A stretch of 64,000 nucleotides of DNA from Aphrocallistes beatrix (lineage: Eukaryota > Porifera > Hexactinellida > Sceptrulophora > Aphrocallistidae). The notes below the pieces were generated by a model. That model ran no database searches and was not told the DNA's origin. It saw only the letters and a program-made list of their open reading frames with translations. This document shows, in pieces, positions 1-64,000 of the stretch. The position numbers were made by a program, and so were the translations under genes. Position 1 is the stretch's first letter; each line of letters begins with the position of its first letter. The DNA lies in the NCBI GenBank assembly GCA_963281255.1, contig OY725492.1, positions 5,211,571-5,275,570 of the forward strand, written 5' to 3'.

Positions 1-112
1 GATAGTTGGAATGTATGTAATTGTTGTTTTTATGTTTATTTTGTATATTATATTTGACTGTGTACTAATAAACATAATATGTGTATGCATAACATCTCTA
101 CTCTCTTTATAG

Positions 113-1970
113 ATCTCGCAACCTGATTCACACCTCCTATCCCTGGTGGACTACATTCTGATTCCAAATCTCCTGCAGCACGATTTCGCTCTGAGAGAGT
201 TGGCACTGAGAGGTCTGGGGCTGGCTGCCATGACGTCACTTGAAATGGCACATAACGTCGTTCCGAGGTTTATAATGGTGGCCACAGAAGCGCTATTTTT
301 AGACCACTTGACTGTGCAGATGGCTGCTTTGAGCACAATTCTGGATTTGTTCCTTCTTTACGGAGATGTGGTTTTGAAGGTGAGATGGCAGCAGAGGCGT
401 AGCCAGCCCAATTTTTAGGGTGCGGCAATTCCATTCCGTTTTGCGAGAGGGTTGCGGCACCCAATACTAATTTGTGAAATTTTAGTGGGCACAGCCTTTG
501 AGGTTGTGGCCTAGGCCCCATGTGCCGCACCCTGGCTACGCCTCTGGATGGCAGTAATAGCAGTAATAGCGGTAATGGCAGTAATGGCAGTAATAGCAGT
601 AATGGCATGACACATTAACTTCCCTTCCAACCATCATAATACTAATCCAGATTTGTATAACTTGTAATGACATTAGTGATGTGTTGAGTTTGATCGAAAA
701 CTTTGAGGAAGATTAACTACGACAAAGTGTTAGAATTTGAAATTGAGTTTTAAATATTGCATCCTGCCCAGTAGAATAGGTCAATGAGTTTACTGTGGTT
801 ATAGAACTGACTTCAGTTTGCTGACATTAGTTCAAAATTTCATGTCTCTCCAATTCTTATTTTAAATCGAATGGAACTTTGAAATCGAATTGGACCCATC
901 CATGGTTGATATTATATTTATGTTCATGCACTTTCAATGTTTATTAATTCAATATTATTCCACAGATGATGTCAATCCTTGAAATGAGAAGTGAAAATGC
1001 AGACACTTCTCCCAACCAATCGAAAACTAGCATTGATCCAGGCACAGAAATAGAACCCAGTTTAAACAGAACAGTACAATTACCACAAGAAACCTCCGAG
1101 CCAGAGTTAGAGCCAGAGTTGGAGCCAGACATTGGTAGCATCAGACAACACATCTTCTCTCTTCTTCTGCGCGTCATCCAATCAGATTCTCCGGAGCTGC
1201 AGGAGAGAGCTCTGATAGGAGTTTGCAAGCTCTTCTTAGCCAATCGGATTCGATCTTGCAACTTGCTGGGTCAAGTGTTGATCCACTCATTCCATCCTGT
1301 CGCTAACTCCACCACTTCACTTACTGACGCCTTATTCGCGTTTTTTTACACCTTCACTTCGAGGTGTCAGGACAATTGTGTCCTCTTAGCAGATTCACTT
1401 ATTCCGATACTATGGACAATTTTTGAGGCGCCAAATGACACTTTTCTAAGTTTAGTCAGCTTGGATTCTGTTTGCGACAAAATTTCATTTTTTCTCTCGC
1501 AAAGGAATTCTCACAATCTACTGGTCGAACCACTTCTCAACATGTGTATCCAGAACCTAGACAACGACACAATGTGTCGAGTGGCAGTTAAATGTCTCAG
1601 CCAATTAGATTTGAGTTTTTTCCAGAATGAAATCCCAGTCATATCACACTGGGGACAGTTGGCGAATCAAATTGCAGGAAACGAACTAACACCTAAAAAT
1701 AGCAAATTTCTGGAGACATTCCAGAATAAAGTTAAAGTGGTCTATCCAGATTACGTCATTGTGCCATCTGTGGTGGCACAAACACCTCAAAATGTTGCTA
1801 AAAATACCAAGTCGACGACAAAAAAGGGCTACGGGCGATCTACCAAAGTGGATCGCACCATCAGGACACCAGGCCTCACGACACAATTAACACCTCGAGT
1901 GAAATCTGAGCGACAGAGAAAGGAAATAAATTACACAATCAACTTCAGTTCTAGTGATGAAGACAACTAG
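113..1970 (+). CDS. NCAPG: Condensin complex subunit 3 (CAP-G), C-terminal part
   Basis: Two exons are visible, 113..379 and 966..1970. The first begins after an acceptor AG at 111-112, the donor GTGAGA follows 379, and the second begins after CACAG at 965. All junctions are phase 0, and the first in-frame residues are ISQPDSHLL. The exon pair encodes HEAT-like helices of the condensin subunit 3 C-terminal domain (ELALRGLGLAAMTSLEMA, then VQMAALSTILDLFLLYGD), followed by an acidic linker and a basic Ser/Thr-rich tail ending SSSDEDN, as in NCAPG proteins. The HEAT subunit is known to bind DNA together with the kleisin CAP-H during mitotic chromosome condensation. The N-terminal half lies left of the window. 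An AATAAA at 2302-2307 could serve the 3' end. It is convergent with the gelsolin-like gene. Family identification is by motif recognition only. Confidence 0.8.
392..546. mobile_element. hAT-type MITE with 8-bp target duplication
   Basis: A 155-bp element sits in the NCAPG intron. It starts CAGAGGCGTAGCCAG and ends with the exact reverse complement CTGGCTACGCCTCTG. It is flanked by a perfect 8-bp direct repeat GATGGCAG (384-391 and 547-554). CAG-starting TIRs with 8-bp duplications are typical of the hAT superfamily. There is no coding capacity. Confidence 0.88.
548..607. repeat. 9-bp microsatellite (GGCAGTAAT/AGCAGTAAT)
   Basis: About seven imperfect tandem copies of a 9-bp GGCAGTAAT unit lie immediately 3' of the MITE target duplication in the NCAPG intron. 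The MITE appears to have inserted at the edge of this array, since the duplication GATGGCAG overlaps its first unit. Confidence 0.85.
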
Positions 1971-2589
1971 TTAGTGATCAAACTGCTAGAATGGAATGTT
2001 AGTGAATGAAACTTTTGAGATTCAAATGTGATTTAGTGTTTCTCATTAATTGAATTTGAAATAATTCCGAAAAGCCATTTTGTAATGGCTTGCTATTCAC
2101 ACTGTGCCATCTTATGTCATCGCATCACCTTTAATTAAATTTTGTTCAAAGTTATTGGCTTAAAATTTTACCTCACTTAAAATATGTAAATTTGAAATTG
2201 TGATTTCTTAGCAACGAATCCTTACCATGGAATTCTGATATCGTGTACACATATGTTTTACAGTGGTTGTGTATAGCTGAATCCAACCAGATGTTGAAAC
2301 CAATAAATCAATATTCTATTCATCATGACGAGATTGCAACTAATTGAGGATTCATTGCAAATTCTCTAAACTCAATAACGCAACTCTCTGCCACTTTGTG
2401 TCGCAATTTGTGTCATATTTGACAAGCTTCTTATTCCACCAATCAAATTTGAGTCTTCCCTTGTTTTCGAAACTTTCGATAAATATTATCCAATTTATTA
2501 GCAATCAATTTTAGGGTAAACAAACTAAATACTCTCTACTACATATGATATATCAGTTGTTAACAACATACACAAACAAGAAAACACAC
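1971..2589. other. Convergent 3' intergenic region
   Basis: Tail-to-tail spacer between the NCAPG and gelsolin-like genes. A plus-strand AATAAA lies at 2302-2307 and a minus-strand AATAAA (TTTATT at 2494-2499) lies about 90 bp past the gelsolin stop. No other feature was recognised. Confidence 0.55.
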
Positions 2590-3696
2590 TCACTGGAACT
2601 TAGAAGAAAAAGTAGCAGGTTCATTTCCCTGCTTCACTATGCTAATCGGAACCAATGGATGATCAGTTCCGCTCAGATAGTTGTGAGCATATGCCATCCC
2701 GTTCTTCTTTTCATCTGGACTAGCGCCAGATCCTATCCACACGAAACATTCAGTCCCAATATCCGCTATGAACACGTCATTTGGGTCCAACTTACTCCAA
2801 TGCAGGCTATCCTCCTCCTCGAGAGAGAATTGCATCGACCCACCTTCGTCACTAAGGCGGTAAAGCTTCTTATGTGGCACCATTTGGGGTACACTTGAAG
2901 CTTCCTCAGATGTTAATGCCTCATCTGAAAGGAAACTGAAAAATTCATTCACTTCAGACCCGTGATCTCCTTCATCGATTGTCTCAAAAGTGATTCGCCC
3001 AATTCTGTCCGATTTTATTTCTTGTATAACCTGGGCGCCTTTGTACTTTTCGTTCTTATTGGAGGTTTTTCCTTGCCACAGATATCCCTTAGTCCCCGCG
3101 TCTAGGATGAATACGTCATCAGAGTTGATCACCGCTTTCTTAAGCGGTACTTCTTTCACAGTGGTGGGGGTTTTGGCGTTTTCTGACCGTATGTGGAGGA
3201 GACGTGGCTTGTATTGCTCTGGCTCGACGTGTTTGAAACCACTCTCAGCTCCTCCTTCAAGAATATTCAGAGACTTGAAGTACCTTTTGAATAGTTCAGA
3301 TTCGTACCCCATGACTTCCCGATGTTGTATCGGTTTGTCGTCGTGGAATGTGTCCAGTTCGACGGTTTTATAGGCAGCTGTTCCGTACTCGTCTTGAGTG
3401 GAATCTTTGCCAATCCAAAAATGCAGGTCATATTTCAACTCCTCACTTTCCGGTTCTTTGTAAGTATTGAGGATGATGTAGGAATCTCCACCGTAGAATT
3501 TGCCGTACTCATCTTTGGCCCATGGCTCCACTTTAAACTTCACAATGCGCCATATTTCTAAGCCCACTTTGGCGCCTGATCCGTGCCAAGCTGGTTCTGA
3601 TTCAGCTGATTCCTTCTTGACACTTTTTTCAGTGTCCGACCCGAAGAGTGCCAAGTTCGAATCCTTCCAATCGTAAGCCTTCTGTTTTACTGCCAT
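2590..3696 (-). CDS. Gelsolin/severin-like actin-severing protein, three gelsolin domains
   Basis: Intronless gene of 368 residues. Gelsolin repeat 1 spans about residues 40-160 (LEIWRIVKFKVEPWAKDEYG, FYGGDSYIILNTY, DLHFWIGKDSTQDE). Repeat 2 spans about 170-275 (PRLLHIRS, DDVFILDAGTKGYLWQGK). Repeat 3 spans about 290-365 (KKLYRLSDEG, NDVFIADIGTECFVWIGSGA). Three repeats and about 370 residues match severin, fragmin and the short invertebrate gelsolin-like proteins, not six-repeat gelsolin or headpiece-bearing villin. Such proteins sever and cap actin filaments in a calcium-dependent way in the cytoplasm. The ATG at 3694-3696 is chosen because it opens the reading frame shortly after a TATA box on the same strand. 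The gene converges on NCAPG. Confidence 0.88.
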   Translation of the reverse strand: MAVKQKAYDWKDSNLALFGSDTEKSVKKESAESEPAWHGSGAKVGLEIWRIVKFKVEPWAKDEYGKFYGGDSYIILNTYKEPESEELKYDLHFWIGKDSTQDEYGTAAYKTVELDTFHDDKPIQHREVMGYESELFKRYFKSLNILEGGAESGFKHVEPEQYKPRLLHIRSENAKTPTTVKEVPLKKAVINSDDVFILDAGTKGYLWQGKTSNKNEKYKGAQVIQEIKSDRIGRITFETIDEGDHGSEVNEFFSFLSDEALTSEEASSVPQMVPHKKLYRLSDEGGSMQFSLEEEDSLHWSKLDPNDVFIADIGTECFVWIGSGASPDEKKNGMAYAHNYLSGTDHPLVPISIVKQGNEPATFSSKFQ

Positions 3697-3724
3697 TTTG
3701 GTTATTGAATGCTACACAATGCCA

Positions 3725-3732
3725 CTTTTATA
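3725..3732 (-). promoter_or_regulatory. TATA box of the gelsolin-like gene
   Basis: The minus strand reads GTATAAAAGTGG here, with TATAAAAG at 3725-3732, about 30 bp upstream of the gelsolin-like ATG. The close spacing implies a very short 5' UTR. Confidence 0.65.
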
Positions 3733-3739
3733 CTCGCTC

Positions 3740-4554
3740 TATTCCTATTGGTCAGTGCGATTCACTCGCATGCACACTTGACTATAATAGGAGAAAATCC
3801 GATGGAAGCCAAAATTCAGAATCCTTACTTGTGCCATATCGTATCTTTATCCTTGCGACCAATCAATCTTTAGAATTACTCTTCGTGCTTCTTTCTTATA
3901 AGGTCACGGCTAAATGGAACTATAGAGTTCATAGTTTCAGCTCTGATTGCCTTGATGTTTGATAATTAGTGCAAGGAATTTTTGCAACATTTTGTTAATT
4001 AATGGAAGGAAGAGTATCTAGTTCTTTTCAATTTTTCTTAAAAATTCAAGACCAATATAACTCTTCTTGTCCTTCTTTTTAAGCGGAGAAAAGAATATTA
4101 AATAACTCTTCTTGTGGTAAATTTCATAAACACATCCGTATTGAGCCAATAGAATGTGTGGAATGCTCTTTTTTGCTGCCTCAACGTTAATTACACAACG
4201 ATGAAGCCTGTGTTAATCAATAAGGTTACCAAAAGTTAAGATTCTTTTGATGGATTATTTTCGTATTTAGTCTAGCATATTTGTTCCAATACTATACACA
4301 TGCAACCGTGATTCTCCGATTAAATTTCAAATGAATCCTTCCCATTGAAACTCGATAAAGGGATTGATTAGAAAACTGACAGTCACAGAAAGCTGATTTT
4401 ATACATGGTGGAATCTTTTGGCTATTGCTCCACTAAGTTCTGACTTCAGACGAAAATGTCTACTCATCATGGAATTATGGTGTCATCGTCACCTTTTTTA
4501 TAATCAAAAATTTCAGGTTTTTGACGGTAGAATGCCAGCAATCGACACCATCTT
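3740..4554. other. Intergenic, nothing recognised
   Basis: AT-rich spacer between the gelsolin promoter and the remnant NHL promoter. No ORF of note, repeat or RNA gene was recognised by eye. Confidence 0.4.
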
Positions 4555-4690
4555 GTACAACCAATATTAATTAAATTCCTTAATTTTTACAGTGGTTTCC
4601 ATAGCAACCATTGACGTACTATGGTATTCTCGTATTACATACGTAAGTATATTATTTTTATTCAACAAAATGTGTATATAAAGTGTAACG
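4555..4690 (+). promoter_or_regulatory. NHL-type promoter of the dead copy (X-box and CRE-like site)
   Basis: This block matches the promoters of the seven intact NHL genes: CCAATATTAA at 4561, the RFX X-box GTTTCCATAGCAAC at 4595-4608, TGACGTAC at 4612-4619, then GGTATTCTCGTATTACATA. It diverges after that (ATACGTAAGTATATT instead of the shared TATAATACAGATTGTG). The P-type transposon at 4768 now separates it from the start-codon remnant at 7396. Confidence 0.8.
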
Positions 4691-5545
4691 TTCAAGTAGT
4701 TTTTAGAGAACCTTATTGTTCTCACTTATCATTGTAGTTCAACAGTCCTTGGTTATTTAGGTATAGCCATGGCCTACTTAACTCAGGCCTCACAGTAGAA
4801 TGGAAATATTGTACCAGGGATGCAGTCGAAGCCGGTAATTGTTAATTAACCACAATATTTTATTCATGTTTATCTATTCACAATTACCCATAACATTTTC
4901 ATTTAATCATGTTCGTATATACTTTAATTTGTAAAAATAGTATTCATATATAATTTAATCATAATAATAAATATTTACATACATTTCTTTTTTGCACTAG
5001 CTACGTACTTACATTTGAAATGCCGACCAGTTGCTCGGCACCTGGCTGCAAGTGTAACTACAAGTCTGAAGATCGTGTGACTCTTTTCAAGATGCCGCAG
5101 AAACCAGATCAACTTATAAGACACGCTTGGGTTCGGGCACTCCGCAGAGATGATATAGACGAGTTAAAGGCTGTTTACGTCTGCGCGAAGCACTTTAGGA
5201 CTGAAGATATCGAGTACACGCACAAGGTTCCCAACGGGGAAAGTACTTTCGCGAAATCCCTAGAGTGAACCCAAAGCTGAGGGATGATGCTGTACCAGTC
5301 TTTCTACCAAGATGTCCCTCATACTACTCCCAATCTGCAGCTAAGCGAAGTCGTCGGTCTCTCGACTCAAAAGATGACGAGTTCCTCAATCAAGCATTGA
5401 CACTTAGCGTGAGATCTGATGCAGAAGAAAAAGAGGGATTCAAGGTTAGCTGCTTCCAGGAAATGCAAGGTAAGTATCACTTATTTCTTTACCTAAAACC
5501 TGGTCATTATGGAACCCAGATGAACATTTTATTTTTATGCGTCCT

Positions 5546-5710
5546 CAGGGTTTCATACAGAGGGTAGTAGGGGGGGTACTTGCCCCCCCTGTTCATTCAA
5601 GTGCCCCCCTAGAAATAAAATGCAAAACATGAAGAGATGTGATTTAGTACATGCCCCCCTTAGATATCCCATATTGCCCCCCTTGCATGCAAATCCTGTA
5701 TGAAACACTG
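5546..5710. mobile_element. MITE nested in the P-type element
   Basis: The 165-bp element starts CAGGGTTTCATACAG and ends CTGTATGAAACACTG (inverted, one mismatch). It is flanked by a 5-bp direct repeat GTCCT (5541-5545 and 5711-5715). Its interior has several GCCCCCCT blocks and no ORF. The CAG ends suggest a hAT relative, but an 8-bp duplication is not evident. Confidence 0.7.
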
Positions 5711-6305
5711 GTCCTAGTTTAGAGAGTTCTAGTATATTAGTTGATGTTTATTTGGTAGTAACGTTCGATCTTTCTATCAAGGCCTTTTGTAAAAATGTGA
5801 TTTTTCCACATTCGCTCAGTTGCCTAAGTGATATTCGACAACTTGAATCACTTGTGAATGAAATTTCTAGTGCGCCTTATCGATGTGAGCCATCTAAGAA
5901 TTCTGAATCTACTACTTCCCATATATCATCAGCGAATATCCATATCCAACAAGCCATTGATATTATGCATACCAGTTCGGATGTGGAAACATCTGAGCAT
6001 CCAGAAATTTGTCGAATTCATTCAATGCCAGTTAGAAAACAGCCTTGTTCCCAAAAATAGACGTAGATACAACATACTCACACAAATATTATCTCTTAAA
6101 ACACATCTGATCTCGCCAGCTTGTTATAGTATCTCCAGCACATGCCTTGCCTATCACTTCCTCACTTCAATACTTTAGAAAAATTGTACTCTTCATTTGG
6201 GCTCGAAAATGAATTATTTCCATTCCTGAGCCAAGCAACGTGTTCTTTTTCGAATGAACAAAAACATGTCATCCTTCAAATGGATGAAATTCACGTAAAC
6301 CCGGT

Positions 6306-6462
6306 CAGTAGAACTCGGGATACAACGTACTTCGGTTTAGTACGTACTCATTTCTCTGAACCAGAATTCATTTATTATATAGATTTCTATGTAATATCAA
6401 CTCGGTTAGTACGTGCTTTTTTTCCGCTTCCTGGAGGGGTACGTACTAACCGAGTTCTACTG
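6306..6462. mobile_element. Second MITE nested in the P-type element
   Basis: About 157 bp with inverted ends CAGTAGAACTCGG and CCGAGTTCTACTG, and inner repeats of GTACGTACT. It falls inside the transposase reading frame. The CAGTAGAAC-type ends resemble pogo-like MITEs, and the right side is followed by TA. Confidence 0.65.
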
Positions 6463-7395
6463 TATATCATACAAGGGAGGCAAAATTATAGGATCCAATA
6501 TACGTGTATGTCCAGATATCCTACGAAAACTGTAATTGCTATCATGGTCTCTAGCCTTCAGAAAAAATGGTCCTGTATTGTTCGTCTGTTACCATGAAGG
6601 GCCAGCGAGGAAAATTCTAGTCGAGCTTGCTTTAAACTCAATAGTAGATAACAATGATTGTGATGTCTGGGAAAATACATGTCCTTCCTGCAATATTCCT
6701 TATTTTTCGATTCTACGTAGGTTGTTATTTGTTTCAGGAAATTGTACAAGTATGATAGCTAATAAAGTAAAAAAATATAATTCCATGGTAGTATGTAGAG
6801 GAATTGAAAAACGTAAATTGAAAAAATTTAACTCTTAATATCCTTATATTTTAATATAGTATGTGTTTAACTTTATTTTTCTTTATTTAGTTCAGCTGTA
6901 AGCGCGGCCAACCTTTCTCACATGCCAGTAACTCAACCCTCAATTTGTTAATCGGAGACAACAACAGCGCTAAAATGATCGAAAGAAAGTTTATGTATTG
7001 TAAAACTGTTTTAATACATTATTAATTGTGATTGTAATACTAGTATTGTCTTGTTTATTTCAATTATTTAAATGAAATATATGATATGATATCACTTCAA
7101 TACTCAATATAGTATAGATGATGGAGACATTTAAAATAGAAATTAATGAGGGTTAGATCAAATGTGAACGCTCAAGGCTATCACTCAAATCATTATGTAC
7201 TTAAATTACCACGAAATATTGAAAAGTTGGTATTTCATTGTTCGGCTTCGATCGCATCCCTGGTCCAAATTTCACATTCTACTGTGAGGCCTGAGTTAAG
7301 TAGGCCATGGTATAGCTAAACTTGTTAGTATTTCTTCTATACACAATAAACCTTATTGTTAACTGTTCGCGTTCTCGTCACAAAAGTCATAAGCA

Positions 7396-7518
7396 ATGAC
7401 AACCAATATCCAAGATGTCGCACCTTACGACACAATGGCGCATTTCCATCGAATCGAGCTCACTTCCAATGCCTTGATTGATCAGCTGATCGAGAGGAGA
7501 GAGGAGGGACAAAGGTAG
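7396..7518 (+). pseudogene. Truncated NHL-family gene (N-terminal 40 codons only)
   Basis: The sequence from GTCATAAGCA and ATG reads MTTNIQDVAPYDTMAHFHRI, then ELTSNALIDQLIERR. This matches the start of the seven intact NHL genes, and it lacks the AARI codons, as copy B does. After IERR the reading becomes EEGQR and a stop, and no coiled-coil or propeller follows. The promoter of this copy lies at 4555-4690, split off by the transposon. The 3' truncation is separate damage. Confidence 0.88.
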
Positions 7519-8560
7519 ATAGATAAACTTTATGGATAAATTACCATCAATTTCCTCAGATTTTGATACTAACAAAACTACACAAGGACAAGTCAGGATC
7601 AGAAGAAGTTTCTAATGGATCGGCGAAACCATATTGGATTAAATATGAATTCAAACTCTCCTTCGTGAATTTGTTGCATATTCTAATAGAAATTACATTT
7701 CAAAATTACTTGATTTTTATGAATGGGTTCATGGGTTTCTTGTGTAATCATAAATGCATTGGTTATCCTTGGAGGAGCTGTCATCTCGTAGAAGTATCAA
7801 TAGTCGGGGATATATGTATAAATTACACTTAGGACAGATAGAGTCAGGGTCACTTATTGTGAACCACCAGGGGACCAAAAAATCTGTTCATATTAGAGAT
7901 ACTTCATATTAAGCGAACTTGTTTCAATACAAATCCTATCTAAAAATGAAATTGGGACCATGAGGTTAGTTCATAATAAACGACTCTGACTGTAATATAT
8001 CTTTTCAAAATCTGGAGACATGCCAAGGTGTTATGTAGAAACATCTATATTATTAAATTCGATTTTGCATATATCTACACTGCCTGGACAAAGGTATTTG
8101 AAAACTAGAAATATTTACTTTAAAATTAACACTAAAATTAGTCCTCTGCTAGATCGAAATTTTCAAGAATTGTTTCAGACAGGACAACAAATTCGGATTC
8201 TACATCCCCGTTTCTAGTATGGCGGTTCTGATTATTTGAGAATCGCTTGGTTTTTCTGTGGTATTTTCTATAGGTTTTTGTGGGGTTTTACAGCTATTCG
8301 AACAGAAATCATGTGGGAATGGAATTGGTATTGAAATACCATTCCCACATTAGCATTGGTTACATGAGATGATGCCAGATTCCTTTCTAAAGCGCTAAGA
8401 AAATACATTTCTTAATCAGCTCAACCACAATCTATGTATCACTAAGCAAGCCTAGCCCACCTGTCCAGTTGGTCCGTTTCAGTCTGACCACTTTTTAATC
8501 TCAACTGTACCACTTCACACCTGACTACGGCCTTGTACTATCTCTAACTAAATTCTGACG
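7519..8560. other. Intergenic with small transposon remnants
   Basis: Contains the MITE at 7835-7992 and a Tc1/mariner-like end motif (CACTGCCTGGACAAAGGTAT at about 8079). The short ORFs here have no recognisable content. The rest shows nothing identifiable. Confidence 0.45.
7835..7992. mobile_element. pogo-like MITE
   Basis: The imperfect inverted ends are about 30 bp: the left reads AGAGTCAGGGTCACTTATTG and the right, reverse-complemented, reads AGTCAGAGTCGTTTATTATG. The right end is followed by TA. Non-coding. Confidence 0.5.
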
Positions 8561-8711
8561 TGTGTAACCAATATTAATTCCATTATTTAATGGTCGTTGC
8601 CATGGTAACCATTGACGTACTATGGTATTCTCGTATTACATATAATACAGATTGTGTCTTAGTTAAAGTATAATATTTCTATTCAACAAAATCGTTGTAA
8701 AGTCATAAGCA
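8561..8711 (+). promoter_or_regulatory. Promoter of NHL-A: CCAAT, X-box, CRE-like site, TATA-like
   Basis: Shared block: GTGTAACCAATATTAATTCC, then the X-box GTTGCCATGGTAAC at 8596-8609 (a perfect palindromic RFX consensus), then TGACGTAC at 8613-8620, then GTATTACATATAATACAGAT (TATA-like). The ATG follows at 8712. Only copy A has GTTGCCATGGTAAC; the others have GTTTCCATAGCAAC. Conservation of the X-box/CRE pair in every copy suggests it is functional. Confidence 0.75.
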
Positions 8712-9947
8712 ATGGCAACCAATATTCAAGATGTCGCACCTTACGACACAATGGCGCATTTCCATCGAATCGCCGCTCGAATCGAGCTCACTTTCAAAGT
8801 CCTGATTGATCAGCTGATCGAGAGGAGGGACGCTCTCTGCCAACAAGTCACACAACTTCGAGATGACTTCCACAGCAAAGAGTGCGCCCGTATCGCAGCC
8901 ATCGAAGAGTTGGATCAAACTCTGCTGCAACTGAGACAATTGAGTAGGAGTAACATTAACCTCCCCACTCACGAACAAGCAGGGCTCGTGTACCAACAGG
9001 CCAAGCAGCAGCTGTGTGTTCCCACCCCACTCCCCAACCTCTCCTTCTCCTGTCCCACCCTCTCTCTCCTTCAGTCCCAGATAGAGCAGTTCGGGGAGGT
9101 AGTCCAGCTGGAAGCACCGCATTACTCTCAAAAAACACAACCCATCCTAACCGCTGGGATGAAAGGGAAAGGTGATAAGCAGCTTGATGGCTGTGGATTG
9201 TCTCTAGACGAAGTGAATGAGAAGGTTTATATAGCGGATTTGGGGAACAGTCGTGTACAGGTACTGTCCTTCCAAGGAGAGTTCCTATCTCACTTTGGAG
9301 AGGAAGTACTATCCTGTCCTTGGGGAATATCAGTCACTGATGATTACATCTTCGTTACAGACTTTGATTATCACACGCTATTCCAGTTCTGCAAGAACAG
9401 CCACCAACTACTCAACAGAGCTGGTGGTAGAGGGAAGAATGAAGGACAGCTGTCTTTTCCACGAGGATTAAGTGTGGACTGGAATGGAGACGTGTTTGTA
9501 GCTGACAATTTGAACGACAGAGTATCCGTGTTCTCTAACCTCCTACAATACAAGCAAACTATCGGACAAGGATCACTATCTCTACCTCGAGACGTGAAAA
9601 TAACGACAGATAAAGTGGTGGTACTAGACAAGAGTCCTAACTGCATCCACTTCTTCTCCAGAAGTGGAGACCTCCTTACCTCCTGCGTGTCTCAAGGAGA
9701 AGGACAGGAATGCTTGGTAGATAGACCTTGTTTTTTCTGTCTGGACTGTGAGCAGAATATCCTCGTTAGTGACTGCTTACACCATGTCGTCAAGATTCTC
9801 TCAAACTCCGGGGAGCTACTACACACCATTGGAAGGAAAGGGAACGGAAAAGGAGAATTCATTAATCCATATGGTATTGCCATTTCTAAATCTGGCATTT
9901 TGTTTGTATTGTCCAATAATCCTATATATTCCTTACAATTGTTTTGA
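8712..9947 (+). CDS. NHL beta-propeller protein, family member A
   Basis: Intronless, 411 residues. Residues 1-20 (MATNIQDVAPYDTMAHFHRI) are invariant across the family. About 20-90 is a predicted coiled-coil (LIDQLIERRDALCQQVTQLR .. AAIEELDQ). About 95-140 is a linker. About 145-411 holds NHL repeats, recognisable as (V/I)AD..N.RV.VF and P.G(I/L)SV motifs, probably six blades. The layout resembles the coiled-coil + NHL half of TRIM2/3/71 and lin-41 proteins, but there is no RING or B-box. NHL propellers bind protein or RNA on one face. Variable residues in this copy include C in VLSCPWG, F in QLSFPRG, L in SLSLPRD and K in VLDKSPN. Its 3' flank (about 10012-10130) is shared with copies C and D. 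The cellular role is unknown. Confidence 0.88.
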   Translation: MATNIQDVAPYDTMAHFHRIAARIELTFKVLIDQLIERRDALCQQVTQLRDDFHSKECARIAAIEELDQTLLQLRQLSRSNINLPTHEQAGLVYQQAKQQLCVPTPLPNLSFSCPTLSLLQSQIEQFGEVVQLEAPHYSQKTQPILTAGMKGKGDKQLDGCGLSLDEVNEKVYIADLGNSRVQVLSFQGEFLSHFGEEVLSCPWGISVTDDYIFVTDFDYHTLFQFCKNSHQLLNRAGGRGKNEGQLSFPRGLSVDWNGDVFVADNLNDRVSVFSNLLQYKQTIGQGSLSLPRDVKITTDKVVVLDKSPNCIHFFSRSGDLLTSCVSQGEGQECLVDRPCFFCLDCEQNILVSDCLHHVVKILSNSGELLHTIGRKGNGKGEFINPYGIAISKSGILFVLSNNPIYSLQLF

Positions 9948-11562
9948 AATTTTGTTTTGTTAGTTTTCTAATATTTTTAAGCATAATTGTTTTGTGAATT
10001 ATTTCTTTGCTAGTATTGGATACTCTGGGTAGAATTGGATTTGTTGTGACATTCAGAAACAGGTCAATCTGCTCTAAACTAATTTGAGTGTGACAATGCA
10101 ATCATGGAGAAATGTGTACTTTTGTGTAGAAAAGAAGTAAGGAAATGAATGGCATTTGATTTGATGGAGGAATGGAACCTCTCGCAATGTAGTTATTGAA
10201 ATTTGAAGTGACGTCATTGCTGGCTTGTCTTCAGACCAATCATCTACAGTCCTCATGAGGAGAAGAAGACAGTGGTGTTCACAAGAGGAGAGGTGTGAAT
10301 GAGCAGAACTTCTGATTGGTTCTGACACAGTTCTAAATATCTCCAAGATTTAATTTAATGGAGGAATGGAACCCAAAATCAGATTTCAAGGCTATTTGTG
10401 GTGCAGAATGAATGTATTCACGTGTTATCTTAGTACAGGTGACTCCGCTTAATCGAGACATTTTAGTCCCGGATACTTTCTCATGATTAAACGGCGTTCC
10501 AATTTAAACGATGAAAATTGGTATTAGCTTCTGCGTTTGGGAAACATTTCATACCGAGAGAAAGATTTTAATCTTTTTTTCTGGAGACTTGTCCCAATTA
10601 AGCGGTAGTCCCGATTAGCTGGTGTCCTAATTAAGCGGAGTTTACTATATTTAAACATATCACGATGTAATTCTTATTTCTCCATTTATTACTCACTGTG
10701 ATCTGAGCTGTTTTGGTATTGAAACTGAGTAATACACATTCCAATAAATCGATTCTATTCAAACTGAGTTAAGAGAGGAGAGAGAAGCTTTGGGAATTTA
10801 CTGTTAAATAATACTCTCTGACTGCAGTACTTGATACGGTTGAATTCCTACGGAGCTACTGGCAAGTGGAAACTACATCTCCAGCTGTTTCAGAAATGTT
10901 CCCTTACTCGGCTGCTTCTGTGCATAACAACTACATGAAATCTTCGTGGGTGGTCTACAGAGGATGGCTGCTCACGAGAGCACTGCAAACCACTACGACC
11001 AACAATATCAGATAAAAAGGACTTTTAAAAATAAATAGCGACCCTGCTCGGATCCCCAAGAAGGGATCTAATCCGTATCTTACGACCATTGAGTAGAGAC
11101 TGTAGGATTCAATCTCATTCCTGGGACTTGTGTCCATTGTGTGTATAAATTCATAATTCCTAGAGTTGTATCCACTCTGTCTCTGTCAACTCTTCATCCA
11201 GCAATCGTATGAACGAGTGGATGGGTAGAGATCTGGTTGGAGGAGACTGTTTAAAGAGAATCCACCAATCATTTATTGCTAGGTCGAACGAGTGTGTATA
11301 GAATTATGTCCAATATTTGAGTGAATAGAGGAAGATAAAGGATTACTTCCCCTTTTTCATAGATTCCTGCTGTAACATTACACTCAGTGACACGGCTCTG
11401 AGTTCTTACTTAATTGATTGATGGGACTCATTTCTGAAATTCTTTATTCGACATTTTAATCTTTCTCGATTCAGAGTAAATCCTGATTCTTCATTGCTTT
11501 GATCCTCTCTCTTATCTCCTCACTAACAATCTGTCGACTGACACTTTCTTGTAAGGTTCTGT
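9948..11562. repeat. Duplicated flanking modules between NHL-A and NHL-B
   Basis: No gene. Blocks here recur elsewhere in the window: 10012-10160 recurs after NHL-C (17857 on) and NHL-D (28818 on). The block 10196-10320 (CAGACCAATCATCTACAGTC) recurs at 29505-29625, just before the ELOVL fragment. The block 10768-10980 recurs at 29170-29485. The block 11085-11560 recurs upstream of NHL-D at 26809-27310. The spacer is therefore a mosaic of segmental copies that travelled with the NHL genes. Confidence 0.8.
10436..10648. mobile_element. pogo-like MITE (CTCCGCTTAAT family)
   Basis: The ends are CAGGTGACTCCGCTTAATCG and, inverted, AGTAAACTCCGCTTAATTAG, with TA at the left border. Inner blocks again contain AATTAAGCGG. 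A truncated relative lies at about 29040-29165, and a short one (GTTGACTCCGCTTAATCGGG) lies at about 56658. Confidence 0.65.
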
Positions 11563-12377
11563 CATATTTATCAACCCTCCAGGGATTTTGAGCTTTTATC
11601 TAGCCTATAATAATTTCCATTATTGTGAACTAGTTTATAGAATTTATTGAATAATTTTGTGTTCCTCAATATTTTGCAAGTCTTCTGGAATCCAGGAAAA
11701 TTTCCTGGATTACGAATATCAAAAATTGTTCTAGAATTTTGATCAAATGAAATTTAATGCGGTAGATGGCATTATATGCGGTAGATGGCATATAATGCGG
11801 TAGATGGCATTATATGCGGTAGATGGCATATAATGCGGTAGATGGCATTATATGCGGTAGATGGTATATAATGCGGTAGATGGTATATAATGCGGTAGAT
11901 GGTATATAATGCGGTAGATGGTATATAATGCGGTAGATGGCATATAATGCGGTAGATGGTATATAATGCGGTAGATGGTATTATATGCGGTAGATGGCAT
12001 TATATGCGGTAGATGGCATTATATGCGGTAGATGGCATTATATGCGATGTACCTTTCCCTAAATCACTTATAATTCTAAAATTATAATCGAGTGATTATT
12101 TATCGCGAGAGATGAGTTTGTATTTTTTGATGTACCTTTTCCTGAATAGTTTACTTGTCCATTTCGAAATCTTCAAAAACATAAATTCAGCTTTATTCAA
12201 AATCCAGTAAATTCCCTGGATCGCGATTTTCAAATTAAACTTGTCTATTGATTCATGCTAATTTAGTCATAAAAATGATAAATATTATAAATATTTTTTT
12301 AGATTTACCATCGAAATCTAGGAATTTTACGCCTAAAATCCAGGGAAATTTTCAAGAGGAATAGTAAGTACAAGTAT
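11563..12377. mobile_element. 815-bp insertion in the NHL-B upstream region
   Basis: In NHL-C and NHL-D the upstream sequence runs from GTCGACTGACACTT directly into AAAATATT..TTGCTGAGACCCAA. In NHL-B the same sequence is interrupted after GTTCTGT (11556-11562) and resumes after a second GTTCTGT (12378-12384). That makes a 7-bp target duplication around 815 bp. The ends (CATATTTATCAACCCTCCAG; inverted right end ATACTTGTACTTACTATTCC) are weakly inverted. Most of the centre is a 19-bp minisatellite. There is no ORF. Confidence 0.65.
11756..12045. repeat. 19-bp minisatellite (GCGGTAGATGGCATTATAT)
   Basis: About 15 tandem 19-bp units, each GCGGTAGATGG plus one of the endings CATTATAT, CATATAAT or TATATAAT. 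The mix of endings shows that repeat variants have spread in blocks. It lies inside the 815-bp insertion. Confidence 0.92.
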
Positions 12378-12445
12378 GTTCTGTTTCTCAAAAATCTTTC
12401 AATTGCTGAAACCCAAACAACAACACAAACTCACCTTGTGCCATC

Positions 12446-12598
12446 GTGTGTAACCAATATTGAACTCCATGAAGTTACAGTGGTTTCCATAGCAACCATT
12501 GACGTACTATGGTATTCTCGTATTACATATAATACAGATTGTGTCTTAGTTAAAGTATAATATTTCTTTTCAACAAAATAGTTCTAAAGTCATAAGCA
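12446..12598 (+). promoter_or_regulatory. Promoter of NHL-B
   Basis: CCAAT at about 12453, X-box GTTTCCATAGCAAC at 12483-12496, TGACGTAC at 12500-12507, TATA-like TACATATAATAC just after. Spacing is the same as in the other copies. The 815-bp insertion lies about 70 bp upstream and leaves the block intact. Confidence 0.75.
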
Positions 12599-13822
12599 AT
12601 GGCAACCAATATTCAAGATGTCGCACCTTACGACACAATGGCGCATTTCCATCGAATCGAGCTCACTTTCAAAGTCCTGATTGATCAGCTGATCGAGAGG
12701 AGGGACGCTCTCTGCCAACAAGTCACACAACTTCGAGATGACTTCCACAGCAAAGAGTCCGCTCGTATCGCAGCCATCGAAGAATTGGATCAAGCTCAGC
12801 TGCAACTGAGACAATTGAGTAGGAGTAACATCAACCTCCCTACTCACGAGCAAGCAGTACTCGTGTACCAACAGGCCAAGCAGCAGCTGTGTGTTCCAAC
12901 CCCACTCCCCAACCTCTCCTTCTCCTGTCCCACCCTCTCTCTCCTTCAGTCCCAGATAGAGCAGTTCGGGGAGGTAGTCCAGCTGGAAGCACCGCATTAC
13001 TCTCAAAAAACACAACCCATCCTAACCGCTGGGATGAAAGGGGAAGGTGATAAGCAGCTTAATGGCTGTGGACTGTCTCTAGACGAAGTGAATGAGAAGG
13101 TTTATATAGCGGATTGTGAGAACAGTCGCGTACAGGTACTGTCCTTCCAAGGAGAGTTCCTATCTCACTTTGGAGAGGAAGTACTATCCTTGCCTTGTGG
13201 AATATCAGTCACTGATGATCACATCTTCGTTACAGACTTTGGTAATCACACGTTATTCCAGTTCTGTAAGAACAGCCACCAACTACTCAACAGAGCTGGT
13301 GGTGGAGGGAGTAATGAAGGACAGCTGTCTAGTCCACGAGGATTAAGTGTGGACTGGAATGGAGACGTGTTTGTTGCTGACCAATCGAACCACAGAGTAT
13401 CCGTGTTCTCTAACCTCCTACACTACAAGCACACTATCGGACTAGGATCCCTATCCGAGCCTACTGACGTAAAACTAACGACAGATAAAGTGGTGGTACT
13501 AGACTCGAGTCCCAACTGCATCCACTTCTTCTCCAGAAGTGGAGACCTCCTTGCCTCCTGCGTGTCTCAGGGAGAAGGACAGGAATGTTTGATATATCAA
13601 CCTTGTTTTTTCTGTCTGGACTGTGAGCAGAATATCCTCGTTAGTGACTACTTCCACCATGTCGTCAAGATATTCTCAAACTCGGGGGAGCTACTACACA
13701 CCATTGGAAGGGAAGGGAACAGAAAAGGAGAATTCATTAATCCATATGGTATTGCCATTTCTAATTCTGGCATTTTGTTTGTATTGTCTGATAATCCTAT
13801 TTATTCTTTGCAATTGTTATAA
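12599..13822 (+). CDS. NHL beta-propeller protein, family member B
   Basis: Intronless, 407 residues. It has the same architecture as copy A but lacks four residues (AARI, at about 21-24) at the start of the coiled-coil, a deletion shared with the dead copy at 7396. Variable propeller residues include L in VLSLPCG, S in QLSSPRG, E in SLSEPTD, S in VLDSSPN, and YF in VSDYFHH. The tract GLGSLSEPTDV and the VSDYFHH motif are also found in copy D but in no other copy, suggesting local sequence exchange. It ends in LL, not LF. The cellular function is not known. Confidence 0.88.
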   Translation: MATNIQDVAPYDTMAHFHRIELTFKVLIDQLIERRDALCQQVTQLRDDFHSKESARIAAIEELDQAQLQLRQLSRSNINLPTHEQAVLVYQQAKQQLCVPTPLPNLSFSCPTLSLLQSQIEQFGEVVQLEAPHYSQKTQPILTAGMKGEGDKQLNGCGLSLDEVNEKVYIADCENSRVQVLSFQGEFLSHFGEEVLSLPCGISVTDDHIFVTDFGNHTLFQFCKNSHQLLNRAGGGGSNEGQLSSPRGLSVDWNGDVFVADQSNHRVSVFSNLLHYKHTIGLGSLSEPTDVKLTTDKVVVLDSSPNCIHFFSRSGDLLASCVSQGEGQECLIYQPCFFCLDCEQNILVSDYFHHVVKIFSNSGELLHTIGREGNRKGEFINPYGIAISNSGILFVLSDNPIYSLQLL

Positions 13823-14255
13823 ATATTTTTGTTTTTTTCTCAGTTTCACTACTATTTTCGGAATAGAACAGCAATTAATTATTCTTTTCCATGCATTGGA
13901 TACTCTAGGTGGAATTGGAATGCAAATTACTCAGTTTAAAAATTTCTAATTTTAAAGCGGCCATCTCGTTTGAACTGGGTGTGTTCTGAGACTAAGTAAG
14001 ATGTGCACCTACCTGCCTCTAATAATAAATATTTAGTTAGTCAAATCACTTCCAGCTATGTTCATCCTTGATACATCTTGTCTGATGGAATGTCCCTTGA
14101 AACAAGAACAGTCTGAGTCTGAGTTGTAGTCTGATCGACTTTTCAAAGCACGACCAAATCCTGAATCTGTTAATGAGCTAATTTAACCTGGATACGTTAC
14201 ATGAATGGCAACCTCAGCAAGAAAAAAGCTGGACATAATCAGTATTTTAGCGATA

Positions 14256-14442
14256 CACTTGAATCTCTACAAAATTCTCCCAGTCTGCCCTTCATCGCAC
14301 TCTCAGATCGAGTGTAGCTTCTGCTGGTGTTAATTAATAGAAAATATTATTTTCCTTCATCGGATTCCACACGTGTTCATCCCAATCATAGAAACAGAGA
14401 GTGCCATGATTGCAACAGCAGCAGTTTGATTGGTCACTATCT
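14256..14442 (-). pseudogene. Fragment copied from the VLIG gene C-terminus
   Basis: About 185 bp closely match 19245-19432, the last coding part of the SAM-VLIG-vWA gene. Shared stretches include ACAAAATTCTCCCAGTCTGC and ATTCCACACGTGTTCATCCC. Substitutions and small indels break the frame. It shows that pieces of this gene have been duplicated into the NHL spacers, or that a second VLIG copy has decayed. Confidence 0.82.
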
Positions 14443-14817
14443 AGGGTTGCCATTGGAATGGAATTTCAATTCCCATCCCACTGAATCCCCAGAAAAATCC
14501 TGGAAATCAACAGAATCCCACAGGAAATCCCACATAAACCTCCTCACCCAAGGTATCACAAGCTCTTTGAATACTCTATTCAAATAATAGTAGTATATTA
14601 GCTTATATGCTTTTACAAGTATTATATCTCGATACATTAGGACATATTTAAAGATATCTACATCACTTCAAGTTCAATGAACGGTAGCGACAAAACCATC
14701 GCGTATCAGACAACTTTGCCGAACTACGAGTTTGTGTGCCAGGATGAAGTAATTGTTGTTTATTCAGATAAATTGGGTGTGCTTTAGATGTTGAAATGAG
14801 TATGTACAGAGCTTATA

Positions 14818-15009
14818 TTAAACTGAAAAAATGCCAAGCATGTTGTATAGTCTAATGCAATCAACTAAGGCTAAATTCAATGAATGTGCATAGCAGTGAA
14901 CATATATTGCCTTCGGCCCTTTGATGCGTGCTTGAACCCCACTGCACCTCCCGCTCATTACAGAAGCACCGTCGTATGCTTGAGAAACCATATTTATCGG
15001 ATTCAATGC
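14818..15009 (-). pseudogene. hAT-superfamily transposase fragment
   Basis: The minus strand encodes VSQAYDGASVMSG, GVQARI and YVHCYAHSLNLAL. This is the conserved core of DUF4371/ZMYM-type hAT transposases (QxYDGAxxMxG .. A.YVHC.AH.LNL). A stop follows quickly, and the upstream part is in another frame, so this is a decayed remnant. Confidence 0.75.
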
Positions 15010-15388
15010 GTTTTCTGTAGTTAAGATATGATGAGATATACTTTCTGCTTTCCAACGTAAATCAAGAATCTTTCATTTATGATAGAATTAGCATTAACAT
15101 ATCTAACACAAATTGAGAGCTGTTCTTTTTTGCTGGCATCTTCTGATTTATCAGCTATCAAATAATATAACAGCAATTCGGATATCAGTACATATAATAT
15201 CTCGAAGCCTATTACCCATAATATTCAGGATTTCATTTTGTATTTTGCCTAATAAATATTTGGCATTTTTCTGGCCAATTACTAGAGTATCATGATTAGC
15301 AACAACATCGAGATTTCAGGAAAATTCCTTTATTATTAGACAATTAATTCATCATGACCCCGAAGAGAAATCTCAAAAAATCTTTTTT

Positions 15389-15441
15389 CAATTTGTCCAT
15401 TGTATTCCTTAGGGGATCTAAGGAATACAATGGACAAGTTG
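15389..15441. repeat. Short near-perfect hairpin
   Basis: Arms of about 23 bp (TTGTCCATTGTATTCCTTAG and its complement CTAAGGAATACAATGGACAA) are separated by GGGAT, with one mismatch. No poly-T follows that would mark a terminator. Origin unknown. Confidence 0.7.
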
Positions 15442-15509
15442 AAAATATCCTATTTTCACTCTCATTTGAAATACAGATTTGGGACGAGAACTTTTGGAAT
15501 GCCCTATAT

Positions 15510-15652
15510 CAGCGCTGTCCAACAGGCGGCCCGCGTTGCGTCCAAAATGCCTCTATCCATACCCATCCCGAGTGCACGCCCCTGTATTGCGGCCCGCCAC
15601 TAAATGGTATGAAGCAGTTGCGGCCCGAAGTAAATATAGTTGGCCAGCCCTG
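15510..15652. mobile_element. hAT-type MITE with 8-bp target duplication
   Basis: Starts CAGCGCTGTCCAACAGGCGG and ends GTTGGCCAGCCCTG (inverted CAGGGCTGGCCAAC). Flanks CCCTATAT (15502-15509) and CCCTATGT (15653-15660) match at 7 of 8 bases. 143 bp, non-coding, GC-rich. Confidence 0.82.
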
Positions 15653-15767
15653 CCCTATGTAATAGTAAGGATTTCAGTTTTTCAAATATCACTTATTTTT
15701 TTTAAAAATATTAATATACCTCACATTTTACCTCTTTGATCTGACAAATTATTCGTCTGTCAAATAT

Positions 15768-15922
15768 TGTCGGATTGTGGAGGTTATTTTACCTCTATAA
15801 TCCGACATTTTGCTCATTTTCCACAAATGTCGGATTATGGAGGTTATTCGATAATCCGACAATTTGCTAATCCGAAATTTTTTTCGCCTCCCATTGAATG
15901 TCGGATTATGGAGATTCCACTG
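15768..15922. mobile_element. pogo-like MITE remnant
   Basis: Three related blocks of TGTCGGATTATGGAGGTTAT, with intervening inverted ATAATCCGACA, end in GGAGATTCCACTG followed by TA. The reverse complement begins CAGTGGAATCTCC, a pogo/Tigger-like end. The left end is not well defined. Confidence 0.5.
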
Positions 15923-16390
15923 TATATACATTAATCGAGTTATAATAGTAAGGATGATGTATATTAATATGCTTCACATATGATGCAACTATCATCAAAA
16001 AAATAATGACTCATCATTCTGTTATGGCGTCATCATTACGCAAAAATTTAACAAATTGTGATTTTTCGTTCGAAATTGATTATAACCGTAGGACAGACGT
16101 ATTTAGAGATGTCATCTTCCATATAATTCATAAATCGTGACCACAGGCGTCCAAAGGGCGCCTCCGGCGAACACAAAGTGTCCGCCAGCCGCGCAGCGCA
16201 AGCAAGCGAAGCGCGCTTATTTAAAGTAAATCCTGCTGATTATTCTATTGTTTATCTTGACCCTCTCTCGTATTGGATCCTCACTAAAGACTGTCGACTG
16301 ACACTTTTTTGCAAGGTTCTGTTTCATAAAAATATTCAATTGCTGAGACCCAAGCAACTTTAAATTATGTGAAAAACTCATCTTGTATCA

Positions 16391-16545
16391 TCGTGTATAA
16401 ACAATATTAAATTCCACAACTTTGCACTTGTTTCCATAGCAACCATTGACGTACTATGGTATTCTCGTATTACCTATAATACAGATTGTGTCTTAGTTAA
16501 AGTATAATATTTCTATTCAACAAAATAGTTCCAAAGTCATAAGCA
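16391..16545 (+). promoter_or_regulatory. Promoter of NHL-C
   Basis: X-box GTTTCCATAGCAAC at 16430-16443, TGACGTAC at 16447-16454, TATA-like TACCTATAATAC, start codon at 16546. The CCAAT motif is degenerate here (AACAATATT instead of AACCAATATT). Confidence 0.75.
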
Positions 16546-17781
16546 ATGGCAACCAATATTCAAGATGTCGCACCTTACGACACAATGGCGCATTTCCATC
16601 GAATCGCCGCTCGAATCGAGCTCACTTTCAAAGTCTTGATTGATCAGCTGATCGAGAGGAGGGACGCTCTCTGCCAACAAGTCACACAACTTCGAGATGA
16701 CTTCCACAGCAAAGAGTCCGCTCGTATCGCAGCCATCGAAGAGTTGGATCAAGCTCAGCTGCAACTGAGACAATTGAGTAGGAGTGACATCAACCTCCCC
16801 ACTCACGAGCAAGCAGTACTCATGTACCAACAGGCCAAGCAGCAGCTGTGTGTTCCCACCCCACTCCCCAACCTCTCCTTCTCCTGTCCCACCCTCTCTC
16901 TCCTTCAGTCCCAGATAGAGCAGTTCGGGGAGGTAGTCCAGCTGGAAGCACCGCATTACTCTCAAAAGCAACAACCCATCCTAACCACTGGGATGGAAGG
17001 GGAAGGTGATAAACAGCTTGATGGCATGGGCCTGTATCTCGACGAGGTGAATGGGAGGGTGTATATAGCGGATTGTGAGAACAGTCGCGTACAGGTACTG
17101 TCCTTCCAAGGAGAATTCCTATCTCACTTTGGAAAGGAAGTTCTATCCAGTCCTTGGGGAATTTCAGTCAGTGACGATCACATCTTCGTAACAGACTGGG
17201 ATGATCACACGCTATTCCAGTTCTGTAAGAACAGCCACCAACTACTCAACAGAGCTGGTGGTGAGGGGAGTAATGAAGGACAGCTGTCTCATCCACAGGG
17301 ATTAAGTGTGGACTGGAATGGAGACGTGTTTGTAGCTGACGAATTGAACAACAGAGTATCCGTGTTCTCTAACCTCCTACACTATAAGCATACTATCGGA
17401 CAAGGATCACTATCTTCCCCTCAAGACGTGAAAATAACGACAGATAAAGTGGTGGTACTAGACTTGAGTCCCAACTGCATCCACTTCTTCTCCAGAAGTG
17501 GAGACCTCCTTACCTCCTGCGTGTCTCAGGGAGAAAGACAGGAATGTTTGTTATATAAACCTTGGTTTTTCTGTCTGGACTGTGAGCAGAATATCCTCGT
17601 TAGTGACCGCTTACACCATGTCGTCAAGATATTCTCCACCTCCGGGGAGCTACTTCACACCATTGGAAGAGAAGGAAACGGAAAAGGAGAATTCATTGAA
17701 CCATATGGTATTGCCATTTCTAATTCTGGCATTTTGTTTGTACTGTCTGGGAATCCTATTTATTCTTTGCAATTGTTTTAA
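16546..17781 (+). CDS. NHL beta-propeller protein, family member C
   Basis: Intronless, 411 residues, with the AARI residues present. Architecture as in copy A. Variable residues: M in DGMGL, S in VLSSPWG, WDD in VTDWDDH, H in QLSHPQG, EL in VADELNN, S in SLSSPQD, L in VLDLSPN, RL in VSDRLHH, E in FIEPYG. It also carries unique changes in the first blade (LYLDEVNGRVYIAD). Its 3' flank from about 17857 matches the flanks of A and D. No function can be assigned from sequence beyond a coiled-coil NHL scaffold. Confidence 0.88.
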   Translation: MATNIQDVAPYDTMAHFHRIAARIELTFKVLIDQLIERRDALCQQVTQLRDDFHSKESARIAAIEELDQAQLQLRQLSRSDINLPTHEQAVLMYQQAKQQLCVPTPLPNLSFSCPTLSLLQSQIEQFGEVVQLEAPHYSQKQQPILTTGMEGEGDKQLDGMGLYLDEVNGRVYIADCENSRVQVLSFQGEFLSHFGKEVLSSPWGISVSDDHIFVTDWDDHTLFQFCKNSHQLLNRAGGEGSNEGQLSHPQGLSVDWNGDVFVADELNNRVSVFSNLLHYKHTIGQGSLSSPQDVKITTDKVVVLDLSPNCIHFFSRSGDLLTSCVSQGERQECLLYKPWFFCLDCEQNILVSDRLHHVVKIFSTSGELLHTIGREGNGKGEFIEPYGIAISNSGILFVLSGNPIYSLQLF

Positions 17782-19140
17782 AATTTATTTGTGTTTCGTT
17801 AGTTTTCTAATATTTTTTATCATAAATTTTTGTTGTGAATTATTTCTTTGCAACTATTGTATACTCTGGGTAGAATTGAATTTGTTGTGACATTCAGAAA
17901 CAGGTCAATCTGCTCTAAACTAATTTGTGTGTGACAATGTAATCATGGAGAAATGTGTACTTTTGTGTAGAAACGAAATTAGGAAATGAATGGCATTTGA
18001 TTAGATGGAGGGATGGAACCCAAAATCAGATCTCAGGGCTTATAGTGGTGCAGAATGAAATCATTCTATATATTATCTTTGTATTTAAACTTATCACAAT
18101 GTAGTTATTGAAATTTAATTATCTTATTTCTCCATTTACTACTCACTATGATTTGTAGCTGTTTTGGTATTGAAACTGGAAAGAAAGGAAGGAAGGAGAA
18201 ATACAATGACTTGTCTCAGCTGCAGGGGAATTACCATGGATATGTCGGACTTATATTCGTGGGGGCCAAGAATAGCATTACTATGCAATAATAGTTGAAT
18301 ATATTGGTAGTACAGACAATATGAATGATTATTGCTTAGGCTAGGGAGTGATTCCAACCTACATATCTTCATTGAGTTTGGCATAATCCCCTTTAATATG
18401 ATCTGAGGCAGTGTTAAATCGGATTCTGATTGGCTGATACATTTCGACTCCTTTTGTGAAAAGTAGTGAAAATATTTCAGAATTTGTATAGTTCAAATCT
18501 CCACCATATAAGGAATTTATGCACCAAATTTTGTGCAATTCACTCCATTAAGAATTCTGAGAGAGAGCCTACGGACGTACCTACGTTACACACCGATCAT
18601 GACACAATCATCTCCTAAACTAGGAGCTGCACTCACATATATTATATTTCAATGCCATACTGTCCAATCCTCCAGATTTCGTCGGGATTTTCCCGATTTT
18701 GTTTGTCTATCTCCAGACTCCCGACGCAAGTCCCTCCAGGAGCTATATAATCCCGAATTGACCTATTTTCTCCGTATTTAACCAGATATTGTACTTTGTT
18801 TGTTAGTTCAATATTTCCCTCAACTTTAAGACAATAACCACGCGTATTGGTTTTAGACAACTACTCTTTTGGATTTGCTATTGTTATATTTACACTTCGC
18901 CTTAGAAACTTAGAAATTTGAATATGTACTATATAAAAAATTGAATATCCATAGTCTGCCATGAATGAATATGTATCTAATTTAGTATAGTATGGCCTAT
19001 TTTATTAACAAATATAATAATATAATGTACATCACGCATGTTGGGAAATACTCGTGATGTGAACATAAAATAAAAAACGACAAACTATTCCTATCCTAGT
19101 AAATTATATTCAGTTTGGGGAATGAGTAAAATTATAAAAG
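17782..19140. other. Spacer between NHL-C and the VLIG gene
   Basis: 17850-18060 is the 3' module shared with NHL-A and NHL-D. At about 18655 the sequence CATACTGTCCAATCCTCC resembles the end of the CATACTTGCCAAC-type MITEs (see 36727), but no clear partner end was found. A minus-strand AATAAA (TTTATT at 19001-19006) lies about 140 bp beyond the VLIG stop. Nothing else was recognised. Confidence 0.45.
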
Positions 19141-22100
19141 CTAACTTATTTGGAGGGAAGAGGTGGAACGATCCAATTTACTAACGTTAAAATCAACAAA
19201 TATCTGCAACACTGCTTCGTCAACTTGTTCCTTGCCGCACACTTGAAACTCTCTACAAAATTCTCCCAGTCTGCCCTTCATCGTTCTCTCAAAGTGAGTG
19301 TAGCTCCTGCTGGTGTTGATTCCGTGATAGAAAATATTATTTTCCGTCATCGGATTCCACACGTGTTCATCCCAATCATAGAAACAGAGAATGCCATGGT
19401 TGCAACAGCAGCAGTTTGATTGGTCACTATCACTTCGATGTTGCTTGTAGTTAGGAAAATTGCCATGAGGTGGAGCATCAAATATGTGCACGAGTATATT
19501 CTTGACGTATTTGTCAGTATACCAATTTGTCATAATCACCGCAGTTGCAAACCCATCCAACATTGCTTCTGGAGTATCACCTCCACCATCGGCCTTCACA
19601 CCTTTCAGAAATGTTCCAATTGAGTCTGAGTCGTTGGAAAAACTTGAATCATTTGGAAAAGTTTCAATGATATCCTTATCACAATGATCTCGATATATCA
19701 CGATTCGAAAATTACACTTTGAAGCTCTCTGTTGATATTCATTTGCAAGTTTAGCCACGGAAAGACGAGCTCTTTCAATATCTTTATGCATAGAACCAGT
19801 GCCATCGATTAGGAAGCAGATATAGAAGTTATTTGAAATGCTCTTCAATTCTGCAAGGCTGATAGGAATATAGGAGATGTGTATTCCCTGCGTTGAGTAG
19901 TATTGTAGTATTCCTCGACCAAATTTGCTCCAGATCTTCTGCATTACGATTCTCTGAGCTTGTCTGAGTGCTTCAAAGTTGGGATCATCTGATATTTCCC
20001 AATTCCACTCGCTTCCACAACTTGATTTAAAGTCTCTCCATTTCATAGTGGTATCGGGCAACTTAACATCCATAAAATCATGGTAGTCATCACACATGAA
20101 TAGAACAGCAGTGTGCTCTGAGTCGTTCTTCCAAACCTTTCCTCCCATCGATGAGAGTTGATGACCATTGGAAATCTGGCATTTTGAACCGTCATTGTGA
20201 ATTGGTTTCTCACAGAACTTTCCACAGCTGGGACAACGCATCTCACAACCCAACGCATCTTTCAAGAAATGACTCCTGAGTCGCTTGAACAGTTGCAACA
20301 TAAAATCAGGATTGAGAGAAAAGCTCTCACTCTTTGTTGAAAGAATGCGTCTGAAGTTTTCAATAAATGTGTAGATATTGAAGATTGATTCTTTGAAGAA
20401 GATATCAGTGCTTTCTAACCTCTTGAAATCCTCAGGTCTGATGGCATGTCCAGACTTTTCCTCTCGGAGTATATAATTGTCGGACCTTTTTATTTTAATA
20501 TTTTCGATTTCAAATGCTTTTTTGAAATGCTCTGAAAAATGTTTGGATGAAAATTTCGGGTTGAGGTACATGCTTAAGTAGAGCGACATTGCTCTAAAAG
20601 GAGCTTCCTTTGATTGGACAGATACATTTTCCATGGACTCACACAGTACAAAGTTCCTGTCAGAATATAATCGATTGGCCTCCTTTATTTCTTCAGGTAA
20701 AGCGTCAAAGTATTCTTGCAAAGACAGTAATTGTTGTGTCAAAAGATCAATGCACTCTGCAAATAACTTTTTTGCTTCGTTATGCATTATCATGTTTAAT
20801 TTTTCCTCAAGTTCGCCGAAACGTTGATGAAATAGTTTCTCCAACAAACAATTTCGATTGCATATGAACTGGATAACAAAGTTATCAGTATCAACAATTT
20901 CTATTTCAGGGTTTATTTCTACTTTTTCTTCGATGATTTGGTTTGCTTCTGATAATAAGTTTACCATTGTCAATGCTTCATTTTCACTTTCAATTCTTTT
21001 CTCGACTTTTGTCTCGATCGAAGATAAAACGAATCGTTTTACAGCTTCGATGTAACTCAGAGCGAAAGTTTCTGAAATTTTCAAATCGTTAGCTCTCATG
21101 TTGTTAGTGTCCCAATCTCCTTTTAGCATTTTGCGATTTTCGATTTTTTGGAGAAAATATCCCTTCAATTCATCTTTTTTCGAATCGCGGTGTTCTTCTT
21201 CTAATTTTATTTGTTCTTGCTGATTCCTTAGGAATACCTTGAAAGCGTAGGAGAATAGAAGAGTGGAGAGTGCCCTCTCTGCTCGATTAGATAGCATAGC
21301 TCGAATGTACTTAATCTCGTGATTCACGACGCGTCTACTGATCTTCAACTCATTTACCAGGAGTTTTATTGTAGCTTGTGAGAGCTCCGGGTCTTTCTCT
21401 AATAAAATACCAGTTTGTTCTCTCACTTCATTCAGAAACGTATCCCAAGCGCTGTTAATAAAATCCTGAGGATTTCTAAGCTTAGAAACCAGATGGAGTA
21501 TTTGGAATTTTTCTGGACATTCTCCCCACACAATCTCGTAATAGTTATAATCGCCTGAACATGATCTTACAATTGGGCTGCATTCTTCTGAAATCCACTC
21601 ACTCAACTTAGTATTTTTTCTGAACATTTTGATTTTGACCGTGTCTTGTGACTGAATGAGTGATTTGGGAGACAAATACATACATCTCGTACGTTTGTTA
21701 TGAGGTTGTATTGATTTGAGATTTCCGTAAGATTGATTGAGTGTGCAAAAGTACCAGTCTTCAGGATGGTCTATATTGACATTTTTTAAGTTGTACAAAA
21801 TTTCTCTTTCCATTTCAGATATTATTTTTTCCATATCAAAATTATGCTTTGAAAACAACTTGAAAATGGTGTGACGTGTTTCGATAAAATTGCACTCCAT
21901 TTTGAAGTTTGAGTAGAGAGTAGCAAAACATTCTTCTTGGATGTTCCGTTCGTCTTCGAAATCGTATTGATAGCATTGCTTCCAATTCTCGTTGAATTCT
22001 TGAGTTTTCTGATCGGGAGACATGTTGAGGTAGTCATCAAGCCTAAGTTCGATCCTTATTTTGAAGGTTTTCATGCTTTTGGCGAGCCTAAGCTCTAAAT

Positions 22101-25100
22101 AGTTGAATTTGATACGAAATTTTAACTTGTCTTCATACCTTTTCAAAATATTGTGTATCAAACGATTCATATTGGACTCAGCTTGCTCATAAACAAACTT
22201 AAACTGTTCAAATTCAACAAGCTCTCTTGCTTGCCTTTGAAATTCGCCTTTACATTTATCCCGACATGGATCGTAGGTTTCTTTGAATTTCCCCATTTGT
22301 TCGATAAGTATCGCTTTTGGATCGAATAGGTGTTCAATTTTGTCAATTTCTTTGAAAATTGTTTCAAGGCTATCCAAAAAGATTTGCCGCTTTTGATCAA
22401 TTTCATTTTCGATCAAATTAATGTAAATATCACTTAGAGTCTGTGAAAATTTCATTTCTTCCACCCCGCGATACATTACTATGTCCTGATATTTAACACA
22501 CGTTTCCCAGATATGTCCAGCCATCTGTATCCATTCACTGACATTTTCAAAAGGCTGTTTCTCGTTATGAGATATAAATTGTATTTCTTCAAATATCATG
22601 TCTTTTAATCCTGCGCATTTCATTAGAAAATCTTCAGTCGTTTCATGTTTTACTGGTTTGTTGTGTTTCTCTCTCCAAAAAGGAGAATCAATTGATATTG
22701 AGTTAAATGCTGAAGGTAGAATAGTCAATTGTTTATGAGAAATCTGAATCAGATCAGAAATCTTTGATTCTTCAGACGATGTCAACATGGGCAAATCCAA
22801 ACTCTCCATCATTGAATTGAGAGAACTAGCATGCTTCTTGACATCTGGATCTAGTTGCTGATTCAGAACAAAATATAATTTTGGTAGAGCCACTTTGTTC
22901 ACCTTGAGTCGAGTTAGAGAGTATGCACAAAGTTCCAGGAGGTTTTGTAGTTCAGCATTGATGTCTCCTACGATATTAATGATGACAACTTGAGAAACCG
23001 CAAGGCAGAAAAGTGCCAATGTTCTATCAAAATTTATCAAATTATCCTTTTTCGAACTCTTCCTCTCGACAGCACTCAATCCTTCAGTATCGAGAATCAA
23101 AAGAGTTTTGGAATTATTAATGTTTTCATCCAGTTGGAATAAAGACCCATAAACCCCTTTCGTACAACGACCTGAACTGGTCACAAAGCGGCAGCCGAAT
23201 AGATAGTTGAGGAGCGTAGATTTTCCTGAATTTTGAGGTCCAAGAATACTAATAACTAATGGGGCAGCACTCAATTTTAAGCTTTTCCCTCTATTATATT
23301 CATTCAATATCTCATTCTGCGCTTTATAATATTCCTGAAGAAGTATGTCTATATCTTTACTGTAGAAGACAAGATTGTCTCCATCAATTAGTTCGAAAGG
23401 TTCTCCATCCATTAGGTGCTTACAAAGATACCTTTGCAACTTAGATGTAAAGGAAATATGTTCAGGCTCCGTTCTAGTCGCATCGTACTTGAAAGAGAGC
23501 AATGCTTCTCTCCATAAGATATCGATAGAGTATTTGTAATGTGTTACTTCATTTAGAGCTTTTAGATAGTCTGAAAGGCTCCTTAAAAGCAGTGGCGAGT
23601 ATTCACAACTGAATAACTTCAAGAAGCAATCAGTCACACTACTAGTTCGAGCTTGAGATAGCTGTTTGAATGAACAAGCACATTTTTCATTCAGTTCTTT
23701 AATTGATTTTTGATTTGTCTCATGATTCGCTTTGTGATGAGAAGACATATATTCCACAAAAATTGGATAAAATGATAGAAGACATCTCTCATCTTCTTTC
23801 TTGCCATTTTTATCACTTTTATTTTCAATTAATTTAGTTACGGCATCAATTCTTCTCTTCGAATCCAGGATAGCTGGATGATTTGGGTCTTTTAACTCTC
23901 TCATTACGTTTTCAATCAAACTCTGATCAAATGTTTGGGAAGGATCTATATCTTTGAAGAGCTCTCTGAATTGGTTTATGAGCGATCTCTTAGCAGTTTT
24001 GTCTATTTGTTTCAAATTAGGAATGGAAACAGTTTGATAATGGATATAAGTTGGCATATCAGTTATTTGGTTGGTATCACGGATCAAAAGGATTATATAC
24101 TTTGAGTGTTTGGAGAAAGATTGAAGTTCATCAGCGAATCTATTTTCTTTCAGGTTTTCATAAAGGACGTGTATGAAAAGAATATTGACATATTCAGCTA
24201 GAATACGTACTATCTCAGAACTCACTCCGCTATGGCAATCAAATATGGCAACCTTAGAGTCAACCTTAATATTTTTCAAAAGCTGTACATCGATGGATTT
24301 CAAGTGGTATGGACTATTGCTGTTATCCTTGCTCACAAAGTCAGTATTGAAAATCAAATCCAGAAATGTTGACTTTCCTACTGGTGACCAATTAGCTTTT
24401 CCAAGTCCGAACGATGCAATGGTCAAACACTTGGGAAAAATAAACCACAGTTCGTGGCAAACTTTAAACATTACAGCCTCATCCCTCTCTGTAAGAGAAG
24501 CTATCGATGGATAGTAGAAAGGGACTGGGAAATTGACTGAATAGTCGTCAATGCAAAGAGCTTTGACAAGAGAATCAGATTTCTGGAAAATTGAGTGGAA
24601 TATCGCATCATTAGTTCTAGGCAAGTCCGAAGAACGATTCTGGCACCAGGCTATTTTAAGTTCATCAAAAGACAGACCACACTTTAGATAATATATCACA
24701 ATTGGAATCAATTCATCAAATTCCATTTTTTTATTTCTGCTTTCTATATCCGTCAACATCGATTTACAGGTTTCGATAGTTATAGTTTTGTACTCACAAA
24801 TAGATAGTATTCTCTTGAGATTTATGACCATTCTAGTTTCAAGTAAATCACTAACTTGCTTACTTGAATTTTCCTTTTCTTGATCTGGGGTAATACTATA
24901 TGGTAAAGACTCCGATAGACTAGTAATTTCGTTTATTTGTGATGACGATTGCTTCTTGTTAATCTAAAAGATTTGGAATTGGAACTATAAAATGAAGATT
25001 TGATCATAGATTCCGCCAACAAATCATACGGTAGCTAGACTAGTTGTTTCAGAATAGGCGGTTGTTACAAGTTACTCATTTCATATTCTAAAAGTACACC

Positions 25101-26053
25101 TCCTGACATAGGAAATGTTGCCCCTGCTTACTTAAACACTTATATAGCTTCGTTGTAGAAAGTAATTACCTATCTATTCGACACATTTTTGATTTTATCA
25201 AATTATAATGTCCATATTGTTGAATGAGTATGTTAAATTATATATACTTAAATTAATATATAGAAGATTTCATACCTATTCCAATTTAGTTTCACTTCAC
25301 CTATAAACGTTTTGATTCTGGCCTATTTAATATAGAGTTATTGTAGATCAGATGTCGGCAACCTATGACACGCGGAGTTGAAAATATTTGTGGGTAAACA
25401 GACCGACATTTATGTATATTCAGGGGTCGGTAACCTTAGACAGGCGTGCCACTGGCACACAAAGTCATAAATATATCGACATTATAAGTAAACTGGCACA
25501 CTAATTCTGAATGTTGCCGGCCTCTGACCTGACTATTCATTATTTGTGATCGCATGATAACAACTAGTGTTTTGACTGTTGAACCTTTCTGGAGTGAGAT
25601 TCCTGATCACAATTATTAATTAATATAATGATTGATTAATTTTTGATTTAAGAGGCTGTTCCAACGTTACGTAATGCTTCCAAGGGAGGTACGGGGGTAG
25701 CAAATTGTTTCAGCTTTATCATTGTGCAATACAAGATGGTCAAATAGCGTGTCATAGGGATGGGATGTCTAAAATAAAAAAATTTTGAACGGCCCCTAAC
25801 GATTTCTAAATCGAACTACAAAGAAATGTAAATATGATTAAGTAAATCATACCAGTTCCAATGCTTCTTTTGACGCACGAAGAAAACGTTTAACTTCTAT
25901 GTTGTTCATCCCAATGCTTTGGAGATCAGACTTGTCTATGTCTTGAAGCTCCTTCAGCGAATGAACCTTCATCTTCAATATACCATCAGTGTATTCCTCA
26001 AGATTCTGCTGCTCCAAAAACGATACTACCTCTTCATTGTGATTAGATGCCAT
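19141..26053 (-). CDS. SAM + very large inducible-type GTPase (VLIG) + vWA protein
   Basis: Two exons: 26053..25853 (67 codons) and 24963..19141, joined in phase 0 (donor CTG/GTATGA, acceptor TTTTAG). The product is 2007 residues. Residues 1-67 form a SAM domain (VVSFLEQQNLEEYTDGIL .. LKELQDIDKSDLQSIGM). Around residue 260 is a degenerate P-loop (NWSPVGKST) with DCHSG, read as a pseudo-GTPase. Around 640 is the canonical G1 (GPQNSGKSTLLN), then GRCTKGVYGS and DTEGL at about 690, as in VLIG/GVIN-type GTPases. A long helical, charged middle region follows. Around 1640 is a Cys/His cluster (CPSCGKFC..H..C). From about 1785 is a vWA-like domain with an altered MIDAS (DGTGS). VLIGs are interferon-induced in vertebrates. 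The SAM and vWA ends suggest an adaptor or scaffold role, which is inferred. Confidence 0.82.
25371..25522. mobile_element. Probable hAT-type MITE in the VLIG intron
   Basis: Contains CAGATGTCGGCAACCTATGA at its left, an inner GGGGTCGGTAACC, and GTTGCCGGCCTCTGACCTG at its right. These are inverted versions of the CAGNGGTCGGCAACC end common in hAT MITEs. No convincing target duplication was found, so the borders are approximate. Confidence 0.5.
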
Positions 26054-27395
26054 CAATTCACGTTGCCAACGGAAGACAATTTAGGAATGTTTAAAAAAAG
26101 TTCACTCACGGTAGATAAATTTTGTCAAACTTTCACTAGATTTAGTTGCACATTGAGGCTATATTTAATGGAAATTAATACCTTAATCGCATTCAGCTCA
26201 TATTATTTGTAATTCAATACTTTCTTATGGAATATATGTTTACTTAGCTCTCTATCCCAGTTTTCTTGAAATATAATTAATTAACGCAAAAGGGAATTAA
26301 CGACATTGAAATTAATACCCAAAATGCGGCTATTTATGGCTAAGATTAGCGTTAAAATGAATGTCAAAAGCTTGGTTCTTTTCATTTTAGTTTACTAAAA
26401 ATGCTCCCGGTTAGATATTTCAATGCTTTCATGCTTCGTTGCACGTCAAGTTTGTCAATCTGTATCCCTGAATGGCCGGTGTCAATAGCCACTTTGTAAG
26501 ATCAACAGTTTATGTCGGCCCCGAAAATTGAAATAGTCAGAACACAATTTAAATTCCAAATCTAATAAGTGAAATAACCAATAATCTCAGTTGAAATATA
26601 GCTTCACTCGCAAAATACAAATTAACTTCAAAGGGTTCAAAATATGGTTACATTCAATAATTTAAACATATTTTCAGATCTTTGAAATTTATATTTTAGT
26701 GTTAAATTATATCTCATCATCATTATAACTAACTATGATGGAAAATAGTAAGGATTTCAAAGACTTTTGTCCGATTAGAGTATATCTCATAATTATAGAC
26801 TCCTTTAAGTAGGAACTGTAGGCTTCAATCTCGGTCCTGGAACTTGGGTCTATTGTGTGTATAAATTCTTATTCCTAGAGTTGTATCCACTCTGTCTCTG
26901 TCAACTCTTCATCCAGCAATCATATGAACGGGTGGATGGATAAAGAGTTGGTGAGAGGATACTGTTTTCCGAATTCTGTGCTACTCAACCACTTGACTTC
27001 CCTTGCGACACATTGTAAGGAGAATTCACCAATCATTTATTGCTAGGTCGAATGAGTGTGGATCGAATTCTGTCCAGTATTTGAGTGAATAGAGGAAGAG
27101 AAAGGATTATTTCCCGTTTTTCATAGATTCCTGCACTCAGTGACTTTCTTTTCAAGCACGGCTCTGATTTCTTACTTAATTGATTGATGGGACTCATTTC
27201 TGAAATTCTTCGACATTTTGATCTTTCTCGGTTTAGAGTGAATCCAGATTCTTTATTGCTTTGAACCTCTCTCTTATTGGAGCCACTCTAACAGTCTGTC
27301 GACTGTCACTTTTTTGAAGTTTCAGTTCCTTAAAAATATTTTATTTGCTGAGACCCAAACAACATCAAATTATGAAACAAACTCATCTTGTCCAT
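26054..27395. other. Divergent region between the VLIG gene and NHL-D
   Basis: Must contain the VLIG promoter (minus strand), but no clear TATA box was identified. 26809-27330 is the module shared with the NHL-A/B spacer (11085-11560), including CAACTCTTCATCCAGCAATC. The rest shows nothing recognised. Confidence 0.5.
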
Positions 27396-27549
27396 CGTGT
27401 GTAACCAATATTGAACTCCACAACGTTACAGTGGTTTCCATAGCAACCAATGACGTACTATGGTATTCTCGTATTACATATAATACAGATTGTGTCTTTA
27501 GTAAAGTATAATATTTCTATTTAACAAAATAGTTCTAAAGTCATAAGCA
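27396..27549 (+). promoter_or_regulatory. Promoter of NHL-D
   Basis: AACCAATATTG at about 27403, X-box GTTTCCATAGCAAC at 27434-27447, then AATGACGTAC with TGACGTAC at 27451-27458, TATA-like TACATATAATAC. One base between the X-box and CRE differs from the other copies (CCAATGACG instead of CCATTGACG), but the spacing is kept. Confidence 0.75.
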
Positions 27550-28785
27550 ATGGCAACCAATATTCAAGATGTCGCACCTTACGACACAATGGCGCATTTC
27601 CATCGAATCGCCGCTCGAATCGAGCTCACTTTCAATGTCCTGATTGATCAGCTGATCGAGAGGAGGGACGCTCTCTGCCAACAAGTCACACAACTTCGAG
27701 ATGACTTCCACAGCAAAGAGTGCGCCCGTATCGCAGCCATCAAAGAGTTGGATCAAACTCTGCTGCAACTGAGACAATTGAGTAGGAGTAACATTAACCT
27801 CCCCACTCACGAGCAAGCAGTACTCATGTACCAACAGGCCAAGCAGCAGCTGTTTTTTCCCACCCCACTCCCCAACCTCTCCTTCTCCTGTCCCACCCTC
27901 TCTCTCCTTCAGTCCCAGATAGAGCAATTCGGGGAGGTAGTCCAGCTGGAAGTACCGCATTACTCTCAAAAGACACAACCCATCCTAACCGCTGGGATGA
28001 AAGGGGAAGGTGATAAACAGCTTGATGGTATAGGACTGTCTCTAGACGAAGTGAATGAGAAGGTTTATATAGCGGATTATGGGAACGATCGCGTACAGGT
28101 ACTGTCCTTCCAAGGAGAATTCCTATCTCACTTTGGAAAGGAAGTTCTATCTAGTCCTTGGGGAATATCAGTCAGTGATGATCACATCTTCGTTACAGAC
28201 ATTGATTATCACACGCTATTCCAGTTCTGTAAGAACAGCCACCAACTACTCAACAGAGCTGGTGGTGGGGGGAGTAATGAAGGACAGCTGTCTGATCCAC
28301 TGGGATTAAGTGTGGACTGGAATGGAGACGTGTTTGTAGCTGACAAATCGAACAACAGAGTATCCGTGTTCTCTAACCTCCTACACTACAAGCACACTAT
28401 CGGACTAGGATCCCTATCCGAGCCTACTGACGTAAGACTAACGACAGATAAAGTGGTGGTACTAGACTGGAGTCCCAACTGCATCCACTTCTTCTCCAGA
28501 AGTGGAGACCTCCTTACCTCCTGCGTGTCTCAGGGAGAAGGACAGGAATGTTTGGTATATGAACCTTATTTTTTCTGTCTGGACTGTGAGCAGAATATCC
28601 TCGTTAGTGACTACTTCCACCATGTCGTCAAGATATTCTCAAACTCCGGGGAGCTACTACACACCATTGGAAGGAAAGGGAACAGAAAAGGAAGACTCAT
28701 TGATCCATTTGGTATTGCCATTTCTTATTCTGGTATTTTGTTTGTATTGTCCGAGAATCCTATTTATTCTTTGCAATTATTTTAA
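27550..28785 (+). CDS. NHL beta-propeller protein, family member D
   Basis: Intronless, 411 residues. The coiled-coil shares CARIAA and DQTLLQLRQ with copy A only. The propeller shares GLGSLSEPTDV and VSDYFHH with copy B only. Variable residues: I in DGIGL, YG and D in IADYGNDR, IDY in VTDIDYH, D in QLSDPLG, KS in VADKSNN, W in VLDWSPN, VYE before PYFF. A C-terminal variant reads KGRLIDPFG instead of the usual KGEFINPYG. The composition looks like a mosaic of A-type and B-type sequence. The cellular function is not known. Confidence 0.88.
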   Translation: MATNIQDVAPYDTMAHFHRIAARIELTFNVLIDQLIERRDALCQQVTQLRDDFHSKECARIAAIKELDQTLLQLRQLSRSNINLPTHEQAVLMYQQAKQQLFFPTPLPNLSFSCPTLSLLQSQIEQFGEVVQLEVPHYSQKTQPILTAGMKGEGDKQLDGIGLSLDEVNEKVYIADYGNDRVQVLSFQGEFLSHFGKEVLSSPWGISVSDDHIFVTDIDYHTLFQFCKNSHQLLNRAGGGGSNEGQLSDPLGLSVDWNGDVFVADKSNNRVSVFSNLLHYKHTIGLGSLSEPTDVRLTTDKVVVLDWSPNCIHFFSRSGDLLTSCVSQGEGQECLVYEPYFFCLDCEQNILVSDYFHHVVKIFSNSGELLHTIGRKGNRKGRLIDPFGIAISYSGILFVLSENPIYSLQLF

Positions 28786-29621
28786 AGTTTTTGTTGTGAA
28801 TTGTTTCTTTGCAAGTATTGTATACTCTGGGTAGAATTGGATTTGTTGTGACATTCAGAAACAGGTCAATCCGCTCTAAACTAATTTGTGTGTGACAATG
28901 TAATCATGGAGAAATGTGTCCTTTTGTGTAGAAACGAAATAAGGAAATGAATGGCATTTGATTTAATGAAGGGATGGAACCCAAAATCAGATATCAAGGC
29001 TATTCGTGGTGCAGAATGAAATCATTCACGTGTTATCTTAGTACAAGTGACTCCGCTTAATCGGGACATTTTGGTTCCGGATATTTTCTCCTGATTAAAC
29101 GGCGTTCCAATTTAAACGATGAAAATTGGTATTAGCTTCTGCGTTTGAGAACTATTTCATACCGAGAGAGTTGAAGAGAGGAGAGAGAAGCTTTGGGAAT
29201 TTACTGTTAACTCCACTTTGGCTAGGAATGTTGAATTGAAAGTGAAAATGAAAGTCTTTTATATTTATACCTTTGACCCCAAGCCATCTTAGGGTTCCCC
29301 CTTAAATAAAACTCTCTGACTGCAGTACTTGATATGGTTGAATTCCTACGGAGCTACTGGTAACTGGAAACTACATCTCCAGCTGTTTCAGAAATGTCCC
29401 CTTACTCGGCTGCTTCTGTGCATAACAACTACATGAAATCTTCGTGGGTGGTCTACAGAGGATGACTGTTCTCGAGAGCATTGTCCAGATGTGTACCGAC
29501 AGTTCAAGAAGTGACGTCATTGGCTGGCTTGTCTTCAGACCAATCATCTACAGTCCTCATGAGGAGAAGAAGACAGTGGTGTTCACAAGAGGAGAGGTGT
29601 GAATGAGCAGAACTTCTGATT
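28786..29621. repeat. Duplicated modules downstream of NHL-D
   Basis: 28818-29040 matches the 3' flank of NHL-A and NHL-C. 29040-29165 is a truncated CTCCGCTTAAT-type MITE. 29170-29485 matches 10768-10980, with an extra block of about 90 bp at 29212-29305. 29505-29621 matches 10200-10320. No gene. Confidence 0.8.
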
Positions 29622-29777
29622 GGTCCTCTTACAGAGATCGGTTTAAGAGATATCTATGGTGGAAGCGTTACCTCACTGTTCTCCAGCTGATTCAGTTCCA
29701 TATGGTACTGTTTCACACCTTACATGCTCTCACCTTCTCAGACTGTGGTTACTCCCGTGGCGTATTGGTATGTCAGA
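29622..29777 (+). pseudogene. ELOVL elongase fragment
   Basis: About 156 bp nearly identical to 35550-35705 of the intact elongase gene, encoding RDRFKRYLWWKRYLTVLQLI and FSDCGYSRGVLVCQ. It begins abruptly within the sixth-helix region and loses homology after VCQ. It has neither the histidine box nor a start codon. It is a dead segmental copy, joined to the same module that ends the NHL-A 3' flank. Confidence 0.88.
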
Positions 29778-29964
29778 GTATACTTACTTTCTCAGTGGCG
29801 TATTGGAATATCCAACTAAACTGCTCTTAGAGATGTTAACTACAGACATTCCCAATGGGTTCCGACTTGGAAAGCGGGCGTGTAGAGGCATCAAAAGTTA
29901 GTCACTGACTCAGACAATAAGTTGGAAGATTCTTGGTGTTTGAAGTAGTGTTGACTCTGAGATG

Positions 29965-29972
29965 TATAAATA
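29965..29972 (+). promoter_or_regulatory. TATA box
   Basis: TATAAATA in the context GATGTATAAATAGG, about 63 bp upstream of the ATG at 30035, placed well for the secreted-protein gene. Confidence 0.65.
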
Positions 29973-30034
29973 GGAGATTGATTCTAAAGCAAACTCATTA
30001 TCACATAATTCCAACTATCCAAGTTTCAGACACC

Positions 30035-30670
30035 ATGAATACTCTCTTCTATGCCTTGTTTTCTCTTTCAACGATATTTGTGGTTTCGTTTGGTCAAATG
30101 TTACCTGCTCCTGGTGTCATCAGGGGATCAGGATATCTCCTTGCTGACCTTGGTCAAGGCCTATCCAATTATACAATCTTAGGTTCCGTTCTATATACAG
30201 ATGATGCCAGAGGGTTGGTGAGGAGTGAGTATTACTTCGCATTGGGATTCGTTTTTTTGGTCACTACTAGCGACAAAGAAAATAAGACTTTGTTAGTTAG
30301 AAATAATGATTGTGAACTCCTTGGAAATGATTTGAGCATCTTAGATGTTCCACTCAACCAATACACCGAGTCTCCTCCTGGAACATATTCCTACACCTTA
30401 GGCGCGAAAACTAACATCTTCGTCTTCATTAATTCTACCTTAATCGAGTTCACCGAAGTCGATACTGGAGCAATTCCCTTCACATTAACGCTGAACATTT
30501 ACTCATTCACTCCTGGGACTCCTCAATTTTGTGTCTTTCAGGAGTTTCCAGAGTGTGTTGCTAAAGGTTTTCGGTGTGATTTGTGTTATAACTCTGCTAT
30601 CAGTATTGTTGGAAATTTGTTTTTCATTCTATCATCGGTTGGAACGCTCTTCTTACTCACTTCCATCTGA
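30035..30670 (+). CDS. Uncharacterised secreted or GPI-anchored protein
   Basis: 211 residues. The ATG at 30035 follows a TATA box and sits in a good context (CACCATGA). Residues 1-20 look like a signal peptide (LFYALFSLSTIFVVSFGQ). Sequons for N-glycosylation: NYT, NKT, NST. There is one Cys in NDCELL and a C-terminal cluster (FCVFQEFPEC, FRCDLC). A hydrophobic C-terminus (ISIVGNLFFILSSVGTLFLL) ends the protein with almost no tail, as expected for a GPI-anchor signal, although a membrane helix is possible. No family was recognised. AATAAA at 30805-30810 fits as its polyadenylation signal. It lies between NHL-D and NHL-E. Confidence 0.72.
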   Translation: MNTLFYALFSLSTIFVVSFGQMLPAPGVIRGSGYLLADLGQGLSNYTILGSVLYTDDARGLVRSEYYFALGFVFLVTTSDKENKTLLVRNNDCELLGNDLSILDVPLNQYTESPPGTYSYTLGAKTNIFVFINSTLIEFTEVDTGAIPFTLTLNIYSFTPGTPQFCVFQEFPECVAKGFRCDLCYNSAISIVGNLFFILSSVGTLFLLTSI

Positions 30671-30804
30671 GAACTAACTCGAACCAATGAAGTACTTTTG
30701 TTCTTATTTTAGAATTATTTATTAGTTTAGATTATTTCCAAAGGAAACGAAATTCCTTTTCATTATAGTATATTCCTTATTTCCTAAATATTTGTGTTTT
30801 ATTG

Positions 30805-30810
30805 AATAAA
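30805..30810 (+). terminator. Polyadenylation signal AATAAA
   Basis: AATAAA, followed at once by overlapping AATAAAA, 135 bp after the stop codon of the secreted-protein gene. Confidence 0.6.
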
Positions 30811-33180
30811 ATAAAAGCTGAAAATGAATTTCTCTTTGTTAGACCCTCGGAAATCGGTCTATAGAGCTTTCTCTGTTTCCTTTGCAGTAATTTGACTTAG
30901 CTAAGTGTATTTTTTGAAACAATCTTGCAAACAATGATAGATCCAAGTAATTTAGTGGGAATAGCTAGTTTTGGTTTGCATAACCAGAGTCCGTGAAATC
31001 TTGCTTGGGTAGTAGGAGGACGTTTCCATAATATTGAAAATTGCAACATATTTTCGGTGATATTTTATCAGAGTTATTCATCGTACGAGCGCTAACGTTA
31101 GAATATTCAAAATTCAAAACAATTTTGTCTTGTCTGGACATAGCTCAGCTTCTCAAATAGAATGATACTATCGCGAGTGACCGGGAAAATTAAAATAATA
31201 TTTATTCATTTATTCATTTATGCATGCTCGTCGGTCGTTTAACATTCCAGAGGTTTTCACGTGCGCTTTGTGTTACCTCAGACATTGCCAGATGCTAAGT
31301 TGGTTAATTCATTGGATGGTTAGAATTATGAATTATTTACATTCATCATTGGTAATTTAGTCACGAGGATGCACAATCACATATTTACGAAGTCTCTAAA
31401 ATGTTAGAATGAAATTCCTGTAAACAACTACACAACAATTATCTACCTAGGCTACAGCCTGGGTATCTGTTGTGATATCGATGCCATCCTATTGCTAACG
31501 ACCGATGTTTCCTATTGAGCTAAACGCCAGTCAATCCTTCAAAGTTGTTTAGAAATCGATTTGAAACTTGAAATCTACTAAAGCGGTCAAAAAACTTAAT
31601 ATTCCCTGAAATAGGAGAGGAAAGAGAAGCAATTCTCTATTAATTATCTTGGTCCCATTCTCAGACGCTCAAATATCGATCTTTGGCCTTGGTACATATG
31701 AACTAACAATTCTTCAACATGTGCACTGAACAAGTGTGTGTTACAAGAGTTTTGGGAATTAATACTATTTTTGTAAGCTAGTCAACTTTCAACAGATTGA
31801 ATCAAAGACTCATATGTGTTTAGTGATTATAAAACATCACAAGTATACTAAAGTACTCTTGACAAGTGAAATTTGACTTTTCTCTGTCTGGTGGTCAACT
31901 AAAATGGATTTTTGAAAATTGAGCATCGTGCCGTGATCCTGTACACACATCTCGTGTTTCATAAACCGCAATTAAACAAGTTTCGAAGGGGACGCTGCAT
32001 TTGTTCGAATTTTTATGTTGTCACTTGTTCGACTCTGTTTCTAAAGGAGTTGTCACTTGTTCGACTTGTTCTTAAAGAGTTCAAGTGAATTTGTGCATTT
32101 TATTCCTCTTCCCTGTGGGGGGGTACAGTGACCTTTTCAGAAAGGAATGACCAAATGAGCGGAAAAGTAGGCATTTGATGTCGGAAACGTGATACAACTC
32201 CTTTAGAATCAGAGTCGAACAAGTGACAACATAAAAATTCGAACTCAACCATTCCTCACACAGTCCTGATTTGGCTCTAAGTGACTTTACTTGTTTGGAA
32301 AATTGAAATACCGCTTAAAGGAAACCCGATTTGAGGACGAGGAGTCCTTGAGAGCGGAGGTTGACATAAGTTAAACCCCTAGTCAGAAAAGGTTTATTAT
32401 TCTGGAACCCAGGTGTTAAAATCTAGATGGACTTAATGTGTCTAAGAAAAGGGGTATTATATACTAAATTAATGTTGCTGTATGTGTTCTATTATTGATA
32501 AAAGTATTTTGTTCTCAAAATTTTTCAGCTCACCATTGTATATACCAGGGTATTATACAGCCCTCCAGAGATACGCTCCTAATCTAAAATCCCTAAATTT
32601 TCATACGCCTAAATCTATAAATTGCATCATAAAATAGGGTAAATTGGGTATTATTCTGGATTTTCACGCTCCTAAAAACTTTGAGACTTAAAATCATACG
32701 CCTAAAGGAGCGTCTCGCGCTCCTAGATAATCAGATAATAGGTATATACGTGTAGGTAGTACAGTAGGTATTCTATAGGTATCATTTAATAATCCCTCCG
32801 TTGTCCCTACTGATAGATGAAAATAGTAGTGTGTATGTTCTGCTCCAAATAATGGGAATGTTCTTACTTGGTCCAGAATATATACAGTATTAATATCAGT
32901 TGTGTTATAAAGGGGATAAACATATGATTGGATTACTGGGATATGTACGTGAGCCTCTAAAGGTTGCGATTTACAACAAATCCAATCTTGGTATCAGGAG
33001 GACAACACCCTCATCTCCTCTCCCCTGGATCCACCACTGATGTGTCAAATTAAACCTAACAAATATTTTGGTATTTTCTGTTGCATATTTGCACAAGAGT
33101 AAAACTAATCAGCAAACGAAATTATAACGATTTATGATTTTTAAATATTCCAACCTAATTAGTAATTACTGCTTATCTGA
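30811..33180. other. Long gene-free spacer
   Basis: About 2.4 kb without a convincing ORF. Contains the foldback at 32005-32242 and, at about 32558-32735, repeated ACGCTCCTAA / GGAGCG blocks that may be a decayed MITE. The short tract TTATTCATTTATTCATTTA is at about 31204. Nothing else was recognised. Confidence 0.5.
32005..32242. repeat. Foldback repeat with 49-bp arms
   Basis: Left arm from 32005 (TCGAATTTTTATGTTGTCAC .. AAAGGAGTTGT) and right arm to 32242 (ACAACTCCTTTAGAATCAGA .. AAAAATTCGA) are nearly perfect inverted copies. The spacer holds a second partial copy of TTGTCACTTGTTCGACT and a short GTGGGGGGGTAC tract. Probably a MITE; no duplication was identified. Confidence 0.75.
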
Positions 33181-33340
33181 CACCATCCTATATAGCCAAT
33201 ACTAATTCCCTAGTTTTTATAACCGTTTCCATAGCAACCATTGACGTACGATGGTATTCTCGTATTACATATAATACAGATTGTGTCTTAGTTAAAGTAT
33301 AATATTTCTATTCAACAAAATAGTTCCAAAGTCATAAGCA
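33181..33340 (+). promoter_or_regulatory. Promoter of NHL-E
   Basis: AGCCAATACTAATTCC at about 33195, X-box GTTTCCATAGCAAC at 33225-33238, TGACGTAC at 33242-33249, TATA-like TACATATAATAC. The following GATGG differs from TATGG of the other copies. Confidence 0.75.
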
Positions 33341-34576
33341 ATGGCAACCAATATTCAAGATGTCGCACCTTACGACACAATGGCGCATTTCCATCGAATC
33401 GCCGCTCGAATCGAGCTCACTTTCAATGTCCTGATTGATCAGCTGATCGAGAGGAGGGACGCTCTCTGCCAACAAGTCACACAACTTCGAGATGACTTCC
33501 ACAGCAAAGAATCCGCTCGTATCGCAGCCATCGAAGAGTTGGATCAAGCTCAGCTGCAACTGAGACAATTGAGTAGGAGTAACATTAACCTCCCCACTCA
33601 CGAGCAAGCAGTACTCGTGTACCAACAGGCCAAGCAGCAGCTGTGTGTTCCCACCCCACTCCCCAACCTCTCCTTCTCCTGTCCCACCCTCTCTCTCCTT
33701 CAGTCCCAGATAGAGCAGTTCGGGGAGGTAGTCCAGCTGGAAACACCGCATTACTCTCAAAAGACACAACCCATCCTAACCGCTGGGATGAGAGGGAAAG
33801 GTGATAAACAGCTTAATGGTATGGGACTGTCTCTAGACGAAGTGAATGAGAAGGTGTATATAGCGGATTTTGGGAACTGTCGCGTACAGGTACTGTCCTT
33901 CCAAGGAGAATTCCTGTCTCACTTTGGAGAGGAAGTACTATTCAGTCCTTGGGGAATATCAGTCAGTGATGATCACATCTTCCTTACAGACTGGGATTAT
34001 CACACGCTATTCCAGTTCTGTAAGAACAGCCACCAACTACTCAACAGAGCTGGTGGTTGGGGGAGTAATGAAGGACAGTTGTCTTGTCCACTGGGATTAA
34101 GTGTGGACTGGAATGGAGACGTGTTTGTAGCTGACCAATCGAACAACAGAGTTTCCGTGTTCTCTAACCTCCTACACTACAAGCATACTATCGGACAAGG
34201 ATCGCTAATTGCCCCTCAAGACGTGAAAATAACGACAGATAAAGTGGTGGTACTAGACAGTAGTCCTAACTGCATCCACTTCTTCTCCAGAAGTGGAGAC
34301 CTCCTTACCTCCTGCGTGTCTCAGGGAGAAGGACAGGAATGTTTTGTATATGAACCTTGTTTTTTCTGTCTGGACTGTGAGCAGAATATCCTCGTTAGTG
34401 ACTGCTTACACCATGTCGTCAAGATATTCTCAAACTCGGGGGAGCTACTTCACACCATTGGAAGGGAAGGGAACGGAAAAGGAGAATTCATTAATCCATA
34501 TGGTATTGCCATTTCTAAATCTGGCATTTTGTTTGTATTGTCCTATAATCATATTTATTCTTTGCAATTGTTTTAA
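33341..34576 (+). CDS. NHL beta-propeller protein, family member E
   Basis: Intronless, 411 residues. Variable residues: M in NGMGL, FG and C in IADFGNCR, F before SPWG, WDY in LTDWDYH, W in AGGWGS, C in QLSCPLG, IA in SLIAPQD, S in VLDSSPN, CL in VSDCLHH, Y in VLSYNHI. AATAAA at 34632-34637 lies 56 bp past the stop. This is the last plus-strand copy. Unlike A, C and D, its 3' flank is unrelated to the shared module, so the duplication unit differs. The cellular function is not known. Confidence 0.88.
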   Translation: MATNIQDVAPYDTMAHFHRIAARIELTFNVLIDQLIERRDALCQQVTQLRDDFHSKESARIAAIEELDQAQLQLRQLSRSNINLPTHEQAVLVYQQAKQQLCVPTPLPNLSFSCPTLSLLQSQIEQFGEVVQLETPHYSQKTQPILTAGMRGKGDKQLNGMGLSLDEVNEKVYIADFGNCRVQVLSFQGEFLSHFGEEVLFSPWGISVSDDHIFLTDWDYHTLFQFCKNSHQLLNRAGGWGSNEGQLSCPLGLSVDWNGDVFVADQSNNRVSVFSNLLHYKHTIGQGSLIAPQDVKITTDKVVVLDSSPNCIHFFSRSGDLLTSCVSQGEGQECFVYEPCFFCLDCEQNILVSDCLHHVVKIFSNSGELLHTIGREGNGKGEFINPYGIAISKSGILFVLSYNHIYSLQLF

Positions 34577-34945
34577 ATATTTTTCCTATTTCTGTGTAGA
34601 TTATTTTGGGATGTTGTTAGTACCCTTTAGTAATAAAACTATTTTTTAACAATTTGAGTTAGAATTTTGATTGTTTCACCAGATTACGAACATTCTGATA
34701 CACTGCTAATGTGTCGTAGTGTAATTCTTCTGATCCTTTTCATCCAATGAATTGCAATTGTGTTATAAAATTGAGAATCTCAATGCTGATGGAAGAGTTC
34801 TAAATTTAGACTTTCAACTCATATTTGTTTGTGTGTTATTCCTTAGCAGATTTATATACTGAACTATAAGTGTAACATTTGGGATGTTTATAAATAGATA
34901 TCTTTTCTAATATTAGCCAATCAGTGTAGTGCGTGAGACAACTCA

Positions 34946-35830
34946 ATGGATTGGTCTACAGATCAGCTGATATACTATCTGCAGAACCCTCTCCACATAG
35001 CCTACGACACCCGCCACTTCTACGCTGCCAGCCTGCCACTTGGCGATCCCCGCGTAGCTAACTGGCTCCTCATGAGCTCCATCATGCCCACTGTCTGTGC
35101 CATCGGGGCTTACCTCAGTCTAGTCACCATCTCGAATGCCATTTCACACCTCCTGCCTAAATTCGAGTTGTTGAGTGCAATGCGTTTCTACAACGTTAGT
35201 TTGGTGCTCATATGTGCATATACACTGTATGAGCTGCTGGTGAGCTCGCATCTGATTGGCCAGGATCTGTGGTGTTCTCCTCCTATTTATAGTACGGATG
35301 AACCTGCCATTCGATACGCTCGTGCGATTTGGCTCTACTACTTCTCTAAGTTGATTGAGTTTACTGACACTACATTCTTTGTGTTGCGAGGGAAATTCAA
35401 CCAGGTGACTTTCCTACACGTCTACCACCATGCCACCATGCCACTGATATGGTGGATAGCTGTGAAGTGGCACGCAGGTGGCATCACGCACATTGGTCCC
35501 ATTTTAAACAGTATAATCCACGTGCTCATGTACTCCTATTACTTCCTGTCCTCTTACGGAGATCGGTTTAAGAGATATTTATGGTGGAAGCGTTACCTCA
35601 CTGTTCTCCAGCTGATTCAGTTCCATATGGTGCTGTTTCACACCTTATATGCTCTCACATTCTCAGACTGTGGTTACTCCCGTGGCGTATTGGTATGTCA
35701 GACCATATACTTGCTGTCTCTGATCGCTTTCTTCCTTAATTTCTATTTTAAGAACTATACTAAAGATAGAACTCTTCGCAAGAGGATAGCGCCGATCAGT
35801 AACGGAGCTGTGAAGCTAGAACTCACCTAG
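34946..35830 (+). CDS. Very-long-chain fatty acid elongase (ELO family)
   Basis: Intronless, 294 residues, the usual ELOVL length. Several hydrophobic helices are visible. The signature KLIEFTDTTFF (KxxExxDT) is followed by the histidine box HVYHH at about residues 158-162, then MYSYYFLSS and LQLIQFHMV. These are the conserved boxes of ELO condensing enzymes. Such proteins catalyse the condensation of malonyl-CoA with acyl-CoA in the endoplasmic reticulum membrane, the first step of chain elongation. Substrate class cannot be assigned with certainty; the FLSSYG and QFHM context suggests an ELOVL2/5- or ELOVL4/7-like enzyme. The basic tail after the last helix (KNYTKDRTLRKRIAP) lacks a clear KKxx signal. 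A dead fragment of this gene lies at 29622. Confidence 0.9.
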   Translation: MDWSTDQLIYYLQNPLHIAYDTRHFYAASLPLGDPRVANWLLMSSIMPTVCAIGAYLSLVTISNAISHLLPKFELLSAMRFYNVSLVLICAYTLYELLVSSHLIGQDLWCSPPIYSTDEPAIRYARAIWLYYFSKLIEFTDTTFFVLRGKFNQVTFLHVYHHATMPLIWWIAVKWHAGGITHIGPILNSIIHVLMYSYYFLSSYGDRFKRYLWWKRYLTVLQLIQFHMVLFHTLYALTFSDCGYSRGVLVCQTIYLLSLIAFFLNFYFKNYTKDRTLRKRIAPISNGAVKLELT

Positions 35831-36026
35831 TAGTCACTTAGTTACCGAATCTCCTATTTGGAATTTTATAATTTTATTTTCTTATTTTTATTATCGTGTT
35901 TACTATTTCTATTAATTATTTCGAATTGAAGTGTGCTCGTAATTATACTACAGCGAACTCTATAATTAACTTAAATATACCTGAAATGTATTAATGAATC
36001 TTCTCATTGAGATTCATAGCTACAAT

Positions 36027-36522
36027 TAGAGATGCACCGGATAGGAAAATTACCTATCCGCCCGGATAAGATATCCGGCCTCCAATTATCCGGTTATCCG
36101 GCCTGATCCCGGATATTATTGTTAATGAACAAGGCATAGATGAATATGGAATGTGGTGTTGGTGGAAAGAAAATGCTTTGTCATATCCAAACTTAGTTGG
36201 GGTTGCGATTAAATATTTAGGCACTCCACCTAGTTCAGTTTATAGTGAAATATTATTTAGTAGTGCTGGAATTGTATTTGAAGAAAAGCGTAACAAATTG
36301 TTACGAGAAAAGGGAGAATGTCTTCTCTTTATCCAGAAAAATTTAGGATTTTTAGATTTTCATTATTAGTCTCTCGATAAGTTTGTTATAGCACAGTGTA
36401 TAATTTGAGTTTGTTACTGTAGTATTTCATCAATTCATGAATTTTGTCAATGTATTAATATCCGGTAAATCAACGAAAATGGCCGGATACCGGATATAAA
36501 CCGGATATCCGGTGCATCTCTA
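36027..36522 (+). mobile_element. hAT element remnant, with transposase C-terminus
   Basis: 496 bp, starting TAGAGATGCACCGGATA and ending TATCCGGTGCATCTCTA. It is flanked by a perfect 8-bp duplication GCTACAAT (36019-36026 and 36523-36530). Inside, 36151-36369 encodes the hAT dimerisation motif: WWKENALSYPNLVGVAIKYL, PPSSVYSEILFSSAG, KRNKLL. The ends are full of CCGGATA repeats. It is an internally deleted hAT copy that keeps only the 3' end of the transposase. Confidence 0.9.
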
Positions 36523-36548
36523 GCTACAATTAAATTGATGTATTTTTG

Positions 36549-36720
36549 CTTATAACGTTCGTACGTCTGTTGCTTCTGGAAATTTTATCGGACCAAATTG
36601 CACCAACTTTAGAACATAAATTACTCATACGGTGGATATTTGAACCTGTTACAAATTCTACAGAATCTTCACACCCTTTACAGAAGGTGTTAAAATGTAT
36701 GAGCCATTCAGAATGCAGAC
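36549..36720. repeat. Dispersed repeat, also at 38490-38660
   Basis: The two segments share CTTCTGGAAATTTTATCGGA / CTCCTGGAAATTCGATTGGA, then CATAAATT.., GGTGGATATTTGAACCTG, TTCACACC.. and AAGGTGT.AA.ATGTAT. The similarity is roughly 75% by eye. The family is unknown. One copy lies beside a hAT remnant and the other in the first PARG intron. Confidence 0.65.
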
Positions 36721-36726
36721 ACATTG

Positions 36727-36943
36727 CATACTTGCCAACTTGAGCTATGATTAAAGCGGGACGCAGCGTTAAATTTCGCGGGACATGGCGGGACGCAATA
36801 AAAAAGTATTATACATAGAGTGAAATAAAGCGGGGCGTAATAGGGAAATTTCTCGTAAAAGCGGGACACTCGAGAAAATTAGCTCAACAGAAGAGTGAAA
36901 AAAGCGGGACGTCCCGCCAAAAACGGGACAGTTGACAAGTATG
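36727..36943. mobile_element. MITE with CATACTTGCCAAC ends
   Basis: 217 bp. It begins CATACTTGCCAACT and ends AGTTGACAAGTATG, and is flanked by ACATTG (36721-36726 and 36944-36949). The interior is a set of GCGGGACG / CGTCCCGC blocks. The insertion at 11563 has weakly similar ends. Confidence 0.75.
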
Positions 36944-37477
36944 ACATTGTGTCTCGATATTTTTCTCTGATTGAGCAGAGTTCCAACCAATCATAGTTTA
37001 GCATAGCTTCTATGTATAGAAACAAGTCAGCTCCTCTGGAGATTCCCATTGAAAGCAATTGTCTCAATAGTCGACTTAGTGACGGAGCTGTTAGACTAGA
37101 TTCTAGAATATTCTATTGTATTAGGCTTCCATAGTACAACCTAGTGATGTAAACAGATCTTAGGAATTCACCTCTACATTATCTTTGTTATTGTATTACA
37201 ATCTTTGACATTATTACATAGGCTGTATGAGTTATCTAGGATTTTCCATTCCGACACTTTTTTGAAGGTGTTAGAGGTTTTATGGCATCCAAACATGGTT
37301 ATTTCTAATTCCAGGGGGTGATGGCAACCCAGTACCAAAATCGAATCACACTGCAAGCACCTTGCCTCCTCAGACGAAACCAAGTTACCTAGATAAATCC
37401 CTGGTTGACTTAATATGTATGTTTTGAGACTTTGAAAAACTAGAATTCCGATCAGCTGTTTCAGTTGTTGAGTAGCC

Positions 37478-40308
37478 ATGGCGAGTGCCAATCCGAAAGG
37501 CGGGAAATCTAAAGGGAAGGGGAAGCCACATGTGGCAGGAACATTCGCAGATGTGCAGCATAAAGGAGCGCCACATAAATTGGCGCCTACAGATGACGCA
37601 GAGTTCCTTGCTATCCTCAAGGCGCGGGATAGACCCAAACTGCTCCACTTTTCCGCCACCTATTTCTACAGCCCAGACTTGTGGCTGAGTGTGTGGCATA
37701 AGGTGTTAGCCAAATCTGATTTCGCCACTATTAAATCACTGAGGATATTCGTCCAATACAATACCATTCATATGTGCAGTAGTGGCGCGTACTTCCTGCC
37801 AGAAGGTGTTAAAGTGTCGCTTCCAAAGGACACAATTGCCCAATCAGTTCGAGGCACATGTACTTACGAAAGCGCGCCTAAAATTGTGCCACCTGGGCCA
37901 TTTGACACAGAGTGGCACGTGGTTCAAGAGGATTGCTTGATGGCAGCAGTGAGTCTATATGAGAAGGGATTGAACCCAGCTGTCCTGGTTCTGGCCTCCT
38001 CGAACAACCCAGGTGGTGGGTACATGAATGGCGCAGGCGCACAGGAAGAGAATCTGTGTCGCAGATCCACTCTCTGGCAGTGTCTCATGGACCCATTTAG
38101 TGTCGATATGGAGCGGAAATGGAGTTACCCCATCCCTCAGTTTGGAGGAATATACTCACCTAAGGTATCTCATGTAGACACAATAATTAAACTGGGGCGA
38201 CTTTGGCCCTAAGAGGTTGCTTTGTCCCACAATAGCAATTTTGATAAAATATACTCAAACTTATGAATCAATGTAATCACATTGCTAATATGTTGAATGA
38301 AACTTTCAATATATCCAAATGTATTAAAACTGCAATATTTCAAAGTTTGAGTATATTTTATTAAAATTGCTACTGTGGGACAAAGCAACCTCTTAGGGCC
38401 AAAGTCGCCCCAGTTTACGGTACTCCTTAGTATTACATACGACATTTTTAGTTCAGCTCCTAGTATAGGAGATGTCTTATGTCATGATTGGCGTGCGACG
38501 TCCGTCTGCTCGCTCCTGGAAATTCGATTGGATCAAATTGTACCAAATTTGGACCATAAATTCCTTATTTGGTGGAGATTTGAACCTGGGTGCAAATTCT
38601 GAAATATTTTCACACCATTTTACAAAGGTGTCAAGATGTATTAGCCAATCAGAATACAGGGATTGAACATTACAAATGGCTTTCATTTTATTTACGAATA
38701 GGGATTATACCTAACTCAAAGAATATAAATAAATCACAATGACTCCCTAAACTTGAAATCTGGTTGGTTGATATGAAGAAAATTGTTTTCTTCCTGGAGC
38801 TGCACTATCAGTCTGTCGACTGACATGTTTTATAATTTTGTACTATTGAACCAGTGCTATTTAACAGTGTTTCTAGAACGGTTAAATATGCTTGTGATGA
38901 CTCGGCCATTAATGCGAACGAAATTACCATGGACATGCTTAGGACCTAACTAAGAAGCTGATTGGGGAATTCCTTTGTATTTGTTCCCAGCGGTAATTCA
39001 ATATAAATATTCTTATTACGTCGTCTAGGGTTACTAAATAGTAGAGTAGGAATGTGGATAATTTTGGCTTTTTATTGATGTTAATTAATAATAAGATAAT
39101 TCATTTTCTCTTTTAGTGCTGAATACAAATATGTATTATTCTTGAAACTAAATTTAGATCTCAATATCTATCCAAGTTCCTATTTCAGAAGTGTGATCTA
39201 TTCTTAGGTGCTGGTGTTCCGCGGCAGTGAGAAGGAGGGGTACCCATTCCTGGCTGCACCAATCAAATTAGGTTTCATAAACTCAGCTGCATACCACGAA
39301 CCTCCCGTGGAGAGAGGGAAAGGTGTCGAGTGGCGCCTGAGTGGCAGAATTATCGGAGACTACCTCAAGAAGATGCGGGCTATATTTAGCATAGGTAGGA
39401 TAAGACCTAAAATTAGAGTGAGAGCGAGAGTGAGCATTTTGGAGAATGATATGTATAAGAACTTAGTGAAAAGGAGCATTTTAGGTTTGGAATAGTGTCC
39501 AATTGAGTGTAAAAGTGGCGTTTTTATTCGTGAGGGGGTACTGTGTGGCATTTTAGGTCTTATTTATATTTCGTATTTTTTATATCTTATTCCCTGGTTT
39601 GAATTGTCTTATTCCGGCGACTCATAGATAAGTCTCAACACTTTGCGAATACCTTCAGTTAATTGACAAATTCCACTGACATAATTTTAATTCCTTTCAA
39701 TGGTGTCGAAGGTTAGAGATTCTCTCTCATAGACCTGTCATAAAACATTCCATATTAATTATTAGTGTTACTCAGGCCTGTCCAACATAACTTTAAGCCT
39801 ATTCTGATGTTAAGGAATCTGTATCTACAGGGAATTCGCTTATTAGCAACTCCCTTATTACTCTATTAGCAACCAATCTTCAGGTCCCAGGTTAAGATTT
39901 TGTATTAATTATGTTCCCTTATTAGCAACTTCGCGTTAGCATCCATTTTATGAGAAGAACTCGAGTTGCTAATAAGCGAATTCCACTGATCTTTGTTATT
40001 AGGGAAGAAAACTTAAAATCTTTTTTAAGATTTATGAACCAATCAATCTGCATTTAAACCATCTAACACCTATAGCATTAGAACGAGGACACGATTCGAT
40101 TGTTCTGTCGGCTTACGGGTGTGGCGCGTACAGAAACCCTCCGCGACACATGGCAGAGCTGTTCTATGAGGTGTTGATGGATCCTTTGTTCAGGAATTCA
40201 TTCAAAGTTGTCTGCTTTGCCATCCTCGACGATCACAACGCCCACAAAGGACACAATCCTGAGGGAAATTTCAAACCATTTAAGGACACATTTGAAAAAA
40301 TGAAATAG
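37478..40308 (+). CDS. PARG-like poly(ADP-ribose) glycohydrolase, microbial-type (DUF2263)
   Basis: Three exons: 37478..38164, 39208..39394 and 40076..40308, 368 residues in total. Junctions: AAG/GTATCT with TTCTTAG/GTG (phase 0), and ATAG/GTAGGA with CTATAG/CA (phase 1). Together they restore the family motifs FGGIYSPKVLVFR and ALERGHDSIVLSAYGCGAYR. The catalytic signature NPGGGYMNGAGAQEENLCRR lies at about residues 176-195 (GGG..QEE, where the second Glu is the catalytic acid in known PARGs), and the end keeps FAILDDHN. A basic Gly/Lys-rich N-terminus (GGKSKGKGK) could be a localisation signal. PARGs hydrolyse ADP-ribose chains. Both introns carry MITEs. The ATG at 37478 is the first in frame. 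Confidence 0.88.
38190..38415. mobile_element. Tc1/mariner-type MITE, near-perfect palindrome
   Basis: 226 bp in PARG intron 1. About 70-bp arms start AACTGGGGCGACTTTGGCCC and run through AGAGGTTGCTTTGTCCCACA to ATATACTCAAAC, almost perfectly repeated in inverse. It is flanked by TA on both sides (38188-38189 and 38416-38417). Non-coding; the transcript could form a long hairpin. Confidence 0.88.
39828..39988. mobile_element. pogo-like MITE in PARG intron 2
   Basis: Starts CAGGGAATTCGCTTATTAGC and ends GCTAATAAGCGAATTCCACTG, with inner copies of TTATTAGCAAC. TA precedes the left end; the right flank is AT. 161 bp, non-coding. Confidence 0.75.
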
Positions 40309-40991
40309 TAATTTCACACTTCTATTTATAGAATGTTGTATAGTATGTTGGGTTGTTTGTATATTTTAATCAAAATTTATTATTTTCATTTGTTTCAGAG
40401 AGTTCTCTCTAAGGGGCTAAGGAGTGGATCGACGCTTCTGCTGATTGATTTGTCGATAAATTGACGTCCGACATCTCATAGCACTCTATTATCACTTCGT
40501 CATTAATTCCAAAGTGCCACTCTGGTTTCCAACGTGTGAGTTTACAATATAAGCAAGATTCCAGAAAACTTAACTCAGTTTTCTAGACACCTTCAATAAA
40601 TATTCTCACAATTTGATTAGTTTAATTGAAAGCAATGGTTACAAATATCAAATTGTATGTTGCATTGATTTGAAATGTTGTCATACTCATCTGTATTAGT
40701 GAAAGGAGCATGCATTGCATTTTCTTTTTTGATTCGTATTATCAGCCATGATTGATTAGATTAATTATCTAAACTTGACTTTAAACTTTCAAACTCCTCG
40801 AATTTATCGTTTCATTATTTCTGAATGTTTTAATGATGCAAATATTTGGGTCATACAACTTAGCAACCGTTGGAGCAACCACTAGGCTATCTACTAAAAG
40901 TATTTAAATATGAAAAAAACACATCTAAAAGTAAACAAACACAACACACGATCTATAAATATCTGAGGTTTCTAAGAATAGCTACACCTAT
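40309..40991. other. Intergenic between PARG and the TRAF-like cluster
   Basis: No ORF or repeat recognised, except that 40870-40991 (CTATAAATATCTGAGGTTTC) is the 3' flank shared by the three TRAF-like genes. A related stretch (CAATAAATATTCTCACAATT) recurs at about 42420. Confidence 0.5.
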
Positions 40992-41966
40992 CTAATCGGA
41001 TTTGCACAGTATCTGAATATCCATGGTTTGGTGGTGGTAGTATTTCTTGTGGAGCAGAATGCCAGCTGGGATGTTAGTGAGCTTGAAGCCTTGTCCTGAT
41101 GTAACAGTGACCTTCCCCACCGCTACCTTCCAGGGTATCTCTGCGTTTTCATTATTCACTATAACCACTTCCCATGTTCCAGGGAGAACTGGTTGTGCCA
41201 CTTGTTGAGGTTGTTGTTGTTGTTGTTGTTGCTGCAGTACTAAGTTGAAATTAACAGCAACGTTGTTAGTTACACTAAGAGAGACTGTATCACCACCTTC
41301 AAAGGAAAGTTGAGGATATGCAATGCCAAACGAATCGATAAAGAACTGAGGTCCAGTGAGAAGGTTACCACTCCACCCAGGAAGTCCAGTATTTTGATGT
41401 GCATAGCCTTGTTGCATTCGATTGTATGGATTGTACTGTGCCTGTGCCTGACCTTTTAATTCCTGTAGTTTTTTCTTGATCGCATCTTTCTCAGCTAACT
41501 TCCAAACAATCCCGCTTAGTTTTAGATATTTCATTCCCTGAGTCAAGGTGTGAACTTCTAATTGTAACTGCTCGATCATTTCCGCCTGTTGTTCCACCTT
41601 TCCAGCCAGGAACAAACTCATCAACTCTGTGTGCCACTCTTTTGACACCTCTCTATGTCGCGCATTGTCCAGCCTCTTCATTACCACTTCACAGCCGTAC
41701 TGCAAGTAGGGACATGGCACGATTAGGTGGGCACACTGGTCCAGATGCTGCGACACATCTGCCACTGTTCCATCCCACTCACAGCCTCTCTGAGTGAGTG
41801 GACACTTGCAATTGAGCTGTGCCACCATCTCTCTCACTGCGCCCACTGGCTGTGCCACTTCGTCCCCGGCACAGGTGGCACACACCATTGCCATGCCACC
41901 ACTCACACTACAAGCGTCCCTCATGATGCCCGCACACCTCTTGCACACGATCAGCTGACTCTCCAT
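40992..41966 (-). CDS. TRAF-type zinc-finger protein, copy 1 (5' frameshift)
   Basis: 324 residues from the ATG MESQLIVC at 41966. Copies 2 and 3 start 42 codons earlier. In this copy the same ATG exists at 42091, but one C is missing from a homopolymer at about 42004-42007 (four C, not five), which shifts the frame. The protein either starts at 41966 or the copy is dying. Present features: CKRC..CATC pairs (a degenerate RING-like cluster), a TRAF zinc-finger stretch (CPLTQRGCEWDG .. HLDQCAHLIVPC .. GCEVVMKRLDNARH), a coiled-coil (AEMIEQLQLEVHTL), a short Gln tract, and the conserved C-terminal domain (PGTWEVVIVNNENAEIPW .. HHQTMDIQILCKSD). There is no MATH domain motif. Confidence 0.75.
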   Translation of the reverse strand: MESQLIVCKRCAGIMRDACSVSGGMAMVCATCAGDEVAQPVGAVREMVAQLNCKCPLTQRGCEWDGTVADVSQHLDQCAHLIVPCPYLQYGCEVVMKRLDNARHREVSKEWHTELMSLFLAGKVEQQAEMIEQLQLEVHTLTQGMKYLKLSGIVWKLAEKDAIKKKLQELKGQAQAQYNPYNRMQQGYAHQNTGLPGWSGNLLTGPQFFIDSFGIAYPQLSFEGGDTVSLSVTNNVAVNFNLVLQQQQQQQQPQQVAQPVLPGTWEVVIVNNENAEIPWKVAVGKVTVTSGQGFKLTNIPAGILLHKKYYHHQTMDIQILCKSD

Positions 41967-42091
41967 GAGAGACAGCGTTTGTGAGGTGAAATCGTGTCTG
42001 TAGCCCCGTAGTGTGCCACTCCGCCATCTGACGACACTATGTACATTAGCTCGTTCTTATCGTCTGCTCGTAACTCATTCTTCCCAGCCAT

Positions 42092-43428
42092 TGATTCGAT
42101 CTTACTTTGTTAACTCAGCACACACACACACATATACACATATACACACATATATATACTCAGTATAGTGTGTTTTGAGATATTCGGTTTCACTAATATT
42201 TCTAGTTTCATTGTCAGACCATGTACAGACACTGTGCTATTCAAACTGATGCTCCACTTACCTGGTGTTTCCTACAAAGCGTCTATGTCTTGAATGATTC
42301 ACTAACTTACTGCGGTATCCATATAGTTATCAAAAAAACTTAGTGAAAGATGAGAACAAAGCTAATTAGTTTGCATATACCAAGGTCCCAGAAAACTTTA
42401 ACTCAATTTCTAGACACCATCAATAAATATTCTCACAATTCTATTGGTTTATAATTGAAGGCAATGCTTGCAAATCTCGATTTGGATGTTGCATTGATTT
42501 GAACTACTACTATATCAGCCATGGATGATTAGATTAACTGCCAATTTGAGGCTGGGACCAAACTTCTAACGCCACAGATTCAAAGCCTTTTTCAATATTT
42601 CTGAATGCATAGCCTGCTCAAATAATGCATCACAGCAGACTTAAATTATGGACTAGGGATGAAGTAGTAGCCGGATGGATTAATACACGATAAGAATGTA
42701 TTACTAGCATATACACTGCCTGAACAAAAGTATTCGTACACCTCATAATTCCCCATACAAATAGTTATAATACTGATTTATTTAGCGAGTCTCAGTTTGT
42801 CACATTTCGTGCAAACTGTAGTAACTAGATCTACAAATTTGATCGTGTTTGATAGGCAATGGCCTATTACGTGATAAACTGATAATACATCTTGAACTTC
42901 TAAATTCAATGAGTTGTGAGTTGAAAAATTCCAAATTTTTCAAATCAACTCGTATTAATCTTAGTTCTACACAAAAACTCTACCTTAATAACATTTACAA
43001 GCAGACTAAAACAGCTTAGAAAATTGCCAAAATCGTCCTTAAAATAACCTGCTGCGCAATATGATGACTAATCGAAATTTTGACAACGGATATATGTACT
43101 TTGATGCCATGTTTATATATGCTTAATACATTCTTAATGCCTATCCTACACGCTTAACGATTTTAAGCTAATCGTGTATTAATCCATTCGGCTATTACCA
43201 CATCCTTGGTTATTTTATTTTGAGGCATTATTAGAGTAGGCTATGCTGAATGTTTTAATGATGTAAGTATTTGGGGTAATTATATAATTTAGCAACAGTT
43301 GTAGATAAAGCGCCAATCTCTAGGTTATCTACTAAAAGGTGTTTAAATATGAAGAAGTAAACAAATCTAAAAGTAAACAAACACACGATCTATAAATATC
43401 TGAGGTTTCTATGAATAGTTACACCTAT
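42092..43428. other. Spacer between TRAF-like copies 1 and 2
   Basis: 42092-42330 is the 5' flank shared by all three copies (a CA/TA microsatellite, then GATATTCGGTTTCAC and TTCATTGTCAGACCATGTA). The foldback at 42667-43198 contains a Tc1-like end motif (CACTGCCTGAACAAAAGTAT). 43250-43428 is the shared 3' flank of copy 2. Confidence 0.65.
42667..43198. mobile_element. Foldback MITE with nested Tc1-like end
   Basis: Left end GTAGCCGGATGGATTAATAC, followed by ACGAT. The right end AATCGTGTATTAATCCATTC, followed by GGCTAT, is its inverse with one or two mismatches. At 42716 a CACTGCCTGAACAAAAGTAT motif suggests that a second, Tc1-like piece lies within it. No ORF. Confidence 0.65.
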
Positions 43429-43704
43429 CTAATCGGATTTGCACAGTATCTGAATATCCATGGTTTGGTGGTGGTAGTATTTCTTGTGGAGCAGAATGCC
43501 AGCTGGGATGTTAGTGAGCTTGAAGCCTTGTCCTGATGTAACAGTGACCTTCCCCACCGCTACCCTCCAGGGTATCTCTGCGTCTTCATTATTCACTATA
43601 ACCACTTCCCATGTTCCAGGGAGAACTGACTGTGCCACTTGTTGAGGTTGTGGATATTCATCATAGTAGCCTTCATTTTGTAGCTGTTGTTGTTGTAGTT
43701 GTAG

Positions 43705-43745
<41 letters not shown>

Positions 43746-44601
43746 GCAGTGCTAAGTTGAAATTAACAGCAACGTTGTTAGTTACATTTAGAGAGACTGT
43801 ATCGTCAGTTTCAAAGGAAAGTTGAGGATATGCAATGCCAAATGAATCTATAAAGAACTGAGGCCCAGTGAGAAAATTACTATTACACCCAGGAGGTCCA
43901 GTGTTATGATTTCTATGTCTACGGGGTTTTCGACTGTATTGATTGAGTTGTGTCTGTGGTTGACCTTTTAATTCCTGTAGTTTTATCTTCACATCTTTCT
44001 CAGCTAACTTCCAAACAATCCCGTTTAACTTTAGATATTTCATTCTTTGAGTCAAGGTGTGAACTTCTAATTGCAACTGTTCGATCATTTCCGCCTGTTG
44101 TTCCACCCTTCCTGCCAGAAACAAACTCATCAACTCTGTGTGCCACTCTTTTGACACCTCTCTGTGTCGCGCATTGTCCAGCCTCTTCATTACCACTTCA
44201 CAGCCGTACTGCAAGTAGGGACATGGCACGATTAAGTGGGCACACTGGTCTAGATGCTGCGACACATCTGCCACTGTTCCCTCCCACTCACAGCCTCTCT
44301 GAGTGAGTGGACACTTGCACTTGAGCTGTGCCACCATCTCCCTCACTGCGCCCACTGGCTGTGCCACTTCGTCCCCTGTACAGGTGGCACACACCATTGC
44401 CATGCCACCACTCACACTACAAGCGTCCCTCATGATGCCCGCACACCTCTTGCACACGATCAGCTGACTCTCCATGAGAGACAGCGTTTGTGAGGTGAAA
44501 TCGTGTCTGTAGCCCCCGTAGTGTGCCACTCCGCCATCTGACGACACTATGTACATTAGCTCGTTCTTATCGTCTGCTCGTAACTCATTCTTCCCAGCCA
44601 T
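43429..44601 (-). CDS. TRAF-type zinc-finger protein with polyglutamine tract, copy 2
   Basis: Intronless, 390 residues. Residues 1-42 are a conserved head (MAGKNELRADDKNELMYIVS). About 43-80 hold CKRC and CATC pairs, a degenerate RING-like cluster. About 90-145 are TRAF-type zinc-finger modules with Cys/His at the expected spacing. About 160-185 are a coiled-coil. About 190-235 form a variable basic linker. About 240-275 read GPQFFIDSFGIAYPQLSFE, then a long Gln tract encoded by 43682-43747, then a conserved C-terminal domain of about 65 residues that I cannot assign. TRAF zinc fingers bridge receptors and ubiquitin signalling, but the lack of a MATH domain makes a classical receptor-binding role unlikely. 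About 78-90% identical by eye to copies 1 and 3 outside the linker. Confidence 0.82.
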
Positions 44602-44830
44602 TGATTCGATCTTACTTTGTTAACTCAGCACATACACAAACACACACACACACACACACATATATACATATATATACTCAGTATAGTGTGTTTTGAGATA
44701 TTCGGTTTCACTAATATTTCTAGTTTCATTGTCAGACCATGTACAGACACTGTGCTATTCAAACTGATACTCCACTTAACTGGTGTTTCCTACAAAGCTT
44801 CTATGTCTTGAATGATTCACTAACTCCCGT

Positions 44831-45707
44831 CTTTGGCATGTTTGTACAATCTTTTTTATGCAAGTTTAAATATTTTGAGGGCACTTGAATAATTCGGACA
44901 TTTCTGCATTCAGGAAATCCTACTAAATGATCATGTAGAGTGTTGATTTATATTTATTTGAACTCTTGGAATATAGGGGAACGAAACAAGGGGTCACTTA
45001 ATGAGGTTACTATGAGGTTTAAGATTGGAATGTTACACATTCCTGCGCCGTCACGGAAAATGTTGAGCTGGAATATGGTCATATGAAATAGAATCGTGTG
45101 ATTCGCATAATAAAAGTCTGAAAATTGATTGGTTCTCGCATGAGCCAATGAATTTTAATCACAAATAGTCCTTTTGATTGTATGTATAGTCACACTGTTT
45201 GATCCCCAATGTATTTGCATTATAAAAGAAACGAATTTCATTGGTCAGCACAATTTGTCACCTATCTCGGCGAGGTGTGAAGATTGCGCTTAGATCTTCG
45301 AAATTAATCGTAGACTCATTATTATATATGCCAAATTTCACATTTCTAGCACCTCCCAGTTCCTCTATCAATTCTACACAAACAAGAAAAACATTGTGTT
45401 TTAATATATAAGATATTCATATTCAGCATTAAATTTGGAGAAATTTGAGATATCACATAATCATATTCGAGCTCAATATTTCCGTGACGGCGCAGGAATG
45501 TGTAACATTCCAATCTCAAACCTCCTAGTAACCCCATCGAGTGACCCCTTGTTTCGTTCCCCTATATTCCAAGAGTTTAAATAAATATAAATCAACATTC
45601 TACATGATCATTTAGTAGGATTTCCTGAATGCAGAATTGTCCGAATCATTCAGGCATCCCCAAAATATTTAAGCTTGCATTAAAGAATTGTCCAAACATG
45701 CCAAAGA
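44831..45707. mobile_element. Foldback element with about 260-bp arms
   Basis: Arms at 44831-45090 and about 45449-45707 are inverted copies, roughly 93% identical. Shared stretches include CTTTGGCATGTTTG, AATCCTACTAAATGATCATG, AGGGGAACGAAACAAGGGGT and TGCGCCGTCACGGAAA. The outermost bases read CCC..GTC on both sides. The loop of about 360 bp has no ORF. It sits between TRAF-like copies 2 and 3. Confidence 0.85.
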
Positions 45708-46282
45708 GACAAGGGCTTAAATTTGGTCAAGGGGATCCTCAAGAACTCAAAACCACCAAAAAAATTTATTCTTCTCAATTTCTCGGTTGAACCCGCGTGA
45801 TCCTGGACTATTACGAATTTTCCAAATAACGACCTTAAAGTAGTATGCAGTCAGGGAGTCAGAAAAGAAATTTGAGGAGGCGTGACATAGAGTGGGCTCG
45901 AAATTGTCTATGGGTACTTTGTATTGGAAAATTACAATGTCATTGTGGGATAAGGAGAGGTGTTATACACTAACTATCAGAATGGAGGAAAGCCCTATAC
46001 TAGATTCTGTCATATAACAAGTTTGACAGTGATTGATGCTGAATTAACTGAGAAAATAAGCCCTAAAGTGATGCTCACATCTCCCTGCTAACTTCACACT
46101 CGTTTAATGACGTAAATATTTAGGGTAATTAAATAATTTAGCAACAGTTGTAGATAAAGCGCCAATCTCTAGGTTATCTACTAAAAGGTGTTTAAATATG
46201 AAGAAATAAGCAAATCTAAAAGTAAACAAACACAACACACGATCTATAAATATCTGAGGTTTCTAAGAATAGCTACACCTAT
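45708..46282. other. Spacer before TRAF-like copy 3
   Basis: No feature recognised at 45720-46100. From about 46100 (GGGTAATTAAATAATTTAGC) to 46282 it is the 3' flank shared with copy 2 (43270-43428). Confidence 0.5.
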
Positions 46283-47491
46283 CTAATCGGATTTGCACAG
46301 TATCTGAATATCCATGGTTTGGTGGTGGTAGTATTTCTTGTGGAGCAGAATGCCAGCTGGAATGTTAGTGAGCTTGAAGCCTTGTCCTGATGTAACAGTG
46401 ACCTTCCCCACCTCCACCTTCCAGGGTATCTCTGTGTCCTCATTATTCACTATAACCACTTCCCATGTTCCAGGGAGAACTGAATCTTTTGCCTCTTGTA
46501 GTAGTTGTTGTTGTTGTTGTTGTTGTTGTTGTAGTAGTAGTAGTTGTTGTTGTCGTCGTCCTTGTTGTTGTTGCGGATATCCATCGTAGTGGCCTTCATT
46601 TTGTAGCTGTACTGCTACGTCGTTAGTTACATTTAGAGAGACGGTATCGCCGGTTTCAAAGGAAAGTTGAGGATATGCAATGCCAAACGAATCTATAAAG
46701 AACTGAGGTCCAGTGAGAAGGTTACCATTCCACCCAGGAATTACAGTGTGAAGGTTATCATCCCACTCAGGAAGATCAAGGTCATGGTGTCCATAGCCAG
46801 GTTCCATTGGATTGTATGGATTGTACTGTGCCTGTGCTTGACCTTTTAATTCCTGTAGTATCCCCGTGATCGCATCTTTCTCAGCTATCTTCCAAACAAT
46901 TCCGTTTAATTTTAGATATTTCATTATTTTCATTCCTTGAGTCAAGGTGTGAACTTCTAATTGTAACTGTTCAATCATTTCCGCCTGTTGTTCCACCCTT
47001 CCAGCCAGGAACAAACTCATCAACTCTGTGTGCCACTCTTTTGACACCTCTCTGTGTCGCGCATTGTCTAGCCTCTTCATTACCACTTCACAGCCGTACT
47101 GCAAGTAGGGACATGGCACGATTAAGTGGGCACACTGGTCTAGATGCTGCGACACATCCGCCACTGTTCCCTCCCACTCACAGCCTCTCTGAGTGAGTGG
47201 ACACTTGCACTTGAGCTGTGCCACCATCTCCCTCACTGCGCCCACTGGCTGTGCCACTTCGTCACCTGCACAAGTGGCACACACCATTGCCATGCCACCA
47301 CTCACACTACAAGCGTCCCTCATGATGCCCGCACACCTCTTGCACACGATCAGCTGACTCTCCATGAGAGACAGCGTTTGCGAGATGAAATCGTGTCTGT
47401 AGCCCCCGTAGTGTGCCACTCCGCCATCTGACGACACTATGTACATTAGCTCGTTCTTATTGTCTGCTCGTAACTCATTCTTCCCAGCCAT
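46283..47491 (-). CDS. TRAF-type zinc-finger protein, copy 3
   Basis: Intronless, 402 residues, full head from the ATG at 47491. The zinc-finger and coiled-coil parts are nearly identical to copy 2. The linker differs most: it has an insertion (LDLPEWDDNLHTVIPGW), an extra IMK in the coiled-coil end, and the Gln tract is moved. VAVQLQNEGHYDGYPQ comes first, and the Gln run is interrupted by a Leu block. The C-terminal domain is conserved (PGTWEVVIVNNEDTEIPWKV .. MDIQILCKSD). Divergence concentrated in repeat-rich linkers fits tandem duplication followed by slippage. 5' and 3' flanks of about 150-250 bp are shared with the other copies. Confidence 0.82.
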   Translation of the reverse strand: MAGKNELRADNKNELMYIVSSDGGVAHYGGYRHDFISQTLSLMESQLIVCKRCAGIMRDACSVSGGMAMVCATCAGDEVAQPVGAVREMVAQLKCKCPLTQRGCEWEGTVADVSQHLDQCAHLIVPCPYLQYGCEVVMKRLDNARHREVSKEWHTELMSLFLAGRVEQQAEMIEQLQLEVHTLTQGMKIMKYLKLNGIVWKIAEKDAITGILQELKGQAQAQYNPYNPMEPGYGHHDLDLPEWDDNLHTVIPGWNGNLLTGPQFFIDSFGIAYPQLSFETGDTVSLNVTNDVAVQLQNEGHYDGYPQQQQGRRQQQLLLLQQQQQQQQQLLQEAKDSVLPGTWEVVIVNNEDTEIPWKVEVGKVTVTSGQGFKLTNIPAGILLHKKYYHHQTMDIQILCKSD

Positions 47492-48425
47492 TGATTCGAT
47501 CTTACTTTGTTAACTCAGCACACACATATACATACATACATATATATACATATATATACTCAGTATAGAGTGTGTTTTGAGATATTCGGTTTCACCGATA
47601 TTTCTAGTTTCATTGTCAGACCATGTAGAGGTACTGTGCTGTTCAAACTGATACTCCACTTAACTGGTGTTTCCCACAAAACTTCTGTTTTGAATGATTC
47701 ACTAACTCTAGTGGTGTCCATGTGGAAATAGAAGAAATAGAAGTCAACAAAACTTAGTGAAACTTGAGGACAAAGCTAATTATATTATTTGTTATGTTTG
47801 TGAACGAGTATTATCTTAGCGGCCGATTCAGCGGCGGATTCGCATGTCACGTTCAAACATTAATAACTCAGCAAGCATATGTCCTAGATGAAATCTAATT
47901 GCACCATTGTGTAGAGGAGCATTGGTGCATTCATATTTGATATATGAAATTTTAATATCCTGCGTGATGAGTAAGCAGTGACACTTTTAGTCCATGTCAC
48001 GTATCTGGTGGAATAAGTCAGTAAATATGAATGGTAGCAATTAGCCCTTTTAACCACATGAAGATGAGCTTTGGTGCACCCCTGAAATCCATTTTCAAGA
48101 CTAAATTCGGAAAACTGGCAAAATGGCAGGGGGCCAAAGTTTGTATTTACTAGTTTGGTAATAGGCATAACTTCATACTGGTTAGGATGTGATCTAGACA
48201 AACTTAGCTACGTATTTATCCATAGTTATCTACGCTCTTGATGAATGTCACTGAATTTGTTTACACAATTGATGCATAATTCCTGGTCAATTCATAATTA
48301 ATTAAATATTCCTCGTAAGAACAGACCAAAATTTATTATTCACGGATAAAATTGTTAAGATGATTATTTAAGGATTTCCTGTTCAAGCTCTGCGAAATGC
48401 TCTAAAAGGGTTGTCAGGTATGATC

Positions 48426-48584
48426 ATGGAAAACCCCCAATGCTTGATTTGTGCTGGTATTCTCAGCATACAAGGTAATAATATCCGTAGCCACTACCAA
48501 ACTGCTCACGAGGGGAATACAAAATGTGCAGGTGAATGGATTTCTGAGACAGGTATTGCAAACATTCTCGAGAAAATCCATTGA
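48426..48584 (+). CDS. Small C2H2 zinc-finger ORF inside the transposon
   Basis: 52 residues, ATG at 48426, TGA at 48582. MENPQCLICAG, then ILSIQGNNIRSHYQTAHEGN: a single C-x2-C-x13-H-x4-H finger, with a short tail. It lies on the strand opposite the transposase, just inside the left TIR. It could be a DNA-binding accessory protein of the element, or an exon of a longer gene now decayed. Confidence 0.5.
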   Translation: MENPQCLICAGILSIQGNNIRSHYQTAHEGNTKCAGEWISETGIANILEKIH

Positions 48585-49655
48585 TCTCAAAGTGCCTAGA
48601 GTTGAAGATAATTAGGTAGTCTTGTCTTCAGTTCACTGACTGATATATTTAAAAAATAAGTTATTTTTATTAATCATTTGAGAAATAATTGCCATATTAT
48701 TTTATATTAACTTCTGAATCTATATTTATATTCGCCCCGCGACCCCAATAATGGAATGTGGCTGCCCGAGGAGATAGGGTTTGGACAGCCTTATCATACA
48801 CTGATGACATAAAATTCATGCAAGTCAACCTAAAAATTGAAATTTCGTAAAAAGGCCTCATAATGTCAAAATAGAAATTGGAATCGCTCCCGATTTTAAT
48901 ATATTTATTTTCGCTTTAGGACATATTATAAACTTTTGAAGTTTAATTTTGTATAACGAGCATTAATAGTAAACAAATACTTGCTAATAAACCTATCAGG
49001 TAATTTCGTTCCACTATAATGAATTTAACATGCATTTACCACACGGCTTTGTCTTTTTGATAAATAATGAATAATAATTGTAATTGTAAATTTACCATCT
49101 TTATTAATATGCTTAAAATAACTCTGATTAATAAAGTCAATTCAATTGAGGTTCTGGACTAAGCTATTGACTAATTAAAATTAACAAGTATAGCACCCTG
49201 CCAGTGTTGTTATTGTAATGCACTTCCATTTTGAGCGAGTAAATCGTCTAATTTCCCTTTTTAGAAATCTGCTGAAGTGTAATTACGTATGCGTGGAATG
49301 CTTCTTTTGAATCACCAGAAGTTTGTTGGTTCCAAATTTCGGGCAAGTCAAATATTTGATATATAAATAGACTATGTTGATTTGTGAAAAATAGAAACTT
49401 CTTGTGTGGTACATTCTTTAGAAATGTGTGTTTGACGCACTCTACACTTCCTGGTTATGACAACAAATGAGAATGAGTTGATTGCATTTGATAAATAATA
49501 TCACTAAGTGCTATGAAGAGGTAAAAAGAAAAAACAAAAACAACATGAATACAAAATAAAAACAATAACAATGACAACAACAGCACGGATACAAAATAAA
49601 ATAAAGTCATATATAGAAGTTGAATATATTTAATTGGCTTAATTGAAGAATTGGA

Positions 49656-52600
49656 TTACATATTATTAACAGACAAAACAGGTTCATAATGACAGCCAGT
49701 ATTTTGTAGATATATTCTAAATATAGAGGGACAATCGAGAAATTCATTTAATTTTTTCCCTTTACCAGAAAATCCAATCCAGCGTGTACCTCCAGGTCCT
49801 AAATATACCCATATATCGGTTTCAAAAAGTAACGCTGTCGCAAATACTTCCAAATCCGTTGCCCACTTCCCATTCTTATCCATCCCTGTCTTATTTACCC
49901 AATCCTTTACACTTCTGTAGTTACTTTGCTGGTAAACATATTTAGTCCTTAAAAAGGCGTCACAACTATTTTTTAATCTACCTAACATGTTATTAACTAT
50001 AATTGTGCGTAAATTAAAATGATTTTCCTGACTACCGGTAAGGATAAACGAAAGAGCTCGAAAGTAACAATTTCCATCACCCACTATGTTTTCAACAACA
50101 CAAGGTTTACATTCTCTAAGATCTTGTTGATCCAACTGAGGATCGATTTCATAATTAATATAATTAGAAACCAAAATATTCCATTTTACTACATATACTT
50201 TTTTGCCAGTCTTTATTTGGCGGGCGGAAGGGAGGCAACTTTAAACGTAAAATATCTTGTTCTACAAGATCTGAATCAGTGATAATATCGACAGCGTCAC
50301 TGTCGATATTATCACTGATTCGTGAGACAGAAAAGTCACGTTTTTTCAAATCAGATAATCTCTGACGCAACCTAGGTACAAATTTTAGCTTTGTTTTTTC
50401 ATTTTTATCTACACTAATTTTACATTTCTTTTTTTCAGTTTCATTTATGTCATTTCCTGCATCTAATTTTCTTTTATTTTTATTATTTACTAATGGCCTA
50501 ACTTGAGAAAAACTGATAGATTTAGATACTAAATAGCTATTACATTTCTTCTTACTCCTTCTCTGCCATTCCTCCTGACAATTCTCCTCCTCAGAAGGAT
50601 CTCTTTTACGCTTATAACTTTTAAATACCTTCTTAGCTCTAGGATGAAAAGCAAAGCAAAAAGCTGCTAATCTTTTAATTATGTTAGGATGCATAATCCT
50701 TATCAGATCCCCTGGTCTTAAACCAGTACGAGACTTTAATATGTCTATCTTTACTATACGCATCCAATTTTCTACAATTGCATTACTATAATGACTCATG
50801 TAAACATCGGATTCACTGGAACCAAACCCCAAAATAATGCCTGACCATAGTGGAATTATAGCCATATAATGGGTAAGTAGATATTCAATAATTTCGGGGT
50901 TATAACAAGGGTTGGCTTCCAAACAAGGTTTCTCATCATTCAAAAGTAAAATTTCGGATTTACACTTCTCATAAATTGTGTTAAAATGCTTACCAAATGG
51001 GGATTTATCGCGATAGGTTTTACCCTCATTTTCCACAAAAGATGTCAAATCATTACTATCCTCGGGTTCAACATATTCATCATCGCAACTTTTACTATAA
51101 CTAATAAATGATTCTAAATTTTGTATATGCTTCTCAACATTCTTATTGAAATTTCGGTTTAAAAAGACAACACAAATCCATAAAAACACTATCTAAATTT
51201 ATCATTTGCGTACAATTTATCATATATCCTATAGTATGAAGAAACAATTTTCGAACTGGTTTAGATAACTTTAACTTTTTATTCACATTAAAAGCTATTC
51301 CATTAATTAGGTGAGCGGAACACAAGTGAAGAATAACACCGAATTGCATACAAACCTCCTCCTGACTAAATAATAACTTCCAACATTTCTCCAAGTATGT
51401 GAAAATATCAGATTTAATAAAAGCGTTACAAACACTATGAATAAGGGCCCAGCTATAATCAATCTCTACATGGCCAATATTAATTTCTCTACTTAAGACC
51501 TTTTTTGAGTCAAGAGACCATTTATGTAAGAAATAAGATATTTCTGCAGAAGAATGAGCTGAACTAATCATTTCAGCTAATGGCAAAGGGCTGGTTGTGA
51601 CCTCAGGGTGACGAATAGTCAATGCATAATAAAAAACACGCTTTTGGCTCGAGTTTATTTTTCTAATAATAGACCCGGTAGAATCTAAATGCACAATTAC
51701 TTTCTTACCCTTAAAATAATTCAAAACTTGAATTTGATCTTGAGAATACATATGAACTATGAATGGATCATGGCCTAAAGACTGGATGTACCCTCGAAGT
51801 ATGTTATTAACTGTAATATTTCTATAATATTCCTGTAAACCAGAAAGTTCGCTCCAATTATCGTTAGAAAACCTTTGAAGACAAGACAAATCAAACTTAG
51901 CCTTCCTCAAGACGCAGGCACTTCTTACATTGTTAAAGTTACCAAAAGATAACGCAGAGCTCTCACAATTGGGATGGGGAAACTGTTCATAAAAGTAGTT
52001 ACCAACTGATTTATCAGTTAAATTAGAGGCTACCTGCAATCTTAAACTATTCGACAATTTTCTTGAATAGGCAAAGTCCACATTTGAATGCTCAGGGGAT
52101 AAGGTACCCATTACTTCATAATTGACAGTAATGTTAACAGGCCGAGAGGTAAAAGGTTCATTCTGTATTGTAAATTTAAAACGAAGACAATTAGAAAACT
52201 TGCATTCTGCATGAGCAGTGAAAAAACAAGTATTGCTTTTCCTACTATTAATTTTACCTATTTTTTTGTATTTAAAGCAAATAACACAAACAAATTTATC
52301 TTCGATCTTAGCATTAAAGACATTGGTCCAATCCCTCGAAAAGATAGCTCGGTTGCCCTGTAACATCGCTATATTTTCCCATTCACCCAAAGTAAAATTA
52401 AATTCTCCATTAGAAATACTAGGGAGATTTAGCGCATCGTTGAGATTTCGATCACTTTTAGTATTAGTTATTTCAACGTTTAAGCAATCAAGTTCCAGTT
52501 CTTGATTATATTGTGGAATATCTAACATGGGGGTTGACTCAAGACAACTATCATTATTTCCACTCTTAGCTATCTTACCACTCCTATCAAGATATGAGTT

Positions 52601-52885
52601 CCCTTGATATACCACCTTATCGTCGGACTTGTTCAACTCACCCTTAGATGACATCTCAGCAGCTACTACGTCCTTTATCTGACCGCGATTCTTCATCCAA
52701 TTAGTATAGAGTAACGTGCGTTTCCTCTCTCTGTTGACTCCGTACATCGAAAGGCACAATTTTCCCCAAAGAGAATTGCTTGCTCTCCTGTTTTCTTTAA
52801 TTAATGCTGAATTTAAAGATTCAAAAGAATCGTATCCCAATTGGAGTAAGGCCTGACAAAAAGTAATACTCTCCGTATTATTCAT
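49656..52885 (-). pseudogene. DDE transposase with C-terminal OTU protease domain, frame-broken
   Basis: Three overlapping minus-strand frames. Block 1 (52885..51143, start at MNNTESITF) has a Cys/His cluster (CVICFKYKK .. FFTAHAECKFSNC), then the likely catalytic Asp in VIVHLDSTGSIIRK, FYYALTIRHPEVTTSPLPLA, EIDYSWALIHSV (second Asp) and LHLCSAHLINGI. Block 2 (51189..50164, another frame) has SNAIVENWMRIVK (likely catalytic Glu) and a basic, probably nuclear stretch. Block 3 (about 50220..49656) is an OTU domain: VGDGNCYFRALSFIL (Asp/Cys pair) and HYEPV (His). Blocks overlap by tens of bases at each frame change, so one ancestral ORF of about 1100 residues with two frameshifts is the simplest reading. 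Introns or recoding are less likely. Confidence 0.78.
50273..50321. repeat. Perfect 22-bp inverted repeat in the transposase frame
   Basis: The left arm 50273-50294 starts GAATCAGTGATAATATCGAC, the loop is CGTCA, and the right arm 50300-50321 is the exact inverse. It sits in a coding block (SDNIDSDAVDIITDSD), so it is both coding and a strong hairpin. Confidence 0.85.
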
Positions 52886-53259
52886 ATTTTCTGACTTAGA
52901 ATTATGGAAGTAGTCAGAGGAAAAATCGAGAAGAAAAAAGCGAACGATATGGAAATGCGGAATGCAAATTACGAAATGCGAAATGCGAAAAAAAATGTAT
53001 GAAAACGTCAAGTTTGAATAATGTTAGTTCGGAAAAAAAAAATTTATATATACTAATTAGGCTGGGATCAAATATAAAAAAGGAGGAATATTTAATTAAT
53101 TATGAATTGACCAGGAATTATGCATCAATTGTGTAAACAAATTCAGTGACATTCATCAAGAGCGTAGATAACTATGGATAAATACGTAGCTAAGTTGGCT
53201 AGATCACATCCTAGTTGGATACCAGTATGAAGTTATGCCTATTACCAAACTAGTAAATA

Positions 53260-53894
53260 CAAACTTTGGCCCCCTGCCATTTAGCCAGTTTTCCGAATTT
53301 AGTCTTGAAAATGGATTTCAGGGGTGCACCAAAGCTCATCTTCATGTGGTTAAAAGGGCTAATTGCTACCATTCATATTTACTGACTTATTCCACCAGAT
53401 ACGTGACATGGACTAAAAGTGTCACTGCTTACTCATCACGCAGGATATTAAAATTTCATATATCAAATATGAATGCACCAATGCTCCTCTACACAATGGT
53501 GCAATTAGATTTCATCTAGGACATATGCTTGCTGAGTTATTAATGTTTGAACGTGACATGCGAATCCGCCGCTACGACAACAAACTTTGGCCCCCTGCCA
53601 TTCAGCCAGTTTTCCGAATTTAGTCTTGAAAATGGATTTCAGGGGTGCACCAAAGCTCATCTTCATGTGGTTAAAAGGGCTAATTGCTACCATTCATATT
53701 TACTGACTTATTCCACCAGATACGTGACATGGACTAAAAGTGTCACTGCTTACTCATCACGCAGGATATTAAAATTTCATATATCAAATATGAATGCACC
53801 AATGCTCCTCTACACAATGGTGCAATTAGATTTCATCTAGGACATATGCTTGCTGAGTTATTCATATTTGAACGTGACATGCGAATCCGCCGCT
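53260..53894. repeat. Tandem duplication in the right TIR, 321-bp period
   Basis: Unit 1 (53260-53574) and unit 2 (53581-53894) both run from CAAACTTTGGCCCCCTGCCA to GCGAATCCGCCGCT and differ at only a few bases. The left TIR has one copy. The small ORFs in these units follow from the duplication and are not evidence of a gene. Confidence 0.9.
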
Positions 53895-53921
53895 GAATCG
53901 GCCGCTAAGATAACACTCGTT

Positions 53922-54471
53922 GTGATGGTTCAATTGACACTATTTTTATCACAAATATGAGCCCAACATAGGTAAGCAATGGAGAAAATCCACAAATATA
54001 GACCATATCCATAACCGCCAAATTTGAGGCTGTCTACACTTGACCAATTAGAATTGAGCTGTAAACTGATCTAAACTACTTCTGTCAAGAGCTGACAAAT
54101 CTTATCCGAATCCAGCTACATTCCATTATCAGGAGAGGGTTCTCATCTCCCATGCAATGTTTCACCGCCACTGCCTAGTGAAACTAAATCTAATAGAGGC
54201 ACAGGCTTCCCCGCCCATAATGACAAGCTGAAATGGCCCAAAACATTCCTGGTAAATGAGATAGAATTATATTCCAAGAGACCATTCGTCACTTCGTTCA
54301 AGGATTTTTTACCATGCACAGACCTAGACATAAACTAGAATAGCTGTGATACTGCGGAAATTAATAAAATAGTCAGTTTTTATTCTCATTGAACTCGATT
54401 GAATTGGGAATATCAGTTATTGTATCTATAATTAGAACAATGGACACCTCAAAATGGATACATACAAACAG
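53922..54471. other. Spacer 3' of the KLHDC10-like gene
   Basis: No gene. A minus-strand AATAAA (TTTATT at 54379-54384) lies about 90 bp beyond the KLHDC10-like stop. The rest was not recognised. Confidence 0.45.
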
Positions 54472-55785
54472 CTAAAAAAAGCTAAAATTAGGCATAAAAG
54501 ACCTTAGATAGGAAGCTACAGAGGTAGATCCAGTTTCTTCCGTGGAAGGAGAATCAACACAGGATTGGTGGAACTGTTGTATCTGGTCTGCGAGCTTCCT
54601 TGGAATTCCATTGGACATCAGCTGTGGTAACGGTAACTTAAGAAAACTTTCATTTTCCCAAACTTTGATTTTCTCCCAACAGAGTTCGATCAGAGGAGGG
54701 ACATCTACCCAGACGACGAATGTTTGTGGAGTTCTCCGATTATTCTCCAGATCATCTCTCCCCCCGTTCAAGAGAACTTTTCCATACCCATCCACTGCTA
54801 TGGCGAAGAAGTCCACCGGTTTGGGTAGAGTACAGTGTCCAATCAGGTTCCATCGCATGGACACAAGGTCGATGTACCAAAGTCCAGTGTCTTCCACTAA
54901 ATCCCCATAAAAACCCGAATGCAGAAAGTGGGAACCGCCGAATATGTATAATCTGTCCCTGTAAACGACACTTCCAAACCCTCTACGGGGTACGGGGTAG
55001 CCTTGAAGAGGACAGTGCCCTATCTTCACTTGTTCCCATTTCTCAGTGGCGAATGAAAGTCTATGCATACTGGACATGTCCTGGCATGTCCGAATGAAGG
55101 AACCACCAATGATGAACCAGCTTTCTCTCCAAACGAAGCATTCCTGGCGGTAGCGAGGGGAAGGAGAATTCTTGTCTGCTGGCAGAATGCTCCATGTGTT
55201 GTCACTGAGAGTGAATTTGTGCACGTTTGTGTGGTACAAGGCGCCATTCGTGCCACAACAGAGGTACAAGCACTGGCTGAGCTCTGAATAGGTGAGACTG
55301 CCCCCGTACCCCCCACGTGGAGAGGACCTCTTGTCCCCTTCACACTCCACTTCAGAGAAGACCAGGGACTGTAGGTCCCAGAGGAGGAGCTTGTCAGAGT
55401 TGGAACCGCCGAAATCAGCTCCAGACCCACCGAACTGGAAGACCTTGTCTGGCAGGACGACAGAGGCACAGGAAAGGTTTTCTGGTGGCACAGCCGCTGG
55501 CATCTGCACCCTCTCCCAGTGGTGCATGAGAGGGTGGTACTGCCACACGTCTGTCAAGGTGGTTTCAGTTCTCTGATAACCGCCGATGATATAGAACACC
55601 CCTGCGTGGAAGAAAGCTCTATGTCCGCTCCTGGCGACAGGCAGCAGTAGTCCCTGATTCTGCCTCTCTACCTGAGCAGTCAGGACCCCTGAACTCACAA
55701 CCAACCCAGAGGAGTGGCTGCTCCTATGGAGTTTGTCCACGTCTTTCCGACGGAAGATTGGATCTAACTTTACGAATTTGAACAT
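54472..55785 (-). CDS. KLHDC10: Kelch-repeat protein, KLHDC10-like CUL2 adaptor
   Basis: Intronless, 437 residues (human KLHDC10 is about 440). Six kelch blades are visible from about residue 50 to 350: GHRAFFHAGVFYIIGGY, ASVVLPDKVFQFGGSG, YSELSQCLYLCCGT, ECFVWRESWFIIGGS, GSVVYRDRLYIFGGSH, IAVDGYGKVLLNGGRDD. After the propeller comes PLIELCWEKI, which matches the elongin BC-box (small residue, LxxxCxxxI), then LPLPQL, a possible Cul2 box. KLHDC10 proteins act as substrate receptors of CUL2-elongin ubiquitin ligases that read C-terminal degrons. The ATG at 55785 is the first in frame, with a stop upstream. KLHDC2/3 are the main alternatives. Confidence 0.78.
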   Translation of the reverse strand: MFKFVKLDPIFRRKDVDKLHRSSHSSGLVVSSGVLTAQVERQNQGLLLPVARSGHRAFFHAGVFYIIGGYQRTETTLTDVWQYHPLMHHWERVQMPAAVPPENLSCASVVLPDKVFQFGGSGADFGGSNSDKLLLWDLQSLVFSEVECEGDKRSSPRGGYGGSLTYSELSQCLYLCCGTNGALYHTNVHKFTLSDNTWSILPADKNSPSPRYRQECFVWRESWFIIGGSFIRTCQDMSSMHRLSFATEKWEQVKIGHCPLQGYPVPRRGFGSVVYRDRLYIFGGSHFLHSGFYGDLVEDTGLWYIDLVSMRWNLIGHCTLPKPVDFFAIAVDGYGKVLLNGGRDDLENNRRTPQTFVVWVDVPPLIELCWEKIKVWENESFLKLPLPQLMSNGIPRKLADQIQQFHQSCVDSPSTEETGSTSVASYLRSFMPNFSFF

Positions 55786-55880
55786 CTAATGCTAGGCAAT
55801 AGTGGATGCTCAAACAACAGATTTTGTTGATTATCTTCCAGCTTAACAATGCAAACACTTTTCTATCTCAAATCTAAATA

Positions 55881-56268
55881 CAGTGGAACCTGTATATAAC
55901 GGCCACCCAAGGGACTGGACAAAATTGGCCGTTATACACAGGTATTTGTTTTAATCCCCAAAGGTATCAAAATAGTGCAATGAATATCAAGTTTTTAAAA
56001 AAATCCATTACTTGACGTAATTACATGAAATTTGTTTATCGTTCGTAACAGGTCCTGTAATAAACATAAAACGGTGAAAAAGGTGATGGCCGTTATAAAC
56101 AGTTTTAGGGTCAGTAAGGGACTACAAACGGGTGGCCGCTGGCCGCGTTGAGCAGGTGACCGCTATACACAGGTTCAATATCATGGAATTTCGGACGGGA
56201 CTGTTCATTGGTAGCCGTTATAGACAGGTGACCGTTATATAGAGTGGCCGTTATAGCAGGTTCGACTG
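55881..56268. mobile_element. pogo/Tigger-like MITE
   Basis: Starts CAGTGGAACCTGTATATAAC, followed by GGCC. It ends GGCCGTTATAGCAGGTTCGACTG and is flanked by TA at 55879-55880 and 56269-56270. Inner copies of GGCCGTTATA are in both orientations. 388 bp, no ORF. It lies upstream of the KLHDC10-like gene and downstream of NHL-F. Confidence 0.85.
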
Positions 56269-56811
56269 TATATTAAACGAACTGCTGATTTCAGGCACAG
56301 GTAAGAGAGGGAGAAGTGATCGAATCTTAAATTTTATAATTAATAGTTACATGGTCAATTCATTTTCGCTACTCTCCATAATGAAGCTTAAAGGTAGACA
56401 ATATCTAGTCTCAATGTTCACTTTAATCACTTTATCACTTAAATGTTAATGATACTCCGTGATGAAACCCAAATGTTGTTAGGATGAACAGATCTATAAA
56501 TGTTGTCATAAAAGTTCTATGATCGCCGCTCCTACAAAATATTGCGAAAGAATAAGACAAATCAAGAGAATAGAGAATTTACAATTCAAAAGATAGCTGC
56601 ACTACATCTCTACTCTTAAGTGACGAGACTAACAAAAATACTCCAGAACAAAATACAGTTGACTCCGCTTAATCGGGTCACTATTTAATCTCAAAAACAA
56701 AATATTCCTACTTGTTAGCGCCTAGCATGAACTATTGGCGGAACAGATAAATTAATGTTCACACAAAATTAATAAACGCTAAAATGGTAGACAAAACAAT
56801 AAAATAATCAA
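56269..56811. other. Spacer 3' of NHL-F
   Basis: Nothing recognised except a short relic of the CTCCGCTTAAT MITE family at about 56656-56690. Confidence 0.45.
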
Positions 56812-58038
56812 TTAAAACAATTGTAAAGAAAAATTAGGATTATTGGACAATACAAACAAAATGCCAGAATTAGAAATGGCAATACCAAATGGTTTAATGA
56901 ATTCTCCTTTTCCGTTCCCTTCCCTTCCAATGGTGTGTAGTAGCTCCCCGGAGTTTGAGAATATCTTGACGACATGGTGTTCACAGTCACTGACGAGGAT
57001 ATTCTGCTCACAGTCTAGACAGAAAAAACAAGGCAGAAATACTAAACATTCCAGTCCTCGTCCCTGAGACACGCATGAGGTAAGGAGGTCCCCACTTCTG
57101 GAGAAGAAGTGGATGCAGCTAGGACTCCTGTCTAGCACCGCCACTTTATCTGCTGTTAGTTTCACATCAAAAGGGTCAGATAGCAATCCTTGTCCGATAT
57201 TATGCTTGCAGTGTAGGAGGTTAGAGAGCACGGATACTCTGTGGTTCCATTGGTCAGCTACAAACACGTCTCCATTCCAGTCCACACTTAATCCTCGTGG
57301 ACCAGACAGCTGTCCTTCATTACTCCCTCCACCACCAGCTCTGTTGAGTAGTTGGTGGCTGTTCTTACAGAACTGGAATAGCGTGTCTTTAACACAGTCT
57401 GTAACGAAGATGTGATCATCACTGACTGATATTCCACAAGGCCTGGATAATACTTCTTCTCCAAAGTGAGATAGGAACTCTCCTTGGAAGGACAGTACCT
57501 GTACGCGACTGGTCCCCCAATCCGCTATATAAACCTTCTCATTCACTTCATCTAGAGACAGTCCACAGCCATCAAGCCTATTATCACCTTCCCCAGCGGT
57601 TAGGATGGGTTGTTGCTTTTGAGAGTAATGCTGTGCTTCCAGCTGGACTACCTCCCCGAACTGCTCTATCTGGGACTGAAGGAGAGAGAGGGTGGGACAG
57701 GAGAAGGAGAGGTTGGGGAGTGGGGTGGGAACACACAGCGGCTGCTTGGCCTGTTGGTACATGAGTACTGCTTGCTCGTGAGTGGGGAGGTTGATGTTAC
57801 TCCTACTCATTTGTCTCAGTTGCAGCTGAGTTTGATCCAACTCTTCGATGGCTGCGATACGAGCGGACTCTTTGCTGTAGAAGTCATCTCGAAGTTGTGT
57901 GACTTGTTGGCAGAGAGCGTCCCTCCTCTCGATCAGCTGATCAATCAGGGCATTGAAAGTGAGCTCGATTCGAGCGGCGATTCGATGGAAATGCGCCATT
58001 GTGTCGTAAGGTGCGACATCTTGAATATTGGTTGCCAT
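56812..58038 (-). CDS. NHL beta-propeller protein, family member F
   Basis: Intronless, 408 residues, on the opposite strand from A-E. It is the most divergent intact copy. It has a 3-residue deletion before the propeller (ILTAGEGDN, where others have ILTAGMKGEGDK). Variable residues: WG and T in IADWGTSR, R in VLSRPCG, CVK in VTDCVKD, G in QLSGPRG, QW in VADQWNH, D in LLSDPFD, R in VLDRSPS, VFL before PCFF, CE in VSDCEHH, K in FIKPFG. Framework changes are more frequent than in other copies (VSVLSNLLHCKHNIGQGLL). CE and KPFG/DPFG link it with copy G. The cellular function is not known. Confidence 0.88.
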   Translation of the reverse strand: MATNIQDVAPYDTMAHFHRIAARIELTFNALIDQLIERRDALCQQVTQLRDDFYSKESARIAAIEELDQTQLQLRQMSRSNINLPTHEQAVLMYQQAKQPLCVPTPLPNLSFSCPTLSLLQSQIEQFGEVVQLEAQHYSQKQQPILTAGEGDNRLDGCGLSLDEVNEKVYIADWGTSRVQVLSFQGEFLSHFGEEVLSRPCGISVSDDHIFVTDCVKDTLFQFCKNSHQLLNRAGGGGSNEGQLSGPRGLSVDWNGDVFVADQWNHRVSVLSNLLHCKHNIGQGLLSDPFDVKLTADKVAVLDRSPSCIHFFSRSGDLLTSCVSQGRGLECLVFLPCFFCLDCEQNILVSDCEHHVVKIFSNSGELLHTIGREGNGKGEFIKPFGIAISNSGILFVLSNNPNFSLQLF

Positions 58039-58165
58039 TGCTTATGACTTTACAACTATTTTGTTGAATAGAAATATTATACTTTAACTAAGACACAATC
58101 TGTATTATATGTAATACGAGAATACCATAGTACGTCAGTGGTTGCTATGGAAACAGCCTATAAAT
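58039..58165 (-). promoter_or_regulatory. Promoter of NHL-F
   Basis: On the minus strand: X-box GTTTCCATAGCAAC (58141-58154), TGACGTAC (58130-58137), TACATATAATAC and the short leader to the ATG at 58038. The base before TGACGTAC differs (CCACTGACG). No CCAAT was recognised further upstream, where homology stops at about 58160. Confidence 0.72.
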
Positions 58166-58323
58166 TTGTCTCATAATATGATTTAATTTGTCTAATCGAT
58201 TTTATTGAAACATAACTTTCACTAATTATAGCTAGAAATTTTTAAAAAGGCTACTAATATTTGAGATCGTGACGTATGACTATTCGGTTTATTCTCTCAG
58301 AACTAATACTTTGGTGAATTTTG

Positions 58324-60506
58324 CATATATTAAATACGTTCATCCGCATACGGATAAGGCTTATCCGTATGCGGGTATCGCATGCGGAAACAAATAATTA
58401 CTAAATTAAATCCTTTCAATATGTGTGGTATTCTACAGGTATTCATGACTTAGATCTCTTTTCGCACCAAGGAAATGGCTGTAAATTTAGCAATTAAATA
58501 TACTGGTTCTCTTTCTGCAATCACCTATCTCATTAACTATCCAAAAGGCTACACATTCTGTAACGAAATATATATGATCATCAGGGTCGGCGCAACAAGG
58601 TTTCCTGGGTGTCCGAACACCCACTGCCTCAAAGGCAGGACATGATGCGGTGCTTAGATACCTACTAGGTTAGTTTATTGTATTCAAGGTTAACTGATAA
58701 TGTGTAGTCTTTGTGTGTCCAGACACACACTAAGCTAGTCGGTGACCACACATCATAATACGTGACGCCGGGCATGATCATCGGTTGGAACAGGTATTGT
58801 AAAATGACATAGGTGGTATTCTCCGCAGGGAGTCCGACAATTCGCAACACGACAACTCGCAACGTGAAGACTCATAAATATTTTGATTAATTAGTTTCAA
58901 TTATAAGTTTCCCTTTAAATTGGTTTCATTAGATGGGTAGAACAACCACTGTGAAATGAAAACATCAAGGTGTATTACTAGTATGTACGATCATTCGCAA
59001 CATGACTATCCTCATAAAATCTACTACTTTATTATTCCTTTTAATAAGCGAAGTCAAGTATTTAACTATTTATTAACAATTCTTCTCTATTTCTCATAAA
59101 TGTACCCTCCTTCGATTAGCTTCTCTACACCTCTCTGAGACCTGGTTAGTCTGAAAGACGGGTGGTGTACTTCTGCTATAATAAAATGTGTTTGAGTTCA
59201 AAAAATAGAGTATTTTGACGACAATCACGATCTTTTTTATTAATTATAGAGGTCTACATAATGAGTTGACTGAATAAGGCCGAATTTTCAAACTGGAATA
59301 AGGCCGAAAATGAGACTGAAATAAGGCCGAATTGTCAATCCGGAATAAGGCCGAATGATATTCATGACTGGAATAAGGTCGCATTTTCACAACTGTTTGA
59401 GTCGAGTGATATATGCGTAATACTGAAATAAATAAGTGACAAACAAGTTGTGTATACATTTTGCTTAAAAACACCTCACCAGGCGAATTTTCAAAATATT
59501 CCATGCCAAAACCCCTTAAAATCTCCCTGTTTCCCAACGAACCAAGTGATGCTCCCAATCGACCCTCCATTCTTCAGTTCACAAATTAAAAACCATTCTT
59601 CCTCTAGATCCAAAATGAAAATTCGACCTTATTCCAGTTTTGAAAATTCGGCCTTATTCCAGTGTTGAATATTCGGCCTTATTCCAGTCATGAATTTAAT
59701 TCGGCCTTATTCCGGATTGACAATTCGGGCTTATTCCAGTTTTGAAAATTATTCGGCCTTATTCCAATTTTGCAGTTCGGCCTTATTCCAATTTTTGCAA
59801 TTCGGCCTTATTCAGCTTTCCCTACATAATACACCTTGATGTTTTCATTTCACAGTGGTTGTTCTACCCATCTAATGAAACCAATTTAAAGGAAAACTTA
59901 TAATTGAAACTAATTAATTAAAATATACATGAGTCTTCACGTTGCGAGTTGTCGTGTTGCGAATTGTCGGACTCCCTGCGGAGAATACCACCTATGTCAT
60001 TTTACAATACCTGTTTCAACCGATGATCATGCCCGGCGTCACGTATTATGATGTGTGGTCACCGACTAGCTTAGTGTGTGTCTGGACACACAAAGACTAC
60101 ACATTATCAGTTAACCTTGAATACAATAAACTAACCTAGTAGGTATCTAAGCACCGCATCATGTCCTGCCTTTGAGGCAGTGGGTGTTCAGACACCCAGG
60201 AAACCTCGTTGCGCCGACCCTGATGATCATATATATTTCGTTACAGAATGTGTAGCCTTTTGGATAGTTAATGAGATAGGTGATTGCAGAAAGAGAACCA
60301 GTATATTTAATTGCTAAATTTACAGCCATTTCCTTGGTGCGAAAAGAGATCTAAGTCATGAATACCTGTAGAATACCACACATATTGAAAGGATTTAATT
60401 TAGTAATTATTTGTTTCCGCATGTGATACCCGCATACGGATAAGCCTTATCCGTATGCGGATAGACGTATGTATATCCGCATGCGGATGAACGTATTTAA
60501 TATATG
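58324..60506. mobile_element. 2.2-kb palindromic foldback element
   Basis: Arms 58324-58977 and 59827-60506 are inverted copies with only scattered differences. Outer ends: CATATATTAAATACGTTCAT and its inverse. Each arm also holds the small palindrome CGCATACGGATAAGGCTTAT..CCGTATGCG, and the right arm has about 20 extra bases near its outer end. The 850-bp loop carries inverted clusters of a short AATAAGGCCGAA repeat. The twin 65-codon ORFs in the arms have no recognisable content. It lies between NHL-F and NHL-G. A target duplication was not resolved. Confidence 0.85.
59266..59815. repeat. Inverted clusters of a GGAATAAGGCCGAA repeat
   Basis: About five units of GGAATAAGGCCGAATTTTCA type in one orientation (59266-59390) and about eight in the other (59622-59815), spaced 20-30 bp, in the loop of the foldback. 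Each cluster is an irregular minisatellite, and together they extend the palindrome inward. Confidence 0.85.
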
Positions 60507-62074
60507 TTTTTAATAGCTCGAATTTTGGGATATATAACCATGGATCTTCAAAAGTAAAAATTTAACATTCTCGCGTATTACAGCAATAAATTAATTTCTG
60601 AAATGGATTGGATAAACATAAACAAGGTTTGAACATTTCTAATATGAACAAGCGCCGGTGGGTTTGAATAAGCACCTGAGGGTGTTAGATAAGATCTCTG
60701 ATCAATTTAACGTTGATAAACCATTTGTTATGATTGTTGTAATTATCAATACTTTGGATTAGTAATGAGATTGGAAATCGATTATCTCTTCTAAATGCGA
60801 TTGTTTTTCAATCGCTAGGGCGCTTTGAATATTTGAGCTCAGTTATGATAGACACCTTTATAAACACATTAGTGAAGAAAATTATTGAGAAGGAATTTAT
60901 TCCCAGATTGAAATGTTGTCAGCTTCCAGGGGCCCTGGAACTCACAGGGGGCTTACACTACTCCCAGACCCCCCCCCCCCACGGCTAGAACATGCTTCTA
61001 AGCTTATGAATTAGGATAGAGACATTCTTGTTGACAAGTGGGAAACACAAACACAATATTTTACAATCCGGCTCTGAATTAATATCATATACAGGGTGAT
61101 ACAAAAATGCACTCATGAAAATGTCAATAAATTTCACCATCCGTTAAGTATAATATCACCCTGTTAACTTGAGTCTGTGCAACACTTTTCCGCAGTTTCA
61201 GGACCAGGGATTGAACAGTTATTCCATTCCCTAAATCGTAGATTCTCATGCTTTGAATCAACGTTTATAGTCTTACATCTTTAAATAAGATTGAGAAACT
61301 CCATTTGTAAACAATCATTTACAAATTAATATTATTAATAGTCCAACAATACAAATTCGTTACACGTACTTAATTCCATATTGAATACTGTTATTTCACT
61401 AATCGGAACAAAATTCTCTAATCCGAACTTTTAGTTCATTGGTACAGAGCTGTTCGAATGTGAGAGGGTGTATTGTGGGTTTATGGGTGGCATTCTTTTG
61501 GGTCACTCTGTGTATCTTCTTTACCCTCACTGATTCCACAGCCATGCTCAACACTTGTTACTGCTTCGGTGCGTGATAGGAGGAATCCACCAGAACACTC
61601 GAAACTGTTTCTAGTAAATTAACTCAGACACATCTTCCTTCTCCTAAATCGATCTCAAAAGATTGAATCGCAGTAAGAACTAATCCACAAATCACAAAAT
61701 GAGTAGAAATCTTAAGATAGACCTGATATTTGTACCTATTTGAGGTACCAAGGCTGGATTCGGTTAACCGGTCAACCGCCGTCAATCACGGTTAACGGTT
61801 AAGAAAATCTTGGATCAGTTAGCCGATCTGCTTTATTTGGATTAATTTCATTGCTTTTCGTTGGAGATTTATGAATATTACTTCAAAAATTTTGATATTA
61901 CAATATTATTTCTATTTTTCTAACCAAATAGTATATTTCGAGACCACTGAACGCTGACACGCGTAAAGTATTGATTGTCTTCATCAAGGCGAATGCCTTT
62001 CTCGTTGCCATGCTACGTACTCTCCTAATAAATACGAGACATAGTAAACAAACAAATAACAATAAAATAAACAT
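60507..62074. other. Spacer 3' of NHL-G
   Basis: No gene recognised. A run of C at about 60969-60980. At about 61755-61830 there are repeated GGTTAACCGG/CGGTTAACGG blocks that may be a decayed MITE. Confidence 0.45.
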
Positions 62075-63310
62075 TTAAAACAATTGTAAAGAATAAAAAG
62101 GATTATCAGACAATACAAACAAAATGCCAGAATTAGAAATGGCAATACCAAATGGATCAATGAATTCTCCCTTCCCGTTCCCTTCCCTTCCAATGGTGTG
62201 TAGTAGCTCCCCGGAGTTTGAGAATATCTTGACGACATGGTGTTCACAGTCACTAACGAGGATATTCTGCTCACAATCCAGACAGAAAAAACAAGGTTGA
62301 GATACCAAACATTCCTGTCCTCTTCCCTGAGACACGCAGGAGGTAAGGAGGTCTTCACTTCTGGAGAAGAAGTGGATGCATTTAGGACTCCAGTCTAGTA
62401 CCACCACTTTATCTGTCGTTAGTTTTACGTCTTTAGGGGAAGATAGCGATCCTTGTCCGATAGTCTGTTTGTATTGTAGGAAGTTAGAGAACACGGAAAC
62501 TCTGTGGTTCAATTGGTCAGCTAAAAACACGTCTCCATTACAATCCACACTTAATCCTCGTGGAGCATACAGCTGTCCTTCATTACTCCCCCAACCACCA
62601 GCTCTGTTGAGTAGTTGGTGGCTGTTCTTACAGAACTGGAATAGCGTGTCATTATCAGAGTCTGCAACGAAGATGTGATCATCAGTGACTGATATTCCCC
62701 AAGGCTTGGATAGTACTTCCTCTCCAAAGTGAGATAGGAACTCTCCTTGGAAGGACAGTACCTGTACGCGACTGTTCCCCCAATCCGCTATATAAACCTT
62801 CTCATTCACTTCGTCTAGAGACAGTCCTGCACCATTAAGCTGTTTATCTCCTTCTCCTTTCATCCCAGCGGTTAGGATGGGTTGTGTCTTTTGAGAGTAA
62901 TGCGGTGCTTCCAGCTGGACTACCTCTCCGAACTGCTCTATCTGGGACTGAAGGAGAGAGAGGGTGGGACAGGAGAAGGAGAGGTTGGGGAGTGGGGTAG
63001 GAACACACAGCTGCTGCTTGGCCTGTTGGTACATGAGTACTGCTTGCTCGTGAGTGGGGAGGTTGATATTACTCCTACTCAATTGTCTCAGTTGCAGCTG
63101 AGCTTGATCCAACTCTTCGATGGCTGCGATACGAGCAGACTCTTTGCTGTGGAAGTCATCTCGAAGTTGTGTGACTTGTTGGCAGAGAGCGTCCCTCCTC
63201 TCGATCAGCTGATCAATCAGGACATTGAAAGTGAGCTCGATTCGAGCGGCGATTCGATGGAAATGCGCCATTGTGTCGTAAGGTGCGACATCTTGAATAT
63301 TGGTTGCCAT
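62075..63310 (-). CDS. NHL beta-propeller protein, family member G
   Basis: Intronless, 411 residues. Variable residues: A in NGAGL, WG in IADWGNSR, K in VLSKPWG, SDND in VADSDNDT, W in AGGWGS, YA in QLYAPRG, QL in VADQLNH, S and K in SLSSPKD, W in VLDWSPK, VSQ before PCFF, CE in VSDCEHH, D in FIDPFG. Framework variants are few (DCNGDVFLAD, NFLQYKQT). NFLQYKQT resembles copy A (NLLQYKQT), whereas CE and PFG resemble copy F, again a mosaic pattern. It is in the same orientation as F. The cellular function is not known. Confidence 0.88.
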   Translation of the reverse strand: MATNIQDVAPYDTMAHFHRIAARIELTFNVLIDQLIERRDALCQQVTQLRDDFHSKESARIAAIEELDQAQLQLRQLSRSNINLPTHEQAVLMYQQAKQQLCVPTPLPNLSFSCPTLSLLQSQIEQFGEVVQLEAPHYSQKTQPILTAGMKGEGDKQLNGAGLSLDEVNEKVYIADWGNSRVQVLSFQGEFLSHFGEEVLSKPWGISVTDDHIFVADSDNDTLFQFCKNSHQLLNRAGGWGSNEGQLYAPRGLSVDCNGDVFLADQLNHRVSVFSNFLQYKQTIGQGSLSSPKDVKLTTDKVVVLDWSPKCIHFFSRSEDLLTSCVSQGRGQECLVSQPCFFCLDCEQNILVSDCEHHVVKIFSNSGELLHTIGREGNGKGEFIDPFGIAISNSGILFVLSDNPFYSLQLF

Positions 63311-63430
63311 TGCTTATGACTTTACAACTATTTTGTTGAAAAGAAATATTATACTTTAACTAAGACACAATCTGTATTATATGTAATACGAGAATACCAT
63401 AGTACGTCAATGGTTGCTATGGAAACGAAC
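63311..63430 (-). promoter_or_regulatory. Promoter of NHL-G
   Basis: Minus strand: X-box GTTTCCATAGCAAC (63413-63426), TGACGTAC (63402-63409), TACATATAATAC and a leader identical to the other copies. Homology to other copies stops just upstream of the X-box, which therefore marks the outer edge of the minimal conserved promoter. Confidence 0.75.
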
Positions 63431-63663
63431 AAATTTATCACATGATCTGATTTGTTGGATCAATTCTATTGCAACAACTTTCTACTAAAAATAGTTACAA
63501 ATTAAAGTAATTCGGATATTTCTAATAAGAAGAATTAGCCAGCATAACGTAGATACCAAACTGGGGAATAGGAATGTAACATTAGTGTAATTGGGGAATC
63601 TAGCTCAGCATTTGATTGGCTATCTGTCCAATACATTATTAATCAATCAGGAAATATTCTAAT

Positions 63664-64000
63664 TCAAGCAACAGCTGTCTCCTCTTCTGGCGCCCTTTCC
63701 TGCTCCACTAGCTGCTCCTCCGAGTTAGTTTCAGTTCCAGTTTCCTCACTTCCGGTGGCAGCTTGGACAGGTGTCGGTGTGTCCTGGTGGATTGTGTCGC
63801 TCTGTGCCACATCTTCACTCTGCGACACAACTCCATCAACTGACACAGTTATCTCCTGATTGGAAAGTGGCAGAGAAGTCTCCACTTCTTCCTGTGCCAC
63901 ATCCACAGGTGCGAAGTGGTCAGGAGTGGCATGCGCCACCTGTTGCTCCTCCTCTGCCACTTTCACACCTTCCCCTTCAGCGGATCTCTCCCGGAGCGAC
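63664..64000 (-). CDS. Acidic low-complexity C-terminus of a gene leaving the window
   Basis: The frame is open from the right edge to a TGA..TAG-free end at 63664 (last residues EEETAVA and stop). It encodes about 111 residues rich in Glu, Gln, Thr and Val (VKVAEEEQQVAHATP .. EEQLVEQERAPEEE). The start is outside the window. No domain was recognised. The nearby NHL-G promoter fires in the same direction, 350 bp further left. Low complexity makes the coding call less certain, but the long open frame with ordinary codons supports it. Confidence 0.55.
   Translation of the reverse strand, partial: SLRERSAEGEGVKVAEEEQQVAHATPDHFAPVDVAQEEVETSLPLSNQEITVSVDGVVSQSEDVAQSDTIHQDTPTPVQAATGSEETGTETNSEEQLVEQERAPEEETAVA

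Follow-up and report, generated by a model that had tools for sequence, protein, structure and literature searches.

An inherited family of NHL propeller genes in a glass sponge with diversifying selection on one face

How early animals, which have no antibodies, tell own from foreign is an old question, and few studies have addressed it in glass sponges. Lamprey VLRs and plant LRR receptors are LRR solenoids, and the VLRs are assembled somatically. The finTRIM and TRIM5-type B30.2 proteins of vertebrates are expanded, TRIM-derived proteins that carry a B30.2/SPRY fold with RING/B-box and are positively selected in their C-terminal recognition loops. For the NWD/HNWD genes of Podospora anserina (het-d, het-e), excerpts of PMC1805685 describe diversifying selection at codons 7 and 9 (d-a loop) and 25 and 27 (b-c turn) on the top face, together with concerted evolution and exchange between genes. 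In the TRIM-NHL proteins LIN41 and Brat, the corresponding face binds RNA (excerpts of PMC5908797). Positive selection has also been reported for coral tachylectin-2, a putative invertebrate immunity gene (excerpts of PMC2880987); the title of that report names one gene, whereas the sponge genes described here form a large family.

We analyzed a window of 64,000 nucleotides of glass sponge DNA, in which a sequence-only reading had listed seven NHL propeller genes. All seven are there. They are intronless, with about 411 codons each, the gene models being open frames read from the DNA alone. Copies A (8712..9947, 411 amino acids plus stop, propeller from codon 141 at 9132), B (12599..13822, 407 amino acids), C (16546..17781, 411 amino acids), D (27550..28785, 411 amino acids), and E (33341..34576, 411 amino acids) lie on the plus strand, and copies F (56812..58038, 408 amino acids) and G (62075..63310, 411 amino acids) on the minus strand. 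A Pfam profile scan of two copies detected NHL repeats (PF01436) above the cut-off, with E values of 5.6e-17 and 1.2e-21. The model of copy G (mean pLDDT 91.2) shows helices at residues 13-78, 84-101, and 117-126 and a six-bladed NHL propeller at 146-411 that is closed by an N-terminal strand; the fold of copy A, which is of equal length, was assigned via this model. The predicted propeller is of the TRIM71/Thin/TRIM2 type, and helix 13-78, long in the monomer model, is a candidate coiled coil. In the two copies scanned, only NHL and propeller families matched: RING (at E up to 10), B-box, and NACHT gave no match, and no known effector domain was found. Since RING and B-box were not found, the proteins probably work through partners. 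No signal peptide was apparent by eye.

The family is dispersed, with about 200 NHL matches (fragments included) in two subfamilies. For codon analysis, 70 loci were fetched from 103 matches, and 37 full-length ORFs, the seven window copies included, were kept as the core set; truncated or interrupted ORFs and those less than 70% identical to copy A were dropped. The second subfamily, with about 25% identity, comprises 19 distinct genes of the same genome. A further set from other genome(s) started from 78 proteins. Two were dropped for length, and of the remaining 76, three that matched own-genome ORFs at 91-100% were removed, leaving 73. A scan of viral contigs returned no relative, and a viral origin was set aside. 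With silicatein in view as a taxon marker, 13 fragments were read from 32 peptidase C1 matches; 12 carry the catalytic Cys and one is unrecognizable. This weak marker gave way to a neighboring elongase, which points to Hexactinellida.

Diversifying selection was estimated with a FUBAR version that we wrote in Python (16 x 16 grid, fixed kappa of 2) and not with HyPhy. Across 411 codons of the 37 genes, this FUBAR-like analysis found 30 sites with P>0.9. The d-a and b-c loops of the top face hold 28 of them (28/96 sites), the opposite-face loops none (0/48), and the N-terminus one (1/140); the remaining site, 251, sits where strand a meets the top face. Thus, the variable sites are not scattered, burial being judged from topology alone. 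The excess of dN over dS persisted after allowing for recombination: segment-specific trees also gave 30 sites, of which 25 had been selected in the whole-gene analysis too and 26 lay on this face. When positive selection was left out of simulations on the recombinant trees, 2, 3, 6, and 4 sites emerged. At doubly supported sites, beta was 4.86 versus an alpha of 0.70 on the whole tree (about sevenfold) and 3.67 versus 0.98 on segment trees (3.7-fold). The recurrence of variation at equivalent blade sites was also borne out, with 25 of the 29 selected propeller sites in register (hypergeometric P 2e-16), where register means at most two residues from an x-P position or 1-4 after Asp (54/271 sites) and was drawn up from the previously listed motifs after data inspection. 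About 24-30 face positions, flanking loop prolines or 1-4 residues after the b-strand Asp, are under diversifying selection, and the rest is constrained. The location of the selected sites and dN/dS above 1 with segment trees therefore lend good support to the proposal of an inherited surface that has been diversified.

The other gene sets were compared with this pattern. In the second subfamily (19 genes), 16 sites were selected, 12 of them on the face and 12 at shared positions. In the 73 proteins of the other-genome set, 22 of the 30 sites with the highest entropy were on the face and 19 were shared; the 76-protein version gave 21 on the face and the same 19 shared. An earlier codon test of the second subfamily, of low power with 11 distinct genes, found three sites. 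Among nine near-identical pairs from another record set (of 14 compared, the five with identities of about 88-91% were set aside), the excess at face sites was significant only when one chimaera-like pair was counted.

Among the seven copies, the N-terminal 140 residues had been described as nearly invariant, and they are: a single residue fills 124 of the 140 columns, two residues occur in 15, and three in just one. Four to seven different residues occur in 15 of 271 propeller columns (161, 177, 202, 218, 220, 240, 249, 266, 291, 293, 307, 337, 338, 385, and 402 in copy A numbering) and in 0 of 140 N-terminal ones. The blade motifs named in the sequence-only reading match these columns, except that 161, 240, and 402 are not among them. 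Its range of four to seven residues at each site is slightly too strong, as the VSD site (355, 356) shows only three. In every one of the 21 copy pairs, 14 to 20 of 21 variable codons, picked for their variability, differ, with 0-1 synonymous-only differences. The N-terminus had a dS of 0.049 versus 0.134 in the propeller outside its variable sites. As its synonymous sites are young too, homogenization contributes to the invariance, besides constraint. The N-terminus of the second subfamily varies as well, with 18 of the 30 most variable columns, and a fixed scaffold is therefore no general feature; the near-invariant N-terminus is local to the cluster of seven copies.

The NHL gene copies recombine. 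A PHI-like test was positive in three of four gene sets (0, 1, and 0 of 500), with no signal in the fourth (394 of 500). A single long tract exchanged between clusters was not detected beyond the null in any of 361 pairs; both tests were our own implementations. In blades 2-4, synonymous divergence between clusters is about as low as inside two of the three clusters.

Together, these data point to cytosolic recognition proteins, encoded in the germline as a repertoire that gene conversion homogenizes and whose diversity is concentrated on one binding face, a reading to which we assign a probability of roughly 0.65 from sequence evidence. The proteins would be cytosolic, and the N-terminal helix may form dimers or oligomers, which would provide avidity. 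The variable face would act as a paratope for many ligands, probably proteins, that come from microbes, viruses, or foreign cytoplasm. Promoter and scaffold would be kept alike, and blades reshuffled, by ectopic gene conversion, and selection would retain new face combinations. Selection has located the presumed contact residues and thereby provides named residues to test. Among the papers listed by literature searches, none reports this hypervariable NHL propeller family or an NHL scaffold in a recognition-repertoire role. That these closely similar proteins differ mainly on one ring-shaped face, as immune recognition molecules do, suggests that an early lineage of animals has an undescribed, inherited set of probably intracellular proteins for recognition. 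Like VLRs and LRR receptors, the sponge genes combine a repeat scaffold with a diversified face, but as inherited ORFs. With finTRIM and TRIM5 they share expansion and selected C-terminal recognition loops and differ in fold and RING/B-box.

Of the systems compared, the WD40 propellers that underlie heterokaryon incompatibility in Podospora resemble the sponge family most. Both are beta-propeller families with selection in the d-a and b-c loops, and exchange between the sponge genes (three of four sets in the PHI-like test) has its counterpart in the fungus. The Podospora proteins are fungal WD40 propellers with highly alike repeats that change in number and are carried by NACHT proteins, whereas the sponge family consists of six-bladed NHL propellers with a helical N-terminus, no NACHT, and many single-gene paralogues. 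Convergence down to these two loops suggests that recognition inside cells favors propellers as a solution. Rather speculatively, a syncytial animal may have independently built the fungal solution, with hypervariable-face cytosolic beta-propellers, reshuffled and homogenized by interlocus gene conversion, policing one shared cytoplasm for microbes and foreign cells. If true, heterokaryon incompatibility would have a counterpart among animals, and anticipatory germline repertoires would gain a new class. A rival reading, allorecognition, in which the repertoire would protect the syncytial cytoplasm from fusing with that of other individuals, much as the WD40 propellers of fungal NACHT proteins do, seems unlikely. 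The selected loops of Podospora NWD WD40 repeats, 18 residues apart (excerpts of PMC1805685), and the syncytial tissues of glass sponges (excerpts of PMC10280926 and PMC10282587) speak for it, but selection was measured between paralogues and not alleles. Moreover, of 120 database proteins listed, 41 matched a fetched own ORF at 90% or more, and 28 of these are identical to their ORF (four being the window's own, in a database clustered at 90%), which leaves no wide spread of alleles to be seen. Among the matches listed (10 of 70) from the literature on glass sponge allorecognition and fusion, none concerned grafts in this group. For a syncytial animal, the convergence yields a specific hypothesis testable by fusing individuals.

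The face also invites comparison with RNA binders. The sponge propeller is six-bladed as in LIN41/TRIM71, Thin, TRIM2/3, and Brat, and its paralogues might recognize different RNA motifs (host, viral, or transposon) with the face used by LIN41 and Brat. The precedent of Brat and LIN-41 cited in the sequence-only reading fits in location but not in chemistry. LIN41 contacts, compared by spacing alone with pairs grouped by hand, are mostly Arg/Lys, whereas the variable sponge sites are not basic, with 14.7% Lys/Arg, 16.0% Asp/Glu, and no charge bias. Net charge at these sites ranges from -7 to +6 per gene (mean -0.3). Unlike TRIM-NHL proteins, the sponge family has a hypervariable face without a basic surface, about 200 matches, and no RING/B-box found in the copies scanned. 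We consider an RNA-binding repertoire improbable, slightly more so than allorecognition. Relative to the rest of the propeller, a baseline that includes buried strands, the variable sites are enriched in Trp (9.6-fold), Tyr (7.3-fold), and Arg (2.9-fold). All 37 face combinations are different, and any pair differs in at least 12 of 24 positions.

Targeted or regional hypermutation of these codons, producing the diversity in place of selection, is very improbable. Position 3 is T in every one of the 37 codons at site 249, where positions 1 and 2 vary widely; pairwise NG86 dS, which is confounded at saturated codons, is 0.40 at variable sites versus 0.13 elsewhere in the propeller; and alpha in the second subfamily is highest in the b-c loops (1.95). 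Against this, whole-tree alpha is not raised at selected sites (mean 0.70 versus 0.75), and where genes share a residue, their codons differ in fewer cases there (10.6% versus 12.9%). Segment-tree alpha is slightly higher at selected sites (mean 0.98 versus 0.90, median 1.03 versus 0.72). Because the model-based synonymous rates are not clearly raised, selection is favored over hypermutation. Propeller loops are generally variable, and the mean entropy of c-d loops in the other-genome set (1.34) nearly equals that of d-a loops (1.39), but drift of unimportant surface loops that recognize nothing is already disfavored, and just as improbable, given the unselected loops of the opposite face in the 37 genes, beta above alpha on both kinds of tree, and the strong Trp and Tyr enrichment.

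Copy A is preceded by a conserved block of about 116 bp before the ATG (8596..8711, plus strand), which starts with an X-box-like and a CRE-like motif. Conserved blocks also lie upstream of copies B (12483..12598), C (16430..16545), D (27434..27549), and E (33225..33340) on the plus strand and F (58039..58154) and G (63311..63426) on the minus strand. The upstream motif also occurs at 4595..4618 (plus strand) as an exact duplicate that no NHL ORF follows. At 7396..7503 on the same strand, a truncated NHL gene fragment matches codons 1-40 with 78% identity.

At the sequence level, the pattern of variation in this NHL family is firmly established. Our analysis set comprised 37 full-length ORFs with at least 70% identity to copy A, including the seven intronless copies A to G of the window. 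The highest-entropy propeller columns of these members mostly adjoin the loop proline or come after the b-strand Asp. For the seven window copies, NG86 estimates were dS 0.049 and dN 0.019 in the N-terminus, and dS 0.134 and dN 0.045 in the propeller without its variable sites. At 21 variable sites, they were dS 0.401 and dN 0.716 (ratio 1.8); these sites were picked for variability, and dS at them is confounded where codons are saturated.

A FUBAR-like analysis (our own program) of the 37 genes on a whole-gene tree yielded 30 selected sites at P>0.9. In the modelled topology, 17 are located in d-a loops and 11 in b-c loops, which together form one side of the propeller (the face). The other two are site 251, where strand a begins beside the proline, and site 93 in the N-terminus (codon numbering of copy A). 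None of the 48 sites in the a-b and c-d loops of the opposite side was selected on this tree (Fisher P 3e-6, two faces compared). When eight segments were given separate trees, 30 sites passed, 25 of them common to the whole-gene analysis; 26 were on the same face, three were N-terminal, and one was in an a-b loop. Null simulations on recombinant segment trees (beta = 0.9 x alpha, n = 4) gave 2, 3, 6, and 4 sites. On the whole tree, the 25 doubly supported sites did not have a raised synonymous rate (means of 0.70 vs 0.75); on the segment trees, their rate was slightly higher (means of 0.98 vs 0.90, medians of 1.03 vs 0.72). Same-residue codon differences were rarer at these sites (10.6% vs 12.9%).

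The codon test was also applied to a second NHL subfamily, about 25% identical to the first and located chiefly on contigs C12, C3, C1, and C9. Twenty genes were fetched (19 distinct). Twelve of the 16 selected sites were on the face, and 12 of the 16 coincided with first-family selected positions (overlap P 3e-12). A comparison set consisted of 73 proteins, each at most 55% identical to every ORF fetched from the sponge's own genome. Since one of them, P0053, reaches at best 54% identity in that genome, we take the set to come from another genome or genomes. Of its 30 most variable positions, 22 were on the face and 19 fell in the first-family selected set; mean entropy was highest in b-c loops (1.60), followed by d-a (1.39), c-d (1.34), and a-b loops (1.08). 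Some database proteins that seem to derive from a different assembly of this species were nearly identical to own ORFs; in nine such pairs, 18 of 105 differing positions were at selected sites (P 0.0006; hand sums). In one pair, all 25 differences were within codons 121-219; without it, 10 of 80 were at selected sites (P 0.066; hand sums).

The chemistry of the face was analyzed in the 37 genes at 24 propeller positions supported by both tree analyses. Relative to the remaining propeller, buried strands included, Trp (9.6-fold), Tyr (7.3-fold), and Arg (2.9-fold) were enriched, and Val, Gln, Leu, and Ile were depleted. Lys/Arg made up 14.7% and Asp/Glu 16.0% of residues, with a net charge per gene of -7 to +6. 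All 37 genes had distinct combinations, any pair differing at 12 or more of the 24 sites. This composition suggests a surface more like a protein-binding paratope than a nucleic-acid surface. The sequence-only reading had proposed a receptor-like family with a diversified binding surface; recognition is the best explanation of the diversified face, with a probability of roughly two in three, and the function is putative.

According to excerpts of PMC1805685, diversifying selection acts on the top face of the WD40 repeat in Podospora NWD proteins, in the d-a loop (codons 7 and 9) and the b-c turn (codons 25 and 27), accompanied by concerted evolution. The sponge family would resemble this repertoire in its working, but it lies outside the NWD type, being another propeller family without NACHT. 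Its selected positions, at the loop-proline flanks and after the b-strand Asp, are 16-19 residues apart; the RNA contacts of LIN41 (excerpt of PMC5908797), when we group them, can form pairs with a spacing of 15-18. We found no report of a hypervariable NHL repertoire among the titles and abstract openings listed, from a collection with few subscription journals, and a term search did not find 'NHL' in the main text of two glass sponge genome papers (PMC10280926, PMC10282587). Glass sponge tissues are described as syncytial in parts of the same papers.

A PHI-like test (own program) indicated recombination in the whole set (0/500 shuffles), the second C6 cluster (1/500), and the window cluster with locus L007 (0/500), but not in the C2 cluster (394/500), the most internally uniform one. 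Synonymous differences were 0.02-0.07 within and 0.18-0.32 between clusters at codons 1-70, and 0.014-0.103 within and 0.055-0.111 between clusters at codons 199-334 (blades 2-4). These values are compatible with an exchange of blades among clusters; no single exchanged tract exceeded the null. The block shared with copies E, F, and G starts at about -116 to -150 (as far as -202 between F and G) and ends just past the stop codon; copies A to D share a longer flank. Synonymous divergence is about 5-13%, and the unalignable flanks therefore suggest either homogenisation of promoter plus ORF by ectopic conversion or their dispersal as a unit.

The seven upstream blocks open with a motif of GTTTCCATAGCAAC followed by TTGACGTA-like sequence, with three mismatches in copy A and 0-1 in the others; in copies A to G the motif lies at 8596-8619, 12483-12506, 16430-16453, 27434-27457, 33225-33248, 58131-58154, and 63403-63426. 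It is similar to an RFX X-box with a CRE behind it, the arrangement of MHC class II promoters. The X-box part is present upstream of six of nine C2-cluster copies and is seemingly degenerate in the copies inspected from the second C6 cluster. A stray exact copy at 4595-4618 is followed by splice-donor-like CGTAAGT and, at about 5020-5280, by a frame that looks THAP-domain-like by eye, a possible promoter capture.

Copy A had at least 103 matches across many contigs of its own genome (fragments counted, best candidates scored), and an NHL profile search gave at least 150 places (150 scored of 3391 candidates). The second-subfamily search gave 103 matches, 64 of them near full length and stop-free (hand count). 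Five NHL genes stand in tandem at C12:4250346-4265110, spaced exactly 3,380 bp apart. Four of them have equal scores, and the pair that was compared is identical; the array is either a very recent amplification or an assembly repeat. Many copies on C1 and C15 (e.g. C15:4095382-4121151) carry a single in-frame TAG and match only from about codon 79 onward, which may reflect an intron or a common disabled start.

Other families were also seen. A NACHT search of the genome scored 94 matches on several contigs, many of them within unbroken frames about 1,100-1,200 aa long; in the single frame read (locus L104), a NACHT domain is accompanied by a DED match just under cut-off. For the glass sponge A. 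vastus, an excerpt of PMC12909245 reports no bona fide NLR. There were 91 AIG1 (GIMAP-like) matches, part of them under cut-off; an AIG1 expansion, tandem and mostly single-exon, is described for A. vastus in section 2.2 of PMC10282587. Within the window, an unbroken frame of 1,896 aa at 19141-24831 encodes a URGCP-type giant GTPase that includes a VWA domain. Three tandem paralogues at 40992-47491 have poly-Gln tracts of unequal length, and the two scanned resemble Sina-type zinc fingers just under cut-off. One gene makes a hexactinellid host likely: an elongase at 34946-35827 shares 71% identity with Oopsacas minuta (Hexactinellida) and 69-72% with three further proteins, the remaining matches being at most 48% identical (best 120 of 1203).
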